Shown: positions 1 to 64,000 of the stretch, one piece after another
Position numbering within the stretch: position 1 is the first letter of the stretch
Layout: the number at the start of each line of letters is the position of its first letter
Source of the DNA: Phyllobacterium sp. 21LDTY02-6
GTDB taxonomy: Bacteria > Pseudomonadota > Alphaproteobacteria > Rhizobiales > Rhizobiaceae
Reading direction: 5' to 3'
Assembly: GCF_023554255.2 (NCBI RefSeq)
Contig: NZ_JAMJWD020000005.1
Location: 124,001 to 188,000 of the forward strand
Length of the DNA stretch: 64,000 nt
The notes under the pieces: generated by a model
Told to the model about the DNA's origin: nothing
Databases searched by the model: none
The model's input: the letters and a program-made list of their open reading frames with translations, nothing else
Program-made: the position numbers and the translations under genes

Positions 1-182
1 GTCGCTGGCGAACATCCGGCCCTGGCCGCAACTTCCTGCAGCGTCGTCACTTGATCGTCCTTCACGTTTCGAGCTTGCCTATAGCACAGCTTCCGTCGCA
101 ACGCGCACCGTCGGCCGACGATTGTCCATCGAGTCCGCGTCCTTCGGATAGGACGGCGGTCTCGCCGAATGGCTCGTCGCAG
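1..182. other. Left edge, no gene recognised
   Basis: The stretch lies downstream of the minus-strand regulator gene that ends at 183. All frames reading in from the left edge are short or have no family resemblance that I can recognise. A truncated end of a plus-strand gene cannot be excluded. Confidence 0.4.
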
Positions 183-731
183 CTAGAACGTTGGCGGCGT
201 CGATGCACTGACAACGTGACAGGGTACTGGCCCAACACACCGGAACCTGTGAGGACGCCGGCTGTCGAAATAGTAGGCATCGCCGGGTCCCAGAATTCGT
301 CGTTCCTGATCGACGGTGACTTCAAGCCTGCCCGACAGGATGATGCCGCCCTCCTCACCGTCGTGAACAAGCGGCACTTTCCCGGTGTCGGCACCGGGCT
401 GGTAGCATTCTTTCAGGATCTGCAGCGCCCGACCGAAGAGATTCTCTCCGACCTGCCGGTAAGAGATCGATCCCTTGCCGATCTCGACAAGTTCTTCGGC
501 TGCATAGAACGCCTTTTTCGGCCGATCCGGTTCGAAAGCGAAAAATTCCGCCAGACCTATGGGGATACCGTCGAGAATGCGCTTCAAAGCTCCGACGGAG
601 GGGTTCGACGTATTGGATTCGATCAAGGATATGGTTGAATTCGGCACCCCGGTTCTCTTCGCCAGTTCGCGCTGCGACAGATTGCTTGCGGTGCGCACGG
701 CCCGGAGCCGATTGCCGATATCGACTGACAT
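183..731 (-). CDS. XRE-family regulator with C-terminal cupin domain (PuuR-like)
   Basis: The 182-residue protein has an N-terminal helix-turn-helix (about residues 6-60, with SQRELAKRTGVPNSTIS as recognition region) and a C-terminal cupin barrel (about 105-180, with PxxxHxGEE-like and GDAYYFDSRRPH segments). Family members such as PuuR repress polyamine or amino-acid catabolism and sense a small ligand in the cupin. Two ATGs are available, at 737 and 731. The second is preferred because AAAGG lies at ideal spacing before it. The gene is divergent from a class III aminotransferase, its most likely target together with itself. The ligand is not deducible. Confidence 0.9.
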   Translation of the reverse strand: MSVDIGNRLRAVRTASNLSQRELAKRTGVPNSTISLIESNTSNPSVGALKRILDGIPIGLAEFFAFEPDRPKKAFYAAEELVEIGKGSISYRQVGENLFGRALQILKECYQPGADTGKVPLVHDGEEGGIILSGRLEVTVDQERRILGPGDAYYFDSRRPHRFRCVGPVPCHVVSASTPPTF

Positions 732-870
732 GAGCATCCTTTTGGTTTGTTCAGAATAACAGAAACTCTATCTAACAGTGACAGCATTTTCAATGTATTA
801 GGTGGTGGTAGAAAAGGGCTTGTTCGTCTCTGAAAAATGCCCAATCTGGCTCCGTCCCAAGGAGGCACAG
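732..870. promoter_or_regulatory. Divergent promoter region, XRE regulator / aminotransferase
   Basis: This AT-richer 139-base region separates two divergent genes. It ends with a strong ribosome binding site, AAGGAGG at 859-865, which fixes the aminotransferase start at 871. On the minus strand a TGAACA element (748-753) after an AT-rich stretch faintly resembles the half-site described for PuuR. I see no clean palindrome, so the operator assignment is weak. Confidence 0.45.
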
Positions 871-2205
871 ATGGAAATCACCACCAAGACCAATGCTCCC
901 ATACTCGACAATTTCTGGATGCCATTCACCGCCAATCGGCAGTTCAAGGCGTCGCCTCGCCTGCTGGCCGGGGCTGATGGCATGTATTACACCGATATTG
1001 ACGGGAACAAGGTTCTCGATGGCACAGCCGGCCTCTGGTGCTGTAATGCCGGCCACGGCCGCAGGAAGATCACCGAGGCCGTCGAGCGCCAACTTTCGAT
1101 GCTGGACTTCGCGCCGACCTTCCAGATGGGCCACCCGATCGCCTTCGACTTTGCGGCCCGTCTTGCCGAAATCGCTCCGGGTGACGGCCAGGGCAGGCTT
1201 GATCGCATCTTTTTTACGGGTTCCGGCTCGGAATCGGTCGATACAGCGATTAAAATCGCCATCGCCTACCAGCGTGCAATCGGCCAAGGCACCCGCACCC
1301 GAATTATCGGTCGGGAAAAGGGCTATCACGGCGTTGGCTTTGGCGGCATATCCGTCGGCGGTCTCGTCAATAACCGGCGGATGTTCCCGCAAATCCCGAC
1401 CGACCATATGCGCCATACGCTGGACATCGAACGCAACGCCTACTCGAAAGGCCTGCCTGCCCACGGGGCAGACCTCGCCGACGATCTGGAACGGCTGGTC
1501 CAGTTGCACGGCGCCGAAACCATCGCCGCCGTCATCGTAGAGCCCATGTCCGGCTCGGCCGGCGTCATTCTTCCACCGAAAGGATACCTGGAGAAGCTGC
1601 GCACGACAGCAGACAAGCATGGCATCCTGTTGATCTTTGACGAAGTCATCACCGGATTCGGTCGCCTCGGTACGCCCTTTGCAACTGATTATTTCGGTGT
1701 CGTGCCCGACCTGATGACGACCGCCAAGGGCCTTACCAACGGAACGATTCCGATGGGCGCCGTCTTTGCAAGTCGCAAGGTGCATGACGAATTGATGATT
1801 GCACCGGAAAACGCCATCGAACTTTTCCACGGCTATACCTATTCGGGTCATCCGGCTGCGTGCGCTGCCGGGATCGCGACCCTGGACATTTATGCCGAGG
1901 AAGGTCTTTTGACCCGTGCAGCCAGTCTGGCAGGGCATTGGCAGGACGCGCTGCACTCGCTGAAGGGAATGCCGTCAGTCATCGACATACGCAATCTCGG
2001 CCTGGTTGGCGCGGTTGAACTGGAGCCGCGGACGCATGCACCCGGAGGCCGGGCCTACGATGTCTTTGTCGATTGCTTCCAAAAGGGCCTGCTGATCCGC
2101 GTCACGGGGGACATCATTGCCCTGTCTCCACCACTGATCGTTGAAAGCGATCAAATCGACATCATTGTCTCCACGCTCGCGGACGCCTTGAAGCGCGCAG
2201 CTTGA
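871..2205 (+). CDS. Class III (omega) aminotransferase
   Basis: The 444-residue PLP enzyme is of the aspartate-aminotransferase-superfamily class III type, resembling omega-amino acid:pyruvate aminotransferases. The PLP phosphate and Asp regions are visible (LIFDEVITGFGR), and the Schiff-base lysine is Lys286 in TAKGLTNG. The family moves an amino group from beta-alanine, putrescine, GABA or similar omega-amines to pyruvate. The frame is open from 802, but ATG 871 has an excellent Shine-Dalgarno sequence and matches family N-termini. The neighbouring PuuR-like repressor and the Pot-type importer operon suggest amine catabolism. The exact substrate is unknown. Confidence 0.93.
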   Translation: MEITTKTNAPILDNFWMPFTANRQFKASPRLLAGADGMYYTDIDGNKVLDGTAGLWCCNAGHGRRKITEAVERQLSMLDFAPTFQMGHPIAFDFAARLAEIAPGDGQGRLDRIFFTGSGSESVDTAIKIAIAYQRAIGQGTRTRIIGREKGYHGVGFGGISVGGLVNNRRMFPQIPTDHMRHTLDIERNAYSKGLPAHGADLADDLERLVQLHGAETIAAVIVEPMSGSAGVILPPKGYLEKLRTTADKHGILLIFDEVITGFGRLGTPFATDYFGVVPDLMTTAKGLTNGTIPMGAVFASRKVHDELMIAPENAIELFHGYTYSGHPAACAAGIATLDIYAEEGLLTRAASLAGHWQDALHSLKGMPSVIDIRNLGLVGAVELEPRTHAPGGRAYDVFVDCFQKGLLIRVTGDIIALSPPLIVESDQIDIIVSTLADALKRAA

Positions 2206-2239
2206 TAGCTGGAAAATGCACCCCGAGCCGCAGGCCGGT

Positions 2240-2260
2240 CGCCACCTGATCAGAGTGGCG
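2240..2260. terminator. Hairpin between convergent genes, possible terminator
   Basis: CGCCAC and GTGGCG form a 6-bp stem around a nine-base loop between the convergent aminotransferase and LysR genes. No T-tract follows on either strand, so it may be only a weak or factor-assisted terminator. Confidence 0.3.
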
Positions 2261-2321
2261 GACAGCGCTTGGGGGCCGGTGCGATAGCAGAGTGATGACT
2301 TTGCAGCGGCGAAGCCGATGT

Positions 2322-3287
2322 TCAGTTTGCCAAATGATTGTGCCCCGACGCCGAGATGTTCAAGAAGGGGTACAAATCGTTCACGGCATGGACGTCCGCC
2401 GTAAGCTCCGCAATCAGCCAGTCCCTGACCTCGCCGACGATCGGACGCACCGGCTTGTCACGCAGTCTGACGAGATGACAGCGACGACCGGTGACCATGA
2501 GGTGTTCGCGCGCCGGTACAAGCGCGCGCGTCCTCAGCCAGTGGGCGACAACATTGAGCCAGCCAAGTGCCACGCCTTGGCCCAGCAAGGCCGCCTGTAC
2601 GACAATTGCATAGTCCGAAAAGATCATGGAATTCTGTGCATTAATGCCATTGGCCGGGGTGAAAAGCTTCGACCAATCCGGCTGTGCGTCACTCAGGTTG
2701 ATCATCGTGTCGGGCACGCCGCTGATTCCGCGACCCGATATAGCATGACCCTCCATGTAGTCGGGACTGCAGATCGGCAGCAATATTTCAGGCATGATGA
2801 AAGCGGCCTCATGCCGCTCGTCCGGCCCGTCCACAAAGCGCATCCCGAGATCGACATCGTTGACAGGCCCCGACAGAGCCCCCATCACCAATTGGAACCG
2901 CAGGTCGACGGCGGGAAACTGCTTCTTGAACTCCGCCATTCTCGGCATCATCCAGTGCGTGGTGAAACCGGTCGATACGGATAGCGACACGGTTTCCGTA
3001 CCGGTTTTTCGGTCCTCGATCTCTCGAAGTGCGCTTTCGATCCCGGCAAAGCCACGTGCGATTGCATCGAACAGCAACTGGCCCGGTTCCGTCAAGCTGA
3101 CGCCGCCGGGCTGACGAAGAAACAAAGCAATATCAAGATATTCCTCGAGCCGCGATATCATGCGGCTAACTGCGGCAGGCGTCACGTTCAACTCGTCCGC
3201 GGCGTTGGAAAAGCTTCCGCAACGTGCCGCTGCCTCGAACGTAAACAGGCCATTCATGGACGGAAGCGATCTTCGAAGAAATGTCAT
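2322..3287 (-). CDS. LysR-family transcriptional regulator (GcvA-like)
   Basis: The protein has 321 residues from ATG 3287; a GTG five codons upstream is also possible. The N-terminal winged HTH includes FEAAARCGSFSNAADELNVT, followed by the usual linker helix and a periplasmic-binding-type effector domain. The FEAAARxGSF signature is typical of the GcvA/DsdC branch. It is divergent from the Pot-type ABC operon beginning at 3521, which it probably controls, and convergent with the aminotransferase. The ligand is unknown. Confidence 0.92.
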   Translation of the reverse strand: MTFLRRSLPSMNGLFTFEAAARCGSFSNAADELNVTPAAVSRMISRLEEYLDIALFLRQPGGVSLTEPGQLLFDAIARGFAGIESALREIEDRKTGTETVSLSVSTGFTTHWMMPRMAEFKKQFPAVDLRFQLVMGALSGPVNDVDLGMRFVDGPDERHEAAFIMPEILLPICSPDYMEGHAISGRGISGVPDTMINLSDAQPDWSKLFTPANGINAQNSMIFSDYAIVVQAALLGQGVALGWLNVVAHWLRTRALVPAREHLMVTGRRCHLVRLRDKPVRPIVGEVRDWLIAELTADVHAVNDLYPFLNISASGHNHLAN

Positions 3288-3520
3288 TACATTTTGTAAC
3301 ACCGACTGGATTTTTTTTCAATTGCACGTCCGCGTCTTGTTTGGTCTGCTGAGAGCCAAGGAAGGCAAAAGTCTTTCCAAGCAATCAGGGGAACATGACG
3401 GTTTGATCGTTGAACGGGCGCTTCGCGCCATTTTCTGTCAATCTGTTGCTGTTTCTGCAAGATCGTGGTGCCGTGTCTCGAACTGTCATCGAGGCTTTAA
3501 GAATTTTGCAGTGGAATCAT
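3288..3520. promoter_or_regulatory. Divergent promoter region, LysR / ABC importer operon
   Basis: This 233-base region between divergent genes must hold both promoters. It contains an A/T-rich run near 3305-3320. A LysR operator of T-N11-A type is expected here, but I could not single out a convincing one. Confidence 0.4.
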
Positions 3521-4612
3521 ATGCTTGAGCAATCAAACAAAGAGCGTGTCGGCGTTTCCATCAAGAAGGCGACTAAATCCTACGGGGCTTTTCGCGCACT
3601 TGATGACGTCAGCCTCGATGTCTCTCCCGGCGAATTCGTTTCCATTCTCGGGCCGTCCGGCTCGGGCAAGACCACCCTGCTGGGCATCCTCGGAGGCTTC
3701 GTTCAGCCGACGTCGGGTTCGATCTGGTTGGGCGGCAGAGATATTACATTCGAGCCGCCACATAAGCGTGAAATCGGAATCGTCTTCCAGAACTATGCCC
3801 TGTTCCCGCATATGAGCGTCGGCGAAAACATCACTTTTCCGCTCAGGGCACGCCGGCTGCCAAAGTCGACCTGGCCGGGCAAGCTTGCGTCGGCGCTCGA
3901 GATGGTGGAGCTGGTCGGCTACGAGGACCGGCGGGTTCATGAACTGTCCGGCGGTCAGCGCCAACGTGTCGCGCTCGCCCGTGCCATGATCTTCGAGCCC
4001 GGCCTTATCCTTATGGACGAGCCGCTCTCGGCACTTGACAAACAGTTGCGCGAGACCATGCAGATCGAGCTCAAGCGCCTGCACAGGCGGCTCGGAGCCA
4101 CGATCGTCTATGTCACGCACGATCAGCGCGAGGCCCTCACGATGAGTGACCGCGTGGCAATCATGAACAAGGGGCGGCTCGTGCAGGTCGACACGCCGGA
4201 GCGCCTTCACGATCATCCCGCGAATGCCTTCGTGGCCCGCTTCATCGGCGAAGCAACATTGCTGGCCGTCGATCGCGCAAGCGACGACGCCGTGCGGCTC
4301 GGTAGTCAGACGCTGAAAACGACGCACCGCGTCCCCGATGGCAACAGTCTGCATCTCGTGGTCCATTCCGAGAAGCTGACCGTGGCCGACGGTTCCGAAG
4401 CGGACATTTGCAACAGGCTGACCTCCACCATCACCGACGTGCTCTATCAGGGTGAGAGCATTCGCGTGTTCGTCAGGCTTGACGTCGGCGGGGAGCTGAG
4501 CTTCCGGCTTCCCAGCAATCATGCCGGCCGCGCACTCATGAAATCGCCGGGTGAGACGATAACGCTCGCGCTACACCCGGAAGACACGATCATCGTCCCC
4601 GATGCAGGCTGA
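3521..4612 (+). CDS. ABC transporter ATPase, PotA-like (Pot/polyamine-type importer)
   Basis: The 363-residue ATPase has Walker A GPSGSGKTT (about 44-52), signature LSGGQRQR, Walker B LILMDEP, an H-loop histidine, and a C-terminal TOBE-like regulatory domain of about 110 residues typical of PotA/CysA/MalK proteins. It powers the importer whose binding protein and permeases are at 6768-9505. The frame is open from 3410, but homology to PotA proteins starts only after ATG 3521; no strong Shine-Dalgarno sequence precedes that ATG. It is the first gene of a plus-strand operon reaching 12633. The Pot class carries spermidine, putrescine and related cations, but the substrate here is inferred only. 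Confidence 0.93.
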   Translation: MLEQSNKERVGVSIKKATKSYGAFRALDDVSLDVSPGEFVSILGPSGSGKTTLLGILGGFVQPTSGSIWLGGRDITFEPPHKREIGIVFQNYALFPHMSVGENITFPLRARRLPKSTWPGKLASALEMVELVGYEDRRVHELSGGQRQRVALARAMIFEPGLILMDEPLSALDKQLRETMQIELKRLHRRLGATIVYVTHDQREALTMSDRVAIMNKGRLVQVDTPERLHDHPANAFVARFIGEATLLAVDRASDDAVRLGSQTLKTTHRVPDGNSLHLVVHSEKLTVADGSEADICNRLTSTITDVLYQGESIRVFVRLDVGGELSFRLPSNHAGRALMKSPGETITLALHPEDTIIVPDAG

Positions 4613-4649
4613 CGACCCCCGTTCAATGCAGCAAACAAGGAATAACACT

Positions 4650-5381
4650 ATGCAACTCACGCAATTTAAGGTCATGACCTTCGATGTCGTCGGCACCTTG
4701 ATCGATTTCGAAACCGGTGTGCTCAATGCCGTTCGGGCACTTGGGGGCGAAAAGGCGGCAACCGCGACCGATGATGAGATTTTCGAGCCTTACAAGCGTG
4801 GCCGCGACAAGTTTTATGGCCGTTCCTCCGTCGCGATGAAGGATGTCTATCTCTCGCTTGCCAACGAAGCAGGCTTCAAGAATGACGATGCCACCGCCGA
4901 AGCCTTCCAGCTCGCCGTACTGCGCTGGCCCGCCTTTGCAGATTCGGTCGAGGCGCTCGCCCGGCTGCGCAAGAATTTCCGTCTGGTCGCCATGACCAAT
5001 GCGGACCGGACTGCCTTTTCCGCCTACTCCGATACGCTCGGCAATCCATTCCACGACAGCGTCACCTGCGACGAAACCGGTTGCGCCAAGCCCAATCCGC
5101 AGTTCTTTGCTTTCAACAAGGGCCGGCAGTCCGCCTTCGGCTTCAGGCAGTCGGAGATCCTGCATGTCGCCCAGAGCCAATACCACGACATTGGCGTAGC
5201 CCGCGAGCTTGGTTATACGACCTGCTGGATCGAGCGCCGTCAGGGTCAGGAGGGTTTTGGGGGTACGCCGGAGCCCAAGGTAGTGACCAAGCCCGACTTC
5301 CACTTTTCCTCCCTCGGGCAACTCGCCGATGCCGTGGATAAAGAACTCGCGGCCCGTCTCAAGACGGCAACAGCAGCCTGA
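4650..5381 (+). CDS. Type II haloacid dehalogenase-like HAD hydrolase
   Basis: The 243-residue HAD protein has nucleophile Asp12 in FDVVGTLID, motif II in AMTNAD, motif III lysine in AKPNPQ and an acidic motif IV around QYHDIG. The usual Tyr of DxYGTL in haloacid dehalogenases is replaced by Val, so true dehalogenase activity is doubtful. ATG 4650 follows AAGGA. It sits 19 bases before a FAD amine-oxidase-like gene. The same HAD + FAD oxidoreductase pairing occurs again at 22822-24807, which suggests a shared metabolic step, perhaps hydrolysis of an unstable or phosphorylated intermediate. Confidence 0.9.
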   Translation: MQLTQFKVMTFDVVGTLIDFETGVLNAVRALGGEKAATATDDEIFEPYKRGRDKFYGRSSVAMKDVYLSLANEAGFKNDDATAEAFQLAVLRWPAFADSVEALARLRKNFRLVAMTNADRTAFSAYSDTLGNPFHDSVTCDETGCAKPNPQFFAFNKGRQSAFGFRQSEILHVAQSQYHDIGVARELGYTTCWIERRQGQEGFGGTPEPKVVTKPDFHFSSLGQLADAVDKELAARLKTATAA

Positions 5382-5400
5382 CCAAAAACGAACCAGACCG

Positions 5401-6705
5401 ATGACCACCCAACCTCCCCTTCCCGACATTCAATCCCTGTGGCAGGAAACGGCTGCAAGCCGTCCTGCTTTCGATGAAATGTCCAGCGGTCATCGGTTTG
5501 ACGTTGCGATAATCGGCGGCGGATATACGGGCCTGTCGACCGCGCGCTATCTTGCGCGCCGCGGCCTGTCAGCCGTGGTGCTGGAGGCGAGCCGGATCGG
5601 CTGGGGCGCAAGCGGTCGCAATGGCGGCGTGGTGTCCGGAAAATTCCGGTTGTCGTTCTCCGACATCGCCGCACGATACGGTCTCGATACCGCACGCCGC
5701 ATGCACGACCTGGGCATCGAGTCGATCGACCATGTCGGGGAATTGGTGGAAGACTACGGCATTGCCTCTGCCGGGTTTCATCCCACAGGTTCGCTGCGCT
5801 GTGCGCACAACCAGGTTTCGCTCGATGGACTCAAGAAGGAAGTCGCGTGGCTGCACGGCACGCTTGGTGATCGCGCATGCTCCATATTGTCACCCGAGGA
5901 AATGGAGGCCGAGACCGGTTCGCGCGACTTCGTTGGCGGCATGCTGAACACGCATGGTGGCGTCATTCATCCACTGAATTTCGTGCTGGGCATTGCAGCC
6001 GGCTTGAAGGCCGCGGGCATCGCCATCCATGAGAAGGCGCCGGTCACAGCGATCCGGCGGGACCGCAACGGCGTAGTACTCGAAACTCCTCACGGCGCCG
6101 TGTCGGCCGGTCAAGTCGTGATCGCCACAAATTCCTATTCCGACCTGACGCCGGCAACCTCGGCGGTGCGAAAGTCCATCATCCCGTTCCGCTCTGCCAT
6201 GATCGCCACCGAGCCGCTGACGGACAGCGCCTATGCAAGCCTGCTGTCGCAGGACCGCAGCTACACGGAGACGCGCCGGATGATGCGATGGTTCCGTAGA
6301 GCCGGAGACCGGGTGATTTATGGTGGCCGCGGCGCCTTCGGCAAAACCGATTCCGAAGGCGCTTTTGCAGCTCTCCACAAAGCGATGGTCCGCCAGTTTC
6401 CGGAACTGGCGGCGGTATCGGTGACGCACCGTTGGTCGGGCCTGGTCGCCATGACCATGGACAGCATTCCCCATCTTGGCCGGCTCGACGACCGCGTGGT
6501 CTATGCCGTGGGCTACAACGGCACTGGCGTCGCGATGGCCTCCAACATGGGCCGCTATGTGGCGGCCATGGTTGCGGGCGAGAGCCCCGATCTCGGGCTC
6601 CTCACACGCACACCGCTGAAGCCCGTGCCCCTCTATCCCATCAGGGAGCCAGTCGTCCGGCTTGTCGCCGGCTGGTACCAGTTCCTCGATGCAATCGGGC
6701 GCTAA
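5401..6705 (+). CDS. FAD-dependent oxidoreductase, DAO family (PuuB-like)
   Basis: The 434-residue flavoprotein has a Rossmann GGGYTG motif at about residues 39-44 and DAO-family features (GWGASGRNGG; C-terminal substrate/FAD region around VGYNGTGV). The closest characterised group is gamma-glutamylputrescine oxidase PuuB and related amine oxidases, which oxidise a C-N bond to an imine/aldehyde. The upstream in-frame extension overlaps the HAD gene, so the ATG at 5401 is preferred. It lies in an operon with a Pot-type importer and aldehyde dehydrogenase. The substrate is unknown; an N-substituted amine is plausible. Confidence 0.91.
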   Translation: MTTQPPLPDIQSLWQETAASRPAFDEMSSGHRFDVAIIGGGYTGLSTARYLARRGLSAVVLEASRIGWGASGRNGGVVSGKFRLSFSDIAARYGLDTARRMHDLGIESIDHVGELVEDYGIASAGFHPTGSLRCAHNQVSLDGLKKEVAWLHGTLGDRACSILSPEEMEAETGSRDFVGGMLNTHGGVIHPLNFVLGIAAGLKAAGIAIHEKAPVTAIRRDRNGVVLETPHGAVSAGQVVIATNSYSDLTPATSAVRKSIIPFRSAMIATEPLTDSAYASLLSQDRSYTETRRMMRWFRRAGDRVIYGGRGAFGKTDSEGAFAALHKAMVRQFPELAAVSVTHRWSGLVAMTMDSIPHLGRLDDRVVYAVGYNGTGVAMASNMGRYVAAMVAGESPDLGLLTRTPLKPVPLYPIREPVVRLVAGWYQFLDAIGR

Positions 6706-6767
6706 GACCCGAAAGTCGCGTAGCAACCGGGGCATAATGTCCCCGCCAAGAAAGAGGAGAACCAGTA

Positions 6768-7808
6768 ATGGCCTATAGACTTTCCATCATCGCGCTTTCC
6801 GTATCAGCTGCGGTCTTTCTGGCTGGCACGGCTTCAGCCGAACAAATTACCTTCGTGTCGCAAGGTGGCGCTTATCAGGAGGCCCAGACCCAGGCAATCC
6901 TGGATCCGGTTGCCGAACTGCTCGGCATTACCATCAACCAGGACAGTGCCCCCGACGCATGGCCGGTCATCAAGACGCAGACAGCATCTGGCAAGGTTAT
7001 CTGGGACGTGGTCGACACCCCGGCGAAGGACTGCATACGGGGGGGCGAGCAGGGCATGATCGAGAAGCTCGACTTCTCCAAGATTCCCAATGCGGAGAAG
7101 ATGCCGGCCGAATACAAGAGCCCTTATTCAGTTGCCTATGAATTCTATTCGAGCGTACTCGCCTACAACAAGGACAAGTTCGGCGACAACGCTCCCAAAT
7201 CCTGGGCCGACTTCTGGGACGTGAAGAAATTCCCGGGCACGCGCGCTCTGCGCAACCATCCGCTGGCAACGCTCGAAGCTGCGCTGCTCGCTGACGGCGT
7301 GCCGGCCGACAAACTATATCCGCTCGATGTAGACCGCGCCTTCAAGAAGCTCGAGGAGATCAAGCCGCATGTAGCCGTGTGGTGGACCTCCGGAGCGCAG
7401 TCGGCGCAATTGCTTGCCGACGGCGAAGTCGACATGGAGATGGCCTGGAACGGTCGCGTGGCCGCGGTCGTCAAGGAAGGTGCGCCGATCGGTTATTCCT
7501 TCAACGAGGGGTTCCTGCAGTACACATCGCTTTGCGTCCTCAAGGGCGCACCCAACCAGGAAACCGCAGTAAAGTTCGTCAATGCCGCGCTGACGCCCGA
7601 TATCCAGGCGAACTTTCCGACCTATATCGACTACGGGCCCGCGAATCCGGAAGCCTACAAGACAGGCAAGATTTCCGCGGAACGCGCAGCCGAGATGCCC
7701 AGCTCACCCGAGAATGCGAAACTCCAGGTCCTTGTGTCGGACGAATGGTGGAGTTCACCGGCTGGCGAGGACGCGCAGAAGCGTTGGGCCGCGTTTATCC
7801 AGCAGTAA
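6768..7808 (+). CDS. ABC transporter substrate-binding protein, PotD/polyamine type
   Basis: The 346-residue exported protein begins with a Sec signal peptide of about 25 residues (cleavage after TASA). The body is a class II periplasmic binding fold of the spermidine/putrescine type. AGAGGAG precedes the start at good spacing. It is followed by two permease genes and preceded by the cognate ATPase three genes upstream, so it should deliver the substrate that the operon's oxidoreductases degrade. No lipobox is visible, consistent with a soluble periplasmic protein. Confidence 0.93.
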   Translation: MAYRLSIIALSVSAAVFLAGTASAEQITFVSQGGAYQEAQTQAILDPVAELLGITINQDSAPDAWPVIKTQTASGKVIWDVVDTPAKDCIRGGEQGMIEKLDFSKIPNAEKMPAEYKSPYSVAYEFYSSVLAYNKDKFGDNAPKSWADFWDVKKFPGTRALRNHPLATLEAALLADGVPADKLYPLDVDRAFKKLEEIKPHVAVWWTSGAQSAQLLADGEVDMEMAWNGRVAAVVKEGAPIGYSFNEGFLQYTSLCVLKGAPNQETAVKFVNAALTPDIQANFPTYIDYGPANPEAYKTGKISAERAAEMPSSPENAKLQVLVSDEWWSSPAGEDAQKRWAAFIQQ

Positions 7809-7831
7809 TCATCAGCCTTGGAGGCGAACTG

Positions 7832-8704
7832 ATGGCACAGTCGATACGAAACCCCGCGGAGTTGCATGAGCGGCGCGAGCAGAGGCTCATGATGATCCTG
7901 CTGGCTCCGGCCCTGCTGGTCATCACCGTGCTGCTGGTCCTGCCGCTCCTTTGGTTGGCCTGGCAGTCGATCCGGCAGGACGGCGGCTTCACGCTTGCCC
8001 ATTACGAGCGGTTTCTGACGGACTCTGTCTATTGGGTGACCTTCCTCCAAACCTTCCGCATCGCCGTGACCGTTACCCTGATGACTGTCATCCTCGGCTA
8101 CCCCGTCGCCTATGTGGCGGCGGGTCTGCCGCAACGTTGGAGCATCCTTGTTCTTGCGATGGTTCTGCTGCCATTCTGGACTTCGGTACTTGTGCGCGCC
8201 TATGCCTGGCTGATCCTGCTGCAGCGCAATGGCATCATCAATTCGGTTCTGACCGGGTCGGGGCTGATCGACGAGCCGTTGCGCCTGGTCAACAACGAGT
8301 TCGGCACGGTCATGGCGACGATCCATATCCTGCTGCCTTTCATGGTGCTGCCGCTCTATGCGACGATGAAGAAGATCCCGGGCGAGCTGACCATGGCGGG
8401 CGCCAGCCTCGGCGGCTCGCCCCTGCATGTCTTCCTGCGCGTATTCCTGCCGTTGTCACTTCCAGGCATGATCGCGGGCATGGTGTTGGTCTTCGTGCTG
8501 ACGCTCGGCTTCTATATAACACCGGAACTTCTGGGAGGTGGGCGCACCTACATGGTGTCCATGCTGGTATCGCGCAACATCGAGGTCTACAACGAATGGG
8601 GCGCCGCCTCGTCAATCAGCGTGGTGCTGATGGTCTGCGTCTTTCTGGTCTTCCGCCTTGCGAGCCTGCTCATTCCGTTCGAACGCATCATGGGAACGAG
8701 GTGA
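7832..8704 (+). CDS. ABC transporter permease, PotB-like
   Basis: The 290-residue inner-membrane protein has about six transmembrane segments, the first at about residues 20-45, and the MetI-type permease domain with a conserved loop near MKKIPGELTMAGASLGGS that contacts the ATPase. The start at 7832 follows TTGGAGG. It pairs with the permease immediately downstream to form the channel of the Pot-type importer. Confidence 0.93.
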   Translation: MAQSIRNPAELHERREQRLMMILLAPALLVITVLLVLPLLWLAWQSIRQDGGFTLAHYERFLTDSVYWVTFLQTFRIAVTVTLMTVILGYPVAYVAAGLPQRWSILVLAMVLLPFWTSVLVRAYAWLILLQRNGIINSVLTGSGLIDEPLRLVNNEFGTVMATIHILLPFMVLPLYATMKKIPGELTMAGASLGGSPLHVFLRVFLPLSLPGMIAGMVLVFVLTLGFYITPELLGGGRTYMVSMLVSRNIEVYNEWGAASSISVVLMVCVFLVFRLASLLIPFERIMGTR

Positions 8705-8707
8705 CGC

Positions 8708-9505
8708 ATGAACCGTTCAAAGTTCCTTCTTTACGGCTTCGTGGCCCTCATCCTTGCCTGGCTGATGATACCGGTCCTGATTATTCTGCCAATGTCCTTT
8801 TCCGGTGCGCGCTTCCTCGCATTTCCCCCACCCTCCTGGTCGCTGAGGTGGTACGAATCCTATCTGGGCAGCGCCGCCTGGATGCAGGCGACCCGAGTCA
8901 GCCTGACCGTCGCTGTCTGCAGCGCCTTCATCTCGACCATCTTCGGCACGGCTGCGGCCTATGCCCTGAACCTCACGCAATCGCGCCTGGTGCGTAGCCT
9001 GCAGGCTCTGCTGCTGCTGCCATTGATCGTACCGATCGTCATCACCGCCGTCGGCATCTTCCTCGTCTATGCGCAGGTCGGATTGCTCGCTTCCATGACC
9101 GGGCTCATCCTCGCCAATGTGATGCTGGGTTTGCCCTATGTCGTCACCTCCGTCCTGGTCGGGCTTCGCAAGTTCGACCATACCCAGGAAATGGTGTCGC
9201 GCAGCCTGGGCATGAACCGGTGGCGCACCTTCTTTGCCGTCACTCTGCCGCAGATCCGGCCGAGCGTGATATCCGGCATGCTGTTCGCCTTTATCTCGGC
9301 GATCGACGAAACCGTTGTCGCGCTTTTCATCTCTGGTGGCGAAAACCAGACTCTGACCAAGAAAATGTTCACCGCGCTTCGGGACGAGATCGATCCGACG
9401 ATCGCCTCGATCAGTTCATTGCTGACGACGGTTTCCTTCATCCTGCTGATGCTGGCGGCGCTGAATGCGCGTAATACCGAGCGCTCCCAGGGGCGGGCGA
9501 CATGA
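8708..9505 (+). CDS. ABC transporter permease, PotC-like
   Basis: The 265-residue protein has about six transmembrane segments and the EAA-like coupling loop (SRSLGMNRWRTFFAVTLP). It starts three bases after the upstream permease stop, with GAGGTG as ribosome binding site, and overlaps the next gene by ATGA. It is the second channel subunit of the Pot-type importer. Confidence 0.93.
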   Translation: MNRSKFLLYGFVALILAWLMIPVLIILPMSFSGARFLAFPPPSWSLRWYESYLGSAAWMQATRVSLTVAVCSAFISTIFGTAAAYALNLTQSRLVRSLQALLLLPLIVPIVITAVGIFLVYAQVGLLASMTGLILANVMLGLPYVVTSVLVGLRKFDHTQEMVSRSLGMNRWRTFFAVTLPQIRPSVISGMLFAFISAIDETVVALFISGGENQTLTKKMFTALRDEIDPTIASISSLLTTVSFILLMLAALNARNTERSQGRAT

Positions 9506-11196
9506 TCGTCGACCACCTGATCCTGGGTGGAGGGTCCGCTGGCTGCGTGCTGGCTGCCCGGCTCTCGGCCGATCCGAGGCGAAGGGTCGTTCTGGTCGAA
9601 GCCGGGCGCAACATCTCGGCAGACGATATCCCCGACGATATCCGCAGCCGCTATCCTGGACGCGCCTATCTCGACACGCGCAATATCTGGTGTGAATTGA
9701 CGGCCATGATGGGTTATGCCCGATCCAATGCCGCGCCCCGTTCATCGCGGCGCTACGAGCAGGCACGACTGCTGGGTGGCGGTTCGGCGATCAATGCGCT
9801 GATGGCCAATCGCGGGGCACCGGCGGACTATGCCGATTGGCAAGGGTTGGGGGCAGAGGGCTGGGACTGGGACGATTGCCTACCCTATTTCCTCAAGATC
9901 GAGGCCGACAGGGATTTCCGCGGCCCGCTGCACGGACAGGACGGGCCGCTCACCATCCGCCGCGTCTCCGATGACAAGATTTCACCCTTCGTCGATCGCG
10001 TCATGAAGACGCTTGACCGGCGCGGCCATCCGATCAAGCCCGACCAGAACGGTCCCTGGGAAGACGGCGTCTTTCGCGGTGCAGTCGCCGTCAGCGATCG
10101 CGGCGAGCGGATGCCGACCTCGCTGGCCTACCTGACGCCCGATGTCCGCAAACGGACCAATCTCCGCATCATCACCGAAAGCGTCGCAACTCGGATCCTG
10201 TTCGACGGCCGTCGTGCCACGGGGGCGCAACTGTCGGGCGCAACGATGGAGACCATCCATGCGGCAGAAGTGATCATCTCTGCCGGCGCGATCCATTCGC
10301 CGGCCTTGCTTCTGCGGTCCGGCGTTGGCCCGGTCCGCGATCTCGCACCCAAGGGCGTCGATGTCGTGGCCTCCCGCGAGGGTGTCGGACGCAACCTGAT
10401 GGAACATCCCTCCATCGCCGTCGCAGCCTACCTGCCGCCCCATATGCGGGTACGCGACGAATCCGAACATCACGAACAGGCCGTCTGGCGCTTTTCCTCT
10501 GGCCTCGACGGCACCCCAAGCGGCGACATGCACGCCGCTATCCTCTCGCGGTCGGGCTGGCATTCCATCGGGCAGCGTCTAGGGAGCCTGTTTTTCTGGG
10601 TCAACAAATCCTACTCCCGTGGCGTGGTGAAACTCGCCTCGACCAACCCGACATGCGAGCCGGACGTCGATTTCAGGATGTTGAGCGACGAGCGTGACCT
10701 GATCCGGCTCAAGCTTGCCGTTCGCATGGGCGCCGAAGTGCTGTCCGATCCCTTCATGAACGGCCATCGCGGTACGGCCTTTCCCTCCAGTTACTCGCCG
10801 CGTGTCGCGAAGGTGGCCGTACCCGGCGCGTGGAATGCGCTGCAGCGCGGCATTCTTTCGGGCTTGCTCGACGTAGCAGGGCCGTTCCGCCCTGCCCTTG
10901 TCCATTCGGCGATCACGTTGGGAACGACGATGAACGGTCTATTGACCGACGACGATGCTTTAACGGAGTTCGTACGGCGCCATGTCGGCGGCACGTGGCA
11001 TCCATCGGGGACGTGCCGCATGGGATCGGCCGACGATCCGATGGCGGTGACGTCACCGACGGGACGAGTGTACGGCATCGAGGGATTGCGGGTCTGCGAT
11101 GCCTCACTGATGCCCTCCATTCCATGCGCCAACACCAATATGCCCACGATCATGATCGCAGAACGGGTCGCCGATTTCATCCTGGCCGGCCGCTGA
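9502..11196 (+). CDS. GMC-family FAD alcohol dehydrogenase (choline dehydrogenase-like)
   Basis: The 564-residue flavoprotein has the FAD-binding GGGSAGCVLAARL near the N-terminus, the GMC signature region GGGSAINALMANRG and the catalytic His in GGTWHPSGTCRMG near the C-terminus, followed by the NTNMPT segment. The family oxidises alcohols such as choline to aldehydes using membrane or quinone acceptors. It overlaps the permease by four bases and is followed 12 bases later by an aldehyde dehydrogenase, so an alcohol-to-acid sequence is likely. An amino alcohol would fit the importer. Confidence 0.93.
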   Translation: MIVDHLILGGGSAGCVLAARLSADPRRRVVLVEAGRNISADDIPDDIRSRYPGRAYLDTRNIWCELTAMMGYARSNAAPRSSRRYEQARLLGGGSAINALMANRGAPADYADWQGLGAEGWDWDDCLPYFLKIEADRDFRGPLHGQDGPLTIRRVSDDKISPFVDRVMKTLDRRGHPIKPDQNGPWEDGVFRGAVAVSDRGERMPTSLAYLTPDVRKRTNLRIITESVATRILFDGRRATGAQLSGATMETIHAAEVIISAGAIHSPALLLRSGVGPVRDLAPKGVDVVASREGVGRNLMEHPSIAVAAYLPPHMRVRDESEHHEQAVWRFSSGLDGTPSGDMHAAILSRSGWHSIGQRLGSLFFWVNKSYSRGVVKLASTNPTCEPDVDFRMLSDERDLIRLKLAVRMGAEVLSDPFMNGHRGTAFPSSYSPRVAKVAVPGAWNALQRGILSGLLDVAGPFRPALVHSAITLGTTMNGLLTDDDALTEFVRRHVGGTWHPSGTCRMGSADDPMAVTSPTGRVYGIEGLRVCDASLMPSIPCANTNMPTIMIAERVADFILAGR

Positions 11197-11208
11197 TGGG
11201 AGAGATCA

Positions 11209-12633
11209 ATGCAAAGACATCTTAAATTCTACATCGACGGCGCTTGGGTCGACCCGATCGGCGACCAGCGGCTGGCGGTCGTCGATCCTGCGACGGAGCA
11301 ACCCTTTGCCGAGATCGCCATGGGGTCGGCGGCCGATGCCGAGCGCGCCATCGTTGCCGCCCGCCATGCGTTCGCGACCTTCTCCCTGACCACGCACGAA
11401 ATGCGCCTGGCGCTGCTAGAGCGCATCGTCGCAATCTTGAAACGGCGTAATGACGAGATAGGCGATGTCATAATGCGCGAAATGGGTGCGCCCCGCCGTA
11501 TGGCACGGGAGGAGCAGGTCGGGATCGGCATCGCTCATTTCGAACAGACTATCAGCGCCATGCGAAATTTCGCCTTCGAGTACATGCAGGGCACCACCCG
11601 GATCGTGCATGAGCCGGTCGGCGTTGTCGGCATGATCACGCCGTGGAACTGGCCGATAAACCAGATAGCCTGCAAGGTGGCGCCGGCGCTCGCCTCCGGC
11701 TGCACGATGGTGCTCAAGCCATCCGAGATCGCCCCGGTCAACGCCATCCTGTTTGCGGAAGTTCTGCATGAAGCGGGTGTGCCTGCGGGCGTGTTCAACC
11801 TGATCAATGGCGATGGCCCGACCGTGGGCGCGGTGCTCGCCAGCCATCCCGAAATCGACATGATCTCCTTTACCGGCTCTACCCGCGCCGGGATTTCCGT
11901 GGCGCAGGCAGCGGCGCCGACAGTAAAGCGCGTTCACCAGGAACTTGGCGGCAAGTCGCCGAACATCGTGCTCAGAAGCGCCGATCTCGACGTGGCGGTT
12001 CGCGCCGGTATTGCCAAGTGCTTTGCCAATTCCGGCCAGTCATGCAATGCACCGACACGCCTGCTGGTGCCGGCGGAAAGCATGGATCGGGCAATCGGCT
12101 TGGCTCGGCAGGCCGCCGAGGCGGTTCGCGTCGGCGCGCCGGCCGATCCGGCGACCGATATTGGTCCCATCGTCAGCCGGATGCAGTTCGACAAGGTACA
12201 GAGTCTCATTCGCAAGGGCGTCGAGGAAGGCGCCGAACTCGTGAGTGGAGGACCAGGCCGACCGCCACATCTCAATGCCGGCTACTACGTCCGGCCTACG
12301 ATCTTCGCCCGCGTTACCAACGACATGACTATCGCCCGCGAGGAAATATTCGGCCCCGTCCTGTCGATCCTGGGCTACTCAAGCGAGGATGAAGCGGCCG
12401 AGATCGCGAATGACACGCCCTATGGCCTGGCGTCCTATGTCCAGGGCGAAGCCGGGGAGGCGCGCGCTTTCGCACGACGACTGAGGACAGGCATCGTTCG
12501 TCTGAACAGCTCGGCCTGGGACGGTGCGGCTCCCTTCGGCGGTTACAAGCAGTCCGGCAATGGTCGCGAATATGGCAAGTTCGGGCTTCACGAGTTCACG
12601 GAAGTCAAGGGAATCGTCGGTTTCGGCGACTGA
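11209..12633 (+). CDS. NAD(P)-dependent aldehyde dehydrogenase
   Basis: The 474-residue enzyme has the standard landmarks: PWNWP, FTGSTRAG for cofactor binding, general base Glu in ELGGKSP and catalytic Cys279 in SGQSC. It oxidises an aldehyde to a carboxylate. GGGAGA precedes the start. As the last gene of the plus-strand operon it should use the aldehyde made by the GMC dehydrogenase or the FAD oxidase upstream. No residue pattern fixes the substrate. Confidence 0.93.
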   Translation: MQRHLKFYIDGAWVDPIGDQRLAVVDPATEQPFAEIAMGSAADAERAIVAARHAFATFSLTTHEMRLALLERIVAILKRRNDEIGDVIMREMGAPRRMAREEQVGIGIAHFEQTISAMRNFAFEYMQGTTRIVHEPVGVVGMITPWNWPINQIACKVAPALASGCTMVLKPSEIAPVNAILFAEVLHEAGVPAGVFNLINGDGPTVGAVLASHPEIDMISFTGSTRAGISVAQAAAPTVKRVHQELGGKSPNIVLRSADLDVAVRAGIAKCFANSGQSCNAPTRLLVPAESMDRAIGLARQAAEAVRVGAPADPATDIGPIVSRMQFDKVQSLIRKGVEEGAELVSGGPGRPPHLNAGYYVRPTIFARVTNDMTIAREEIFGPVLSILGYSSEDEAAEIANDTPYGLASYVQGEAGEARAFARRLRTGIVRLNSSAWDGAAPFGGYKQSGNGREYGKFGLHEFTEVKGIVGFGD

Positions 12634-12722
12634 CGACGCCGCGACCCGCGCTTTCATCGTGTGCGCAGGCAATGCTTGGCCGGGCTTGCACGGAGCGCCC
12701 CATTCAGCCGTCAGGACCAGCG

Positions 12723-14048
12723 CTAGAAATCCGCAACCTTGCCCCATGCGCTGCCATCGAGACGCTCGGGCCTGTAAGGCGCCGGATCGACGACCGGTTT
12801 ACGCCCGAGGATGGTGTCGGCAATCATATGGCCGGCGCCGGGGCCGATGCCGAAGCCATGACCGCTGAAACCCGCCGCAAGGATGAAGCCCGGTATGGTC
12901 CCGATCTCGCCGATGGCGGGAACGCCGTCGGGCGTGCTGTCGATATAGCCGGCCCATCTGTCCGCGATCGGCATTCTGGCGATTTCCGGCAGCAGCGCCG
13001 CGGCTCTCCGGTAGGTCAGATCGATCTGCGCAGCATCCGGTCTGGGATCGAGGATACGGTTCCGCTCCATCGGTGTGATTTCGTCCAGCGACCATTTGCG
13101 CAATGTTTCGTGGCCGTTGTGCCAGCCGCCCAGGCCGCCCGGCGCAAGACTGCGCCAGCGGCGCAGGAACATCGGCACGAAGACCGGGCTGAAGCGCAAT
13201 TGCTGCGGTGTCACGTCGACGCGCGCACGACCGCTGATCGCCACCGTATAGCCGCCATTGCTGCGGCGGGTGATCGAGACTTGTGACGTATGGAGCGCAT
13301 CCGGCAGGCCGACGGCGCCGGGCGCAACGGCCAGGATGGATGCGCGGATCGAAGCCTGCGGGAAGCGAACGCCAAGCTGGTTGCAGAAGGACGATGCCCA
13401 GGCGCCGCCAGCCATCACCACCGTTCGGGTGCGGATGGTGCCCGCCTCGGTTACGACGCCGCTGACGCGGCCGGCGCTGAGCTCCAGGCCGCGCGCTGCG
13501 CAATTCTGGTGGACGGTGCCGCCGGCGGCCATGATGCCGCGAGCGACCACCGGCACGGCGCGCGAAGGATCGGCTGTGCCGTCGCTCGGCGAAAAGACGC
13601 CGCCTTTCCAGGCGCGACCCGTCGCCCTGCCCCGCTCCGCTGCTTCCGCAGCGCTCAACATATGCGTCGTCACACCGACGGTCCTGGCAAAGTCGCGCCA
13701 TTTTGCCCAGCCGGCGATCTCCGCATCGTCCTGTGACAGATAGAGCAGGCCGCAACGACGGAAGCCGGTATCTTCGCCGGTTTCCTCGGCAATCTTCTCC
13801 CATAGTTCGAGGCTCTTTGTCGCCATCGGCAATTCGCGCGCATCGCGGTTCTGCTGGCGGCACCAGCCCCAGTTGCGGCTGGATTGTTCGGCGGCAATGC
13901 GGCCCTTTTCGACGAGCGCGACCCTGGCGCCGCCGCGCGCGAGATAGTAGGCGGCGAATACCCCTACCACCCCGCCTCCGATGACAACGACATCTGCCTC
14001 TTTCGGCAGGGTCGGACTCGTTACGATATGCATCAGCGGGGCAGGCAT
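12723..14048 (-). CDS. FAD-dependent oxidoreductase, DAO family
   Basis: The 441-residue flavoprotein has a Rossmann motif VVVIGGGVVGVFAAYYLA near residue 22 and a C-terminal DAO-type FAD segment (AAGFSGHGFGIGPGAG). Related proteins include sarcosine/glycine oxidases and D-amino acid dehydrogenases. ATG 14048 is chosen, with CGGAG upstream; the longer frame runs into low-homology sequence. It is convergent with the aldehyde dehydrogenase of the Pot operon and divergent from the Lrp gene at 14281, which probably regulates it. Confidence 0.9.
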   Translation of the reverse strand: MPAPLMHIVTSPTLPKEADVVVIGGGVVGVFAAYYLARGGARVALVEKGRIAAEQSSRNWGWCRQQNRDARELPMATKSLELWEKIAEETGEDTGFRRCGLLYLSQDDAEIAGWAKWRDFARTVGVTTHMLSAAEAAERGRATGRAWKGGVFSPSDGTADPSRAVPVVARGIMAAGGTVHQNCAARGLELSAGRVSGVVTEAGTIRTRTVVMAGGAWASSFCNQLGVRFPQASIRASILAVAPGAVGLPDALHTSQVSITRRSNGGYTVAISGRARVDVTPQQLRFSPVFVPMFLRRWRSLAPGGLGGWHNGHETLRKWSLDEITPMERNRILDPRPDAAQIDLTYRRAAALLPEIARMPIADRWAGYIDSTPDGVPAIGEIGTIPGFILAAGFSGHGFGIGPGAGHMIADTILGRKPVVDPAPYRPERLDGSAWGKVADF

Positions 14049-14119
14049 GGGCGGAACTCCGGAGTTTCCATGTATCCTAGAGCAGCTTATGCCGTGCCAG
14101 GCGTCGCAATAGCTGTTTT

Positions 14120-14135
14120 CACAGAATTTCCTGTG
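14120..14135. promoter_or_regulatory. CACAG-N6-CTGTG dyad, candidate Lrp operator
   Basis: A 16-base hyphenated palindrome with perfect 5-bp arms and an A/T-rich centre lies midway between the divergent FAD oxidoreductase and Lrp genes. Lrp-family sites commonly show CAG...CTG dyads around an A/T core, though the E. coli Lrp consensus has a longer core. The assignment to the adjacent Lrp protein is an inference. Confidence 0.5.
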
Positions 14136-14280
14136 GTTTTCGGCACTTATGACGGGCAAATATTGCGTGTAATAGAGTGGTCCAGCCGCGACGGCGGCTA
14201 TGTTTCGTCGCGATGGGCCTCATTGCGGCGACAACCGAAAAAGATGATAATCAACCAGGGCACCGATCATTGGCAGCATC

Positions 14281-14757
14281 ATGAAACTCGACAAAATCGA
14301 CATCCGGATCCTATCCGAAATGCAGAAGAATGGGCGGATCACGAATGTCGAGCTGGCCGAGCTCGTCCATCTTTCTCCCAGCCCCTGCCTGATGCGGGTC
14401 AAGAAGCTCCAGTCGGAAGGTTATATAACCGGCTATTCGGCGCAGATCGATGTGTCCAAGCTCGGCCAGACATTGACCGTCTTCACCGAGATCACGCTCA
14501 AGAACCACCGCCAGATCGATTTCGCGCGCTTTCTCGCAACGGTCGAGAAGATCGATTCCGTCATCGAATGCCATCTGGTCTCCGGCGGCTACGACTATCT
14601 GATGAAGTTCGTCACGGCGGGCATCACCGATTACCAGACGGTCATGGAGCGGCTGATCGACATGGATATCGGTATCGACAAATATTTCAGTTTCGTCGTG
14701 CTCAAATCGCCGATCGTCAAGGCGCATCTTCCACTGGATTCGATGTTCAACGAATAG
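14281..14757 (+). CDS. Lrp/AsnC-family transcriptional regulator
   Basis: The 158-residue protein has an N-terminal HTH (about 5-55; KLDKIDIRILSEMQKNGRIT start, LSPSPCLMRVKKL recognition region) and a C-terminal RAM ligand-binding domain (about 70-150; CHLVSGGYDYLMKF). Members sense amino acids or derivatives and often control adjacent catabolic genes. It is divergent from the FAD oxidoreductase at 12723 and convergent with the Dpp-type ABC operon, so it sits between regions A and B and may control either. Confidence 0.93.
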   Translation: MKLDKIDIRILSEMQKNGRITNVELAELVHLSPSPCLMRVKKLQSEGYITGYSAQIDVSKLGQTLTVFTEITLKNHRQIDFARFLATVEKIDSVIECHLVSGGYDYLMKFVTAGITDYQTVMERLIDMDIGIDKYFSFVVLKSPIVKAHLPLDSMFNE

Positions 14758-14776
14758 AGCCCGGCAGCTGGTGCAG

Positions 14777-16438
14777 TCAGCTACGGTCGAAGCTACGCAT
14801 CAGTTCCGGATCCTGCTCCAGACTATCCAGCCATGTCGGATCGAGCTTCGGCACCGATGAGAACAACAGCCGCGAATAGGGATGGCTCGCCGTGCTTCCC
14901 ATCTCGTCGGGGCTGAGCTGTTCGACCTTCCGCCCGGCATACATGACGGCGACTTCGTCGCAGATCGCGCGCACCGTCGACAGATCATGGCTGATGAAGA
15001 GGTAGGACACCGAGAGTTCGCGCTGCAGCTCCTTCAGGAGCTCGATGATCGCCGCGGCAACGACAGTATCGAGCGCGGATGTGATCTCGTCGCAGAGGAT
15101 GAGCTTCGGATCGGCTGCGAGAGCCCGCGCCAGGTTTATGCGCTGTTTCTGCCCGCCGGAGAGTTCGGCCGGGCGGCGGTAGCGCATGGCCCGGGGCAGC
15201 CGCACCATGTCGAGCAGCTGGTCGATCCGCGCTTCCCGGCCCCTGCCGTCCATATCATGATAGAAGGCCAGCGGCCGAGCCAGGATATCGGCGATGGATT
15301 TGTTCGGATTGAGCGCCGTATCGGCAAACTGGAAGACGATCTGCAATTCGCGCAGCTGGTCGCGGCTGCGCATGCGCAGGTCGCTGTGCATCTCCTTGCC
15401 CTCGAAATATATCCTGCCGCGCGCTGCAGGCAGGATGCCGGCGATGACCCGCGCCAGCGTGGACTTGCCGCAGCCGGATTCACCGATGATGCCGAGATTC
15501 TGCCCGCGGGCGAGATGCAGGCTGACATTGTCGACGGCAGTCAGCACGGGATTGCCGGCCTTGTCGATCATGCCATAGCCGGCCACGACGTTTTCGACGA
15601 CCAGCAAGGGCGCGGGCTTCTCCGTCTCGGGCCCGCTCGCAGCGGCGCGGGGCGCCGGTTCGAAGGCGCCCAGAAGCTCCCTTGTATAGGGATGCTGCGG
15701 ATTGCGCAGGATATCCTCGGTACTGCCGATCTCCTGCACGGCGCCGTTCTTCAGCACGACAATACGGTCGGCGATCTGCGCCACCACCGCTAGATCGTGC
15801 GAGACGTAGACGCCGGCGATCCCGTTCGACCGCATCACCGATTTGAACGCGCGCAGCACTTCGATCTGGGTGGTGACGTCGAGCGCCGTCGTCGGCTCGT
15901 CGAATATCACGAGCTTCGGATTGCCGATGAGCGCCATGGCCGCCGAGAGCCGCTGCAGCTGGCCGCCCGAGACCTGATGCGGATAGCGGTCGCCGATGGT
16001 TTCCGGGTTCGGCAGGGCCAGCGCCTTGAAAAGCTCGATAGCCTTGCTGCGGGCCTTGTTGGCCGGCATGAGGCGATGGATGCGGGTCACTTCTATCACC
16101 TGGTCGATGATCCGGTGTGCCGGATTGAACGAGGCAGCGGCGCTTTGCGGAACATAGGAGACTTCCGTGCCCCGTTTGCGCGCTCTTTTCCGCTCGGAGA
16201 GCTTTGCGATATCCTCGCCGCCCAGCGCGATCCTGCCGCTAACGATACGGCAACCCGGCCGGGTATGGCCCATCAGCGACAGCGCGATCGTGGTCTTTCC
16301 CGATCCGCTCTCGCCGATCAGCGCGACGATCTCGCCCGCCGCGATATTGAAGCTCACATCGCGGATGATCTCGACCTTGCGGCCGGAATCGGTTTTGGCA
16401 TCGACGCGAAGTCCGGAGATCTCGACAATATTGGCCAT
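14777..16438 (-). CDS. Dipeptide/nickel-type ABC ATPase, fused double cassette (DppD-DppF)
   Basis: The 553-residue protein carries two complete ATP-binding cassettes. The first has GESGSGKTT, VSGGQLQR and LVIFDEP; the second has GESGCGKST, LSGGQKQR and LILCDEI. In most Dpp/Opp systems these are separate DppD and DppF proteins. The reading frame continues upstream to 17341, but that part is out-of-frame permease sequence. The start at 16438 overlaps the permease stop by one base (TAATG), showing translational coupling. It is the last gene of the importer operon that starts at the binding protein (19938). Confidence 0.93.
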   Translation of the reverse strand: MANIVEISGLRVDAKTDSGRKVEIIRDVSFNIAAGEIVALIGESGSGKTTIALSLMGHTRPGCRIVSGRIALGGEDIAKLSERKRARKRGTEVSYVPQSAAASFNPAHRIIDQVIEVTRIHRLMPANKARSKAIELFKALALPNPETIGDRYPHQVSGGQLQRLSAAMALIGNPKLVIFDEPTTALDVTTQIEVLRAFKSVMRSNGIAGVYVSHDLAVVAQIADRIVVLKNGAVQEIGSTEDILRNPQHPYTRELLGAFEPAPRAAASGPETEKPAPLLVVENVVAGYGMIDKAGNPVLTAVDNVSLHLARGQNLGIIGESGCGKSTLARVIAGILPAARGRIYFEGKEMHSDLRMRSRDQLRELQIVFQFADTALNPNKSIADILARPLAFYHDMDGRGREARIDQLLDMVRLPRAMRYRRPAELSGGQKQRINLARALAADPKLILCDEITSALDTVVAAAIIELLKELQRELSVSYLFISHDLSTVRAICDEVAVMYAGRKVEQLSPDEMGSTASHPYSRLLFSSVPKLDPTWLDSLEQDPELMRSFDRS

Positions 16439-17295
16439 TACGCGCTCCGATCTCGGATTTTCCGGGGAAGGTTGTCGATCAGCAGGTTGACGCTGATCGT
16501 CAGGCTGGCGATCGCGATCGACGGGAACACGACGGCCGGCGCGGCGAAGGAAAGCCCTCCGATGTTCTCCTTGACCAGTGCACCCCAATCGGCAAAGGGC
16601 GGCTGCACGCCGAGGCCGAGGAACGACATGCTGGACAATAGCAGGACGACGAAGACGAAACGCAGCCCGAAATCCGCCAGCACGGGGCCGATGATCCCCG
16701 GCAATATCTCCGAACGGATGAGATAGCCGAGCTTTTCGCCTCGGGCCCGCGCCACGGTGACATAGTCCATGGTGTTGATGTTGATCGCCAGCGAACGGGC
16801 GAAGCGATAGCTGCCGGGCGTATAGATCACCGCCATGGTCACGATCAGGATCGGGATCGAGGAGCCGACGGCGGCCACGACGACGAGCGCCAATATCTTG
16901 CTCGGGATCGAGGTGAGCGCATCGAGAAACCGGCTGAGGGCGGCATCGAACCAACCGCCGATCACCGCTGCCATCATGCCGAGCGTCACGCCGCAGAAAC
17001 AGGCCAGCACGACCGAGGCGAGCGAAATCCCGACGGTGAAGCGCGCGCCGTGGATGATGCGCGAGAGCATGTCCCGACCGAGATAATCGGTGCCGAGCGG
17101 GAACTGAGCGCTCATTGGACCGAAGAAGTCGAAATCGACGATCTCTCCGACCGGGTGCGGCGCTATCCATGGCGCCAGTATGGCGACGAGCGCCCAGGCG
17201 AGAATGATCAGAAACGAAACGATACCGAACAGGTTGAAGCGATATCCGAAGCGCGGCGATTTGGTGTCGGGTTGGTCGAGGACGGGTGCGGACAT
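16438..17295 (-). CDS. ABC transporter permease, DppC-like
   Basis: The 285-residue membrane protein has the N-terminal DppC-type cytoplasmic stretch, a first transmembrane segment at about residues 24-46 and a BPD-type permease domain with about five more. The segment FPLGTDYLGRDMLSRIIHGARFT is typical of DppC/OppC. It is the partner of the DppB-like permease two bases upstream and is translationally coupled to the fused ATPase. Confidence 0.94.
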   Translation of the reverse strand: MSAPVLDQPDTKSPRFGYRFNLFGIVSFLIILAWALVAILAPWIAPHPVGEIVDFDFFGPMSAQFPLGTDYLGRDMLSRIIHGARFTVGISLASVVLACFCGVTLGMMAAVIGGWFDAALSRFLDALTSIPSKILALVVVAAVGSSIPILIVTMAVIYTPGSYRFARSLAININTMDYVTVARARGEKLGYLIRSEILPGIIGPVLADFGLRFVFVVLLLSSMSFLGLGVQPPFADWGALVKENIGGLSFAAPAVVFPSIAIASLTISVNLLIDNLPRKIRDRSA

Positions 17296-17297
17296 GA

Positions 17298-18248
17298 TTA
17301 TCGTAGCCTCGGGTTCGATGCGATGGCGATAAGGTCGGCAAGGGTGATGAGCAGGAGATAGCCCAGGCAGAAGATCATCGCGCAGGCCTGTATCAGCGGC
17401 AGGTCGCGCGTTGCGACCGCATCCAGCATCAGCTTGGCTATGCCGGGATAATTGAAAATGGTCTCGACGATGATGACGCCGCCAAGCAGGTAGGAGAGCG
17501 AAAGCGCCACCGCATTGACGATGGGGCCGAGCGCATTCGGCAGGGCGTGGACCAGCACCATGCGGCTGCGCGAGGCACCTTTCAGCAACGCCATTTCGAG
17601 ATAGGGCGCATCCAGCGTTTCGACGACGGCGGCGCGCGTCATGCGGATCATCTGCGCCGAAATCACGAAGCTCAAGGTGATGACCGGCATGGCGAATGCC
17701 TTCAGGAGGCCGCTGAACGACGTCACCTCATTGGCCATGGAAAGAGCGGGCAGCCAGCCGAGATAGACCGCGAATACGATCACCGCGATCGTCGCGACCA
17801 TGAATTCCGGCACGGAAATCACCGAAATCGTGATGATCGACACCAGGCGGTCGTAGATCGTGCCGCGCATGATCGCCGCCGTGATGCCGAGAAACAAGGC
17901 GATCGGCACCGAGATGCCGGCGGTGATGCCCGCCAGCCTGAGCGAATTCACCAGGCGGCTGCCGATGAGATCGGCGATCGGAACATTATTGGTGTAGGAG
18001 ACGCCAAGGTCGCCGGTGAAGAGGTTTCCAAGCCAGTAGATGAAGCGCAGGAACGCCGGCTGGTCGAGGTTCATCGCCGCGCGAAGCCCGGCGACCGCCT
18101 CCGGCGTTGCCGCCTGCCCCAGAAGTATCTCCGCCACGTCGCCCGGCAGCATCTCGGTTGCGAAGAAGATCGTGAACGCGACAATGAGCAGCGTCAGCAG
18201 CGCAATGACGAGGCGTTTGGCGATGAGACTCAACAATGGAGATTTCAT
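17298..18248 (-). CDS. ABC transporter permease, DppB-like
   Basis: The 316-residue membrane protein has an N-terminal anchor at about residues 10-30, a DppB/OppB-type TPD region and five more membrane segments. It contains the family-typical pattern around NLDQPAFLRFIYWLGNLFTG and the C-terminal FNYPGIAKLMLDAV. It lies 79 bases downstream of the binding-protein gene and two bases before the DppC-like gene. Confidence 0.94.
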   Translation of the reverse strand: MKSPLLSLIAKRLVIALLTLLIVAFTIFFATEMLPGDVAEILLGQAATPEAVAGLRAAMNLDQPAFLRFIYWLGNLFTGDLGVSYTNNVPIADLIGSRLVNSLRLAGITAGISVPIALFLGITAAIMRGTIYDRLVSIITISVISVPEFMVATIAVIVFAVYLGWLPALSMANEVTSFSGLLKAFAMPVITLSFVISAQMIRMTRAAVVETLDAPYLEMALLKGASRSRMVLVHALPNALGPIVNAVALSLSYLLGGVIIVETIFNYPGIAKLMLDAVATRDLPLIQACAMIFCLGYLLLITLADLIAIASNPRLR

Positions 18249-18327
18249 GATGCACAGCCTGCAACTCGGAAAGGGGAAACTGCTCGGACACCGTCATAGC
18301 GGCGTCCGGGCGCGGCAATGATACCGG

Positions 18328-19938
18328 TCAGGCTTCCAGCCAGGCGTATTCGGCGAAGGCAAAGCCCATCATCCCGCCCAGCGGATTCGGCTCCAGGCCG
18401 TGCAGCTTCGGCGAGATCGCATCGACATTCGACATGAAGACCGGGATGACCGTGCCGGCTTCGTTGGAAACCATTGCCTGCATCTCGCCGTAAATGTCCT
18501 TGCGCTTCGCCTCGTCCAGCAGACCGCGCGCTTCCAGCAGCATGGAGTCGAACTTTTCGGATTTGTACTGGCTTTCGTTCCAGGGCGCGTCGGATTTGTA
18601 CAGCAGCGAAAACAGGATGTCGGGGGTCGGGCGCGCATTGATATTGCCGTAATGCACCGCGTCCTTCAGCCAATGGTTCGACCAGTAGCCATCCGAGGGC
18701 ACGCGGTCGATGACGATCTTCTGGCCGATGGACGACGCGGCCTGCTGCAGCACCATCGCATAATCGAGCGAGGAGGACGCCGCCTCGGCCGCGGTAATAT
18801 GGATCTCCTCGCCGAGTACACCGGCCTTTTCGAGCAGCGACTTGGCGCGCTCGGGATCGTATTCGCGCTGCTTGAGTTCGGCATTGTAGTAGCGGCTCGT
18901 ATCCGGCACCGGATGATCGTTGGCGATCTCCGCCAGCCCGCGCAGCACCGATTTCTGGATGATCTCGCGGTTGGTGAGATATTTGAAGGCCTCCGCGACC
19001 CCGGCCTTGTCGCCCGGCGTCATGTCCAGCCGGACGTTGAGATTGGTATAGGTGCCGAGCTTCGAGATGAACAGCTTGGCCGCCGGATTGTTCTGGAGCA
19101 CGCGCAGCGAACGCGGATTGAGATTGGCGGCAAGCTGGATATCGCCGGAAAGCACCGCATTCATGCGGGCGCTCTCATCGGAAATCGCAAAGAACTCGAA
19201 TGAGTCGAGATGCGGTCCGTTGTTCTTCCAGTAGTTTTCGTTGCGCGCCGCAAGCGAGCGAACGCCCGGCTGGAACTCCTTGCAGACGAACGGACCCGTG
19301 CCATTGCCCTTGGAGAAGTCGGTAGTTGCATTTGCAACTATCATGAAATGATGCATGGCAAGGATGGTCGGAAGATCCGCATTCGGGCTGTCGAGCGTGA
19401 TCTCGACCGTCGTATCATCGATCTTCTTCGTCCCGGAAATCTGCTTTGCGAGCGCATTGACCTTGGAACCGACGGCGGGATCGAGGTGCCGCTGCAGCGA
19501 AAAGACGACGTCATCGGCGGTGAGGGATTTGCCGTCATGGAAGGTCACGCCCTTGCGCAGCTTGACCGTCCATGTCCTGGCGTCGGCACTTTCGATGCTT
19601 TCGGCCAGTTCCATCTGGATCTGGCCCTTGCCGTCGAGGAAGGTCAGGCGATTGTAGAAGGCGCAGCAGCGAACATAGTCGGTGGCGTTCGACGCCTTGG
19701 CCGGATCGAGCGTATCGGCGGTGGAGGCGCTGAACCCCGCGGCCTTGACGAAGCCGCCCTTGACGGGGGTCTGCGCAAGTGCCGACGTCGCCCGGCCGAG
19801 AATGGATGCGCCGGCAATGGCGCCAACGCCTCCGAGCATCATCATCTGAAGCAGCTCGCGCCGGGTCGCACCGCGCCGGATCGCATTTTCAATCATCCGG
19901 TCATCGGAGGATGTCCAATCGGTAATCTTCTCGTTCAT
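18328..19938 (-). CDS. ABC transporter substrate-binding protein, peptide/nickel type (SBP family 5), Tat signal
   Basis: The 536-residue protein has a long N-terminus with a twin-arginine motif (Arg26-Arg27 in TRRELLQ), a hydrophobic core and an ALAQ cleavage region, so it is probably exported folded by Tat. The mature part is a family 5 solute-binding protein of DppA/OppA type (DTLDPAKASN near the start). AAGGGGAA precedes the start. It heads the importer operon (then DppB, DppC, fused ATPase). Substrates of this family range from peptides to opines and nickel; the neighbours suggest an amine or acylated amino compound. Confidence 0.93.
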   Translation of the reverse strand: MNEKITDWTSSDDRMIENAIRRGATRRELLQMMMLGGVGAIAGASILGRATSALAQTPVKGGFVKAAGFSASTADTLDPAKASNATDYVRCCAFYNRLTFLDGKGQIQMELAESIESADARTWTVKLRKGVTFHDGKSLTADDVVFSLQRHLDPAVGSKVNALAKQISGTKKIDDTTVEITLDSPNADLPTILAMHHFMIVANATTDFSKGNGTGPFVCKEFQPGVRSLAARNENYWKNNGPHLDSFEFFAISDESARMNAVLSGDIQLAANLNPRSLRVLQNNPAAKLFISKLGTYTNLNVRLDMTPGDKAGVAEAFKYLTNREIIQKSVLRGLAEIANDHPVPDTSRYYNAELKQREYDPERAKSLLEKAGVLGEEIHITAAEAASSSLDYAMVLQQAASSIGQKIVIDRVPSDGYWSNHWLKDAVHYGNINARPTPDILFSLLYKSDAPWNESQYKSEKFDSMLLEARGLLDEAKRKDIYGEMQAMVSNEAGTVIPVFMSNVDAISPKLHGLEPNPLGGMMGFAFAEYAWLEA

Positions 19939-20255
19939 AAGAATTCCCCTTTTTTGGCGGTTGCGTCAGATGCACCGATTTATGAGCATCGGCTTCATCG
20001 TTTTCATGGTTTCAATCGTCAACGAACCTCATTGCAGTGGTGGCCTCGAACCGGCGCAGTGCTGCGGATGCCGGTCGCATATCGGGCAAATCTCCGTCCG
20101 GATCGAGCGGGTCCGGGTTCCGCAGCTGCCTTTGCCAGCCATGACAGTGTCCTATGGACGCGCGCATCATTTGCGCTGAATAGGCGAAGCACGGCAGCAT
20201 AAAATTGCGAATCTTCGGTATTTGCCAAATTCCGCCGCAACCGCGCTTCGCGTTC
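19939..20255. promoter_or_regulatory. 317-base gap upstream of the Dpp-type importer
   Basis: No convincing gene is visible. The region should hold the importer promoter, since both flanking genes read leftward. It contains AATCTTCGGTAT at 20209-20220, nearly identical to AATCTTCGATAT at 31309-31320 in the control region of the ArgE-like operon, and a nearby GGCAGCATA present in both regions. Confidence 0.45.
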
Positions 20256-21632
20256 TCAATCGCGCATGGCCGCGCGGACATCCTCGTCGGCAAGCGTCTG
20301 GTCCAGCGTCAGGCGCGTGCGTTCGATGATGGCGTCAATGTCCTCGTCCGTACAGCAAAGCGGCGGCGCATAGCCGAGCACGCCATTGGCGAAGGCGCGG
20401 ATCACAAGGCCATTGTCCCAGGCGCGGTCGAAGATGCGGCGCGCCGGATCGGCATCCGCCGGCAATGGCGTCTTGCGCTCCTTGTCGGTGACGAGTTCGA
20501 TCGCCGCCAGCATGCCACGGCCGCGAATATCGCCGACAAGCGGATGATCCGCCAGCGACTGGAGCCCCGCCATCAGGCGCTTGCCGGCCTTGCGGCCGTT
20601 TTCAAGCAGCCCGGCCTCGTAGAGACGCAGGCATTCGAGACCGATTGCGGCGCTGACCGGATGCGCGGAATAGGTGTAGCCATGGCCAACAGCCGCTTTG
20701 CCGGCACCGTCGGCAATCGTATTGTAGACATGTTCCGACATGAAGACGGCACCCATCGGCGCGTAGCCGGATGTCAGCCCCTTGGCGACGGTGATGAAGT
20801 CCGGAACGATGTCCTCGTCTTCGCAGGCAAAGAGCGGCCCGGTGCGGCCAAAGCCGGTGATGACCTCGTCGGCGATGAAAAGCACGTCGAACTCCTTGCA
20901 CACCGCGTGCATGGCCTTGAGCCATCCTGCCGGCGGCACCAGGACACCGCCCGAGCCCTGTATCGGCTCGACGTAGAAGGCGGCGACGCGTTCCGCGCCG
21001 AGTTCCTCGATCCTGGCGCGCAATGCAGCCGTCGATGTATCGATGATCGCTTTGGGGTCGGTGCCTGCCGGATTACGGTAGACATAATGCGAGGGAATCT
21101 TGTGCTGCCAGTCATAGGGCACGCCGAAACCCGCGTGAAAGGCCGGGAGGGCCGTGAGGCCGGAGCCCGCCGTCGAGGAGCCGTGATAGCCATATTCGAC
21201 CGAGATGAACTGGTCCTTCTGCGGCTTGCCCCTGGCATGCTGGTAATAGCGGATGAAGCGAATGGTGCTGTCGACGGCGTCCGATCCGCCGAGGGTAAAA
21301 TAGACATGGTTCAGATCGCCCGGCGCCCTATCTGCCAGTTCGGATGCAAGGCGGATGGCCGGTTCCGAGCCCAGGCCGAAATAGCCGGTGGCATAGGGCA
21401 ATTCGCGCAATTGCTTCGCGGCGGCTTCGACGATGCTGTCCTGGCCATAACCGGCATTGACGCACCAGAGGCCGGCGAAACCATCGAGCAGGCTGTGGCC
21501 CGAAGCGTCGGTGACGGTTGCACCCTTGCCGGATTGCAGCACCCGCACACCCGCGGCTTCATGGCCGCGATAGGAGGAAACCGGATGCACCAGATGGGCG
21601 CGGTCGAGTTCGATCAATGAATTGCTGAGCAT
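20256..21632 (-). CDS. Class III aminotransferase
   Basis: The 458-residue PLP enzyme has ADEVITGFGRTG for cofactor binding and Schiff-base Lys284 in VAKGLTSG. It belongs to the same superfamily as the enzyme at 871-2205 but to a different subgroup (putrescine/omega-amine:pyruvate type). The start at 21632 follows GGAGA; the frame upstream to 21911 is out-of-frame GNAT sequence. It is encoded 22 bases after the GNAT gene, presumably co-transcribed. The product aldehyde could feed the GabD-like dehydrogenase at 24856. Confidence 0.93.
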   Translation of the reverse strand: MLSNSLIELDRAHLVHPVSSYRGHEAAGVRVLQSGKGATVTDASGHSLLDGFAGLWCVNAGYGQDSIVEAAAKQLRELPYATGYFGLGSEPAIRLASELADRAPGDLNHVYFTLGGSDAVDSTIRFIRYYQHARGKPQKDQFISVEYGYHGSSTAGSGLTALPAFHAGFGVPYDWQHKIPSHYVYRNPAGTDPKAIIDTSTAALRARIEELGAERVAAFYVEPIQGSGGVLVPPAGWLKAMHAVCKEFDVLFIADEVITGFGRTGPLFACEDEDIVPDFITVAKGLTSGYAPMGAVFMSEHVYNTIADGAGKAAVGHGYTYSAHPVSAAIGLECLRLYEAGLLENGRKAGKRLMAGLQSLADHPLVGDIRGRGMLAAIELVTDKERKTPLPADADPARRIFDRAWDNGLVIRAFANGVLGYAPPLCCTDEDIDAIIERTRLTLDQTLADEDVRAAMRD

Positions 21633-21654
21633 GATATTCTCCGATTCTACCTGT

Positions 21655-22494
21655 TCAACCGAGAGCCTGATTGACGAGTGCATAGGTCTGGTACGGCTCG
21701 CTCGCTGCGGCCCGCACGTCGGCCCCTCGCCGCATGGTGACGCCGCCGCCGACATGCGAGAGCCCATGTTCGGTGAGCCATGGCGCCAGATTGGTGGACC
21801 TGTCCGTGTCCACGCGCACGAATTCGCCCGCATGGTTCGAAAGCACGAAACTGATGAGCGCACGAGCCTCGGCAGCGTCTCTCGCAACCACCGGGCCGAT
21901 GACGAGGCCACGGCCGAAGCGACGAACCGCGGCGAAGGCTTCGACCTGACCTTCCGGGCGAATGACCGCGAACCGCGCGCGCTCGTCGAGCAGCCGCATC
22001 AGTTCGGAGCGGTCATACTTCTTCGCCAGCCGGTCGAGCACGCGGATGCGCTCATGATCGCCGGTCGTTGCCCATGTAACATTGTCCGGTGCTTCGACTT
22101 TCGACGCCACGCCCTGGTGCTGCGCGATTTCGCCGGTGGCGACAAAGCCCAGCTTTTCATAGAGCGGCAGCCCGTCCTTGGTCGCAACGAGCAGGCATGT
22201 CCGTCCGCCCGCGGCATCGAGGGCTGCCTGCATGAGCTTCCGCCCCAATCCGCGGCCCCGCATCGCCTCGTCCACGATAACCATGTTGATGGTGGCGATG
22301 TCTTCGCCGAAAGGCGTCATCATCGCCGTACCGACCACGCGCCCATCCTCGAATGCGGCCACGCCGGTGCTGAGGGCCAGCATCATCGCCCAGTCTTCGC
22401 GCCGGTGCGGCCAGCCCGCCTGCCGGGACAGGGTGACGGCGGCAGCGAGGTCTGCCGATGCCAACTCCCCGATGGTAATTTGCGTCGTTGTCAT
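21655..22494 (-). CDS. GNAT-family N-acetyltransferase, two-domain
   Basis: The 279-residue protein has an N-terminal GNAT domain with the acetyl-CoA motif RGRGLGRK (about 79-86), followed by a second C-terminal domain of about 130 residues like that of YitH-type acetyltransferases (FGRGLVIGPVVA, GEFVRVDT). It is clearly paralogous to the protein at 31475-32353. GGAAGAAGG lies before ATG 22494. It is upstream of the aminotransferase in the same direction and divergent from the HAD + FAD pair. It may acetylate an amino intermediate; the ArgE-like deacetylase at 30163 could reverse this. Confidence 0.9.
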   Translation of the reverse strand: MTTTQITIGELASADLAAAVTLSRQAGWPHRREDWAMMLALSTGVAAFEDGRVVGTAMMTPFGEDIATINMVIVDEAMRGRGLGRKLMQAALDAAGGRTCLLVATKDGLPLYEKLGFVATGEIAQHQGVASKVEAPDNVTWATTGDHERIRVLDRLAKKYDRSELMRLLDERARFAVIRPEGQVEAFAAVRRFGRGLVIGPVVARDAAEARALISFVLSNHAGEFVRVDTDRSTNLAPWLTEHGLSHVGGGVTMRRGADVRAAASEPYQTYALVNQALG

Positions 22495-22821
22495 GCCTTC
22501 TTCCAGATCGCTTCTCTCCAGGAACAAATTAGGCTGCCGGGAGCAGCAGTTCCTCCCGACCAGCACGTCCGGGCAGCGCAATTTCACTGTCCTTCCGCGC
22601 CAGCGCCGCATCTTATGCCGCGACAATCACCAAACCGTTCCGGGACGCCGCGCCGATGCGTATCCGACGAAGGTTCGGACGCAACTCTCTGCCAAAGCTG
22701 CAGTCAGATACGAAACAATCTGCTTCGGCTGCGGGTCATTGCAGTGATTAGTCCATCCGCCGGCAATTATTATGGATCGGGAGGGCACCGCAGTGTCCGC
22801 AAGGCTTAGGAAGGATCAGAC
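22495..22821. promoter_or_regulatory. 327-base divergent promoter region, GNAT / HAD genes
   Basis: No gene is visible. Promoters for the leftward GNAT-aminotransferase unit and the rightward HAD-FAD unit must lie here. ACGAAGGTT near 22666 loosely matches the ACGAAGATT arm found at 31374-31382, a weak sign of a shared regulator. An A/T-rich patch is at about 22765-22780. Confidence 0.4.
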
Positions 22822-23490
22822 ATGGCCCAGTTCAGACCGAAATACATCACCTTCGATTGTTATGGCACGCTGACGAATTTCCAGATGTCGCAGGCCGCCT
22901 GCGAGCTCTATGGCGACCAGCTCGACGAGCAGGCGATGCAGAAGTTCAATGCCGACTTTACCGCCTATCGGATGGATGAGATACTCGGCGACTGGAAGCC
23001 CTATGACGAGGTTATCCACAATGCGGTCGAGCGGACGTGCAGGAAGCACGATGTGGCTTTCAATGCGGAAGACGCGCGCAAGGTCTATGAGAAGGTTCCG
23101 ACCTGGGGACCGCATCCCGACGTGCCCGCCGGCCTTGCCAGGGTCGCGAGGGAAATCCCGCTCGTCATCCTCTCCAACGCCATGAACGAGCAGATCCATT
23201 CCAATGTCGAAAAGCTCGGCGCGCCGTTCCACGCCGTCTATACGGCGCAGCAGGCACAGGCCTACAAGCCGCGCTTCAAGGCTTTCGAATATATGCTGGA
23301 CCAGCTCAATGCCCGGCCGGAAGACATTCTCCACGTCTCCTCGTCGTTCCGCTATGATCTGATGTCGGCACATGATCTCGGCATCAGGAACAAGGTCTGG
23401 GTCAACCGTGGCCACGAGCCGGCAAACCCCTATTACGGCTATACCGAGATCAAGGATATTTCGGGATTGCCGGGCGTCGTCGGGCTTTAA
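22822..23490 (+). CDS. Type II haloacid dehalogenase-like HAD hydrolase
   Basis: The 222-residue HAD protein has nucleophile Asp12 in the canonical FDCYGTL, motif II in ILSNAMN, motif III Lys in YKPRFKAF and motif IV around SSSFRYDLMSA. Unlike the copy at 4650 it keeps the Tyr typical of L-2-haloacid dehalogenases. It is followed 39 bases later by a FAD oxidoreductase gene, repeating the arrangement of region A. Whether it dehalogenates or acts as a phosphatase cannot be decided from sequence. Confidence 0.92.
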   Translation: MAQFRPKYITFDCYGTLTNFQMSQAACELYGDQLDEQAMQKFNADFTAYRMDEILGDWKPYDEVIHNAVERTCRKHDVAFNAEDARKVYEKVPTWGPHPDVPAGLARVAREIPLVILSNAMNEQIHSNVEKLGAPFHAVYTAQQAQAYKPRFKAFEYMLDQLNARPEDILHVSSSFRYDLMSAHDLGIRNKVWVNRGHEPANPYYGYTEIKDISGLPGVVGL

Positions 23491-23529
23491 CCGCGCGTTC
23501 CACGAGCGCCGCCACGGAGAGAAAAGCCG

Positions 23530-24807
23530 ATGCAGTTCAAGCCCTATTGGCACGATACGACGCCGCCTTTCACCGGCGCGGAGCCGAACCCGCCGGAAGG
23601 GCATTATGACGTCGCGGTGATCGGCGGCGGCTTTACCGGATTGTCGGCGGCACTGCATCTGGCCAAAGCGGGCACCCGCGTCGCCGTCTTCGAGGCGGGG
23701 CATGTCGGCTCCGGCGCGTCGGGTCGCAATGGCGGCCATCTCAACAACGGCCTGGCGCATAGTTACATCGCCGCCAAGGAGCATCTCGGACCGGAGCGCG
23801 CCCGGGCGCTCTACAAGGCGTTCGACATTTCGGTCGATACGGTCGAGCGCATCGTTCGGGAGGAGAATATCGATTGTTCCTTCCGGCGCGCCGGCAAGCT
23901 GAAACTTGCGTCAAAACCGGCGCATTTTGACAGTCTCGCGCGCAATTTCGAGGCTATTCACGCCGAAGTCGATGCCGATACGGCGCTGCTGCGACGCGGC
24001 GATCTCGTCGGCGAGGTCGGCTCGAACGATTTCCACGGTGGGATGCTTTCGCGCAAAAGCGCCATGATGGATATGGGCCGCTATGTCGGCGGCCTGGCGA
24101 CCGCAGCCGCCCGGCATGGAGCGGTGATCTTCGAAGGCACGCCCGTAACCGAGCACAAGACCGACAGCGGCGGCCATCGGATCGTCACGCCGCGCGGCAG
24201 CATCACGGCTGACAGCGTCATCCTCGCGACAGGCGCCTATACGGATGCCGGCTTTTCATATTTTCGCAATCGCATCATCCCGGTCGGGAGCTTCATCATC
24301 GCCACGCGCCCGCTGACGCAAGCCGAAATCGCGGCGACCATGCCCGGCAACCGCACCTATGTGACCTCGATGAACATCGGCAATTACTTTCGCCTCGCAC
24401 CCGATAATCGCATGATCTTCGGCGGTCGCGCACGCTTTTCGGCAACATCCGACCAGCGCTCGGACGGCAAGAGCGGCGCGATCCTGCGCGCCAACCTCGT
24501 CCGGCTCTTTCCGCATCTGGCCGATGTCGAGATCGACTATTGCTGGGGCGGCCTCGTGGACATGACGCAGGACCGGTATCCCCGCGCGGGCTTTGCCAAC
24601 GGCGTCTGGTATTCCATGGGCTATTCCGGCCATGGCGCGCAGATGTCCACGCAGATGGGCATCCATCTGGCGGACGCCATCCTCGGGCGCGGTGACCGCA
24701 ATCCGTTCGCCGGCCTGGAGTGGCCAGCCATCCCCGGCTATTCCGGCAAGCCCTGGTTCCTGCCGCTGGTCGGCCTCTACTATAAATTCCTCGACAGGGT
24801 GCAATGA
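23530..24807 (+). CDS. FAD-dependent oxidoreductase, DAO family (PuuB-like)
   Basis: The 425-residue flavoprotein has Rossmann VIGGGFTGLSAALHLA near residue 34, the GSGASGRNGGHLNNG segment and a C-terminal YSGHGAQMSTQMG region. It resembles the protein at 5401-6705 and gamma-glutamylputrescine oxidases. It is second in a two-gene unit with the HAD protein, ending at a strong terminator (24826-24845). It probably oxidises an imported amine to an aldehyde that the convergent dehydrogenase genes could use. Confidence 0.92.
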   Translation: MQFKPYWHDTTPPFTGAEPNPPEGHYDVAVIGGGFTGLSAALHLAKAGTRVAVFEAGHVGSGASGRNGGHLNNGLAHSYIAAKEHLGPERARALYKAFDISVDTVERIVREENIDCSFRRAGKLKLASKPAHFDSLARNFEAIHAEVDADTALLRRGDLVGEVGSNDFHGGMLSRKSAMMDMGRYVGGLATAAARHGAVIFEGTPVTEHKTDSGGHRIVTPRGSITADSVILATGAYTDAGFSYFRNRIIPVGSFIIATRPLTQAEIAATMPGNRTYVTSMNIGNYFRLAPDNRMIFGGRARFSATSDQRSDGKSGAILRANLVRLFPHLADVEIDYCWGGLVDMTQDRYPRAGFANGVWYSMGYSGHGAQMSTQMGIHLADAILGRGDRNPFAGLEWPAIPGYSGKPWFLPLVGLYYKFLDRVQ

Positions 24808-24825
24808 TTTCTCAGCTGCGAAGCA

Positions 24826-24845
24826 AAGGCGGGAAACCCCGCCTT
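24826..24845. terminator. Bidirectional intrinsic terminator
   Basis: AAGGCGGG and CCCGCCTT form a perfect 8-bp stem with an AAAC tetraloop between the convergent FAD oxidoreductase and GabD-like genes. On the minus strand the stem runs into TTTGCTT; on the plus strand it is followed by a pyrimidine-rich CTCTCCTGTCTC. Confidence 0.75.
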
Positions 24846-24855
24846 CTCTCCTGTC

Positions 24856-26310
24856 TCAGAGCCCGCCGACATGCAGCGTCTTGACCTCGAGATATTCGTC
24901 GATGCCGAGTCTCGACCCTTCCCTGCCAAGTCCCGATTGCTTGACACCGCCGAAGGGTGCGACCTCCGTCGATACAAGGCCGGTGTTGAGGCCGACCATG
25001 CCGAACTCAAGCGCTTCGGCGACGCGCCATGACCGCTTGAGATTTTCGGTGAAGAAATAGGCTGCAAGACCGAACGGCGTGGCATTGGCGATGGCAATAG
25101 CTTCCTCTTCGGTTTCGAAGCGAAACAGCGGAGCCACGGGCCCGAACGTTTCTTCCGACGCAAGCAGCATATCGGTCGTCGCGCCGCCAAGCACGATCGG
25201 ACGCGCATATTGCCTGCCCTCCGCCATCTTCTCGCTTTGCGCCAGAATACTTGCACCGCGGCCGAGGGCATCGCTGACATGGCGCTCGATCTTTTCGATG
25301 GCCGCATGATTGATCATCGGGCCGATCGCAACGCCTTCCTCGGTGCCTGCGCCCACTTTCATGGCCGAAACGCGCTCGGCAAGCTTCGAGGCGAAGGCTT
25401 CATAAATGCCGGATTGCACCAGGATGCGGTTGGAGCAGACGCAGGTCTGGCCGCCATTGCGGAACTTCGAGGCGATGGTGCCTTCGACCGCCTGCTCCAG
25501 ATCCGCATCGTCAAAGACGATCAGCGGCGCGTTGCCGCCGAGTTCGAGGCTGAGCCGCTTGATGCTGTCGGCGGCACCCTTCATCAATAGAGCGCCGACC
25601 CGCGTCGATCCGGTAAAGGATATCTTGCGGACGGTCTCGTTCGCCATCAGTTCCTTGCCGATTTCCGTCGGCATGCCGGTGACGATATTGATGACCCCGG
25701 CCGGGATACCCGCCCGTTCGGCCAGCACGCCAAGCGCCAGCGCGGAAAAGGGCGTGAACTCCGAAGGCTTGACGACCACCGTGCAGCCGGCCGCGAGCGC
25801 CGGCGCCACCTTGCGGGTGATCATGGCGTTCGGGAAGTTCCAGGGTGTGATGATCGCGCAGACGCCGACGGCTTCCTTCAGGACGAGAATGCGGCGGTCG
25901 GCCGTTGGGGACGGAATGGTAGCGCCGTCGATACGACGGGCTTCTTCCGCAAACCATTTGACGAAGGACGCGCCATAGCGGATCTCGCCCAGCGCCTCGT
26001 CGAGCGGCTTGCCCTGTTCGAGCGTCAGCAGCAGCGCAAGGTCCTGCTCGTGCTCGATCATCAGCGCGTGCCAGCGCTCCAGCAGTGCCGCGCGCTCGGC
26101 ATGGGTCTTCTTCTTCCAGCTTTTGAAGGCGAGCGATGCCGCCTCGATGGCCGCTCTGGTCTCGGTAGCGTCCATGTCGGGAATGGTGCCGAGCCTGTCG
26201 AGCGTCGCCGGATTGGTGACATCGACATCTGCGCCCGACGCCGCGTCGCGCCAGTCGCCGCCGATGAGTGCCTGCTGCCGGAACAGCCCCTTGTCTTTCA
26301 ATGCGTGCAT
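24856..26310 (-). CDS. Succinate-semialdehyde dehydrogenase-like enzyme (GabD family)
   Basis: The 484-residue aldehyde dehydrogenase has PWNFP, FTGSTRVG, ELGGNAP for the general base and catalytic Cys290 in GGQTCVCSNR. The second cysteine two residues on (Cys292) is a hallmark of GabD proteins. GabD oxidises succinate semialdehyde, the product of GABA transamination. ATG 26310 with GAGG upstream is preferred over the TTG at 26331. It is the last gene of the minus-strand operon starting at the ArgE-like gene. Other omega-oxo acids remain possible substrates. Confidence 0.9.
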   Translation of the reverse strand: MHALKDKGLFRQQALIGGDWRDAASGADVDVTNPATLDRLGTIPDMDATETRAAIEAASLAFKSWKKKTHAERAALLERWHALMIEHEQDLALLLTLEQGKPLDEALGEIRYGASFVKWFAEEARRIDGATIPSPTADRRILVLKEAVGVCAIITPWNFPNAMITRKVAPALAAGCTVVVKPSEFTPFSALALGVLAERAGIPAGVINIVTGMPTEIGKELMANETVRKISFTGSTRVGALLMKGAADSIKRLSLELGGNAPLIVFDDADLEQAVEGTIASKFRNGGQTCVCSNRILVQSGIYEAFASKLAERVSAMKVGAGTEEGVAIGPMINHAAIEKIERHVSDALGRGASILAQSEKMAEGRQYARPIVLGGATTDMLLASEETFGPVAPLFRFETEEEAIAIANATPFGLAAYFFTENLKRSWRVAEALEFGMVGLNTGLVSTEVAPFGGVKQSGLGREGSRLGIDEYLEVKTLHVGGL

Positions 26311-26327
26311 GGTTTCCTCGTTTCTGC

Positions 26328-27371
26328 TCAAGCCATGGCGGCAAGCACGGCCCGGGTGATGGCGTCCGTGCTGTCCTTGCCGGCGATCGTGCCGATGCCC
26401 TGTGTCGTTGCCACCTCGATCGCCGCCATGATGCCCCGCGCCGCCTCCTGCTCGCCGAGATGTTCGAGCATCAGCGCCGCCGACCAGATGGCCGCGATCG
26501 GATTGGCTATGCCCATGCCGGCAATGTCCGGCGCGGAGCCGTGCACCGGCTCGAACATCGACGGCGCGCTGCGGTCGGGGTTGATATTGGCCGAGGCGGC
26601 GTAGCCGAGCCCGCCCTGGATGGCGGCGCCGAGATCGGTCAGGATGTCGCCGAAGAGGTTGGACGCAACGATGACGTCGAGGCCTTCCGGCGCCATGACC
26701 ATGCGTGCCGCCATGGCATCGATGTGAAAGAACGAAACTTCGACGTCCGGATAGTCCTTCGCCACCGCGCGCGTGACCTCGTCCCAGAACACCATCGAAT
26801 ATTTCTGCGCGTTCGACTTCGTCACCGAGGCGAGCTTCCTGCGGCGCACGCGCGCCTGCTCGAAGCCGAAGCGGATGATGCGTTCGACGCCGGTGCGGGT
26901 GAAGATCGCCGTTTCGACCGCGACTTCATCGCTGGTGCCCATATGCACGCGCCCGCCCGCGCCGGAATATTCTCCCTCGGTGTTTTCGCGAATGCAGAGA
27001 ATATCGAAACCGTCGGAACGCAGGGGACCGGTGACACCCGGCAACAGCCGGTGCGGCCGGATATTCGCATATTGCACGAACGCCTTGCGTATCGGCAGCA
27101 GAAGGCCATGCAGCGATACGGAATCCGGCACTTCCGCCGGCCAGCCGACCGCGCCGAGATAGATGGCGTCGAATTTGCGCAACGTCTCGATGCCGTCTTC
27201 CGGCATCATGGCGCCGGTCTCGCGGTAATAGGCACAGGACCACGGGAAGCGCTGGGCTTCGAGGCCGAAGCCGTGGCGCGAGGCTGCGGCTTCCAGCACC
27301 TGCCATGCCGCGTCGGTGACGTCGCGGCCGATGCCGTCGCCCGGGATAAGCGCTATGGAATGGTTCTTCAT
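26328..27371 (-). CDS. Tartrate/D-malate dehydrogenase-like enzyme (isocitrate/isopropylmalate DH family)
   Basis: The 347-residue enzyme starts with the family nucleotide-binding element IALIPGDGIG. It has the substrate-loop RENTEGEYSGAGG, characteristic of tartrate dehydrogenase/D-malate dehydrogenase (TtuC/DmlA) rather than LeuB, the catalytic Lys/Asp region in TKSNAQKYS, and FGDILTDLGAA. It performs NAD-dependent oxidative decarboxylation of a 2-hydroxyacid. It overlaps the upstream aldehyde dehydrogenase by ATGA and precedes the GabD-like gene by 17 bases. GAAGGAAAC is the ribosome binding site. Confidence 0.9.
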   Translation of the reverse strand: MKNHSIALIPGDGIGRDVTDAAWQVLEAAASRHGFGLEAQRFPWSCAYYRETGAMMPEDGIETLRKFDAIYLGAVGWPAEVPDSVSLHGLLLPIRKAFVQYANIRPHRLLPGVTGPLRSDGFDILCIRENTEGEYSGAGGRVHMGTSDEVAVETAIFTRTGVERIIRFGFEQARVRRRKLASVTKSNAQKYSMVFWDEVTRAVAKDYPDVEVSFFHIDAMAARMVMAPEGLDVIVASNLFGDILTDLGAAIQGGLGYAASANINPDRSAPSMFEPVHGSAPDIAGMGIANPIAAIWSAALMLEHLGEQEAARGIMAAIEVATTQGIGTIAGKDSTDAITRAVLAAMA

Positions 27372-28846
27372 GAATTGTTTCCTTCGATGTCGATGAGCAC
27401 GCTCTTGTATTTGCGGTTGGCGAGATAGGCTTCCCGCCCGAGATCCTTGCCGATCCCCGAACTCTTATAGCCTCCTGTCGGCAGAATGTGATCGCGCGAA
27501 CGCCCATAGCGGTTCACCCAGATCGTCCCTGCCTGCAATCGCTTCATCACGCGCATCGCGCGCGACAGGTCGCGCGTGAACAGGCCCGCCGCCAGCCCAT
27601 AGGTCGGATGATCGGCGAGCGCGAGCGCCTCCTCTTCCTCGCGGAATGTCTGCAGCGTTAGCACCGGGCCGAATATCTCCTCGGTGACGGCGGGAGAATT
27701 GCCATCGACACCACGCAGGAGGGTCGGCTCGTAGAAATAGCCCTCCACATCCATCCGCCGGCCGCCGACGACGCATTCGGCGCCAAGGCTGGCGGCGCGC
27801 TTGACGATCTCGTCGATGCGGCCGAGCTGCCGCTCCGAGATGATCGGCGAATATTGCGTATTCTCGTCCCAGGTCAGGCCCGGTTCGATCCTTGCCATGT
27901 GGCGCGCGATGGCCTCGCTCAACGCATCGGCAACCTCCTCGGCGACGATCAGGCGCGAGCCGGCGACGCAGACCTGGCCGGCATTGGCCAGGATACCGCG
28001 CGAGATGGCGGCCGCCGCAAGTTCGAGATCGGCATCGGCGAACACCACCTGCGGGCTCTTGCCGCCGAGTTCCAATGTCATGGGTTTGATGCCGGTGCGG
28101 GCTATGTTCGCCATGATGGCGCTGCCGGCAGCGGTCGAGCCGGTGAAACTCACCTTTGCGATATCGGGATGGCCGGTGATGGCATTGCCGGTCGTCGGAC
28201 CATCGCCGAGGACGATGTTGATCAATCCGGCCGGAATACCGGCCTTCACGGCAAGTTCCGCCATGAGAAGCGTCGAGAAAGGCGTGATTTCCGACGGTTT
28301 GAGCACGACCGCATTGCCGGCGGCGAGGGCCGGTCCGAGCTTCCAGCCCGCCATGGAAATCGGGAAGTTCCACGGCGTTATCGCACCGATGACGCCATAG
28401 GGCTCGCTGAGCGTCATGCCGAAACTGTCGGTGCTCGTCGGCGCTACGACGCTGCCCTCCTTGTCGGCGAATTCCGCGAAGAAGCGTATCTGCTCGGCCG
28501 TCACGGCGATGTCGCCCTCGGCGAGCTGCACGACCGGACGGGTCGAGCAGAAGGCCTCGAGCCGGGCCAGCGCCGGCGCCTCCTGGTCGATCAGGTCGGC
28601 CCAGCGATACATGGCGTTCAGCCTTTCACGCGGCCGCGCATCGGCCCAGCCGCTCGATTTCAGCGCTTCCCGCCCGGCCTGGACCGCGCGATCGACCAGG
28701 GACGCATCGGCGACCGGGCAGCCGCCATAGGCCATGCCGTCGGATGGCCGGCGCATTTCCAGCGCCCCTTCGGCCGCCACGCGCTCGCCGGCTATGAAGT
28801 GATGAAAGGGAAGCTCAAGCGTCTCCGGGTCAAAGCTTAGCGTCAT
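27368..28846 (-). CDS. Aldehyde dehydrogenase
   Basis: The 492-residue enzyme has PWNFPISMAGWK, FTGSTAAG, ELGGKSP and catalytic Cys293 in NAGQVC. It is distinct from the GabD-like protein, lacking the second Cys, and from the enzyme at 11209. ATG 28846 lies 13 bases after the cupin stop; the open frame farther upstream is shadow. Its presence beside another aldehyde dehydrogenase suggests that two different aldehydes arise in this pathway. Confidence 0.92.
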   Translation of the reverse strand: MTLSFDPETLELPFHHFIAGERVAAEGALEMRRPSDGMAYGGCPVADASLVDRAVQAGREALKSSGWADARPRERLNAMYRWADLIDQEAPALARLEAFCSTRPVVQLAEGDIAVTAEQIRFFAEFADKEGSVVAPTSTDSFGMTLSEPYGVIGAITPWNFPISMAGWKLGPALAAGNAVVLKPSEITPFSTLLMAELAVKAGIPAGLINIVLGDGPTTGNAITGHPDIAKVSFTGSTAAGSAIMANIARTGIKPMTLELGGKSPQVVFADADLELAAAAISRGILANAGQVCVAGSRLIVAEEVADALSEAIARHMARIEPGLTWDENTQYSPIISERQLGRIDEIVKRAASLGAECVVGGRRMDVEGYFYEPTLLRGVDGNSPAVTEEIFGPVLTLQTFREEEEALALADHPTYGLAAGLFTRDLSRAMRVMKRLQAGTIWVNRYGRSRDHILPTGGYKSSGIGKDLGREAYLANRKYKSVLIDIEGNNS

Positions 28847-28859
28847 GGTCGCCCCGCGC

Positions 28860-29216
28860 TCATTCGTAGACGCAGACATAGATCTTGCGAACGGTTTCGA
28901 TCGTGCGCCATATCCCGACAAAGCCGGGCTTCATGACGAAACTGTCGCCGGCGCGGTAGATCTTCGTCTCCCCGCCCTTCTCCTCGATCTCGACGAGGCC
29001 GGAAAGGATGTGGCAGAATTCGAAGGTCGTTCCCTTGATCGAATGCGTTTCGCCCGGCGTCGCCTCCCAGATTCCCGTCAGCACGTGCTCGTCCTTCGAA
29101 GCATCCTGCGCCCAGGTCTTGAAAGCCGGATTGCCGGATATCAGCCGTTCGGGGGTCGGGAGTGCTTCCTTGGGTGCAAAATCCGGGTTCGTATCGATGG
29201 TGATCAGAAGTGACAT
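28860..29216 (-). CDS. Small cupin-domain protein
   Basis: The 118-residue single-domain cupin belongs to the (S)-ureidoglycine aminohydrolase/DUF861-like cupin group, seen from an HILSGLVEIEEKGGE strand and GDSFVMKPGFVGIWRT near the C-terminus. Such proteins often accompany amine and aldehyde catabolic operons, with enzymatic or ligand-binding roles that remain poorly defined. AAGGAA precedes the start. It is third in the operon, between the hydroxyacid dehydrogenase and aldehyde dehydrogenase genes. Confidence 0.85.
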   Translation of the reverse strand: MSLLITIDTNPDFAPKEALPTPERLISGNPAFKTWAQDASKDEHVLTGIWEATPGETHSIKGTTFEFCHILSGLVEIEEKGGETKIYRAGDSFVMKPGFVGIWRTIETVRKIYVCVYE

Positions 29217-29229
29217 GGCATTTCCTTGG

Positions 29230-30153
29230 TTAATAGCCGAGTGTTCGATCGACGAGGCCGACCATTTCCTTGCCGTCGCGGTGGCGACGGATGTTCTCGA
29301 TGACCGCCCTTGCAGCCGTTCCCGGCTGGGTGACGGAGGCGATATGCGGGGTGATCACGACCTTCGGATGCGACCAGAGCCGGTCTGCGGCAGGCAGCGG
29401 TTCAGGATCGGTCACATCGAGCATCGCGCCGGCGATATGGCCGCTGTCGAGCGCCGAGATCAGCGCGTCATGGTCGAGCTGCGGCCCGCGGCCGACATGA
29501 AGCAGCCGCGCACCCTCGGGCAGCCGGGCGAAGAGCTCGGCATCGAGAATGCCTTGCGTTTCGTCCGTCAGCGGCAGGAGGCAGACGAGAATATCCGCCT
29601 GTTGCAGGAAGTCCGCAAACCGGCCCGCCCCGGAGAAACATTCGACCCCGTCGATTTCCTTGCTGTTGCGGCTCCAGCCGGACAGCGCGAAACCGAAGGG
29701 CTTCAGGCGCTCGATCGAAGCCTGCGCCAGGAGGCCGAGGCCGAGGAACCCGACGCGGCGTTCGCTGGCCGGCGGTATGGCCAGCGGCCGCCATTGCGCT
29801 TGCCTTTGTTGTTCGCGATAGGCCGTCATCTCGCGGTGCAGCGTCAGGACGCCGAGCGCCACATATTCCTGCATCATCCGGGTGATGCCGTCTTCGATCA
29901 TGCGCACGAGCTTGACGTGCCGGGGCACGCTGCCCGGCTTGAACTGGTCAACTCCCGCGCCGATCGAAAACAGGATTTCGAGATTGGAATAGCGCGCGAT
30001 ATCCTCCGGCGCCGTCCAGCTGATCAGATAGCGAATCCTCTCGGGCTCGACGCTCTCGCCGGCCTGAAAGAACTCGATATCCGGCAGCTCCCGGGCAAAA
30101 GCCTCGCGAAAGATGGCGCCGCGCGCCGCATCGGAATTGAAGAGAAAAGCCAT
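29230..30153 (-). CDS. D-isomer-specific 2-hydroxyacid dehydrogenase (GhrA-like)
   Basis: The 307-residue enzyme has the Rossmann element VGFLGLGLLAQ, a catalytic Arg in HVGRGPQLDHDAL, and the Glu and His regions in the C-terminal part (DPEPLPAADRLWSHPKV, TPHIASV). Length and layout match glyoxylate/hydroxypyruvate reductase A. It reduces 2-oxoacids such as glyoxylate or hydroxypyruvate. It begins nine bases after the ArgE-like gene. Confidence 0.91.
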   Translation of the reverse strand: MAFLFNSDAARGAIFREAFARELPDIEFFQAGESVEPERIRYLISWTAPEDIARYSNLEILFSIGAGVDQFKPGSVPRHVKLVRMIEDGITRMMQEYVALGVLTLHREMTAYREQQRQAQWRPLAIPPASERRVGFLGLGLLAQASIERLKPFGFALSGWSRNSKEIDGVECFSGAGRFADFLQQADILVCLLPLTDETQGILDAELFARLPEGARLLHVGRGPQLDHDALISALDSGHIAGAMLDVTDPEPLPAADRLWSHPKVVITPHIASVTQPGTAARAVIENIRRHRDGKEMVGLVDRTLGY

Positions 30154-30162
30154 GGCGCCGCG

Positions 30163-31299
30163 CTACGATGTGAGACGCGCCGCGAGGCCGGCAATCATCT
30201 GCTGGCATGCGGCGAGTTCCCGGGTTTCGATATATTCATTGGGACGGTGAGCCCGGTCGATACTGCCGGGGCCACAGATGATCGCGTCGATGCCGGCATG
30301 CTGATAGAGTCCAGCCTCGGTGCCGTAACTGACCGCAGCAAGCGCCTTCTCCCCCGTCAGCTCGACCATCAGCCCGGCGAGCGCATGTTCGGCGGGCAGC
30401 GACAATGCCGGATAGGCGCTCATGTCGTCCCAGGCGGTTTCATAACCCTGCTCGCGCAGGGCAAATAGCTGCTGCTTCACCGGCTGGAGCAATGATGCCG
30501 GCGAAACGCCCGCGATGGCGCGCGCCTCGACCTCCGCCGTGCAGCGATCCGGGATGATGTTGATCGCCTGGCCGCCCGCGATCACGCCGAACTGCAGGGA
30601 CGAATAAGGCGGTTCGAAATTCGCATCGAGCGGGCCGTTCGCGAGCGCCTGCCCATGGAGTGCCGCCTGCGCGACGATGACGGCCATGGCATGGACGGCG
30701 TTCAATCCGAGGTCCGGCCTCGACGAATGGCCCGGCCGGCCGATCACTTCGAGCCTGGCCGCGGCTTTCCCCTTATGCGCCAGCACGGGCTGCATCCCGC
30801 TCGGCTCGCCGATGATGGCGCCGAGAGGCCTGGCGCAAAGACCGGGCAGCGCAGCAAGGAGATGCGGCACGCCGCGGCAACCCGCCTCCTCGTCATAGGA
30901 GAAGGCGAGGTGAACCGGCCGCGCCAGCCGGCTCGCGGCAAGCTTCGGCAGGGCGGCCAGCGCACAGGCGAGGAACCCCTTCATGTCGGTGGTGCCGCGG
31001 CCATGGAGCCTGTCGCCATCCCGCCGCAGAGCGAACGGATCGCCCTGCCAGCCCGCCTCGCCCGCCGGCACCACATCCATGTGGCCTGAAAGAACATAGC
31101 CGGGTGTCTCGCGCGGGCCGACGGAGATGAACAGGTTGCTCCTGTCTCCTTCCGGCCCCGGAAGCACGGCTACCTCGGCGCCTGCCGCGCGCGCATAGGC
31201 GGCGATCCAATCGGCGATCGCGTGGTTTGGCGATCCGACGACAGACGGAAATCCGATCAGCTTTGCCAGAATTTCTTCGACCTGCATGGGCTGCCACAT
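30163..31299 (-). CDS. ArgE-like deacetylase, M20 metallopeptidase family
   Basis: The 378-residue zinc hydrolase has the metal ligand pattern SGHMDVVP, GRGTTDMKG and catalytic Glu in YDEEAGCRG, the order found in acetylornithine deacetylase. A dimerisation-domain His appears in GRPGHSSRP. ATG 31299 is proposed; ATG 31287 is equally possible and neither has a good Shine-Dalgarno sequence. It heads the minus-strand operon of six genes and is divergent from the second GNAT gene. It probably removes an acetyl or other acyl group from an amino compound; the pairing with acetyltransferases is notable. Confidence 0.88.
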   Translation of the reverse strand: MWQPMQVEEILAKLIGFPSVVGSPNHAIADWIAAYARAAGAEVAVLPGPEGDRSNLFISVGPRETPGYVLSGHMDVVPAGEAGWQGDPFALRRDGDRLHGRGTTDMKGFLACALAALPKLAASRLARPVHLAFSYDEEAGCRGVPHLLAALPGLCARPLGAIIGEPSGMQPVLAHKGKAAARLEVIGRPGHSSRPDLGLNAVHAMAVIVAQAALHGQALANGPLDANFEPPYSSLQFGVIAGGQAINIIPDRCTAEVEARAIAGVSPASLLQPVKQQLFALREQGYETAWDDMSAYPALSLPAEHALAGLMVELTGEKALAAVSYGTEAGLYQHAGIDAIICGPGSIDRAHRPNEYIETRELAACQQMIAGLAARLTS

Positions 31300-31306
31300 T
31301 GTAAGA

Positions 31307-31384
31307 GCAATCTTCGATATGGCAGCATAGCCCGCCCGGGCAGCGTTCCATGCCGAATACGGCGGCGCTTCGGACGAAGATTGC
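31307..31384. promoter_or_regulatory. Inverted repeat in divergent ArgE-like / GNAT promoter region
   Basis: GCAATCTTCG at 31307-31316 and its exact reverse complement CGAAGATTGC at 31375-31384 are separated by 58 bases in the 175-base divergent region. Spacing of about six to seven helical turns suits a looping or cooperative regulator. A near copy of the motif lies upstream of the Dpp-type importer at 20209-20220. Confidence 0.5.
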
Positions 31385-31474
31385 GAATTGCCCGCGTCAG
31401 GAAGCAAGTCCTGCCGGAGTTGCCATGCGATGATGCGGCAGGATATGCCTGCGGGAGGGAGCGAATAGGCCGAG

Positions 31475-32353
31475 ATGCGGAATTCATTGCAATTGCAATC
31501 GTTCGAGCTGGTTGCGCGCGACATCGCCGAGGCGGATATCGCCTCGCTCCATGCCCTGTCGCTGGGCGTCGGCTGGCCGCACCGGCCCAAGGATTGGGAA
31601 CAGCTGCTGCAGACGGGACCGGGCATCGTTGCCGTCGATGGTATCGGGCGCGTGTTCGGAAGTGCGATGTGGTTTCCGCACGGCGACGATTTCGCGACGA
31701 TCGGCATGGTGATCACCACGCCCCGCGCGCAGGCGCAGGGCAATGGCCGCTGGCTGATGGATCAGGTGCTGGGTCGCTGCAAGGGCCGATATCTGAGCCT
31801 CAACGCGACGCATGCGGCCCATGCGCTCTATCTTTCGCTGGACTTCCGGGACGAGGCTGTCGTCTATCAGTGCCAGGGCGAGGCGGCGCTGACATTGCCG
31901 CCATTGCCGCCGCTCGACGGCGAGCTTGCCCCCATATCCGCCGGGATGCTGGGCGATATTGCGGATCTCGACGCCCGCGCCTTCGGTGTCGATCGCGGCG
32001 ATCTCCTCGACATCATCACCCGCAAGGCGGACATCGTCGTCCTGAAGCGCGACGGCAAGCTCGCCGGCTATTCCTGCTGCCGCGATTTCGGCCGCGGCAA
32101 GGTCATCGGACCCATAGTCGCCTCCAGCGACCGCGACGCGGTCCACCTCGCCGCGATCCACCTGCAGAAACTCAAGGGCGAATTCGTTCGTGTCGATACG
32201 CGGGAAAAGGACGGGCTTTTTGCCGACTTCCTGGCGCAGTGCCGGCTTGGCGTGTATGGAACCGTCACGACAATGTCCAAGGGAAGACCCTTTCTCAACC
32301 GCAAGCCCGCCGAACCCTGGATCTATGGGCTCGCCGCCCATGGCTGGGGCTGA
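31475..32353 (+). CDS. GNAT-family N-acetyltransferase, two-domain
   Basis: The 292-residue protein is paralogous to the one at 21655-22494, sharing GWPHRPKDW, the FGRGKVIGPIVA strand and GEFVRVDT. Its N-terminal acetyl-CoA motif is looser (QAQGNGR instead of RGRGLGR), so activity may differ. A single gene on the plus strand, it is divergent from the ArgE-like operon, so its control region includes the inverted repeat at 31307-31384. The substrate is unknown. Confidence 0.88.
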   Translation: MRNSLQLQSFELVARDIAEADIASLHALSLGVGWPHRPKDWEQLLQTGPGIVAVDGIGRVFGSAMWFPHGDDFATIGMVITTPRAQAQGNGRWLMDQVLGRCKGRYLSLNATHAAHALYLSLDFRDEAVVYQCQGEAALTLPPLPPLDGELAPISAGMLGDIADLDARAFGVDRGDLLDIITRKADIVVLKRDGKLAGYSCCRDFGRGKVIGPIVASSDRDAVHLAAIHLQKLKGEFVRVDTREKDGLFADFLAQCRLGVYGTVTTMSKGRPFLNRKPAEPWIYGLAAHGWG

Positions 32354-32851
32354 TACCCATTGAACATGGGCACAACCGGCCCACGTGGTAGGATAGATTT
32401 TCGGCCTCAAAAAATATTTCGCCCTGCAAGCTGCTGATCTTGCTCTTTTTTCTTCCGGCAACCAAAATAAATTGCACAGACTTATCCCACCACTTTGAAA
32501 CCGGGTTATTTTGATTCGGTCCTTTCCAGTGGGGGAGCAGCTTCCGGAGCTGTTTCGACAAGCTGGGGAAGGATGGCGTTGCCGGACAGTCGGAAGTGAC
32601 AATCCCGATTGGCCAGCAAACTGCAGAAGGAAACGGAGGTAGCGCTCTTGTTTCCGGGTTGTTGCGTCTGACAAGCGTGACAATGGCAGGCAAAGACGTC
32701 GCGGGCGGTCTTCGGACCTCGACCCTGATACCTACTGACGCGCTGAAGACCGCCCGTCTCCCCCCATTTCAATGACCAGACGCGATTTCGCGGGCGTGGT
32801 GAGGATTTTGCTTATTCAAGCAACTGGGGCTGAATCACGCAAACATCAAAG
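32354..32851. other. 498-base gap, AT-richer, no recognisable gene
   Basis: This is the longest gene-poor stretch, lying between convergent genes. Its left part (about 32395-32510) is clearly more AT-rich than the rest of the window. An 88-residue minus-strand frame (32506-32772) has an odd composition (CHCHACQ) and no family that I recognise; I do not call it a gene. A strong inverted repeat sits at 32702-32756. Confidence 0.5.
32702..32756. repeat. Perfect 12-bp inverted repeat
   Basis: CGGGCGGTCTTC and GAAGACCGCCCG flank a 31-base spacer between convergent genes. The length of the loop and lack of a T-tract argue against a simple intrinsic terminator. It could be a structured RNA end, a degenerate mobile-element end or a protein site. 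Confidence 0.55.
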
Positions 32852-33844
32852 TTAAGGCAAGGCGTGAAGAAGCTGCATAATGTCCGCGTCGAGCTCCAGC
32901 CCCTCCGTCAAAGCCTGGCGCCTCCGGGCGGCGCCACGCTTCCCCGGAAGGCGCGCACCCGGGTCATCGCCGATCATCTCGGCCAGCATGGAGAGGCGCG
33001 GCAGCATGTCCCCACCGCCGGACGCTTGCGGATCGATAACGATTATCGTCTGGCCGAGCGCGGGCGGGGGCCCTTTGTCGTCGAGCAGGGATGAGGCTTC
33101 ATAGGCGAACTGCGCGCCGGTTATGCCGGCCGCAAGGATCTCGACCATCAGCGCCAGAGCTGCGCCCTTCGCCTCTCCGAGCGGCAGCATCGTCCCCTCT
33201 AGCGCCATTGCCGCATCCGTCGTCGGCTGACCATCCTTGTCGAGCGCCCAGTCCGGGGGGATGCCGACGCCCTTCTGCTTGGCTGCAACGATCTTGCCGC
33301 GGGCGGCCTTCGAGAGGGCGAGATCGATGACGACGGGGTCAGCGCCGGCCAAAGGGGCGGCAAAGGCAATGGGATTGGTGCCAAACATCGCAGTCCTGCC
33401 ACCCCAGGGGGCCATGGCCGCGGGCGCATTGGCGACCATCAGCGCCACAAGTCCTTGTTCGGCGAAGCGTTCGACGGTGAGCGCCATGACGCCGGCGTGA
33501 TGCGAGCGGTGAATGGCTGCAAGAGCGATGCCGTTCCGGCCGGCCAAAGGCGCCAGCTCTGCTACGGCCATATCCAGCGCTGGATAGGCGAAGCCGAAAC
33601 CGGCATCGATGCGCAGCACGGCCTCGGCCGTCTTCGTGGCGACGGGAATGGCGAAGCCATCCACCTTTCCGGCCAGCGCTTGCGCGGCATAGGCTGGAAC
33701 GCGACGCAAGCCATGACCGCTCTGGCCGGCCGCCTCAGCGGCGACAAGAGCCCTGGCGGTGGAACGGGCATTCCCGGCCGCCACCTTGTTTCGGGTGAGG
33801 ATGGCAACGACCATATCCTCCGCTTCAGAAATGCTCAGACGCAT
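32852..33844 (-). CDS. Ldh-family (malate/L-lactate/sulfolactate-type) dehydrogenase
   Basis: The 330-residue NAD(P)-dependent enzyme of the MDH2/Ldh2 family has the catalytic His segment GQSGHGLRRVPAY (about 40-52), HRSHHAG and GTNPIAFAAP. The family includes malate, ureidoglycolate, delta-1-piperideine-2-carboxylate and (R)-sulfolactate dehydrogenases. AGGTG precedes the start. It is the last gene of the long minus-strand operon of region C, 13 bases after a TauE-type permease gene; a sulfonated or cyclic imino acid substrate is therefore worth considering. Confidence 0.9.
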   Translation of the reverse strand: MRLSISEAEDMVVAILTRNKVAAGNARSTARALVAAEAAGQSGHGLRRVPAYAAQALAGKVDGFAIPVATKTAEAVLRIDAGFGFAYPALDMAVAELAPLAGRNGIALAAIHRSHHAGVMALTVERFAEQGLVALMVANAPAAMAPWGGRTAMFGTNPIAFAAPLAGADPVVIDLALSKAARGKIVAAKQKGVGIPPDWALDKDGQPTTDAAMALEGTMLPLGEAKGAALALMVEILAAGITGAQFAYEASSLLDDKGPPPALGQTIIVIDPQASGGGDMLPRLSMLAEMIGDDPGARLPGKRGAARRRQALTEGLELDADIMQLLHALP

Positions 33845-33857
33845 GGGGCACCTATTT

Positions 33858-34631
33858 TCAGGATCCTAACAGTTGCAGCGCGGCGGCAAGCCCCGGTATG
33901 GCCAGTGAGGCTCCCGACGCGCAGAGGAGAACGAAGACGATGAGCTTCAGATGTTTTCCCGCAATCGGCAGCGGCAGGCGGCGGGCAAGCTGCGTGCCGG
34001 CCATGACCGGGACGATGGCAAAAAAGGCTGGCCAATAATGACGGTCCGGGAATGTGCCGTCGGCGATCACGACGCCAAGCCGGAGCAGTGCGTTCACGCC
34101 AAAGATGGTCACCAGCGTTTCCCGGATTGCCACAAGCGGCAGCGGTTGGCGATAAAGATGGTAGACAAGCGGCGGACCACTGGTGGAGAACATTCCGCTC
34201 ATCAGGCCGGAAAAAATGCCGAAGGTGACGAAAGAGCGATCGCTGGCGGGCTGCTTCTCGCGCTTCGGCGGCAAGACGAGTTGTAGCGACGAGACGATGA
34301 TGATCGCGCCGAGGAGGATTCGCATGAGGACGACGCCGTTCTCGGCAAGGTGCTCGATCAGCAGATAGCCGATCACCAGCGACGGCAGGCTGCTCAGAAG
34401 GACGAGCACGAGCGTTTTCTTCAGCACTTCGTTCCAACCCTTGCTCAGCATCATGGAGGCATTGACCAGGGTGAGCACGCTGGTCACCACGGCCGCGTCC
34501 TGAAGCGGCATCATCGCGCCCAGTGCAACGGCACCCATCAGAATAAGGCCGAAGGCGAAGCCGGTTAACGCCTGCACGTAGGCGGCAAGGCCCGCCATCA
34601 CCATGAAGGCCAGAGCCTGATTGATGGTCAA
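33858..34631 (-). CDS. TauE/SafE-family membrane transporter
   Basis: The 257-residue protein has about seven to eight transmembrane segments and the two-repeat layout of the TauE/SafE (sulfite/organic anion exporter) family (GFAFGLILMGAVAL; FGIFSGLMSGMFSTSGPPLVYHLY). The start appears to be TTG at 34631 with GGAGG upstream; the next ATG would cut the first membrane helix. It lies between the M20 peptidase and Ldh dehydrogenase genes. It may export sulfite, a sulfonate or another small anion released by the pathway. Confidence 0.88.
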   Translation of the reverse strand: MTINQALAFMVMAGLAAYVQALTGFAFGLILMGAVALGAMMPLQDAAVVTSVLTLVNASMMLSKGWNEVLKKTLVLVLLSSLPSLVIGYLLIEHLAENGVVLMRILLGAIIIVSSLQLVLPPKREKQPASDRSFVTFGIFSGLMSGMFSTSGPPLVYHLYRQPLPLVAIRETLVTIFGVNALLRLGVVIADGTFPDRHYWPAFFAIVPVMAGTQLARRLPLPIAGKHLKLIVFVLLCASGASLAIPGLAAALQLLGS

Positions 34632-34680
34632 CCTGCTTGCCTCCGCCCGGCGGCTGATGCGCCGGTTCCTGCCTGTGTGC

Positions 34681-35832
34681 TCATACCTTGCTGTCCAGCG
34701 ACGCGATCAGGTTAGCGAGCAGAGCAGTTCGCGGTGCCAGGCTGCCGATCAGGATATGTTCCTCGAATGTATGCGCTCCGCCTCCGTCGGCACCCAGTCC
34801 GTCAAGGGTCGGAACGCCAAGGGCCGCCGTGAAGTTTCCGTCCGATCCGCCGCCGGTTGTCATGCCTTCCAGTGCAATGCCGAGTTCGCTCGCGATCCTG
34901 GCCGCGTGATCGAAGAGGCGGCGTCCCTCTCCGCTCTGCGCGAAGGGTGGTCGATTGATCGCGCCCGAGATATCGAAGGTGATGTCGGGATCGACCGGCG
35001 TCATGTTCCTGATCTTGCCGATGACTTCGGCTGCCGTTGCTGCGTCCGGCAGGCGCAGGTCGAGTTGCAGGCGGCATTCCGCCGGCACGGTATTGCGCCC
35101 GGTGCCGCCCTCGATCGTGCCGGTGGTTACCGTGATGCCGCGATCGGGATCATTCAGCGCTTCGAGCTCCAGAACCAGCCGGGCTGCGGCACGAATTGCC
35201 GAGCGCCCGTCAAGCGGGTGGACGCCCGCATGCGAGGCGCGGCCGCGCACGACGACGTCGAACAGTCCGACGCCTTTGCGCGCAGTGACGATCTTGCCGC
35301 CGTCCCGCGCCGGCTCGACGACGAGCGCGTAGGCGGCATTCGTTGCGAAATCCTCTATCACCGGCCGCGAGCTTTTCGAACCCACCTCCTCGTCCGGAAC
35401 CACGAGCAGCTCGATCGGGAGGTTATGCCCCGCTTTCATCACGAGCGTCATGGCCTCGATCGCCATCAGCACGCCTGCCTTCATGTCATAGATGCCGGGG
35501 CCGTAGAGCCGGTCCCCCTCCTGTCGAAGCGGCAACTTTTCGCCGATCGTGCCGATTGCGTGCACCGTATCGATATGCGCGAGAATCAGGATGCTCTTGG
35601 CGTTGTAGCGCTCAAGGCGTGGCGTGCGGAGCGTTACGATGTCGCCGAAGCCGAGCGTGCCCGGCCTACGTTCGACGGCGAGGCCTGCTTTGCGGCCCAC
35701 CTCTTCCAGGCGGTCCGCCAAACGATTGACCGCTGCTGCATCGCCGCTCGGCGTCTCCGCCCTGACCCAGAACCGGAGTTCCTCGAGCAACCGCTCGACA
35801 TCGACATCGCTGGCCGTGATTGGCAGGTTCAT
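34681..35832 (-). CDS. M20-family metallopeptidase (carboxypeptidase G2/glutamate carboxypeptidase-like)
   Basis: The 383-residue zinc peptidase has metal ligands in LAHIDTVH, YGPGIYDMKAG and catalytic Glu in DEEVGSKSS, plus the dimerisation-domain segment HAGVHPLDGRSAI. Similar enzymes cleave C-terminal glutamate or N-acyl amino acids. No signal peptide is evident, so it is likely cytoplasmic. It follows the penicillin acylase gene by eight bases; both probably hydrolyse amide bonds of the imported compound. Confidence 0.91.
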   Translation of the reverse strand: MNLPITASDVDVERLLEELRFWVRAETPSGDAAAVNRLADRLEEVGRKAGLAVERRPGTLGFGDIVTLRTPRLERYNAKSILILAHIDTVHAIGTIGEKLPLRQEGDRLYGPGIYDMKAGVLMAIEAMTLVMKAGHNLPIELLVVPDEEVGSKSSRPVIEDFATNAAYALVVEPARDGGKIVTARKGVGLFDVVVRGRASHAGVHPLDGRSAIRAAARLVLELEALNDPDRGITVTTGTIEGGTGRNTVPAECRLQLDLRLPDAATAAEVIGKIRNMTPVDPDITFDISGAINRPPFAQSGEGRRLFDHAARIASELGIALEGMTTGGGSDGNFTAALGVPTLDGLGADGGGAHTFEEHILIGSLAPRTALLANLIASLDSKV

Positions 35833-35839
35833 TTGCGGG

Positions 35840-38206
35840 TCACTCCATCATTTCGGCAGGCACGAGCCGGATCAGGTGCGTCGTCGCGGCGTCGACTTTC
35901 TCCCGGCTATAGAGCAGCGGCACGTACTCGCCACGCGACCAGCATTCGGAAAGATCGGCATAATGCGGCGACCGCGGATCGCCCGACTGGCCAGGTGTAT
36001 TGACGCAGACGCTGTTGTCCCATTGGCCGACATCCATCACCAGCCGCACGGAAGCGCCGGCATTGACGCCGAAATCGCTGATCCGATACGCCGCATGCAT
36101 CGGCGTGGAGCGGCTGCCACCGAGCGGCAAGGGACCCACGTTCCATTCCGTATCGGTTTCCGGCTTCACACGGCTCGCCGCATGCTCGAAAAGCGCCTGG
36201 TGGAGGTTTCCCCACCGCCATGCCGCCGGATCCGGCCCAAGCCGGGCAGCGCAATCTTGCCAGCCCTTCGTCAAGGTCGAAAGGACCAGCGCGTCCCGCT
36301 CTTCGACGCTCCAGAACCGTTCGGGCATCTGGAGCAGGGAGAGAAGCCGGTCAAAATCGCCGGGCAGCAGGAGCTGGCGGACGGTCGCGTTCGGCGCGAA
36401 GCGCGCCAGCAGGCCGGGCCGCAGGTGCTTCATCCACCAAACTTCAAACAATGCGGCCGGTGCGCTCCCTGCCTCGAGGCGGTAATCCCAGCCCTCGAAC
36501 AGTTCAAGCCCACTGGCCTGCGCCCCATCCATCTGCACGCGCGATGCAATTTCCCGGAGCACGCCGATGATCACCTCGGCGGGCCGCGAAAATACATCTG
36601 TCTGCAGGGCCATCGATGCGGACAGCGTATGGCTGTGATCACCGCCGAGCACGGCCTTGATGCGCTTTGCCCGGCTGCCTTCCGCCCATTCATGGCCAAT
36701 GGACGGCGCGCCAGGATCGCGATCCGCGGGCAGGTTCATCTCGTTGGCTGAGGCCACGAAGCCAGTGGCTGGATTGAAGCTGCGCGGAAGCTCCGTCGCC
36801 GGCAGGAAGCCCTCCCATTCGTGGCTGCCGTCACCCGGCACCGGCAGGAGACCCTGCCAATTGCGGCGCATCGGCGAGAAGCCAGCGGTGAACCAGCCGA
36901 TGTTGCCGTCAACATCGGCGCTGACATGATTGACCGAGGGCGTGCCCCAATGGTCAAGGGCATCCGCGAACCTCTGTGTCGAGCGGCTTCGCATGTAGGA
37001 CAGACTGCCGAGATAGGCGGCCGAGCCAGGAGAATGCCAGACGGTGCGCATGGCGACCGCCCGGCGGCGCGCCCTGTCCTCGTGCAATACCGGTCCATGG
37101 CGGGTAAAGCACAGCGTCAGCACCTGCTCTGCACAACCACGGACGGCGAAAGCTTGCTGGATCCGCTCGATCTGTTCCCAGCCGGTGCCATAGCGGTATA
37201 GATCCGGCTCGCCCTCCTTCGTCTCGTAGACGTAGATGTCCTCCTGGTCCGCGCCGAAGATGGTGAGGCCGAAGGCGGTGCGCTCGTTGTGGCCAATCGA
37301 GACGCCCGGCGCGGTTGGCTCGCCCGTGCCGATAATGTTGATGCCCGGGGCCTCCAGGTGCACCAGGTAGCGGAGCGAAGGGACAGCATGGGCCCGGTGC
37401 GGGTCGCTCGCCAGGATTGGTCGGCCGCTCTGCGTGCGCGAGCCGTGGACTGCCCAGTTGTTGGAGCCTTCCTCGGCACTGCGCTGAACAACCTCGCCAA
37501 GATCCGTCACCTCAGACCAACTCCAGGCATCGGCAAGGCTTGACGACAACCGCTCCTTTTCGAACGTGACCGGCGCCGTCGCAAGCTTGAACAGCCGCAC
37601 GGCCTGTAGAGGAATATCCGCGTAGGCCAGTCCTTCCGCCAGTTTCGGTTCCACCGGCGGATCGAGCTCGAAGCGCAGCAGGTCGGTTGTCGCATCGGTC
37701 ATCGCCATGACATTGGCGCGCAGAATCTCGGAGACGCCGTTGCGGGTCAACGCATGGGAGCGTATCCGCACCACGTCCTCCGGCTGCCAGCGAGCAGGGT
37801 GCGTGCCAAAGACCGCGAACTCGGGCGGCAGGCGCTCCGCCTCCCGCTCGCACAGAGCGATGTAGGCATTCACGCCGGCGGCAAAGGCAGTACAGATCAC
37901 CTGCGTGTCATCGGCATAGGCAAGCCATTCGGCTGCCATGTCGCCGCGGTAGAGGAAGTGCCGCGCGGCATGATCCTGGGCGAGATAACCTGGACCGAAA
38001 TCGGCGGCCAGCAGACCCAGGCCGCGCTTGCGCCACAGGTCGAGCTGCCAGAGCCTGTCGCGTGCGGCATTGAATCCCTGCAGGAGAAAGAGGTCGGCCT
38101 CGCTCGCCGCCCGGATGTGGGGTATGCCCCAACGGTCGATCCGGATTTCCGCCTCGGCCTCCAGCCCGGAAAGTCCAATGGTTTCTTCAGTTGCACGGTC
38201 GGTCAT
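35840..38206 (-). CDS. Penicillin acylase-family (Ntn-hydrolase) amidase
   Basis: The 788-residue precursor has an alpha-chain start EIRIDRWGIPHIRA, a GFNAARDRLWQLDLWRKRG segment, and the autoprocessing nucleophile Ser248 in EEGSNNWAV, which becomes the N-terminus of the beta chain. The family includes penicillin G, cephalosporin, N-acyl-homoserine-lactone and other acylases. No signal peptide is visible, in contrast to periplasmic PvdQ/PAC enzymes, suggesting cytoplasmic action on an imported substrate. ATG 38224 is an alternative start. It is 10 bases after the DppF-like ATPase gene. Confidence 0.91.
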   Translation of the reverse strand: MTDRATEETIGLSGLEAEAEIRIDRWGIPHIRAASEADLFLLQGFNAARDRLWQLDLWRKRGLGLLAADFGPGYLAQDHAARHFLYRGDMAAEWLAYADDTQVICTAFAAGVNAYIALCEREAERLPPEFAVFGTHPARWQPEDVVRIRSHALTRNGVSEILRANVMAMTDATTDLLRFELDPPVEPKLAEGLAYADIPLQAVRLFKLATAPVTFEKERLSSSLADAWSWSEVTDLGEVVQRSAEEGSNNWAVHGSRTQSGRPILASDPHRAHAVPSLRYLVHLEAPGINIIGTGEPTAPGVSIGHNERTAFGLTIFGADQEDIYVYETKEGEPDLYRYGTGWEQIERIQQAFAVRGCAEQVLTLCFTRHGPVLHEDRARRRAVAMRTVWHSPGSAAYLGSLSYMRSRSTQRFADALDHWGTPSVNHVSADVDGNIGWFTAGFSPMRRNWQGLLPVPGDGSHEWEGFLPATELPRSFNPATGFVASANEMNLPADRDPGAPSIGHEWAEGSRAKRIKAVLGGDHSHTLSASMALQTDVFSRPAEVIIGVLREIASRVQMDGAQASGLELFEGWDYRLEAGSAPAALFEVWWMKHLRPGLLARFAPNATVRQLLLPGDFDRLLSLLQMPERFWSVEERDALVLSTLTKGWQDCAARLGPDPAAWRWGNLHQALFEHAASRVKPETDTEWNVGPLPLGGSRSTPMHAAYRISDFGVNAGASVRLVMDVGQWDNSVCVNTPGQSGDPRSPHYADLSECWSRGEYVPLLYSREKVDAATTHLIRLVPAEMME

Positions 38207-38216
38207 GGCGGCATTT

Positions 38217-39197
38217 TCAAACATGATGGCAGGCGACACTTGCACCGTCAGGACGCGGCGTCAGCTCGGGGCGGACTTTCGAACAGATTTCGGTCGCCAG
38301 CGGGCAACGCGTATGAAAGGCGCAGCCGGAGGGGATGTTTGCCGGGCTCGGCAGCTCTCCCTGCAGGATGAAGCGCTGCTTGCTCCGCTGAGCTATCGGA
38401 TCAGCCTCAGGTACAGCCGACATCAGCGCCCGGGTGTATGGATGCTTGGGATTTGCGAAGAAGGTGTCCCGATCTGCCATCTCCACGAAGCGACCGAGAT
38501 ACATCACCACCACCCGGTCGCAGATGTGCCGCACGACACTCAGGTCGTGCGAGACGAAGAGGTAGGCGACGCCCATGCGCTGTTGCAGCGCGACGAGCAG
38601 GTTGAGGATCTGCGCCCGCACCGAGACGTCGAGCGCCGAGACCGGCTCGTCGCAGATCAGGAGATCCGGCTCCAGGGCAAGGGCGCGGGCGATCACGACC
38701 CGCTGACGCTGACCGCCGGAGAACTGGTGGGGATAGCGGTCGGCATGTTCTGGTCTCAGGCCAACCTGCGTCAGCAACTCCGCCACGCGGTCTTTCAGCG
38801 CCTTGCCCCTGGCTATGCCGCGCACGATGAGCGGTTCGGCGATGGTCGCCCCGATGGTCGAGCGCGGATTCAACGAAAGAGCAGGGTCCTGGAAGATCAT
38901 CTGCACCTTTCGGCGAATGTCGTTGAGCTTGCGGCGATCAGCCCCGACCACTTCGTCTCCGCCAATCTTCACGCTGCCGGAAACCGGGGCCTGGAGTCCG
39001 ACGATCGTGTTGGAAAGCGTTGACTTGCCACAGCCCGATTCGCCGACAAGGGCTACAGTTTCCGCCTTTCTGATCTCCAGATCAACGCCGTTGACGGCCT
39101 TGACGACCGCCCCCGAGGAACCGAGGAGCCCGGCGCGGCCACCGAAATGCACGGCCACATCTTTCAACTCGAGAACAATCTGCAGGTTATCGATCAT
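38217..39197 (-). CDS. ABC transporter ATPase, DppF-like
   Basis: The 326-residue cassette has GESGCGKST, FSGGQRQR and LLICDEPVSALD, and the C-terminal oligopeptide/dipeptide extension with a Cys-rich stretch (CAFHTRCPLATEIC) as in DppF/OppF, where it can bind an iron-sulfur cluster. It overlaps the DppD-like gene by ATGA. It powers the importer whose other parts are at 39194-44300. Confidence 0.94.
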   Translation of the reverse strand: MIDNLQIVLELKDVAVHFGGRAGLLGSSGAVVKAVNGVDLEIRKAETVALVGESGCGKSTLSNTIVGLQAPVSGSVKIGGDEVVGADRRKLNDIRRKVQMIFQDPALSLNPRSTIGATIAEPLIVRGIARGKALKDRVAELLTQVGLRPEHADRYPHQFSGGQRQRVVIARALALEPDLLICDEPVSALDVSVRAQILNLLVALQQRMGVAYLFVSHDLSVVRHICDRVVVMYLGRFVEMADRDTFFANPKHPYTRALMSAVPEADPIAQRSKQRFILQGELPSPANIPSGCAFHTRCPLATEICSKVRPELTPRPDGASVACHHV

Positions 39198-40189
39198 GCG
39201 GCTACCTCACGGATTTCGGCCATGCGGTCGATGTGCCAGCAGGCGGAGCGGTGTCCGCCGCCGCGATCGAACAATGGCGGCTGTTCGGCACGACATTTTT
39301 CGGTCGCCAGCGGACAGCGGTCAGCGAAGCGGCAGCCGGCCCCGAACTCGTTCGGCGTGGGCACCCTCCCCTCGATCGTCGCAAGGTCCGCCTTCGGCGC
39401 GTCGCTGAGCTTGGGGATGCTGGCGAGCAGAAGCGCCGTGTATGGGTGCTGGGGCTTCTCGAAGAGTGTCTGGACGGGAGCAATCTCGGCGATGCGTCCG
39501 GCATACATGACCGCCACATCGTCGGCGATATCGGCGACAACGCCCATGTCGTGGGTGATGATGACGATCGAGGTGCCGCGTTCGGCGACGAGCTTCTTCA
39601 TCAGGTCGAGGATCTGGGCCTGGATGGTCACGTCAAGCGCCGTGGTCGGCTCGTCGGCCACCAGTACGCGCGGACTGCAGATCAGCGCGATCGAGATCAT
39701 TATGCGCTGGCACATGCCCCCCGACAGTTCGAATGGATACTGGTGGAACCGCCGGTCGGGATCGGGAATGCCGACATCGGCAAGCATCCGGCGCGCCCGA
39801 GCATGGGCCTCGGCGCGGGGCACGTTGTGATGCGTCCTATAGGCGGCGGCGATCTGGGCACCCACCGTCGTCAGCGGATCGAGCGATGCGCTCGGCTCCT
39901 GGAAGATGATCGAGATGTCTTTGCCCCGTGTCTTGCGCATGTCACGCTGCGACAATGCCGTAAGGTCACGATCGTCGAGACGGATGTGGCCGCCGGAACG
40001 CCGCGCTGCGGGCGGCAACAAGCCGAGCATGGCATAGCACGTCAACGATTTGCCGCAGCCGGATTCCCCGACCAGGGCCATCACCTTTCCCGGTGCGACG
40101 GAGAACGATATTCCGTCGACGACATTGGCTCCGGCGATCTCGACCGTCAAACCCTCCACGGAAAGCAATGGGCGCGGGTGTATCTCCAT
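39194..40189 (-). CDS. ABC transporter ATPase, DppD-like
   Basis: The 331-residue cassette has GESGCGKSL for Walker A, LSGGMCQRI as signature and VLVADEPTTALD, and the C-terminal Cys-rich extension (CRFADRCPLATEKC). ATG 40189 follows GAGGAG; the open frame upstream is SDR shadow. The usual signature Q after GG is Met-Cys-Gln here, a tolerated variation. Confidence 0.93.
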   Translation of the reverse strand: MEIHPRPLLSVEGLTVEIAGANVVDGISFSVAPGKVMALVGESGCGKSLTCYAMLGLLPPAARRSGGHIRLDDRDLTALSQRDMRKTRGKDISIIFQEPSASLDPLTTVGAQIAAAYRTHHNVPRAEAHARARRMLADVGIPDPDRRFHQYPFELSGGMCQRIMISIALICSPRVLVADEPTTALDVTIQAQILDLMKKLVAERGTSIVIITHDMGVVADIADDVAVMYAGRIAEIAPVQTLFEKPQHPYTALLLASIPKLSDAPKADLATIEGRVPTPNEFGAGCRFADRCPLATEKCRAEQPPLFDRGGGHRSACWHIDRMAEIREVAA

Positions 40190-40200
40190 CCGGCGCTCCT

Positions 40201-40989
40201 CTAGCCTGCGCGTGCCGGTGGGACCGGTTCGGGGCGCTTGTAATTCCCAATCGAATTGCCGCCGTCGACGCTGAGCACGGCGCCGGTAATGAACGCCGCC
40301 TGCCCGGAACAGAGATAGGCAATCGCACTTGGCGCATCGTCCGGACCGCTGGAGCGTCCCAGTGGAATGTTCTTCAGCATGTTCTCGACATAGGCCTCGT
40401 CGAGGGCCGAAACCTCGCTGCCCGGCGCAAAGCCCGGCTCCACGACATTGACGCGGATTCCATGATGGGCAAGTTCCATCGCAAACCCCTTGGACAGACG
40501 CTCGATGGCGGTCTTGGAGGTGCAGTAGGGCACCGAGTTCTGGTTCATCTTGCGGGCAGCGCCGGAAGAGATGTTGACCACCGATCCCTGCTTGCCCTCG
40601 GCGATCATCAGCTTTGCCATCTCGCGCGTGAGTACGAAGGGCGCCCGCAGGTTTACGCCGAAGACGCGATCCCAGTCGGCAAATTCCATATCGAGCAGGC
40701 TGAACCGGGTGTAGATGCCTGCATTGTTGACGAGGATGTCCGGCGCCTTCCATTCGCGCCGCACCAGTTCGACAAGGTCGAGCATTGATACATCGCTCGT
40801 CAGTTCCGTGGCATGCAGCAGGGTGGTGGCGGGATTGAGATTGAGATCCGCCGCCACCTTCTCGAGCGCGTCCATGCGGATGTCGCTGAGGCAGAGCCGG
40901 GCGCCGCGCTTGGCGAAATAGGCCGAGGTCCAGCTGCCAAAGATGCCGGCGGCACCCGTGATGACCATTGTTTTATCTTGGAATTCCAT
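40201..40989 (-). CDS. Short-chain dehydrogenase/reductase
   Basis: The 262-residue SDR has TGAAGIFG for cofactor binding, NNAG, catalytic Ser in NISSG and YCTSK as the YxxxK motif. The end carries the common GAVLSVDGGNS. It is inserted between the permease and ATPase genes of a Dpp-type importer, 11 bases before DppD and 9 bases after DppC. That placement indicates that it acts on the transported compound or an early product, probably as an NAD(P)-dependent alcohol/ketone oxidoreductase. Confidence 0.93.
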   Translation of the reverse strand: MEFQDKTMVITGAAGIFGSWTSAYFAKRGARLCLSDIRMDALEKVAADLNLNPATTLLHATELTSDVSMLDLVELVRREWKAPDILVNNAGIYTRFSLLDMEFADWDRVFGVNLRAPFVLTREMAKLMIAEGKQGSVVNISSGAARKMNQNSVPYCTSKTAIERLSKGFAMELAHHGIRVNVVEPGFAPGSEVSALDEAYVENMLKNIPLGRSSGPDDAPSAIAYLCSGQAAFITGAVLSVDGGNSIGNYKRPEPVPPARAG

Positions 40990-40998
40990 GGGGTAACC

Positions 40999-41862
40999 TC
41001 AGCGGGAACGGGAGCGCGGGTCGAGCTGGTCGCGCAGCCAGTCACCGAGCACATTTACGGAAAAGACGAGAAGGAAGAGGCAAACGCCCGGGACGGCAAC
41101 GATCCACCACGCGCGTTCGAGATACTGGCGGCCGACGCTCATGATCGAGCCCCAACTGGCCGACGGCGGCTGAATGCCGAGCCCGAGGAAGGAGAGACCT
41201 GATTCCATCAGGATCATCAGGCCGAACTCCGCGGTTGCCACGATCAGGATCGGGCCGGCGATGTTGGGCAGGACATGATGGAACAGGATGCGGACGGCCC
41301 CCGCCCCGGCCAGTTCCGACGCCTTGATGAAGGGGAGGTTCGACACCTGCAGCGTCTGGGCATAGGCGACGCGGGTATAGCGTGGCCAGCGGGTCAGTCC
41401 GAGGACGAGGACGAGCTTCAGGAAACCTGGGCCGAGCACGGCAACCGTCAGGACGGCCAGCAGGATGGCCGGGATTGACATCATGATGTCAACGAGACGC
41501 ATGATGATCGTTTCGGTCCAGCCGCGGAACCAGCCGGCGAGCATGCCGAGCGAGACGCCAACCATGGTCGATACGATGACCGAGAGGGCTGCTACTCCCA
41601 GAGAAACCCTGGCGCCGTAAACAGTCCGAGAAAGAAGGTCGCGGCCAAGGTCATCCGTTCCCACCCAATAGGTGACACCCCGATAGGTGAATCCCGGCGC
41701 CTTCAGGCGGGCCAGCAGTGTCTGGTTGTTGGGGTCGGCAGGGGCCACGAGCGGCGCAAAAACCGCCAGGAGGACGATTGCCGCCAGCAAGACGGAAACG
41801 ACGATCACCGAGGGTGGGACACGGCGAAGGCGCTGGCGGATGGCATGGGCGCTTGCGGTCAC
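40999..41862 (-). CDS. ABC transporter permease, DppC-like
   Basis: The 287-residue membrane protein has an N-terminal cytoplasmic part, a first membrane helix at about residues 18-40, and the WVGTDDLGRDLLSRTVYGARVSL segment typical of DppC. The start is GTG at 41862 with AAGGATA upstream. It pairs with the DppB-like protein. Confidence 0.93.
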   Translation of the reverse strand: MTASAHAIRQRLRRVPPSVIVVSVLLAAIVLLAVFAPLVAPADPNNQTLLARLKAPGFTYRGVTYWVGTDDLGRDLLSRTVYGARVSLGVAALSVIVSTMVGVSLGMLAGWFRGWTETIIMRLVDIMMSIPAILLAVLTVAVLGPGFLKLVLVLGLTRWPRYTRVAYAQTLQVSNLPFIKASELAGAGAVRILFHHVLPNIAGPILIVATAEFGLMILMESGLSFLGLGIQPPSASWGSIMSVGRQYLERAWWIVAVPGVCLFLLVFSVNVLGDWLRDQLDPRSRSR

Positions 41863-41872
41863 GATGATATCC

Positions 41873-42793
41873 TTACCTTACCAGGCGGATGCGCGGATCA
41901 ACCACCACGTAGACGAGGTCGGCCAGTACGCTGGTCAGCACATAGACGAATGAAATCAGCAGCACGATTACCTGGACCACCAGGAAGTCGCGCGACTGGA
42001 TCGATTGAATGGCGAGTTGCCCGATCCCCGGCCAGGCAAAGACGGTCTCTATGATCACGGCGCCGGCAAGCAGATTGCCGATCTCCAGCGCGGCGATGGT
42101 GATGACCGGGATCGAAGCGTTGCGCAGGACGTGGCGGAAGACAGTCTGGCCAAGCGACAGCCCCCGGGCAAGTCCCGCCCGGACGTAGTCCTTACCCAGT
42201 TCGTCGATGATGGCAATCCGTGACATCCGGGCAAAGGTGGACATCGAGAGCGCCCCCAGTGCGATCGACGGCATGATCATCGCACGAAGCTCGCTCGCTC
42301 CGGAGGTCGGCAACCAGCGCAGGGTGACGCCGAAAATGAAGATCAGCAGGATGGCCGAGAGGAATGTCGGCACGCTCTGTCCCGTCACGACGATGGCGGC
42401 AAGAATGCGCTCGATGGCGCTGCCGCGCATGGTGGCCATGATGATGCCGGACGGAATGCCGATGCCGATCGCCACCATCAGCGCCCCGGCGGCCAGCTGA
42501 ATCGTATAGGGTAAGCGCGAGGCAACGATGTCGAGGGCGGGCACGCGCTGGACGACGGACATGCCGAAGTCCAGCTGCGTCAGTCCATGGAGATAGTCGA
42601 TATATTGAACCCAGATCGGCCGATCGAACCCGAGCTGATGCCGCAGCTCGGCGATCATTTCGGCCGAAGCGTCCTGGGGGACCAGGAGAAGCGTCGGATC
42701 CCCGGAAAGATGCATGATGACGAAGACGATCGTGAGCACGCCGAAGATTGCAACGAGTGCCTGTATCAACCTCTGGACGGTGTAGTTCAACAC
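41873..42793 (-). CDS. ABC transporter permease, DppB-like
   Basis: The 306-residue membrane protein has an N-terminal anchor at about residues 8-30 and the DppB-type body ending FAWPGIGQLAIQSIQSRDFLVVQ. The start is GTG at 42793, with a G-rich ribosome binding region (GAGGGCGGG). It lies 16 bases after the binding-protein gene. Confidence 0.93.
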   Translation of the reverse strand: MLNYTVQRLIQALVAIFGVLTIVFVIMHLSGDPTLLLVPQDASAEMIAELRHQLGFDRPIWVQYIDYLHGLTQLDFGMSVVQRVPALDIVASRLPYTIQLAAGALMVAIGIGIPSGIIMATMRGSAIERILAAIVVTGQSVPTFLSAILLIFIFGVTLRWLPTSGASELRAMIMPSIALGALSMSTFARMSRIAIIDELGKDYVRAGLARGLSLGQTVFRHVLRNASIPVITIAALEIGNLLAGAVIIETVFAWPGIGQLAIQSIQSRDFLVVQVIVLLISFVYVLTSVLADLVYVVVDPRIRLVR

Positions 42794-42809
42794 GATCCCG
42801 CCCTCGCCC

Positions 42810-44300
42810 TCAATGCTGCCAACTCATGTCCATGACGAACATGGCTTCATTGGCAGACGGCGTCCATTGCAGGTTCTTGGCTGCGCCATAGAGCGCATAG
42901 ACCTGATAGAGGCCGAGACCCGGGACGTCCTCGCGCAGAACCTCATAAGCTTGGGTATATAGCTCCTTGCGCTTTCCCTCGTCGAGGATGGCGCGCGCCT
43001 GGTCCACCAGCGCGTCGTACTTCTCGTTCTTGTACTTCGCCCAGATGCTGCCGCTGCGGAAAAGCGGAAAGATGATGCCGTCCGCATCCTGGCAGGCGCA
43101 TGACCAGGCGCCGAAGGCCATTCCGCCGGCATTCTCTGCATCGCCCTGGCGACGCTTCAGGAAGGTGGCCTGGTCGCTTGAGGAGATCGTAACGTTCAGG
43201 CCGACTTCGTTTACCATCTGCTGGATGGCTTCCACGAGCGCGCGCGGATAGGACGGTGAGGTCAAGAACTCGACAGTTGCCCCTTCCGCACCGGCTGCCT
43301 TGACGAGTTCGGCTGCCTTCTGCGGATCATAAGGATAGCCTTCGACAGCCTCCGTGTAACCGAAGATGGGCTCGGCGCCGACGACGTTGATGGGCTTGCC
43401 GTAGCCCTCCAGCAAGGCATCCACGAGGCCCTGCTTGTCGATCGCATACGCAATTGCCTGGCGCACGCGCACGTCCTTGGTCGGGCCCGCCTCGGCATTC
43501 AGGTAAAGATAGCCGACGCGTTCGGTCTCACCCGTCAGAAGCTTGGTGCTGTCGCTCTCGATGGTGGATGCCTGGTCCGGTGGCACGTCGCGGATGAGAT
43601 CCGCCTTGCCGGTTTTCAGATCGGCGATGCGCGTCGAAACGTCCGGAACGGCACGGAATACGACCTTCTCGAAGGGCGGCTCGCCACGCCAGTAATTGTC
43701 ATAGGCCTCGAGCTCCGTCTGGATGCCCTTCTTCCAATCGGCCATCTTGTAGGGCCCGCTTCCGACCGGATGGAGGTTGAAGTCCTGGTCACCGACCTTC
43801 TCGACATAGGCCTTGGGCACGATCGACAGCTTCACGAGCTGGGCCAGCAGCGCAGGATATGGCGACTTCGTCGTCACTTTCACCGTCGTCGGATCGACAA
43901 CCTCCGCCGTCGCGATCTGGTCGAACTGGGACAATTGCGGGCTCTTGAGCGCCGGGTCGATAATGCGATTGATCGAAAAGGCGACATCTTCCGCCGTCAA
44001 CTTCGAGCCGTCCTGGAAGGTCACGTCAGCGCGGATCTTGAAGGTGATGGTTGTGTCGTTTTCATAGGTCCATTCGGTGGCGATCTGGGGGACGATCTTG
44101 CCCCCGCTGTCGCGGGTCAGGAGATTGTCGAAAATGTTGCGATACACCGTGTAGCTGTCGGTATTCCATTGCAGATGCGGATCGAGCGTTGCCACATCGT
44201 TCGGCAGGTCGATAGTCAGCGTCTCCTTGGTCTGGGCAATGGCCGTCGAGGCCATCAGGGCCAAAGCGAGGGACGCGATGAATGCTAGTCCTGGTTTCAT
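42810..44300 (-). CDS. ABC transporter substrate-binding protein, peptide type (SBP family 5)
   Basis: The 496-residue exported protein has a Sec signal peptide (about 22 residues, cleavage after TAIA) and a family 5 solute-binding fold (NDVATLDPHLQWNTDSY near the mature N-terminus). GAGGGTGAAG precedes the start. It supplies the importer of region C. The surrounding amidases suggest that it binds an N-acylated or peptide-like compound. Confidence 0.93.
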   Translation of the reverse strand: MKPGLAFIASLALALMASTAIAQTKETLTIDLPNDVATLDPHLQWNTDSYTVYRNIFDNLLTRDSGGKIVPQIATEWTYENDTTITFKIRADVTFQDGSKLTAEDVAFSINRIIDPALKSPQLSQFDQIATAEVVDPTTVKVTTKSPYPALLAQLVKLSIVPKAYVEKVGDQDFNLHPVGSGPYKMADWKKGIQTELEAYDNYWRGEPPFEKVVFRAVPDVSTRIADLKTGKADLIRDVPPDQASTIESDSTKLLTGETERVGYLYLNAEAGPTKDVRVRQAIAYAIDKQGLVDALLEGYGKPINVVGAEPIFGYTEAVEGYPYDPQKAAELVKAAGAEGATVEFLTSPSYPRALVEAIQQMVNEVGLNVTISSSDQATFLKRRQGDAENAGGMAFGAWSCACQDADGIIFPLFRSGSIWAKYKNEKYDALVDQARAILDEGKRKELYTQAYEVLREDVPGLGLYQVYALYGAAKNLQWTPSANEAMFVMDMSWQH

Positions 44301-44347
44301 GTCTTCACCCTCTCATTATTCATTATTCCAGCGTCATGGAACGAGTG

Positions 44348-45280
44348 TCATCTGGCAGGTTCGCCAGCGACAAGGCCGCACTCTTGGGCGCAGTAGCGGG
44401 CCAGCTCCGCATGGGTGCAGAACCAGACATCGCTTTTCGACTGCGCGAGCCGTATGATTTCCTCCAGAATGAAAATGCGGGAGCGATGACCCACGTGGTG
44501 CGGATGCAGAGTTACCTGGAAGAGACCGCCCTCCTCCCAGGCAACCTCCAGTTCGCGCTGCAGGATGTCTGCGACCATTCCAGGGCCGCCATAGGGGCGC
44601 GCACCAGTCATCCTGTCCATCGCCACATAGGGCGCATCGTCGCGGATCCACTCGACAGGGATCTCCACCAGGCCGGTCGGCTCACCATCTTCGAGCAACT
44701 CATAGGGCTCGTCGTCGGCCATCAGCGAAGAATCGTAGAGCAGGCCCATCTCTCGGGCGATCGCCAGCGTGTAGGGACTGAAATCCCAGGATGCGGTACG
44801 CATGCCAACCGGACGGACGCCCGAGAGCTTCTCCAGCACATCGGCAGCCCTCAGCGCCAGATCCCGCTCGGTTGCGTGATCGAGCCGCGAGTTGAACTCG
44901 TGGATCCAGCTGTGCATTCCAAGCTCGTGGCCGCCGGCAATGACGGCCTCGACCTCGCGAGGATTGATCATCGCCGACACTGCCGGCATGAAGAAGGAGG
45001 CAGGCACGCCATACTTTTCCAAAAGCGCCAATATGCGCGGCATGCCGCAGCGGGCACCGTATTGCCCCTGGCTCAGCCTGCTGATGGAGATGCCGCCATT
45101 CCTCAGCTCGAAGGTCTCGTGATCACTGTCAAACGAGATCGCTACAGCCATGCGGGCGCCGTGCTTCCATGACGCCGGCTTCAGAGATCGTCCGGCTCTT
45201 GCCTTGAATATCTTCTGGTGCCAGATTTCCTCCGCCCACATCCAGGGCCGGTGCTGATCGTGCTCTTGGGTGGCGCTCAT
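44348..45280 (-). CDS. Polysaccharide deacetylase-family (NodB/PuuE-like) amidohydrolase
   Basis: The 310-residue cytoplasmic-type protein has the NodB-domain metal motif AISFDSDHE (about 50-58) and GMHSWIHEF for the His pair. This layout matches PuuE-type allantoinases and related C-N hydrolases more than cell-wall deacetylases; there is no signal peptide. It is the first gene of the region C operon, divergent from the IclR gene and 47 bases before the binding-protein gene. Confidence 0.88.
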   Translation of the reverse strand: MSATQEHDQHRPWMWAEEIWHQKIFKARAGRSLKPASWKHGARMAVAISFDSDHETFELRNGGISISRLSQGQYGARCGMPRILALLEKYGVPASFFMPAVSAMINPREVEAVIAGGHELGMHSWIHEFNSRLDHATERDLALRAADVLEKLSGVRPVGMRTASWDFSPYTLAIAREMGLLYDSSLMADDEPYELLEDGEPTGLVEIPVEWIRDDAPYVAMDRMTGARPYGGPGMVADILQRELEVAWEEGGLFQVTLHPHHVGHRSRIFILEEIIRLAQSKSDVWFCTHAELARYCAQECGLVAGEPAR

Positions 45281-45367
45281 TCGTAACCTTCGTCTTCTGG
45301 CGCTCTGCGTATCGCCTCTGCTCCAAAAGTGTTACAAGCTCAAGAATTAGTCAGCAAGCGAGGTATT

Positions 45368-45383
45368 GTTCACATATATGAAC
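45368..45383. promoter_or_regulatory. GTTCA-N6-TGAAC palindrome, candidate IclR operator
   Basis: Perfect 5-bp arms surround CATATA in the divergent region; the site overlaps the proposed IclR start codon (ATG 45378). Palindromes of about this size are usual IclR-family sites, so autoregulation and control of the region C operon are plausible. Confidence 0.5.
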
Positions 45384-46178
45384 TCCGAAGTGAAGAGTGC
45401 CGGCCGTATCCTCGACCTTCTCGACTATCTCTCGCGGCGGCGCGAACCGGTGACGCTGTCGCAGATCATCCGGGACCTGGGCTTTCCGAAATCCAGCGCG
45501 CACGGCCTCTTGCAGACGCTCGCCGCGCGGGGCCACCTCACGCAGGACACCCGCGGCCGCTACATCCTGATCGAGACGAGCCATGGCTTTCCCTTCCGGC
45601 AGCACGAGGAGCCACTGGTCGTTACCGCGCGCCCGTTCATGGAGCGCCTGCGCGACCGGTCCGGCGAGACCGTCCTGCTTTCCACCATGAACGCTCATTG
45701 CGAGATTCGAAGGCTCGCCAAGTGCGTGAGCAACCAGCCGATCCGCTATGATGTGAACATGGACGCGGCGATCGCACCCTACTGCACGGCCACCGGTCGC
45801 CTGCTGCTTGCCCACGCACACCCGGACGTGCGCGACGATTACCTCTCACGTGTGCAACTGCTAACCTACACCCGCCACACCGTCACGGACCCTCAGCAGT
45901 TGCGCAGGCTGTTGAAGAGTATCTGCAATGACGGATATGCGGTGAACGATCAGGAATTCGTCACTGGATCCACTGGCATCGCTGCGCCGGTGCGAGATCG
46001 CGATGGAAATGTTGTCGCTGCCCTCAACCTTGGCACCTTGACATCCCGGTTTGTTGAACGCCGCGAACTGCTGATCCTGATGGTGCGTAGTTTCGCCCAC
46101 GATATCAGCCGCGCCCTGGGCTATCAGGCAGCAAGACCAGGGCGGACCTTTGACGAGGGCAGACCTTCGCGAGGATGA
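45378..46178 (+). CDS. IclR-family transcriptional regulator
   Basis: The 266-residue protein has an N-terminal winged HTH (about 5-60; LSQIIRDLGFPKSSAHGLLQTL recognition area) and the IclR effector domain (about 75-250; CTATGRLLLAH, GSTGIAAPVRDRDGNVVAALNL). ATG 45378 is preferred, although a TTG at 45366 is in frame and no ideal Shine-Dalgarno sequence exists. It is divergent from the 11-gene region C operon, which it most likely controls in response to a pathway intermediate. Confidence 0.92.
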   Translation: MNSEVKSAGRILDLLDYLSRRREPVTLSQIIRDLGFPKSSAHGLLQTLAARGHLTQDTRGRYILIETSHGFPFRQHEEPLVVTARPFMERLRDRSGETVLLSTMNAHCEIRRLAKCVSNQPIRYDVNMDAAIAPYCTATGRLLLAHAHPDVRDDYLSRVQLLTYTRHTVTDPQQLRRLLKSICNDGYAVNDQEFVTGSTGIAAPVRDRDGNVVAALNLGTLTSRFVERRELLILMVRSFAHDISRALGYQAARPGRTFDEGRPSRG

Positions 46179-46389
46179 AGAGCAGCAGGCCGCAGGGCAG
46201 GATCACGCACCCGCGACTTCGCCCGTACCGCTGAACACGCACCCGGCGTTATGCTGTTTTTCAAGAACAGTATAACCGCCGTGAGGATAAAACTCGCAGG
46301 GCGGCTGGGGTGCTGTAACGTTGTTGGCGGATTGCCATGAGATCCTGCCTCGATCCAATCGATCTCTGGTCGAGGTAGCCCCTCGACAT

Positions 46390-47487
46390 TCACTGGCCGA
46401 GTCGGGCGCGAGCACTTGCCTGTGCCGACCGGATCAGGCCCTGGTACTGGGCGTCCTTGCCCGGATACCAGGGCATACGCCCTATATCGGCGAAGCCCGG
46501 GATCGTCTCCATGTGCTGCACCATGCGCCGGCGCATGGGCTCATCCGGCAGGGCGCCATACATGGCCTGCACATTGTCCTCCGCATGATCCGGGTTCGAG
46601 GTGCCGCACAGCACTGTCGTGACTGCCGGATGCGCCATCACCCATTTGAGGAAAAACTGCGCCCAGGTCACCGCTTCGAACTCCCGGGCAAAATCCGGCA
46701 ACGGGCGGCCTTCGACCACCTTCATCAGCCGCGCCTTCTCCAGCGGCAGATTGATGAGAACGCCGACACCGCGGTCCGCCGCCGCCGGCAACAGACGCCG
46801 CTCGGCGCCGCGGTTGAAGATGGAGTAGTTCGTCTGGATGAAATCGACGCCGTCGCGCTCGACGATTTCGGCAAGCTGATCCTGCGCGCCGGTTTCATGA
46901 TGGGTGACGCCGACATGGCGAATGCGGCCTTCCTTCTTCCAGGCCTGCATCAGCGGGATCACGACCGCCGCGTTGACAATGCTGTGGCACTGCATGAGGT
47001 CGATCGAATCGCGCCAGATACGCAGCCTCGACTGTTCGAAGCTCGCCAGCGCATGGCTCTCGTCACCGAGATATTCGCCGGTCGACCAGATCTTGTTGGC
47101 GACGAAGATGTCGGCTGCCTCCGGTGCTCCTGCCAGGAACGCGCCGACCGAGACCTCTGCCGATCCGTAGAGGGGCGATGTATCGACGACCCGGCCTCCG
47201 CCGGCGACGTAGCGCCGGAAGACCTCGCCGAGATGGCCACGATCGTCACCCGGGCGGGCGTCGAAGGTCAGGAAGGTGCCAAGGCCGAGCGTGGTAAGCT
47301 TCTGTTCCGTGCGCGGTATGGTCCGTGTCCGTGCCGTTGCCGTAGCCGCCGCAACGGACGCGCCTGGCTCGCCCTGGGCTTGCGCCGCAGTGGAAAGCAG
47401 CGGCGTTGCGGCCAGCATGGTGGCGCCGGTCCCGAGAGCGCCGATGAAGCCGCGTCGGCTGACGCCGAAATCCTGTTGTTCGCTCAT
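46390..47487 (-). CDS. Exported aldo/keto reductase with Tat signal
   Basis: The 365-residue protein begins with a twin-arginine signal (Arg11-Arg12 in VSRRGFIGAL, cleavage near AQAQ). The rest is an aldo/keto reductase barrel with catalytic Asp and Tyr in DTSPLYGSAE, Lys in VANKIWST and His in LMQCH. The export signal is unusual for an NADPH-dependent family because the periplasm lacks NADPH; Tat export with bound cofactor would solve this. GGAAAGAAG precedes ATG 47487. It is downstream of the metallo-beta-lactamase fold gene in the same direction. Confidence 0.9.
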   Translation of the reverse strand: MSEQQDFGVSRRGFIGALGTGATMLAATPLLSTAAQAQGEPGASVAAATATARTRTIPRTEQKLTTLGLGTFLTFDARPGDDRGHLGEVFRRYVAGGGRVVDTSPLYGSAEVSVGAFLAGAPEAADIFVANKIWSTGEYLGDESHALASFEQSRLRIWRDSIDLMQCHSIVNAAVVIPLMQAWKKEGRIRHVGVTHHETGAQDQLAEIVERDGVDFIQTNYSIFNRGAERRLLPAAADRGVGVLINLPLEKARLMKVVEGRPLPDFAREFEAVTWAQFFLKWVMAHPAVTTVLCGTSNPDHAEDNVQAMYGALPDEPMRRRMVQHMETIPGFADIGRMPWYPGKDAQYQGLIRSAQASARARLGQ

Positions 47488-47537
47488 GTTTCTTCTTTCC
47501 TGGGACGGTTGATTTGAATGGCTTGGTATTTCAGCGG

Positions 47538-48536
47538 TCAGAACTGCCAGTTGATCGGGACCCAGGCATAGGACGCATCCGTCCTGAGCATTCGGCCGAG
47601 GCCGGGGAACGGGTAATGGAAGCCGAGGACGAGAAGCCGGTCCGTCGCCGCCATATCGAAGATGCGGCGGCGGGATGCGAGGGCCGCATCCTTGTCGCGA
47701 TCCGGCCCCGGCAGCCATGGCCGGTCGATATTGACGATGGGATGATAGGCAAGATCAGCGGTCAGCAGCAGCTGGTCGTTGCCGGACTGGACGAGGAAGT
47801 TCGCCATGCCGGGCGTATGGCCGAATGCCGGAAGCGTGACGAGGCCGGGAACGATCTCCGCACCGGGTTCATAGAGTTCGATGCCGTTGGTTACCGGTTC
47901 GACGCTGCGCTTGATCGCCGCTGCGAAATCGCGGCGGAAATCCTGCGGCACCGGCATATAGGAAAGGTCGGGGTCGTTGCGGACGAAGAAGTCCCAATCG
48001 GCACGCGGTGCAAACACGATCGCCCGCCGGAATGCCCTGCCGCCATCCGGGGCGCGAAGATTGCCGACATGATCCGGATGCGTGTGCGAAACGACCACGA
48101 TGTCGATGTCGTCAGGCTGCAGGCCAATGGCGGCAAGGTTGGCGAATATGCGGCCACCTTGCGGGCCCATGGTCTGCCCCGCACCGGCTTCGAGCAAAAT
48201 GCGCCTTCCATTCGTCTCGATGAGAAGCGTATTGAGGTTCAGCGTCAGGCGGTCGGCGGGCAGGAAAGCCTGCCTCAGGACATCCTGCAGTTCCGACTCC
48301 GGCGCATCGCTGGCATAGACGCGCGGCGGGCCCCCGATCAAACCGTCGCTCAGGACGGTGGCGGAGATATCGCCGATGCGAAAATGATAATGGCCGGCAT
48401 TTCCACTCTTGATCGGGGGCGAGGCGGTGGGAGCAGCTTGGCCTAGAGCCGCGCCGGTTGGCAGGACCAGCCCAGCTGCGGCCGACGCGGCCGTGAGCAT
48501 GATCTTCCTGCGGTTCAACGTGATCTCGACCATGTT
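47538..48536 (-). CDS. Exported MBL-fold metallohydrolase with Tat-like signal
   Basis: The 332-residue protein has an RRK twin-arginine signal (Arg8-Arg9) with cleavage near LGQA. The metallo-beta-lactamase fold has the metal motif HTHPDH, a third His in FGHTPG and an Asp in LTADLAYHP. Family members include lactonases and arylsulfatase-like enzymes. ATG 48536 has GAGGA at good spacing. It forms an operon with the aldo/keto reductase and is divergent from a LysR gene. Confidence 0.9.
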   Translation of the reverse strand, partial: NMVEITLNRRKIMLTAASAAAGLVLPTGAALGQAAPTASPPIKSGNAGHYHFRIGDISATVLSDGLIGGPPRVYASDAPESELQDVLRQAFLPADRLTLNLNTLLIETNGRRILLEAGAGQTMGPQGGRIFANLAAIGLQPDDIDIVVVSHTHPDHVGNLRAPDGGRAFRRAIVFAPRADWDFFVRNDPDLSYMPVPQDFRRDFAAAIKRSVEPVTNGIELYEPGAEIVPGLVTLPAFGHTPGMANFLVQSGNDQLLLTADLAYHPIVNIDRPWLPGPDRDKDAALASRRRIFDMAATDRLLVLGFHYPFPGLGRMLRTDASYAWVPINWQF

Positions 48537-48614
48537 CCTCATCCCGTCCCGATGCCTCACCGCGGACGATGCGTTGCGCGGCTTCACAAGGGATGACACG
48601 GATCGGTCGTACGG

Positions 48615-48642
48615 ATAAGCTAATCAAAATAGATCAGCTTAT
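48615..48642. promoter_or_regulatory. 28-base palindrome, candidate LysR operator
   Basis: Arms ATAAGCT (48615-48621) and AGCTTAT (48636-48642) are perfect complements; inner ATC/GAT adds three pairs. The dyad lies between the divergent MBL and LysR genes, 17 bases before the LysR start, where autoregulatory LysR sites usually lie. Confidence 0.65.
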
Positions 48643-48658
48643 TAAGCAAGGCTTTGCA

Positions 48659-49555
48659 ATGCGGCCACTACGCCTGGACAGTCTGGAAATATTCGAGGAT
48701 GTGGTGCGCCGTGGCGGCTTCAGGGCCGCAGCGCTTTCACGGGGCGTATCGTCGTCGGCGGTCAGCCAGTCGATCAGCGTTCTCGAGGAGGCGCTGGGCA
48801 TCCGCCTGCTGAACCGGACAACGCGCAGCGTCGCGCCCACTGAAGCCGGTGAGCAGTTGCTCGAGCGCCTGCGGCCCGCTCTCCACGATATCCGGACCGC
48901 GATCGACGATCTGAACCAGCTGCGCGAGCGCCCATCCGGCACGGTGCGCATCAATGCACCGGGGCCGGCGGCCGACCATATCCTGTGCCCCCTCGCCTTC
49001 GCCTTCATGGAGATCTACCCCGACATCAATGTCGAAATCATCAGCGATGCCGCCATCATCGATATTGTCGAACAGGGTTTCGACGCCGGCGTGCGCTTTG
49101 GCAACCAGCTTGCACAGGACATGATCGCCATGCCGCTCGGCCCTGCGCTGCGCTACGCCATCGTCGCCTCGCCCGAATATCTGCGCGGGCGCGGCCATCC
49201 AGAAGTGCCGGGCGATCTCTTGCAGCATGACTGCATCCGTCGCCGTTTCCCCGGCGGGACCATGGCGACGTGGAGATTCGGGCAGAACGGTGAAGAGGTG
49301 GAGATCACGCCGAAAGGCCGGCTGACGCTGAGTTCGGCCCATCAGGAATTGCAGGCAGCCCGCGCGGGATCTGGCATTGCCCATCTTTTTGAGGATTATG
49401 CCCGCGCCGACGTCGAACAGGGTCGGCTCGTCGAATTGCTCGGCGACTGGAAGCAGGAACTGCCGAGCTGGTATCTCTACTATCCGAGCCGGCGGCACAC
49501 CAGTGCGGCCATGCGGGTCTTCCTCGACTATGTCCGCCATCATAAATGGCCGTAA
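48659..49555 (+). CDS. LysR-family transcriptional regulator
   Basis: The 298-residue protein has a winged HTH at about residues 5-62 (LSRGVSSSAVSQSISVLEEALG) and a LysR effector domain. The NRTTRSVAPTEAGEQLL segment marks the common group that often regulates adjacent oxidoreductases. ATG 48659 is chosen because the in-frame region upstream contains the operator. Divergent from the MBL/aldo-keto reductase unit, it is the likely regulator of both. Confidence 0.93.
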   Translation: MRPLRLDSLEIFEDVVRRGGFRAAALSRGVSSSAVSQSISVLEEALGIRLLNRTTRSVAPTEAGEQLLERLRPALHDIRTAIDDLNQLRERPSGTVRINAPGPAADHILCPLAFAFMEIYPDINVEIISDAAIIDIVEQGFDAGVRFGNQLAQDMIAMPLGPALRYAIVASPEYLRGRGHPEVPGDLLQHDCIRRRFPGGTMATWRFGQNGEEVEITPKGRLTLSSAHQELQAARAGSGIAHLFEDYARADVEQGRLVELLGDWKQELPSWYLYYPSRRHTSAAMRVFLDYVRHHKWP

Positions 49556-49619
49556 TCGAGAAGTGATGGCTAGGTGCCCATCAGCATCATTCGATTGGGT
49601 GAAGTCAGCGCCGATCGAA

Positions 49620-49636
49620 GCCCGCAAAAGGCGGGC
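49620..49636. terminator. Hairpin between convergent LysR genes, possible terminator
   Basis: GCCCGC and GCGGGC form a perfect 6-bp stem with an AAAAG loop in the 184-base gap. No U-tract follows, so it is only a candidate. Confidence 0.4.
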
Positions 49637-49739
49637 AATAGTCCTGGAGAATTGGTACCATCTGGTGGCCGGAGGGAAGCGCGTTGCCACGGAAAACCAA
49701 CGTGACAACGCCAATGTGATGTTTCGCAGTTCGTGCCTT

Positions 49740-50663
49740 TCATTGCAGCACTGGCGATTTTATCGATCTCGTACATTCTTCCAAAAACCATGCCTTGAAG
49801 GCCGTCACCACCATCTTCTTGACACTCCGTCGCGGTATCGTCAGGAAATAGGGTTGAGCAAGTTCAAGCGCGTGATTGACGGGTTTGATAAGCGTGCCGG
49901 CTTCGATTGGCCTCGCAGCAAACATGCCTTGCGCTAACGCTACGCCCAGTCCGCCCAGGGCTAGATCAAGGGCTGCCCTTGACGAGTTTGTCGTTAGGCC
50001 TTTGCGTACATCCCCAGTCGGCACTACCAATGCCGTATCAAACCAACTGCGCCACGACGGAAAACTTGCCGCGGCAGGTCCCCAATCCGTATGGATGAGC
50101 GGCACCGTCAACAGGCTCGCAGGCGTGTCCAATGATCCATGCTCGGCCAGGAAACCTGGTGAACAGACGGGATAGACGGAATCTGTCATAATCTCTTCCG
50201 AATCGTGGTCCCGATAATGAAAGCGTCCATAGGACAACCGGATATCGATCAGATCACGCTCGAAAGGGACCGGATCCTCCTCACCTCTGAGTGAAATGTC
50301 GACCAAACCATGTACCGCAATGAAGTCTGGCAACCGGGTTGAAAGCCAGCCCATTGCGACAGACGGTGGTACCGACACGACCAGCGAGGGTCGTCGTTCA
50401 CCACCACTCAATTCGCGAGAAACACTCCTTAATTCGTCAAAGGCTATCGCCAGCCGCGGCAGAATTTCCCTGCCCGCTTCCGTGAGTACGGCGCTCCGAT
50501 TGATCCTGTGAAACAGTTTTCGAGCCACCTGGTCCTCAAGCGCACGAATAAGCTGGCTGATGGCGGCTGGCGAGACCGAAAGCTCCTTCGCGGCCGCCAC
50601 GAAACTGCCGCAGCGAGCCGCAGCCTCGAAGGCTTCTAAACTACGGAGAGAAAAGGCGCTCAT
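49740..50663 (-). CDS. LysR-family transcriptional regulator (GcvA-like)
   Basis: The 307-residue protein has the FEAAARCGSFVAAAKELSVSPAA HTH of the GcvA branch, a linker helix and an effector domain. It is divergent from the desaturase-family gene at 50777; a perfect dyad (50676-50692) lies between them. It is related in type to the regulator at 2322. The effector is unknown. Confidence 0.92.
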   Translation of the reverse strand: MSAFSLRSLEAFEAAARCGSFVAAAKELSVSPAAISQLIRALEDQVARKLFHRINRSAVLTEAGREILPRLAIAFDELRSVSRELSGGERRPSLVVSVPPSVAMGWLSTRLPDFIAVHGLVDISLRGEEDPVPFERDLIDIRLSYGRFHYRDHDSEEIMTDSVYPVCSPGFLAEHGSLDTPASLLTVPLIHTDWGPAAASFPSWRSWFDTALVVPTGDVRKGLTTNSSRAALDLALGGLGVALAQGMFAARPIEAGTLIKPVNHALELAQPYFLTIPRRSVKKMVVTAFKAWFLEECTRSIKSPVLQ

Positions 50664-50675
50664 ACGAGAGAAATA

Positions 50676-50692
50676 GATAAGTTCATCTTATC
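50676..50692. promoter_or_regulatory. GATAAG-N5-CTTATC palindrome, candidate LysR operator
   Basis: A perfect 6-bp inverted repeat lies 12 bases upstream of the LysR start and 84 bases before the desaturase gene. The core TAAG-N5-CTTA fits the T-N11-A LysR box exactly. Confidence 0.65.
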
Positions 50693-50776
50693 ATAATCGC
50701 ATAAAACGTCGTTTTGGAAAAGGCACCTCGTTGCGTAGGGTCCAATCTCTCGATCTGTTCAACCTGGGAAAGTCCG

Positions 50777-51667
50777 ATGGATCACCGAACCATTATCGCA
50801 TCATTGACGCCGGAGGAACGCAACCATCTGACCGCCAGGTCAAATATTGCGGGTATTGTTCAACTGGCGGGACATTGGGGCGCTATCATTGTCCTCGGCT
50901 GGCTAATTGCCGTGCGTGTGCCCTTGTGGCCCTTGCTTGTTCTGCCGCAGGGCATTTTGATCGTGTTCTTGTTCACCCTTCTACACGAATCTGTGCACCG
51001 TACGCCTTTCAGGACGCAGTGGCTGAGCGACATTGTCGCGCGGGTGTGCAGCTTCATGATTGTCCTGCCGGCGGACTGGTTCCGCTACTTTCATTTTGCT
51101 CATCACCGCTTTACTCAGGATCCGGACAATGATCCAGAGCTAGCGGAACCAAAGCCTGAAACCGTGCGGGAATATCTTGTCCACATAAGCGGGATTCAGG
51201 TTTGGTACAGCCAGTTGAAGACGCTCGGAGTAAATGCCATGGGATATGGCAGCGAACCATTCGTACCGGCAAAGGGGCGCAACAAGGTCCGCCGCGAGGC
51301 ACAGATGATGATCCTCGGCTACGCCGTTGTGACTGGAACGTCCATATATCTGCAGACGGCTGCCCTCATCTATGTCTGGATCATACCCGCAATATTGGGG
51401 CAGCCTTTCCTGCGCCTTTACTTGCTTGCCGAGCATGGTCGTTGCCCCTATGTCGCCAACATGCTGGAGAACAGCAGGACGACAACGACGACATGGCTGG
51501 TCCGTAAGCTCGCGTGGAACATGCCATACCATGCCGAGCATCACGCATATCCAGGGGTGCCATTCTATCGGTTGCCGGAATTCCATGCACTCATCAAAGG
51601 CCACCTTAAGCAAACCGAGGCCGGGTACGTACGGTTCCACACCAAATACCTGACGCGGACACCATAG
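50777..51667 (+). CDS. Membrane fatty-acid-desaturase-family di-iron enzyme
   Basis: The 296-residue membrane protein has all three histidine boxes: His70-x3-His74 (HESVH), HFAHH at 106-110 and HAEHH at 252-256. Hydrophobic segments lie at about 28-48, 52-70, 88-100 and 195-220. Family members desaturate or hydroxylate acyl chains, carotenoids or sphingolipids using O2 and a di-iron centre. ATG 50777 has GGGAAAG upstream. The gene stands alone under the divergent LysR regulator, so an inducible membrane-lipid or hydrophobic-substrate oxidation is likely. The substrate is not deducible. Confidence 0.92.
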   Translation: MDHRTIIASLTPEERNHLTARSNIAGIVQLAGHWGAIIVLGWLIAVRVPLWPLLVLPQGILIVFLFTLLHESVHRTPFRTQWLSDIVARVCSFMIVLPADWFRYFHFAHHRFTQDPDNDPELAEPKPETVREYLVHISGIQVWYSQLKTLGVNAMGYGSEPFVPAKGRNKVRREAQMMILGYAVVTGTSIYLQTAALIYVWIIPAILGQPFLRLYLLAEHGRCPYVANMLENSRTTTTTWLVRKLAWNMPYHAEHHAYPGVPFYRLPEFHALIKGHLKQTEAGYVRFHTKYLTRTP

Positions 51668-51735
51668 GAAAGCGCTTGCTGGGGTCTAGAGACCACGGCC
51701 GTTCCGGAGCGCCTCATCCGACGGTTTCCGGTCGA

Positions 51736-51873
51736 TCAGGCCACCAGGGAATTCATCGCCAGGCCAAACCCGACGATCAAGGCCAGGAGCAGTACATCGA
51801 CAAGCAGTTTGCGAACACCGCCGTAAGCTCTGCTTTGCACGCGGCTCACATAATCCTCGCGGTAATTTTCCAT
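51736..51873 (-). CDS. 45-residue single-pass membrane peptide
   Basis: ATG 51873 is preceded by AGAGG at good spacing. The peptide has a charged N-terminal part (MENYREDYVSRVQSRAYGG) and one hydrophobic helix at about residues 25-43. I do not recognise a family. Being downstream of the sensor kinase in the same direction, it could be a small regulator of a membrane partner, but that is speculation. Confidence 0.55.
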   Translation of the reverse strand: MENYREDYVSRVQSRAYGGVRKLLVDVLLLALIVGFGLAMNSLVA

Positions 51874-52176
51874 GACGTTACCTCTTATTTCTTGGGTCTT
51901 CATCGGCACGACGGCTGGGCCTGTCGCGCGTTGCCTACCTCGGTTTCGACTTGAGGCAAGCCTACCGCAACCCTGTCCCAGGAATGTCCCCGGGGCGGTT
52001 TGAACTGTAATCAAGTGTAACGAGATGTCGCGGCGGCGGTAGCGAAGTGGAAACTATCGGAGGTTGAGTCCTGACGAATAACCTGTCCGCCCTCAGGATG
52101 GGGCGCAGTGCAGGATATGGACAACAGATAAGCGCTGTCGTCTTCGGCTCTTTGGAACAAGGAGCCGAGAAATCGA
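51874..52176. other. 303-base gap downstream of the sensor kinase gene
   Basis: No gene is visible. It contains a hairpin candidate (52145-52167) for ending the kinase transcript, and the promoter of the small membrane peptide should lie in the part next to 51874. Confidence 0.4.
52145..52167 (-). terminator. Possible terminator after the two-component operon
   Basis: CGGCTC and GAGCCG form a 6-bp stem, with three more pairs inside after one mismatch, just beyond the kinase stop. The T-tract is poor. Confidence 0.35.
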
Positions 52177-53691
52177 TCAGGACGAGATTGGGCTTGCCTG
52201 TCGTCCGCGGCGGAACCTCGTTGCCGCCGTCGCAAATCTCCAGCGCTTGGGGTCGATGGCATGCCCGCCCTCGCCTTCGTCGTGACGCGGCAGAGAAATA
52301 ATCGTCTGCATTCCGACATCCTTGGAAACGAAGATGATATCGCCGCCATGTTGACGAGCGACTGCTCGTGCAATCGCAAGGCCAAGCCCGATTCCGCCAG
52401 TCTCCTTGTTGCGGGATGTCTCCAATCGGAAGAAGGGAGCAAAGACCTTTTCTCTCATCTCTTCCGGGATGCCTGGGCCACGATCCTCGACGACAATATC
52501 GACGCTGTTTGCCGTTTGAAGAATGAGTACCTTGGCTTCATCACCGTATCGGACTGCGTTCTCGATGACATTGCGTATCGCACGTCTAAGCCCATCCGGC
52601 CGGCACCGATAAGCGATCTTGTCGGCAGGGATCAGGGTTACAGGTCGGCCCAGTTCCTCCTGATCGTCGCATATGCTGCCGATCAACGCCTCCAGCTGGA
52701 TCGGACGGGTTTCTTCCTCTGTCGATTCGCCTCGAGCAAACGCGATCGCGGCCTCGGTCATGCTCTGGAGCTCTTCGATCGTCATCAGCATCTTTTGCTG
52801 TATCTCCACGTCCTTGACGAACTCCGTCCTCAGCCTGAGAGAGGTCAGCGGAGTGCGCAGGTCATGACCAATCGCCGCGAGCATCTTCGTCCTGTCATCG
52901 ATGAACCGGTGCAGGCGCGCTTGCATCTGGTTGAAGGCAGATGCCGTCCGCCGAATTTCCTCGGGTCCCTTCTCTTCCAACGGAGGCAGGTTCTCCCCGC
53001 GCCCCAGTGCCTCCGCGGCTCTCGCCAGACTCTTGAGTGGATGGGCAATGCGATTTCCTATCAGGATACCGATTATCGCGAGCACGACGGCGGTGAGAGC
53101 AAGCGAGCTGAAGGATGTCGACGTCCACCAGCTATCCTGTTTCATGTAGAAGGCCGCATTCAAGTACCGTCCGTCATCCAGTTTCACGACCATGCCGTAT
53201 CCACGCGCTCCGTCGAAGTAGGTATATTTGACGGGTTGGGGCAGCGCCCATATGTCTTGATACGGAGTTTTCCAGTCTTCGCCGTGATTGGAAGATGCGA
53301 CCTTCTTGGCGCTGGGTATTTGTGCTACTGCCGTGCCACCTTCGAAGAGCCGGACGAGATCGATATAATTATCGAGCGGACGGGTATATTGCCTGACTGC
53401 TTCCATTCGCCATGAGGGCGCGTCTGCAGCGTCGCTATCGCTGATCCAGAATCGCGAATCGCCGGTTTCACTGGCAGAAAGGACCTGCTGCCGAAACTGG
53501 GGAACAGCCTCATTGACGAGAAGGGTCATCGTGCGCGCGCGACTGAAGAATTCGCTTTTTGCGGCCGCATCCAGCGCCTTCGAATGCTCTTTCCACGAGA
53601 TTACGAATGTTATGGCCTGGGCTATAAGCAAAGCCGCGAGCGTGAACCCGATGAACTGCGCAGCAAGGCTTCTCGTCCAGATTCTTATCAT
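52177..53691 (-). CDS. Sensor histidine kinase, EnvZ/OmpR type
   Basis: The 504-residue kinase has a membrane helix at about residues 12-32, a periplasmic sensor region of about 160 residues, a second helix at about 196-213, HAMP (about 214-266), and a HisKA domain with phospho-acceptor His276 in AAIGHDLRTPL. The ATPase domain has an N-box (RNVIENAVRYG), G1 (EDRGPGIP) and G2 (GGIGLGLAIA). It overlaps the response-regulator gene by ATGA. With the RND pump upstream it probably senses an envelope stress or a pump substrate. Confidence 0.94.
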   Translation of the reverse strand: MIRIWTRSLAAQFIGFTLAALLIAQAITFVISWKEHSKALDAAAKSEFFSRARTMTLLVNEAVPQFRQQVLSASETGDSRFWISDSDAADAPSWRMEAVRQYTRPLDNYIDLVRLFEGGTAVAQIPSAKKVASSNHGEDWKTPYQDIWALPQPVKYTYFDGARGYGMVVKLDDGRYLNAAFYMKQDSWWTSTSFSSLALTAVVLAIIGILIGNRIAHPLKSLARAAEALGRGENLPPLEEKGPEEIRRTASAFNQMQARLHRFIDDRTKMLAAIGHDLRTPLTSLRLRTEFVKDVEIQQKMLMTIEELQSMTEAAIAFARGESTEEETRPIQLEALIGSICDDQEELGRPVTLIPADKIAYRCRPDGLRRAIRNVIENAVRYGDEAKVLILQTANSVDIVVEDRGPGIPEEMREKVFAPFFRLETSRNKETGGIGLGLAIARAVARQHGGDIIFVSKDVGMQTIISLPRHDEGEGGHAIDPKRWRFATAATRFRRGRQASPISS

Positions 53692-54407
53692 TCCAGGGAT
53701 ACCTCTGCCGAAAGGCTGTATCCGCCACCCCAGTGCGTCTTGATGATCGTCGGGTTTTTGGGATTGTCCTCGATCTTCTTTCTCAGGCGGCTGACCTGAT
53801 TGTCGATGCTGCGATCGAAGATATCGGCGGTTCGACCGACCGTAAGATCGAGAAGCTGCTCCCGGCTCAGGACAAGACCCGGCCGCCCGATGAAAACCTT
53901 CAACAGACGGAACTCGGCTGAACTGAGAGGAATTCCGACGCCATCGTCACCGGAAATCTCCTGGCGCCCCAGATTGACGCGCCAGGGTCCGACGCGGACA
54001 TTCTTCGGGTTTGCTCCCGTGAACTGCAAAGGCGTATTGCTGGATCTGCGCAATACCGCCCGAATGCGGGCCAACAGCTCCCTCGGATTGAACGGCTTCA
54101 CCAGATAATCGTCCGCACCGAGTTCCAGTCCGATGATCCGGTCCGTGTCGTCCGCCATCGCGGTCAGGAAAATTATGGGCGTCCCGCTCGATGCACGCAG
54201 ATGCCGACAGACCGAGAGTCCATCTTCACCTGGCATCATCACATCAAGGACGATCAGGTCGACGACCTGCTTTTCCAGAAGACGTCGCAGCGCAGCGCCG
54301 CCTTCCATGGCGCTGACTTTGTAACCCTGCTGTTCAAGATATTGTTGAACAAGATCTCGAATATCGCCGTGATCGTCAACGACCACGATATGTGCGGCTT
54401 CGTCCAT
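53688..54407 (-). CDS. OmpR-family response regulator
   Basis: The 239-residue protein has a receiver domain with acidic pocket DD at 11-12, phospho-acceptor Asp55 in LIVLDVMMPG and Lys in VKPFNPRELL, followed by a C-terminal winged-helix DNA-binding domain (DNQVSRLRKKIEDNP, WGGGYSL). AAAAGGG precedes the start. It is co-transcribed with the kinase and lies 140 bases downstream of the RND transporter gene. A 13-base sequence shared by its own upstream region and that of the pump is its probable target. Confidence 0.94.
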   Translation of the reverse strand: MDEAAHIVVVDDHGDIRDLVQQYLEQQGYKVSAMEGGAALRRLLEKQVVDLIVLDVMMPGEDGLSVCRHLRASSGTPIIFLTAMADDTDRIIGLELGADDYLVKPFNPRELLARIRAVLRRSSNTPLQFTGANPKNVRVGPWRVNLGRQEISGDDGVGIPLSSAEFRLLKVFIGRPGLVLSREQLLDLTVGRTADIFDRSIDNQVSRLRKKIEDNPKNPTIIKTHWGGGYSLSAEVSLE

Positions 54408-54463
54408 GCTGGTACCCTTTTCTCGATGAACGATACATTAAAAAGGCGGGGTTTCGCAGTCGA

Positions 54464-54476
54464 AAAAGTGTATCAA
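54464..54476. promoter_or_regulatory. AAAAGTGTATCAA motif upstream of the response regulator
   Basis: This 13-mer lies 57 bases upstream of the response-regulator start. The identical 13-mer in the same orientation occurs at 59055-59067 upstream of the efflux operon. It is a candidate binding site of the OmpR-type regulator. Confidence 0.6.
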
Positions 54477-54547
54477 AGTTTCACAGCCTTTGTCCTTGGA
54501 GTCGGTTCCGCATAGCTGCCGCACGCGGCGCGATGCGAAGCTGGCTG

Positions 54548-57500
54548 CTACTCCGCCGGCGCATCGGCCAGCGGCCGAGAGCGGGGTGACCTCGATGATC
54601 CGATGCTGGTCAACGCCCGTGTTGCAACATACACCGCCGGGATCATGAATATGCCGAGAAGCGTAGCGGAAATCATCCCGCCCATCACGCCGATGCCAAT
54701 CGAATTCTGGCTGCCAGCGCCTGCACCCGACGCGGTCGCCAGTGGCAAGACGCCGAGGATGAAGGCGAATGAGGTCATGAGAATGGGTCGCAGGCGTTGA
54801 CGCGCCGCCTCTATCGTCGCTTCGATGAGTGTCTTGCCCTTCGACTCCTCCACCGTCGCAAATTCAACGATAAGGATCGCGTTCTTGGCCGTAAGCCCGA
54901 TCGTCGTAAGCAAGCCCACCTTGAAGTAGACGTCGTTCAACTGGCCAAAATAGCTTGCCGCGGCCAAGGCTCCCAAAATGCCCACTGGAACCGAAAGCAT
55001 GACGGAGAAAGGTATCGTCCAGCTTTCGTAAAGTGCCGCCAGTGCCAGGAAAACGACAATCACCGAGATGATGTAGAGCTGGAGCGCCTGGTTCCCTGCA
55101 AGCCGTTCCTCTGCCGACAATCCGGTCCATTGGTGTGAAAAACCCTCCGGCAGATCGTCGACCATGCGGTCGACCTCTTCCATCGATTGTCCAGAACTCA
55201 CTCCCGCCGCGGGTGAACCCTGCAATTGCACGGCAGAGACACCATTATAGCGCTCCAGCCTCGGCGACCCGAAGCTCCAATCCCCGGTCGAGAACGACGA
55301 AAGCGGGACCATCTCACCTGCATTATTTCGGATATGCCAGCGCTCGAAATCCTCGGGCTGCATGCGAAATTCCGCGCCGGACTGCACATATACGCGCTTC
55401 ACGCGGCCACGGTCCAGGAAATCATTGACGTATGTGCCGCCCCACGCGGTAGACAGCGTCGAGTCGATATCCGACAGCTCGATGCCCAAGGCACTTGCGC
55501 GGTCACGATCTATGGATACGAAAAATTGCGGCGTATCGTCCTGTCCGTTCGGACGCGTGCCGGTCAATCTCTCATTCTGCGTGGCAGTGCCCAGGAGCTG
55601 GTTCCGTGCAGCCATGAGGGCCTCGTGCCCGGCATTGCCCGTGTCGCGGAGAAAGAAATCGAAGCCGCTATTGTTTCCGAAGCCGGGGATCGCCGGGGGA
55701 GCAAGCGCGACCACGCGGCCATCTGATATACTCCTGAAAGCGGCCATGGCTCGTTGTGCAATCGCCGCCGCCGTGGACTCCGGTGTTCGTCTTTGCTCGA
55801 AGTCCTTGAGAGCCACGAACACGGTCGCAACGTTCTGCCCTTGCCCGCCGAAACTGAAGCCAACCGATCCGAAAATTCCCTCGACGTAATCAGCCTCGTT
55901 GGTCATGTAGTGCTCGATCACTTGATCGAGGACCCTCCGCGTTCGATCGGCCGTCGCACCGGGCGGCAGCTGAACCGCCGTGACGAGGCGCCCTTGGTCC
56001 TCTTCAGGTAGAAACGCAGAAGGCAGGCTGGTGAACAGAGCGCCAACTCCAGCTGCAATTGCGATAAACAGGATGACACCAATCGCCATGCGGCGAAGAA
56101 GGGCCTGGGTCGTTCGCTGGTACATGCCAGTGAAGCTGGCAAAGCCGGCATTGAACCATCGGAATGGTGCGGCCTTGGCGCCCCCATGTTTCGGTTTCCT
56201 GAGGAGCGATACGCAAAGAGCTGGCGTGAGAACCAGCGCCACAAGAACCGACAGGACCATCGCCGTAACAATCGTAACTGAGAATTGCCGGTAGATGATG
56301 CCGACGGAACCCGAGAAAAACGCCATCGGGATGAACACCGCAGCCAGAACCGTCGTTATGCCGATCAAAGCGCTGCTGATCTCGCCCATCGACTTGATCG
56401 TCGCTTCACGCGGGCCGAGATCCTCTTCCTCCATTACCCGCTCGACATTCTCGACAACGACGATGGCATCATCCACCAGGAGGCCGATAGCGAGCACCAT
56501 GCCGAACATTGTGAGCGTATTGATGGAATAGCCGAACAGCCCCAGGACAGCGAACGTTCCGAGCAATACGACCGGAATGGCCAATGTTGGAATGATCGTT
56601 GCCCGGATGTTCTGCAGGAACAGATACATGACCAGAAAGACGAGGACGACGGCCTCGATGAGGGTCACCACCACACCTTCGATCGACAATCGGACGAAAG
56701 GCGATGTGTCGAACGGATAATGGACGTCCACACTCGATGGAAAATTGACGCGTTGCCGCTCGATCTCGGCGCGTATGCCCTCGGCCGTCTCCAACGCATT
56801 GGCCCCGGCTGTCAGTCTGAAACCAATCCCGGCAGCCGGCGTGCCGCTATATGTGCTCGAATTGTTGTAGCTCTCGGCACCGAGCTCAACCTTTGCAACA
56901 TCGTTCAGGCGGATAACGGAGCCATCTGCGGCGCTATCCAATATGATCTCCTCGAACTGTTCTACCGTTTGCAGGCGGCTCCCTGCCGTGACCGTCGCAT
57001 TGAGTTGCTGGCCACGTCGTTGTGGCAGGGCACCAAGCTGTCCGGCGGAGACCTGGGTATTTTGCGCTCGCACCGCCTGCGTCACATCGCTGGCCATCAG
57101 ACCGTGCTGCGCCAGTTTGTCGGGATCGAGCCAGATACGCATGGCGTAACGGTCGGAGCCCAGAAGCCGCGCCTCGCCAACGCCCGGCACCCTTCTCAAC
57201 GTGTCCATTAGCGACGTATCGATGAAGTCGGCAATATCGTTCCCGTTGAGACTGCCGTCGGAAGATGCGAAAGCGGCAATCAGGAAAAAGCTCGCCGTCG
57301 ATTTCGAGACCGTCAAACCGCTGTCCAGCACGGCTTGCGGCAACCGCGCCTCGACGAGCTGAAGGTTGTTCTGGACCTGCATTTGCGCCACGTCGGGATC
57401 GGCGTCATTGGTGAATGTGAGCGTGATCGAAGCTTCCCCGGTGGCTGCGGAGTTCGATGAGATGTAATCGACATTGTCGATCCCGGTCATGCCTTGCTCG

Positions 57501-57694
57501 ATTACCTTGGTAACCGAATCCTCGACCGTTTTCGCATCAGCTCCAGGATAATTTGCTGTAATCCGGACAGCGGGCGGTGCGATTTGAGGGTATTGGGATA
57601 TCGACAGCGTCGGGATCGACAAAGCGCCAGCCATCATGATCGCTATGGCGAGGACGAAGGCAAAGATCGGTCGTTCGATGAAGAAGCGGGACAT
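54548..57694 (-). CDS. RND multidrug efflux transporter (HAE1/AcrB family)
   Basis: The 1048-residue inner-membrane pump starts with MSRFFIERPIFAFVLAIAIM, as in AcrB/MexB. The proton-relay pair Asp408-Asp409 is present in GLLVDDAIVVVEN, and there are two large periplasmic loops and twelve membrane helices. The length matches the family. It forms a tripartite pump with the MFP protein encoded just upstream; no outer-membrane TolC-type gene is in the window, so the channel must come from elsewhere. It is probably controlled by the adjacent two-component system. Confidence 0.96.
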   Translation of the reverse strand: MSRFFIERPIFAFVLAIAIMMAGALSIPTLSISQYPQIAPPAVRITANYPGADAKTVEDSVTKVIEQGMTGIDNVDYISSNSAATGEASITLTFTNDADPDVAQMQVQNNLQLVEARLPQAVLDSGLTVSKSTASFFLIAAFASSDGSLNGNDIADFIDTSLMDTLRRVPGVGEARLLGSDRYAMRIWLDPDKLAQHGLMASDVTQAVRAQNTQVSAGQLGALPQRRGQQLNATVTAGSRLQTVEQFEEIILDSAADGSVIRLNDVAKVELGAESYNNSSTYSGTPAAGIGFRLTAGANALETAEGIRAEIERQRVNFPSSVDVHYPFDTSPFVRLSIEGVVVTLIEAVVLVFLVMYLFLQNIRATIIPTLAIPVVLLGTFAVLGLFGYSINTLTMFGMVLAIGLLVDDAIVVVENVERVMEEEDLGPREATIKSMGEISSALIGITTVLAAVFIPMAFFSGSVGIIYRQFSVTIVTAMVLSVLVALVLTPALCVSLLRKPKHGGAKAAPFRWFNAGFASFTGMYQRTTQALLRRMAIGVILFIAIAAGVGALFTSLPSAFLPEEDQGRLVTAVQLPPGATADRTRRVLDQVIEHYMTNEADYVEGIFGSVGFSFGGQGQNVATVFVALKDFEQRRTPESTAAAIAQRAMAAFRSISDGRVVALAPPAIPGFGNNSGFDFFLRDTGNAGHEALMAARNQLLGTATQNERLTGTRPNGQDDTPQFFVSIDRDRASALGIELSDIDSTLSTAWGGTYVNDFLDRGRVKRVYVQSGAEFRMQPEDFERWHIRNNAGEMVPLSSFSTGDWSFGSPRLERYNGVSAVQLQGSPAAGVSSGQSMEEVDRMVDDLPEGFSHQWTGLSAEERLAGNQALQLYIISVIVVFLALAALYESWTIPFSVMLSVPVGILGALAAASYFGQLNDVYFKVGLLTTIGLTAKNAILIVEFATVEESKGKTLIEATIEAARQRLRPILMTSFAFILGVLPLATASGAGAGSQNSIGIGVMGGMISATLLGIFMIPAVYVATRALTSIGSSRSPRSRPLADAPAE

Positions 57695-57706
57695 GAATGT
57701 AGAATC

Positions 57707-58954
57707 CTATTGAAGCGACGGAGCAGGCGATCTCGCGACGTCCTGGGCCTCGCGCGGCGGTGCAGAAGCTTGCTGCACATCTCTCAATTCCCCCGTCTGA
57801 TCTTCAACGATCACATCCTTTGTGCGGACCTGCCGCCCCACTCCCGCTCGCTGAAATCCCTCGACAATGACGCGGTCGCCTTCGGCCACGCCGGCAGTGA
57901 CGAGCCAGCTATTGCCGATGGTGCGATCGACAGTCAGAATTCGCTCCTCGATCTTCATCTCGCCATTGACGAACCTTGCCGTTGCCTGACCGCGGGGATT
58001 GCGGGAAACGGCGCGCTGCGGCACGAGGAAACTGTTCTCGACAGAGCCTTCTTCGATCAGCGCACGCACATACATCCCCGGCATCAGGATGCCGTCGGGA
58101 TTGGGAAACTCGGCGCGCAACGAGACCATCCCTGTCGATTGCGAGACGGAAGATCCAATGAACTGCAGCTTGCCCGGAATGGGGTAGCGCGAACCATCCT
58201 CGAGCTTGAGCTCGACTGTTACAAATTCTTCGGCTGACCTGGCGTTGTTGGATGTGAGCGCCTTCAGCGCCAGGAGGCTGGCGCTCGACCGCACTAGATC
58301 GACATTGATGATATCGTGCTGGCGAATTGTCGTCAGGGGCTGCGCCTGGTTCTGGGTGACCAAGGCGCCTTGCGTGACGGTCGAACCATCGACGCGTCCA
58401 CTGATCGGCGCCACGATCTTTGTGTAGGCGAGCTCGATCCGAGCCGTCTCCACCGCTGCTGTTGCCGCTGCAACGTCCGCCTCAAACTGCAGCAACTGGG
58501 TTCGCGCCTCATCAAGCTCCTGCTGGCTGACCACATTGGTGGTGCTCAGACTCTGGTAGCGATCGAACCGCGCGCGAGCGCTTGGAACCGCGCTCTCTGC
58601 CCGCTGAAGGGCCGCTTGCGCGTTTCGATAATTGGCCTCGAAGGGCGTCGGATCGAGTTCGTAGAGCACGTCGCCGGCCTCGACGAGACTGCCCTCTCTG
58701 AAAACGCGCCGCAGGATGGTACCCGTCACCCGGGGTCGGACCTCGGAGACAAGATGGGCGCTTGTCCTTCCTGGCAATTCGCGCGTGAGCGTCACGTTCC
58801 TTTGCTGCAGTGTCTGAACGCTTACTTCCGGATCTTCGGCCGGCTGCTGGGCGGCTGCCTCGATGCTGGACCCGGGCAAGGCAAGGGCGCAGCTTAGGAC
58901 GAGACTCATTTGGAGCAGGACGCGTCGGTAACGTCGGATCATTCTAGACACCAT
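57707..58954 (-). CDS. RND efflux periplasmic adaptor (MFP subunit)
   Basis: The 415-residue adaptor has an N-terminal signal/anchor segment, lipoyl/barrel-sandwich halves, an alpha-helical hairpin (about 110-180) and a beta-barrel region (APISGRVDGSTVTQGALV). The C-terminal membrane-proximal domain carries VPQRAVSRNPRG. No Cys lipobox is evident. ATG 58954 with GGAAC upstream is proposed; ATG 58942 is an alternative. It is the first gene of the efflux operon, 12 bases before the transporter gene. Confidence 0.94.
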   Translation of the reverse strand: MVSRMIRRYRRVLLQMSLVLSCALALPGSSIEAAAQQPAEDPEVSVQTLQQRNVTLTRELPGRTSAHLVSEVRPRVTGTILRRVFREGSLVEAGDVLYELDPTPFEANYRNAQAALQRAESAVPSARARFDRYQSLSTTNVVSQQELDEARTQLLQFEADVAAATAAVETARIELAYTKIVAPISGRVDGSTVTQGALVTQNQAQPLTTIRQHDIINVDLVRSSASLLALKALTSNNARSAEEFVTVELKLEDGSRYPIPGKLQFIGSSVSQSTGMVSLRAEFPNPDGILMPGMYVRALIEEGSVENSFLVPQRAVSRNPRGQATARFVNGEMKIEERILTVDRTIGNSWLVTAGVAEGDRVIVEGFQRAGVGRQVRTKDVIVEDQTGELRDVQQASAPPREAQDVARSPAPSLQ

Positions 58955-59054
58955 GTGAAAAAGTTGTTCCAGGAGGCACACCACGCAACCGTTGCGCCAT
59001 GGCGATCAACGGAACGTAGCGGGGAGTTGTCGCGCGGGTGTGCCGCAGATCGCC

Positions 59055-59067
59055 AAAAGTGTATCAA
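59055..59067. promoter_or_regulatory. AAAAGTGTATCAA motif upstream of the efflux operon
   Basis: The sequence is identical to that at 54464-54476 and lies 101 bases upstream of the adaptor start. On the minus strand TTACAC and ATACAC recur 10 bases apart, resembling the direct half-sites used by OmpR-type regulators. Confidence 0.6.
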
Positions 59068-59079
59068 TGTGTAATCGAG

Positions 59080-59337
59080 CTATGGCCGGAGAACCTGGCC
59101 AGCCTCTTTTCGGCGCTCCGCGGGTTGTTGCGACCGGACTTCCACAGTTGGACCCGCGTTCTGGGTGCGCAGTTGGCGAAGCAACCGATCGGCGCTTAGC
59201 GATTGCTGTTGGGCCAGTTGGAGCAGTTGGTGCGCTGCCCTGAGCGCGGCCTCGTCGCCCAGCTCAAGTCCATTGTCTTCACAGAAACTGGTGAGTGCTT
59301 TTTTGAGCTCGCGGAGTTCCCAAAGTCCGATCTGCAT
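59080..59337 (-). CDS. Hypothetical 85-residue protein
   Basis: The gene has a strong ribosome binding site (GGAGAAGG). The protein is polar and mostly helical (about residues 5-60), with acidic, Leu- and Gln-rich stretches (LLQLAQQQSLSADRLLRQL). There is no membrane helix or signal. I do not recognise a family. It is upstream of the efflux operon in the same direction, separated by the motif-bearing 125-base promoter region, and divergent from the cytochrome gene. Confidence 0.6.
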   Translation of the reverse strand: MQIGLWELRELKKALTSFCEDNGLELGDEAALRAAHQLLQLAQQQSLSADRLLRQLRTQNAGPTVEVRSQQPAERRKEAGQVLRP

Positions 59338-59541
59338 CTGCCTTCTCCAAGTCGCTTCACTGGCCGCATATTGCCATCGTGATGTCCCCTGGTTGTGCCG
59401 AAGATGTAACGATTGGTGACGACCAGATTACTGGGCGTTTCGGGTCCAAACTCGGACGATCGAAAAGATATGACGGATTTCCAAGCATAGATCGTTTCAG
59501 CGGGCATAATTATCGTGTCGCTTGAATTTGGAGGCGACACA

Positions 59542-59967
59542 GTGATTAGCAACATGATCCATGCCACAGCGGCGAATGCGGCCGGCCGCATCACAGCACC
59601 GGCGCTGCTTGCGATCCTCGTGCCTTTTGCCGGACTATTTTATCCGGTTTCCGGCGCTGCGCAGGAGGCGGATGGACAGCGCCTGTTCCAGCAACGTTGT
59701 GCCACCTGCCACAGCATGGAACCGGGGCAGCGCAAAATGGGTCCCCAGCTTCTCGGCATCGTCGGCCGGACCGCCGGCAGTGTCGAAGGTGCAAATTATT
59801 CCGGCGCGATGCAGTCTTCAGGCATCGTCTGGGACCGCCAGTCGCTCGACACCTTCCTTACCGCGCCGCGCCAAATGATACGCGGCACACGGATGACCGT
59901 CAGCATCCCCGATGCGGCGCAACGAGCCGCCATTATCGATTACCTCGAAAGTCAATCACCAGATTGA
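59542..59967 (+). CDS. Monohaem c-type cytochrome
   Basis: The 141-residue protein has an N-terminal signal (about residues 1-41), a haem c site Cys53-x2-Cys56-His57 (CATCH) and a probable axial Met in RMTVSIPDA, the layout of class I cytochrome c-552-type proteins. It starts with GTG after GGAGG. It is first in the molybdenum hydroxylase operon, 11 bases before the iron-sulfur subunit gene, so it probably carries electrons from the enzyme to the respiratory chain. Confidence 0.9.
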   Translation: MISNMIHATAANAAGRITAPALLAILVPFAGLFYPVSGAAQEADGQRLFQQRCATCHSMEPGQRKMGPQLLGIVGRTAGSVEGANYSGAMQSSGIVWDRQSLDTFLTAPRQMIRGTRMTVSIPDAAQRAAIIDYLESQSPD

Positions 59968-59978
59968 GGAGAACATAG

Positions 59979-60431
59979 ATGACAGCCTTCACGATCAACG
60001 GGAACGCGGTCGATGTCACCGCCGAACCGGATACGCCGCTGCTTTGGATAATCCGCGAGCATCTGAAGCTCACCGGTACCAAGTTCGGCTGCGGAGTTGC
60101 GCAATGCGGCGCCTGCACTGTCCATATTGACGGAGAGCCGGCGCGTTCCTGCCAGACTTTCCTGGAGGACGTGGCGGGGCGGCAGGTGACCACCATCGAG
60201 GGCCTGTCCCCGAACGCCAGCCATCCGCTGCAAAGGGCCTGGATTGTCGAGCAGGTGCCGCAATGCGGCTACTGCCAGTCCGGACAGATCATGCAGGCGG
60301 CAGCACTCCTCGAGCACAATCCCGACCCCACGCGCGAACAGATTATCGCTCATATGGACGGCAATATCTGCCGTTGCGGGACCTATGTGCGCATCATCAG
60401 CGCCATTGAACGCGCCGCGCGGGAGGGCTGA
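59979..60431 (+). CDS. (2Fe-2S) subunit of molybdenum hydroxylase (IorA-like)
   Basis: The 150-residue protein has a plant-ferredoxin-type cluster motif ([12 protein letters not shown]...C) in the N-terminal half and the second cluster motif CGYCQSGQ plus CRCGTY in the C-terminal four-helix part. This arrangement matches the small subunits of isoquinoline 1-oxidoreductase and other xanthine oxidase-family enzymes. It is paired with the large subunit that begins three bases downstream. Confidence 0.93.
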   Translation: MTAFTINGNAVDVTAEPDTPLLWIIREHLKLTGTKFGCGVAQCGACTVHIDGEPARSCQTFLEDVAGRQVTTIEGLSPNASHPLQRAWIVEQVPQCGYCQSGQIMQAAALLEHNPDPTREQIIAHMDGNICRCGTYVRIISAIERAAREG

Positions 60432-60434
60432 GCC

Positions 60435-62654
60435 ATGAATCGGATATTGAATCCCCAATCCCGCATACTTTCGCGGCGCAGCTTCCTGATGACGGTCGGT
60501 GGCGTCGGTATCGCAGTGGCGTTCGGAGGACTGCCCGATCTCGCCTACGGTGCGGCCATGGTCGCCGCCGCCGAAGGCAACTTCCGTCCCAACGCCTGGA
60601 TCACGATCGCGGCGGATGGCACGGTCAGCATCGTCTCGCCGGCCGTCGAGATGGGTCAGGGTATTACAACGACGCTCCCGCTGCTTGTTGCCGAAGAACT
60701 GGATGCCGATTGGAACCGCGTACGGATCGTCCAGGCGCCTTCCGACGCCGAGACCTATGGCAACCCCGGATTCTACGGAATTCAGCTCACCGGCGGCAGC
60801 GAGTCGACGCGCGGCTACAATGCACTGCTTCGCTTGACCGGCGCCCAGACGCGGTTGATCCTGCTGGCCGGCGCGGCCGGCATCCTGAACGTGCCGGTAG
60901 GGGAACTCGAGACCGAGCCGCACAGGGTTGTGCATCCGTCCTCGGGCCGCTCATTGGACTACGGCGAGATCGCCGCCAGGGCGGTACTCCCTGATCCGCT
61001 GCCGCAGGCGACGGAGGCCGACCTGAAGCCAAGCGACAGGTGGCGCTATATTGGAAGCAGAGCAATCCAGCGCATCGATGTGCCCTCGAAGACCAATGGG
61101 ACAGCAGTCTTCGGTATCGACGTCCAGCTTCCGAACATGCTCTACGGAGCAGTACTGCGTGCGCCGGTGCAAGGCGAGCGGCCCGAAACAATCGACGATG
61201 CCGAAGCGCGGGACGTGGCGGGCATCACCCATATCGTGCCTCTGTCTTACGGCGTCGGCATCATCGGCGAAACGGTGGAGGCGACGAAGCGCGCGAAAGA
61301 CCTCCTCAGGGTTACCTGGAGCCAGACGTCACGGGTCCGCGACTACAACAGTCAAGGCCTGATCGACGAATACCGCGCTATCGGCCGCGACCTCCGGATG
61401 CAAGGAGTTCCTGCGCACACCAATGGTGACGCAGAGGCAGCGATCACCGGTGCCGCGACCGTGATCGAGGTCGATTATATGAGCGACCATGTTGCCCATG
61501 CGACCATGGAGCCGATGAATGCCACCGCACTCGTCAACGGCGATACGGTGGAAATCTGGGCGCCTACCCAGGGTCCGACGGGCACACAGGGCTTCGCGGC
61601 TGAGGTGGTCGGCACCACGCCCGACAAGGTCAAGGTGCATACAACGCTGCTCGGCGGTGGATTTGGTCGCAAGGCGGAGGCCGATTTCATCGTCGACGCC
61701 GTGTCGCTGGCGAAAGCCGTGGAGGGCCGCCCCGTCAAGATGATCTGGAGCCGCGAGGACGACCTCCAGCACGACACGTTCCGGCCACTCGAAGCACAGC
61801 ATGTCCGGGTGGGGCTCGATGCGGAGGGGAATATCGTCGGCTGGCGTCATCGCATCGTAGCGGACTCGATCTTTGCACGTACGTTGCCGCCTGTCTTCGC
61901 GCAGGCAGGGGGCCACGACGATGTCGTAACCGAGGGCGCAAAGTTCAACTACGCCGTGCCAGCACATCAGATCGAATATCTAAGGCAGGACAAGGGTCTC
62001 GCAATCGGATTCTGGTTCGCGGTGGGCGTCGGCTACACGAGATTCGCGATCGAATGCGTCATTGACGAGATTGCTGCCGCCCGAGGGGTCGATCCCGTCG
62101 CATTACGGCTGGAACTGCTCAAGGACCAGCCCCGCGCACGCAAGGTGGTAGAGACTGTGGCCCGGATGGCTGAGTGGGACCGGGCGCGTGACGGCCGGGG
62201 GCTCGGCTTGGCTTACTCCGATGCCTTCGGCTCGCATTGCGCGCAGGTTGCCGAGGTTTCGCTCGATCGCGACACCGGGGCAATCCGGGTGCATAAAGTC
62301 TGGTGCGCGATCGATCCTGGTGTCGCGATCCAACCCGTCCATATCGAGGCAATGATGATCACCGGCATCACTAACGGCACCGGCCATGCGCTGTTTGAGC
62401 AGATCAACGTCGTCGGCGGTGTGGTGCAAGAGCAGAATTTCGACACGTACCGGGTAATCCGCATGTCCGAGGCGCCCGAAATAGAGGTAGCCGTGGTGCC
62501 GACGCCCGGGAGCCCTTTTGGCGGCATTGGTCAGGCAGGCCTTCCTCCCACCGGCCCGGCCATCGCCAACGCCGTGGCGCGGCTCACCGGGGGCGTGCGG
62601 CTTCGTCACTATCCGTTCACTCAGGAACGAGTGAAGGCGGCGCTGGGCACTTGA
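60435..62654 (+). CDS. Molybdopterin-binding subunit, xanthine dehydrogenase family (IorB-like)
   Basis: The 739-residue protein has a Tat signal (Arg14-Arg15 in SRRSFLMTVGG), so the holoenzyme is probably exported folded. Cofactor-binding segments include VEMGQGITTTLP, LLGGGFGRKAE and the C-terminal GIGQAGLPPTGPAIANA. The normal family motif there is GxGE with the catalytic Glu; here residue 700 is Gln (CAG). The enzyme may have reduced or altered activity. The family hydroxylates N-heterocycles or oxidises aldehydes. It is second in the iron-sulfur/cytochrome operon. Confidence 0.92.
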   Translation: MNRILNPQSRILSRRSFLMTVGGVGIAVAFGGLPDLAYGAAMVAAAEGNFRPNAWITIAADGTVSIVSPAVEMGQGITTTLPLLVAEELDADWNRVRIVQAPSDAETYGNPGFYGIQLTGGSESTRGYNALLRLTGAQTRLILLAGAAGILNVPVGELETEPHRVVHPSSGRSLDYGEIAARAVLPDPLPQATEADLKPSDRWRYIGSRAIQRIDVPSKTNGTAVFGIDVQLPNMLYGAVLRAPVQGERPETIDDAEARDVAGITHIVPLSYGVGIIGETVEATKRAKDLLRVTWSQTSRVRDYNSQGLIDEYRAIGRDLRMQGVPAHTNGDAEAAITGAATVIEVDYMSDHVAHATMEPMNATALVNGDTVEIWAPTQGPTGTQGFAAEVVGTTPDKVKVHTTLLGGGFGRKAEADFIVDAVSLAKAVEGRPVKMIWSREDDLQHDTFRPLEAQHVRVGLDAEGNIVGWRHRIVADSIFARTLPPVFAQAGGHDDVVTEGAKFNYAVPAHQIEYLRQDKGLAIGFWFAVGVGYTRFAIECVIDEIAAARGVDPVALRLELLKDQPRARKVVETVARMAEWDRARDGRGLGLAYSDAFGSHCAQVAEVSLDRDTGAIRVHKVWCAIDPGVAIQPVHIEAMMITGITNGTGHALFEQINVVGGVVQEQNFDTYRVIRMSEAPEIEVAVVPTPGSPFGGIGQAGLPPTGPAIANAVARLTGGVRLRHYPFTQERVKAALGT

Positions 62655-62782
62655 CCCTTCAGGCCACGAACGGACCATGCGCGTACTCGTAGGAATGGGC
62701 AGCTTTTCTGAAGGATCGCGCGTGTTCGTCTGGAGGAGAAGAGATTACTCTCGGGCAATCGCTGAAATCCTGAGAGTTGCTC

Positions 62783-63250
62783 ATGCCTTACACGCTTTCC
62801 GTCAATGGCCAAGATTACCGCGTCGACGATGACGGAGATACGCCGCTTCTCTGGGTGCTGCGCGACACGCTGAAGCTGACCGGCACCAAATATGGCTGTG
62901 GGATGGCGCAGTGCGGTGCATGCACCGTGCACGTCGACGGTGTTCCGGCGCGCTCTTGCACGCTGTCGCTAGAGGCGGCCTCGTCCGCAAGGATCACTAC
63001 GATCGAGGCCGTAGATGGCGCCGAGGCCGGGGCGATCCAGGAGGCCTGGGTTGCGCACGACGTCCCGCAATGCGGCTTCTGTCAATCCGGGCAGATCATG
63101 AGCGCGATCGCGTTGCTTCGGACCATCCCAAAGCCCACGGACCGCGATATCGATCTGGCGATGAGCGGCAACATCTGTCGCTGCGCCACCTATAACCGGA
63201 TTCGTGCCGCGATCCATGACGCAGCACTGAAATTGGGAACCGCCACATGA
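62783..63250 (+). CDS. Second (2Fe-2S) subunit (IorA-like)
   Basis: The 155-residue protein is clearly paralogous to the one at 59979, with the same cluster motifs ([26 protein letters not shown]). ATG 62783 is chosen; GAGAG lies before it. It is separated from the first pair by 128 bases and overlaps the following cytochrome gene by ATGA. It probably serves a second large subunit beginning at 63968. Confidence 0.92.
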
Positions 63251-63939
63251 GCCGGCGTGCATCCGCATTCCGGACCTGGCGTCGCCGACTTAAAGTTGGC
63301 CTCTTGTCCATATTTGGTCTGATCGTGGTGGCGGGTGCGGGCGGTCTTGCTTATGCGCTGTATCCCAGAACCATGCCGCTGACGCAGCCTATCGAAACCA
63401 GACTGCACCCGGTCGAGATCGAACGCCTGCGCCTGGCCGCCGACTTCGCTGTGATCGCCGATCAGGGTGAACGTTCTGTCGCGCTATTCGAGGAAGCCGG
63501 GCGCGTTGTCCAGCACCCTCGCTGCATGAACTGCCATGCGGCAACCGATCGGCCAACGCAGACGGATACGCTGCGTCCGCATATGCCGTGGGTATCACGG
63601 GGCCCGGATGGGGGTGGCGAACCGACGCTGCGCTGTTCGACCTGCCACGGGGACACGAATTTCGAGCCATCCGGCGTGCCCGGCAATCCAGTTTGGACGC
63701 TCGCGCCTATCGAAATGGCCTGGCAAGGCAAAAGCCTTGGCGATATCTGCCGGCAGCTTCTCGATCCGGCACGGTCGCACATGACGCGCGAACAACTGCT
63801 TCATCACGTGACGGAGGACGGACTGGTCGGCTGGGCCTGGCACCCCGGCGCAGACCGCAAACCCGCACCCGGCACTCAGGAGCAGTTCGGAGAGCTGATC
63901 AAAGCCTGGCTTGAAACCGGCGCAGCGTGCCCTCAGTGA
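63247..63939 (+). CDS. Membrane-anchored dihaem c-type cytochrome
   Basis: The 230-residue protein has one N-terminal membrane helix (about residues 17-38) after an Arg-rich start and two haem c motifs, CMNCH (93-97) and CSTCH (130-134). The rest resembles isoquinoline 1-oxidoreductase-associated cytochromes. It overlaps the iron-sulfur subunit gene by four bases and probably passes electrons from the periplasmic molybdoenzyme into the membrane. Confidence 0.88.
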
Positions 63940-63967
63940 GCCGATTGCGCCCGATAGGAGAATGTCC

Positions 63968-64000
63968 ATGACCGATACCCCCGCCGGGAACCAGCGTTTC
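63968..64000 (+). CDS. Start of next gene, truncated at window edge
   Basis: AGGAGAA lies directly before ATG 63968, giving only MTDTPAGNQRF before the edge. The spacing and gene order suggest a second molybdopterin-binding subunit, but eleven residues cannot show it. ATG 63962 is an alternative. Confidence 0.45.
   Translation, partial: MTDTPAGNQRF

Follow-up and report, generated by a model that had tools for sequence, protein, structure and literature searches.

L-Azetidine-2-carboxylate hydrolase (A2CH), described from Pseudomonas (PDB 3smv, 8ywo and 8yvw) and from Aspergillus (AzhA), is the closest described counterpart of HAD1, one of two HAD proteins in the locus considered here, and the two share the fold, the nucleophile Asp12 and the Thr, Lys, Asn and motif-IV Asp. 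The A2CH-proper genes sampled, however, seldom lie beside the gene of a DAO-family FAD oxidase (1/22), whereas HAD1 and its sister HADIA sit in catabolic clusters; the second protein, HAD2, is only a distant relative of A2CH. The type II L-2-haloacid dehalogenases L-DEX and DhlB have Asp, Thr, Ser-Asn and Lys, which we take to be their catalytic set and which are all present in HAD2, although the context of HAD2 is amine catabolism and not haloacid use. The neighboring oxidases, DAO1 and DAO2, resemble the gamma-glutamylputrescine oxidase PuuB and the pipecolate oxidase AmaA in their DAO domain, with most of the length aligned, but fall far under the AmaA cut-off and form clades of their own.

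Two described catabolic loci are also comparable. Opine islands (octopine, nopaline and mannopine) resemble this one in their Dpp/opine-type and mannopine-like importers and FAD amine oxidases; their downstream C4 enzymes differ from those found here, and we know of no opine operon that includes a HAD. In the Acinetobacter carnitine locus (CntA/B), as described, an oxygenase yields malate semialdehyde, and the locus combines a semialdehyde dehydrogenase with a tartrate dehydrogenase, both of them predictions, as does the present island; a Rieske oxygenase acts on carnitine there, whereas the island has oxidases and HADs in its place.

Layout of the island and recurrence of the HAD/DAO pair

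The window, that is, the whole 64,000-nucleotide stretch analyzed from Phyllobacterium sp. 21LDTY02-6, contains a single island of about 31 kb (862-32350) that holds both pairs (Table 1). The HAD1/DAO1 module (4650-6705, 19 bp between the genes) goes with a Pot-type importer and the HAD2/DAO2 module (22822-24807, 39 bp) with a Dpp-type importer; the first-pass annotation had correctly described both pairs and importers of different families, the first binding protein being of the SBP_bac_8 family and the second of Dpp/Nik/Opp type.

Table 1. Features of the island, with positions in the window.
Feature	Position	Strand	Basis
AT1, class III aminotransferase (AptA-like)	862..2205	+	NF052567, 712 bits vs cut-off 500
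LysR regulator, module 1	2322..3302	-	Pfam HTH_1 and LysR_substrate
PotA-type ATPase	3521..4612	+	TIGR01187, 369.9 vs cut-off 355.6
HAD1, divergent A2CH sister, signature FDVVGTLIDFE	4650..5381	+	PDB matches, model, tree
DAO1, PuuB/AmaA-superfamily FAD oxidase	5401..6705	+	Pfam DAO 2.2e-70; own clade
Substrate-binding protein, module 1	6768..7808	+	Pfam SBP_bac_8; PDB relatives mannopine-/GABA-binding
PotB-type permease	7826..8704	+	NF007044, 172.7 bits, under cut-off 348
PotC-type permease	8708..9505	+	Position and ORF; counterparts in related loci
GMC oxidoreductase	9502..11196	+	Pfam GMC_oxred_N and _C
ALDH1, aldehyde dehydrogenase	11209..12633	+	Sequence; annotated aldehyde dehydrogenase in orthologous locus L039
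DAO3, third FAD oxidase, glycine/sarcosine-oxidase-like	12723..14048	-	Pfam DAO 3.8e-74; under all NCBIfam cut-offs
Lrp/AsnC regulator	14281..14757	+	86% to S. meliloti gene annotated Lrp/AsnC
Dpp-type double ATPase	14777..16441	-	Annotated S. meliloti orthologue
Dpp-type permease C	16438..17295	-	Counterpart in S. meliloti/related loci
Dpp-type permease B	17298..18248	-	Counterpart in S. meliloti/related loci
Dpp/Nik/Opp-type substrate-binding protein	18328..19938	-	PDB matches 5u4o, HbpA, AgaA, DppA, NikA
AT2, class III aminotransferase	20256..21632	-	NF004625, 854 vs cut-off 729
GNAT acetyltransferase, start not certain	21655..22503	-	Pfam Acetyltransf_1 and _18 on longer frame 21655-22626
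HAD2, type II HAD, clade apart from A2CH and HAD1	22822..23490	+	TIGR01428; tree
DAO2, PuuB/AmaA-superfamily FAD oxidase	23530..24807	+	Pfam DAO 9.8e-71
SSADH-type aldehyde dehydrogenase (proposed malate-semialdehyde dehydrogenase)	24856..26331	-	TIGR01780, 683 vs 646
TTC-type tartrate/D-malate dehydrogenase	26328..27371	-	TIGR02089, 579.8 vs 470.4; PDB 3flk
ALDH2, aldehyde dehydrogenase	27368..28840	-	Best model aminobutyraldehyde dehydrogenase, under cut-off
Cupin_3 protein (matched span)	28869..29216	-	71% to S. meliloti cupin (Pfam run on latter)
GhrA-like 2-hydroxyacid dehydrogenase	29230..30153	-	Pfam 2-Hacid_dh_C; 66% to S. meliloti homologue
ArgE-like M20 deacylase	30163..31287	-	Pfam M20; 63% to S. 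meliloti protein passing TIGR01892
Second GNAT acetyltransferase (matched span)	31469..32350	+	45% to S. meliloti homologue

Orthologues were fetched from genomes of the order, and a pair was counted where a DAO gene lay on the same strand within 300 bp of the HAD gene. In this count, proposed beforehand in the first-pass annotation, 11 of 14 HAD2 and 9 of 12 HAD1 orthologues were paired (three loci of each kind lacked the adjacent DAO), compared with 1/22 fetched A2CH-proper relatives and 0/11 HADIA genes. Enlarging the sample by three chosen plasmid loci for HAD2 and one for HAD1 gave 14/17 and 10/13 (Fisher 6e-7 and 2e-5, kinship ignored); with a DAO accepted on either strand within 2 kb, the figures were 15/17, 10/13 and, for A2CH-proper, 2/22. 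The HAD2/DAO pair was kept at 77 of 80 named loci, and a phylum search found the pair in all eight HAD1-type loci, the window's own included and three shared with the order sample. The adjacent DAO was missing in three of seven class-level HAD2 loci; HAD2 in locus L259 and in B. pyrrocinia (L217) also lacks it, as does a HAD1-like gene in Acidovorax (L219). The HAD/DAO pairing is beyond chance.

DAO1 and DAO2 each align with E. coli PuuB along most of the sequence at 31% identity, so that the earlier designation "PuuB-like" is valid at superfamily level; the best NCBIfam model for both, AmaA (NF050086), was not passed (196 and 190 vs a cut-off of 600). In a quick tree, DAO1 fell into a group with PuuB and further sequences, and DAO2 stood apart from it. 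Given the low identity of HAD1 to HAD2 (26%) and of DAO1 to DAO2 (33%), and their separation in the trees, it is probable that the pairing came about at least twice. It could instead be an accident of inheritance inside one island, functionally meaningless, as the close relationship of the 80 named HAD2 loci (identity 77-87%) and the many plasmid copies might suggest; the paired HADs and DAOs come from separate clades, however, the HAD1 pair is retained not only in several families within the order but also in one genome from outside the class, and 21 of the 22 fetched A2CH relatives have no same-strand DAO within 300 bp, and we therefore regard this explanation as very unlikely.

The window's genome encodes seven TIGR01428 matches, with HAD2 (195.9 bits) and HAD1 (112.8) far ahead of the third (44.3), and six PuuB-like DAOs at the E 1e-30 level, of which two adjoin HAD1 and HAD2. 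None of the seven matches is adjacent to any of the other four oxidases, which speaks against the HAD being a phosphatase or an FAD/FMN-related housekeeping enzyme that serves the oxidase and has no part at the level of the substrate. Many HADs are phosphatases, but where the phosphatase DxD motif has its second Asp, HAD1 and HADIA carry Val and HAD2 carries Tyr or His, and the closest solved relatives are C-X/C-N hydrolases; such a role is thus highly improbable.

Among HAD2 loci with full flanks, AT2 was present in 71/71, SSADH in 64/71, TTC in 61/71, the Lrp/AsnC regulator in 57/71 and DAO3 in 55/71. In the 16 HAD1-type stretches (18-25 kb each), a LysR regulator adjoins HAD1 in 12 (at least 40% identity), SSADH occurs in only four and TTC in only two, and AT1 has no counterpart at or above 40% identity in any. 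Both pairs do lie near a class III aminotransferase, as first noted, but that association is conserved for the second pair only.

HADIA occurs in 65 of the 71 full-flank HAD2 clusters, and the SSADH, tartrate/D-malate dehydrogenase, GhrA or cupin recurs in certain HAD1 operons (SSADH and TTC stand with HAD1 in L065 and L066); the two modules are thereby linked. All 14 order genomes with HAD2 also hold a HAD1/A2CH-type HAD, versus 33 of the 135 remaining genomes; in L259 and again in L256, HAD1-type and HAD2-type HADs lie together within a single 20 kb stretch, and the two modules are adjacent in O. quorumnocens. Rhizobium, Sinorhizobium, Mesorhizobium and Azospirillum carry the island; variants of it occur in Paraburkholderia and on plasmids of Klebsiella. 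In Klebsiella, AT2, TTC and HADIA were not found within the 20.7 kb read, and DAO3 follows the importer, where Paraburkholderia has a three-protein oxidase set of presumably opine-oxidase look. Tetronate genes occur within the cluster of R. johnstonii, and in Aminobacter they adjoin a HAD1/DAO/tartrate dehydrogenase operon.

Kinship of HAD1 and HAD2

The nearest solved relatives of HAD1 are A2CH chains (PDB 3smv, 8ywo and 9v14; E 2.2e-49), to which it is 39% identical over its full length, and its predicted model is closer to 8ywo (Z 28.1) than to L-DEX (21.4). HAD1 keeps Asp12, Thr16, Asn117, Lys147, Ser176 and Asp180, and has the A2CH fold with equivalents of the catalytic Asp12, Thr16, Lys152 and Asp185. 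In an unrooted tree, HAD1 and HADIA form a sister group separate from A2CH (support 99/94 and 99/97 for the two groups), with identities to 3smv of 32-39% for HAD1 rows and 50-62% for A2CH-proper. Sequence, model and tree comparison thus establish the kinship of HAD1 with A2CH. The earlier remark that a HAD protein has no established role in amine oxidation should be qualified, since this closest solved relative opens a cyclic amine; a second precedent is the HAD phosphonatase that takes part in breaking down aminoethylphosphonate.

Two A2CH residues that are at least 95% conserved, Tyr14 and Glu52, are replaced in HAD1 by Val14 (as in HADIA) and Arg52 (as in HADIA and HAD2); the nearly invariant Glu is retained in four further DVVGT-type HADs. 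These changes make plain azetidine-2-carboxylate unlikely as the sole substrate.

Both HADs had been called type II haloacid dehalogenase-like. By the curated model (TIGR01428, "haloacid dehalogenase type II", cut-off 125.4 bits), this holds for HAD2 (about 196) and not for HAD1, which falls short at about 112.5-112.8. HAD2 forms a long branch and a clade of its own; Asp12, Thr16, Arg50, Ser118, Asn119, Lys149, Ser175 and Asp179 are invariant in ten sequences, and a model alignment with L-DEX gives 22% identity. The HAD2 model is weak (pLDDT 66), and Foldseek placed the cis-epoxysuccinate hydrolase CESH[L] first (E 1e-11 vs 3e-10 for A2CH), whereas a sequence search placed A2CH-type chains above CESH. 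By sequence and model, A2CH is not clearly a nearer relative of HAD2 than the dehalogenases or the cis-epoxysuccinate hydrolases are; HAD2 may be some other kind of hydrolase.

The HADs might be true 2-haloacid dehalogenases or detoxifiers of a halogenated or reactive by-product or plant toxin, protecting alongside the oxidase but off the main route. HAD2 passing the type II model, the Arg at the Glu position of A2CH in HAD1, HADIA and HAD2, and the halogenated plant antimicrobials and R. leguminosarum dehalogenation route named in a rhizosphere paper would fit; HAD1, however, does not pass the model and has an amine-ring hydrolase as its nearest solved relative, and a detoxifier leaves unexplained both the recurrent SSADH/TTC/AT2 set and two apparent unions with an oxidase, so we consider this role unlikely. 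HAD2 could also be a CESH-like, epoxide-type hydrolase forming a dihydroxy C4 acid, with tartrate and hydroxypyruvate reached via TTC and GhrA, while the oxidase acts on an amine attached to the C4 unit. The Foldseek order, the model-based assignment of TTC as tartrate dehydrogenase, the best model of the S. meliloti GhrA-like protein (GhrA, under cut-off) and the tetronate genes of R. johnstonii and Aminobacter noted above agree with this, but the Foldseek lead is small and comes from a poor model, the sequence ranking is reversed, and the tetronate genes may form an independent operon; we find this version rather improbable.

Proposed route of amine catabolism

We favor the reading, at a probability of roughly 0.45, that both pairs are the catalytic cores of two linked modules in one island for the catabolism of plant-derived secondary amines. 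HAD and DAO would be best read as consecutive steps in opine- or azetidine-type plant amine breakdown. The first-pass interpretation is partly supported, and its core inference of linked HAD and oxidase steps probably stands: the paired HADs and DAOs belong to separate clades, most of the orthologues examined retain the pair, and it survives a change of importer.

The module 1 binding protein best matches 4i1d (E 8e-163; ligand not stated), followed by mannopine-binding MotA (1e-68) and a GABA sensor (7e-66), with polyamine-named chains lower (4eq7, 3e-56; 8jv1, 1e-41; PotD, 1e-18). Polyamines are thus not favored as its substrate, though the importer may still serve them.

We infer the substrate, the order of steps and every reaction as follows. 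An importer would take up an opine-like or azetidine-type amino compound, and the FAD oxidases would cleave N-alkyl (C-N) bonds. The Asp nucleophile of the HAD would attack the carbon adjoining the carboxylate and displace a leaving group, with no phosphate chemistry involved; the most likely outcome is the opening of a strained C-N ring in the manner of A2CH, and HAD2 presumably acts similarly. The product would be a C4 2-hydroxy acid, for example (2R)-4-amino-2-hydroxybutanoate, the compound made by A2CH (PDB titles describe 8ywo as soaked in substrate and 8hp7 as trapped with this acid). An aminotransferase or oxidase would remove the amine to give malate semialdehyde, SSADH would oxidize the latter, and the TTC enzyme would convert D-malate (or tartrate) to pyruvate-level products; SSADH and TTC both score over their cut-offs, and these substrates are predictions.

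A narrower version, in which the island consumes azetidine metallophores of plants or compounds related to them (nicotianamine, the mugineic-acid type or an alfalfa-specific N-substituted azetidine), is speculative and, in our view, doubtful. An opine-like tri-acid would be imported, and two or three FAD oxidases would trim it to give C4 aldehydes plus an azetidine acid; the new HAD clade would open the ring of this acid to yield (2R)-4-amino-2-hydroxybutanoate, leading to D-malate and pyruvate. Titles and abstract openings from part of the matching nicotianamine and mugineic acid literature name no bacterial breakdown genes. If this version were true, root bacteria could strip a plant's own metal chelators.

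Overall, the island probably serves the catabolism of a nitrogen-containing plant compound by soil and root bacteria. The findings connect amine catabolism with a HAD subgroup that is poorly understood and give a specific reaction to assay, and the coherent gene set of the island offers candidate genes by which azetidine or opine-like compounds of plants may be broken down in the rhizosphere.

Two HAD-oxidase pairs in one island

The two pairs of a HAD gene and a FAD oxidase gene that the first-pass annotation had described are present (4650-6705 and 22822-24807), and both are parts of a single island of about 31 kb (862-32350). HAD1 and DAO1 belong to module 1, which carries a Pot-type importer, and HAD2 and DAO2 to module 2, which carries a Dpp-type importer. 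A search of 22300-25200 for promoter-like sequence gave no match, and the whole 64-kb window holds no tRNA gene. Beside the island, at 34681-44300, a second Dpp/Opp-type importer is clustered with an M20 peptidase and a penicillin amidase-type protein, which suggests an amide-compound catabolic operon, and an AcrB-type RND efflux pump is encoded on the minus strand at 54548-57694. Among the matches listed in a literature search, judged by titles and the starts of abstracts, none concerned the HAD-DAO island.

Features of the island (positions in the window)
Feature	Position	Strand	Assignment or content
HAD1	4650-5381	+	module 1
DAO1	5401-6705	+	module 1
Module-1 gene run	3521-12633	+	HAD1, DAO1, PotA/D/B/C-type importer, GMC oxidoreductase, aldehyde dehydrogenase
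HAD2	22822-23490		module 2
DAO2	23530-24807		module 2
Module-2 cluster	12723-32350		HAD2, DAO2, third FAD oxidase (DAO3), Lrp regulator, Dpp-type importer, class III aminotransferase (AT2), GNAT, SSADH-type and other aldehyde dehydrogenases, TTC-family tartrate/D-malate dehydrogenase, cupin, GhrA-like reductase, ArgE-like deacylase, second GNAT

Judged from gene content in relatives, the two modules belong together. HADIA, the sister HAD of HAD1, lies within the cluster in 65 of the 71 HAD2 loci with enough flanking DNA for such counts (the flanks were too short in 9 of the 80 named loci); in S. meliloti, where strain 1021 has the cluster on pSymA, it sits between the binding protein and the aminotransferase. 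The Dpp cluster of the window is without HADIA and has HAD1 adjoining instead, as does that of Ochrobactrum quorumnocens, where the order of the modules differs from that in the window. HADIA is likewise missing from three loci in which the module-1 LysR gene adjoins the cluster (L106-L108) and from three further full-flank loci with no LysR gene of this kind in view (L128, L151, L168). At the genome level, a HAD of the type formed by HAD1 and azetidine-2-carboxylate hydrolase (A2CH) was found (E 1e-20) in 14 of 14 HAD2-bearing genomes of the order sample versus 33 of 135 other sampled genomes; in 3 of those 14 it is A2CH-proper only. One 20 kb stretch (L259) combines HAD1-DAO1, HAD2, DAO2, DAO3 and a Pot-type importer, with HAD2 not adjoining DAO2, and another locus (L256) holds HAD2, DAO2, DAO3 and AT2 together with a HAD1-like gene. 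Genes typical of module 2 accompany some HAD1 loci, namely SSADH and TTC genes in L065 and L066 (the latter with GhrA and cupin genes in addition) and cupin and SSADH genes in L067; most other HAD1 loci have just the oxidase, a regulator and, in part, an importer, and three have none of these.

Two further arrangements were seen in relatives. In O. quorumnocens the Dpp transporter genes are present twice, the additional copy adjoining the HAD2 cluster (L215, 57-5227) and being 82-90% alike except for a diverged binding protein (48%). An IncFIB plasmid of Klebsiella (L040, 2459-20666) carries a compact HAD2-DAO2-Dpp-DAO3 run whose neighbours are an IS3-family transposase and genes for arsenic resistance.

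Frequency and origin of the pairing

HAD/oxidase adjacency across genomes of the order, which the first-pass annotation had proposed to count, was assessed in a sample of 150 genomes, with orthologues defined by at least 58% identity for HAD2 and at least 60% for HAD1; neighbours were sought in at most 20 kb of DNA surrounding each HAD, and a same-strand DAO gene within 300 bp was scored as adjoining. HAD2 orthologues were found in 14 genomes, the window's own not counted, and 11 of the 14 had such a neighbour, as did 9 of 12 HAD1 orthologues, all three exceptions belonging to one family. The corresponding figure for A2CH-proper relatives was 1/22, a set that is not exhaustive, as 50 of 58 HAD1/A2CH-type places outside the window's genome were fetched and 8 weaker ones left out. 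The DAO of the single positive A2CH row (L090) scores weakly (57), and in another (L104) a divergently oriented DAO lies 176 bp away. When plasmid loci chosen before counting were added (three HAD2, one HAD1), the counts became 14/17 and 10/13, giving Fisher p values against 1/22 of 6e-7 and 2e-5, respectively, with kinship ignored. Outside this comparison stood two rows classed as 'other', four as 'DVVGT-other' (DAO within 300 bp in one of the four), one distant HAD2 and 11 HADIA rows.

In wider searches, the HAD2-DAO2 pair was retained in 77 of 80 named loci (the 80 top-ranking of 587, closely related to one another), and at the phylum level DAO1 adjoined a HAD1-type HAD in 8 of 8 loci, comprising the window's own locus, three shared with the order sample and four new ones. 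At the class level, a DAO adjoined HAD2 in 4 of 7 loci, HAD2 itself being uncommon (present in 7 of the 288 further genomes sampled from the class). Hand-picked plasmid loci, which were not entered in the order-sample counts, had a DAO beside the HAD in L215, L216, L218, L220 and L221 and none in L217 and L219. The earlier proposal that HAD and oxidase perform linked steps is well supported.

A2CH-proper genes (FDCYGTLIDWE or FDVYGTLIDWE) are scattered through the order, mostly without a DAO neighbour (G039, G126 and 20 others; L083-L104). Second HAD2 copies occur near the first in L173, L182, L168 and L141, some without an adjoining DAO2, in Sinorhizobium/Ensifer, Rhizobium giardinii and Azospirillum.

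HAD1 and HAD2 share 26% identity, and DAO1 and DAO2 share 33%. In an unrooted maximum-likelihood tree of 74 HADs, HAD1, HADIA, A2CH and HAD2 each formed one supported group, and a supported branch split A2CH from HAD1, HADIA and six more rows, with HAD2 distant; in a quick, unrooted tree of 62 FAD oxidases, DAO1 clustered with PuuB and other oxidases, away from DAO2. Since both members of the pairs stand apart in these trees, a single duplication of a ready-made pair is disfavoured, and related HADs were probably united with related oxidases at least twice.

Predicted chemistry, route and substrate

The best solved relatives of HAD1 are entries for L-azetidine-2-carboxylate hydrolase (E 2e-49), and its AlphaFold model (pLDDT 87.4) matched A2CH with a Z score of 28.1 over 233 residues versus 21.4 and below for dehalogenases. 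PDB entry 8ywo is titled as a soak with (S)-azetidine-2-carboxylic acid, and its 56% relative 8hp7 as trapped with (2R)-4-amino-2-hydroxybutanoic acid. However, Tyr14 of A2CH is replaced by Val in HAD1 and HADIA, and its nearly invariant Glu52 by Arg in HAD1, HADIA and HAD2, so that the substrate is likely a compound other than plain azetidine-2-carboxylate. HAD2 scores above the cut-off of the type II dehalogenase model; its weak structure model (pLDDT 66.4) does not tell A2CH, cis-epoxysuccinate hydrolase and dehalogenases apart. A role as phosphatase is disfavoured, the Asp of the DxD motif being lost, and the HAD most likely performs a hydrolytic displacement next to a carboxylate. In A. 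nidulans, the azetidine-2-carboxylate hydrolase is reported to work in concert with a GNAT acetyltransferase, which helps to detoxify the compound, and with the GABA pathway.

We infer the substrate and the step order of the island route, in which a 4-amino-2-hydroxy acid could lose its amine to give malate semialdehyde. The gene set includes a class III aminotransferase and, both over their cut-offs, the SSADH and TTC enzymes. In the carnitine locus of Acinetobacter, an oxygenase is reported to make malate semialdehyde, and the same two kinds of dehydrogenase are annotated there as predicted. Within the HAD2 cluster of R. johnstonii (L221), GNAT and HAD2 are separated by a threonate/tetronate operon (12620-18955) that comprises kinase, isomerase, dehydrogenase, aldolase, LacI and MFS genes, and in Aminobacter (L218) a similar set follows HAD1, DAO and tartrate dehydrogenase; these tetronate genes are a recurring C4 hydroxy-acid theme.

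Among chains with named ligands, those nearest to the module-1 binding protein are a mannopine-binding protein and a GABA sensor, with polyamine-named chains after them, and polyamine catabolism is not favoured by these sequence matches; the module-2 binding protein is of a general peptide/opine/nickel type. After the importer of the Paraburkholderia locus (L216, 19474-22378), where Klebsiella has DAO3, lie genes for a 2Fe-2S protein, a soxA/BFD-type (Pyr_redox/BFD) flavoprotein and a DAO that is 25% like DAO3, a set that we take to have the make-up of opine oxidases. Degradation of ectoine or hydroxyectoine was suggested by the deacetylase, class III aminotransferase and Lrp regulator, and by threonine-dehydratase and ornithine-cyclodeaminase neighbours in S. 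meliloti; it was rejected because the M20 enzyme of S. meliloti scores above the cut-off for acetylornithine deacetylase and because HAD and DAO are not known to take part in that pathway.

In R. johnstonii 3841, the cluster is located on pRL12, and tag counting from repA and from the TRAP genes, taken as pRL120498-500 of the rhizosphere transcriptome, puts its four transporter genes at about pRL120608-611. Transporter pRL120609-10 of that transcriptome study, which is induced by alfalfa, is thus probably the importer of the cluster, which points to a plant compound as substrate and speaks somewhat against one common to all roots, such as nicotianamine. The displacement by the HAD would probably be the ring opening of a cyclic amine, within an island for plant-amine catabolism.
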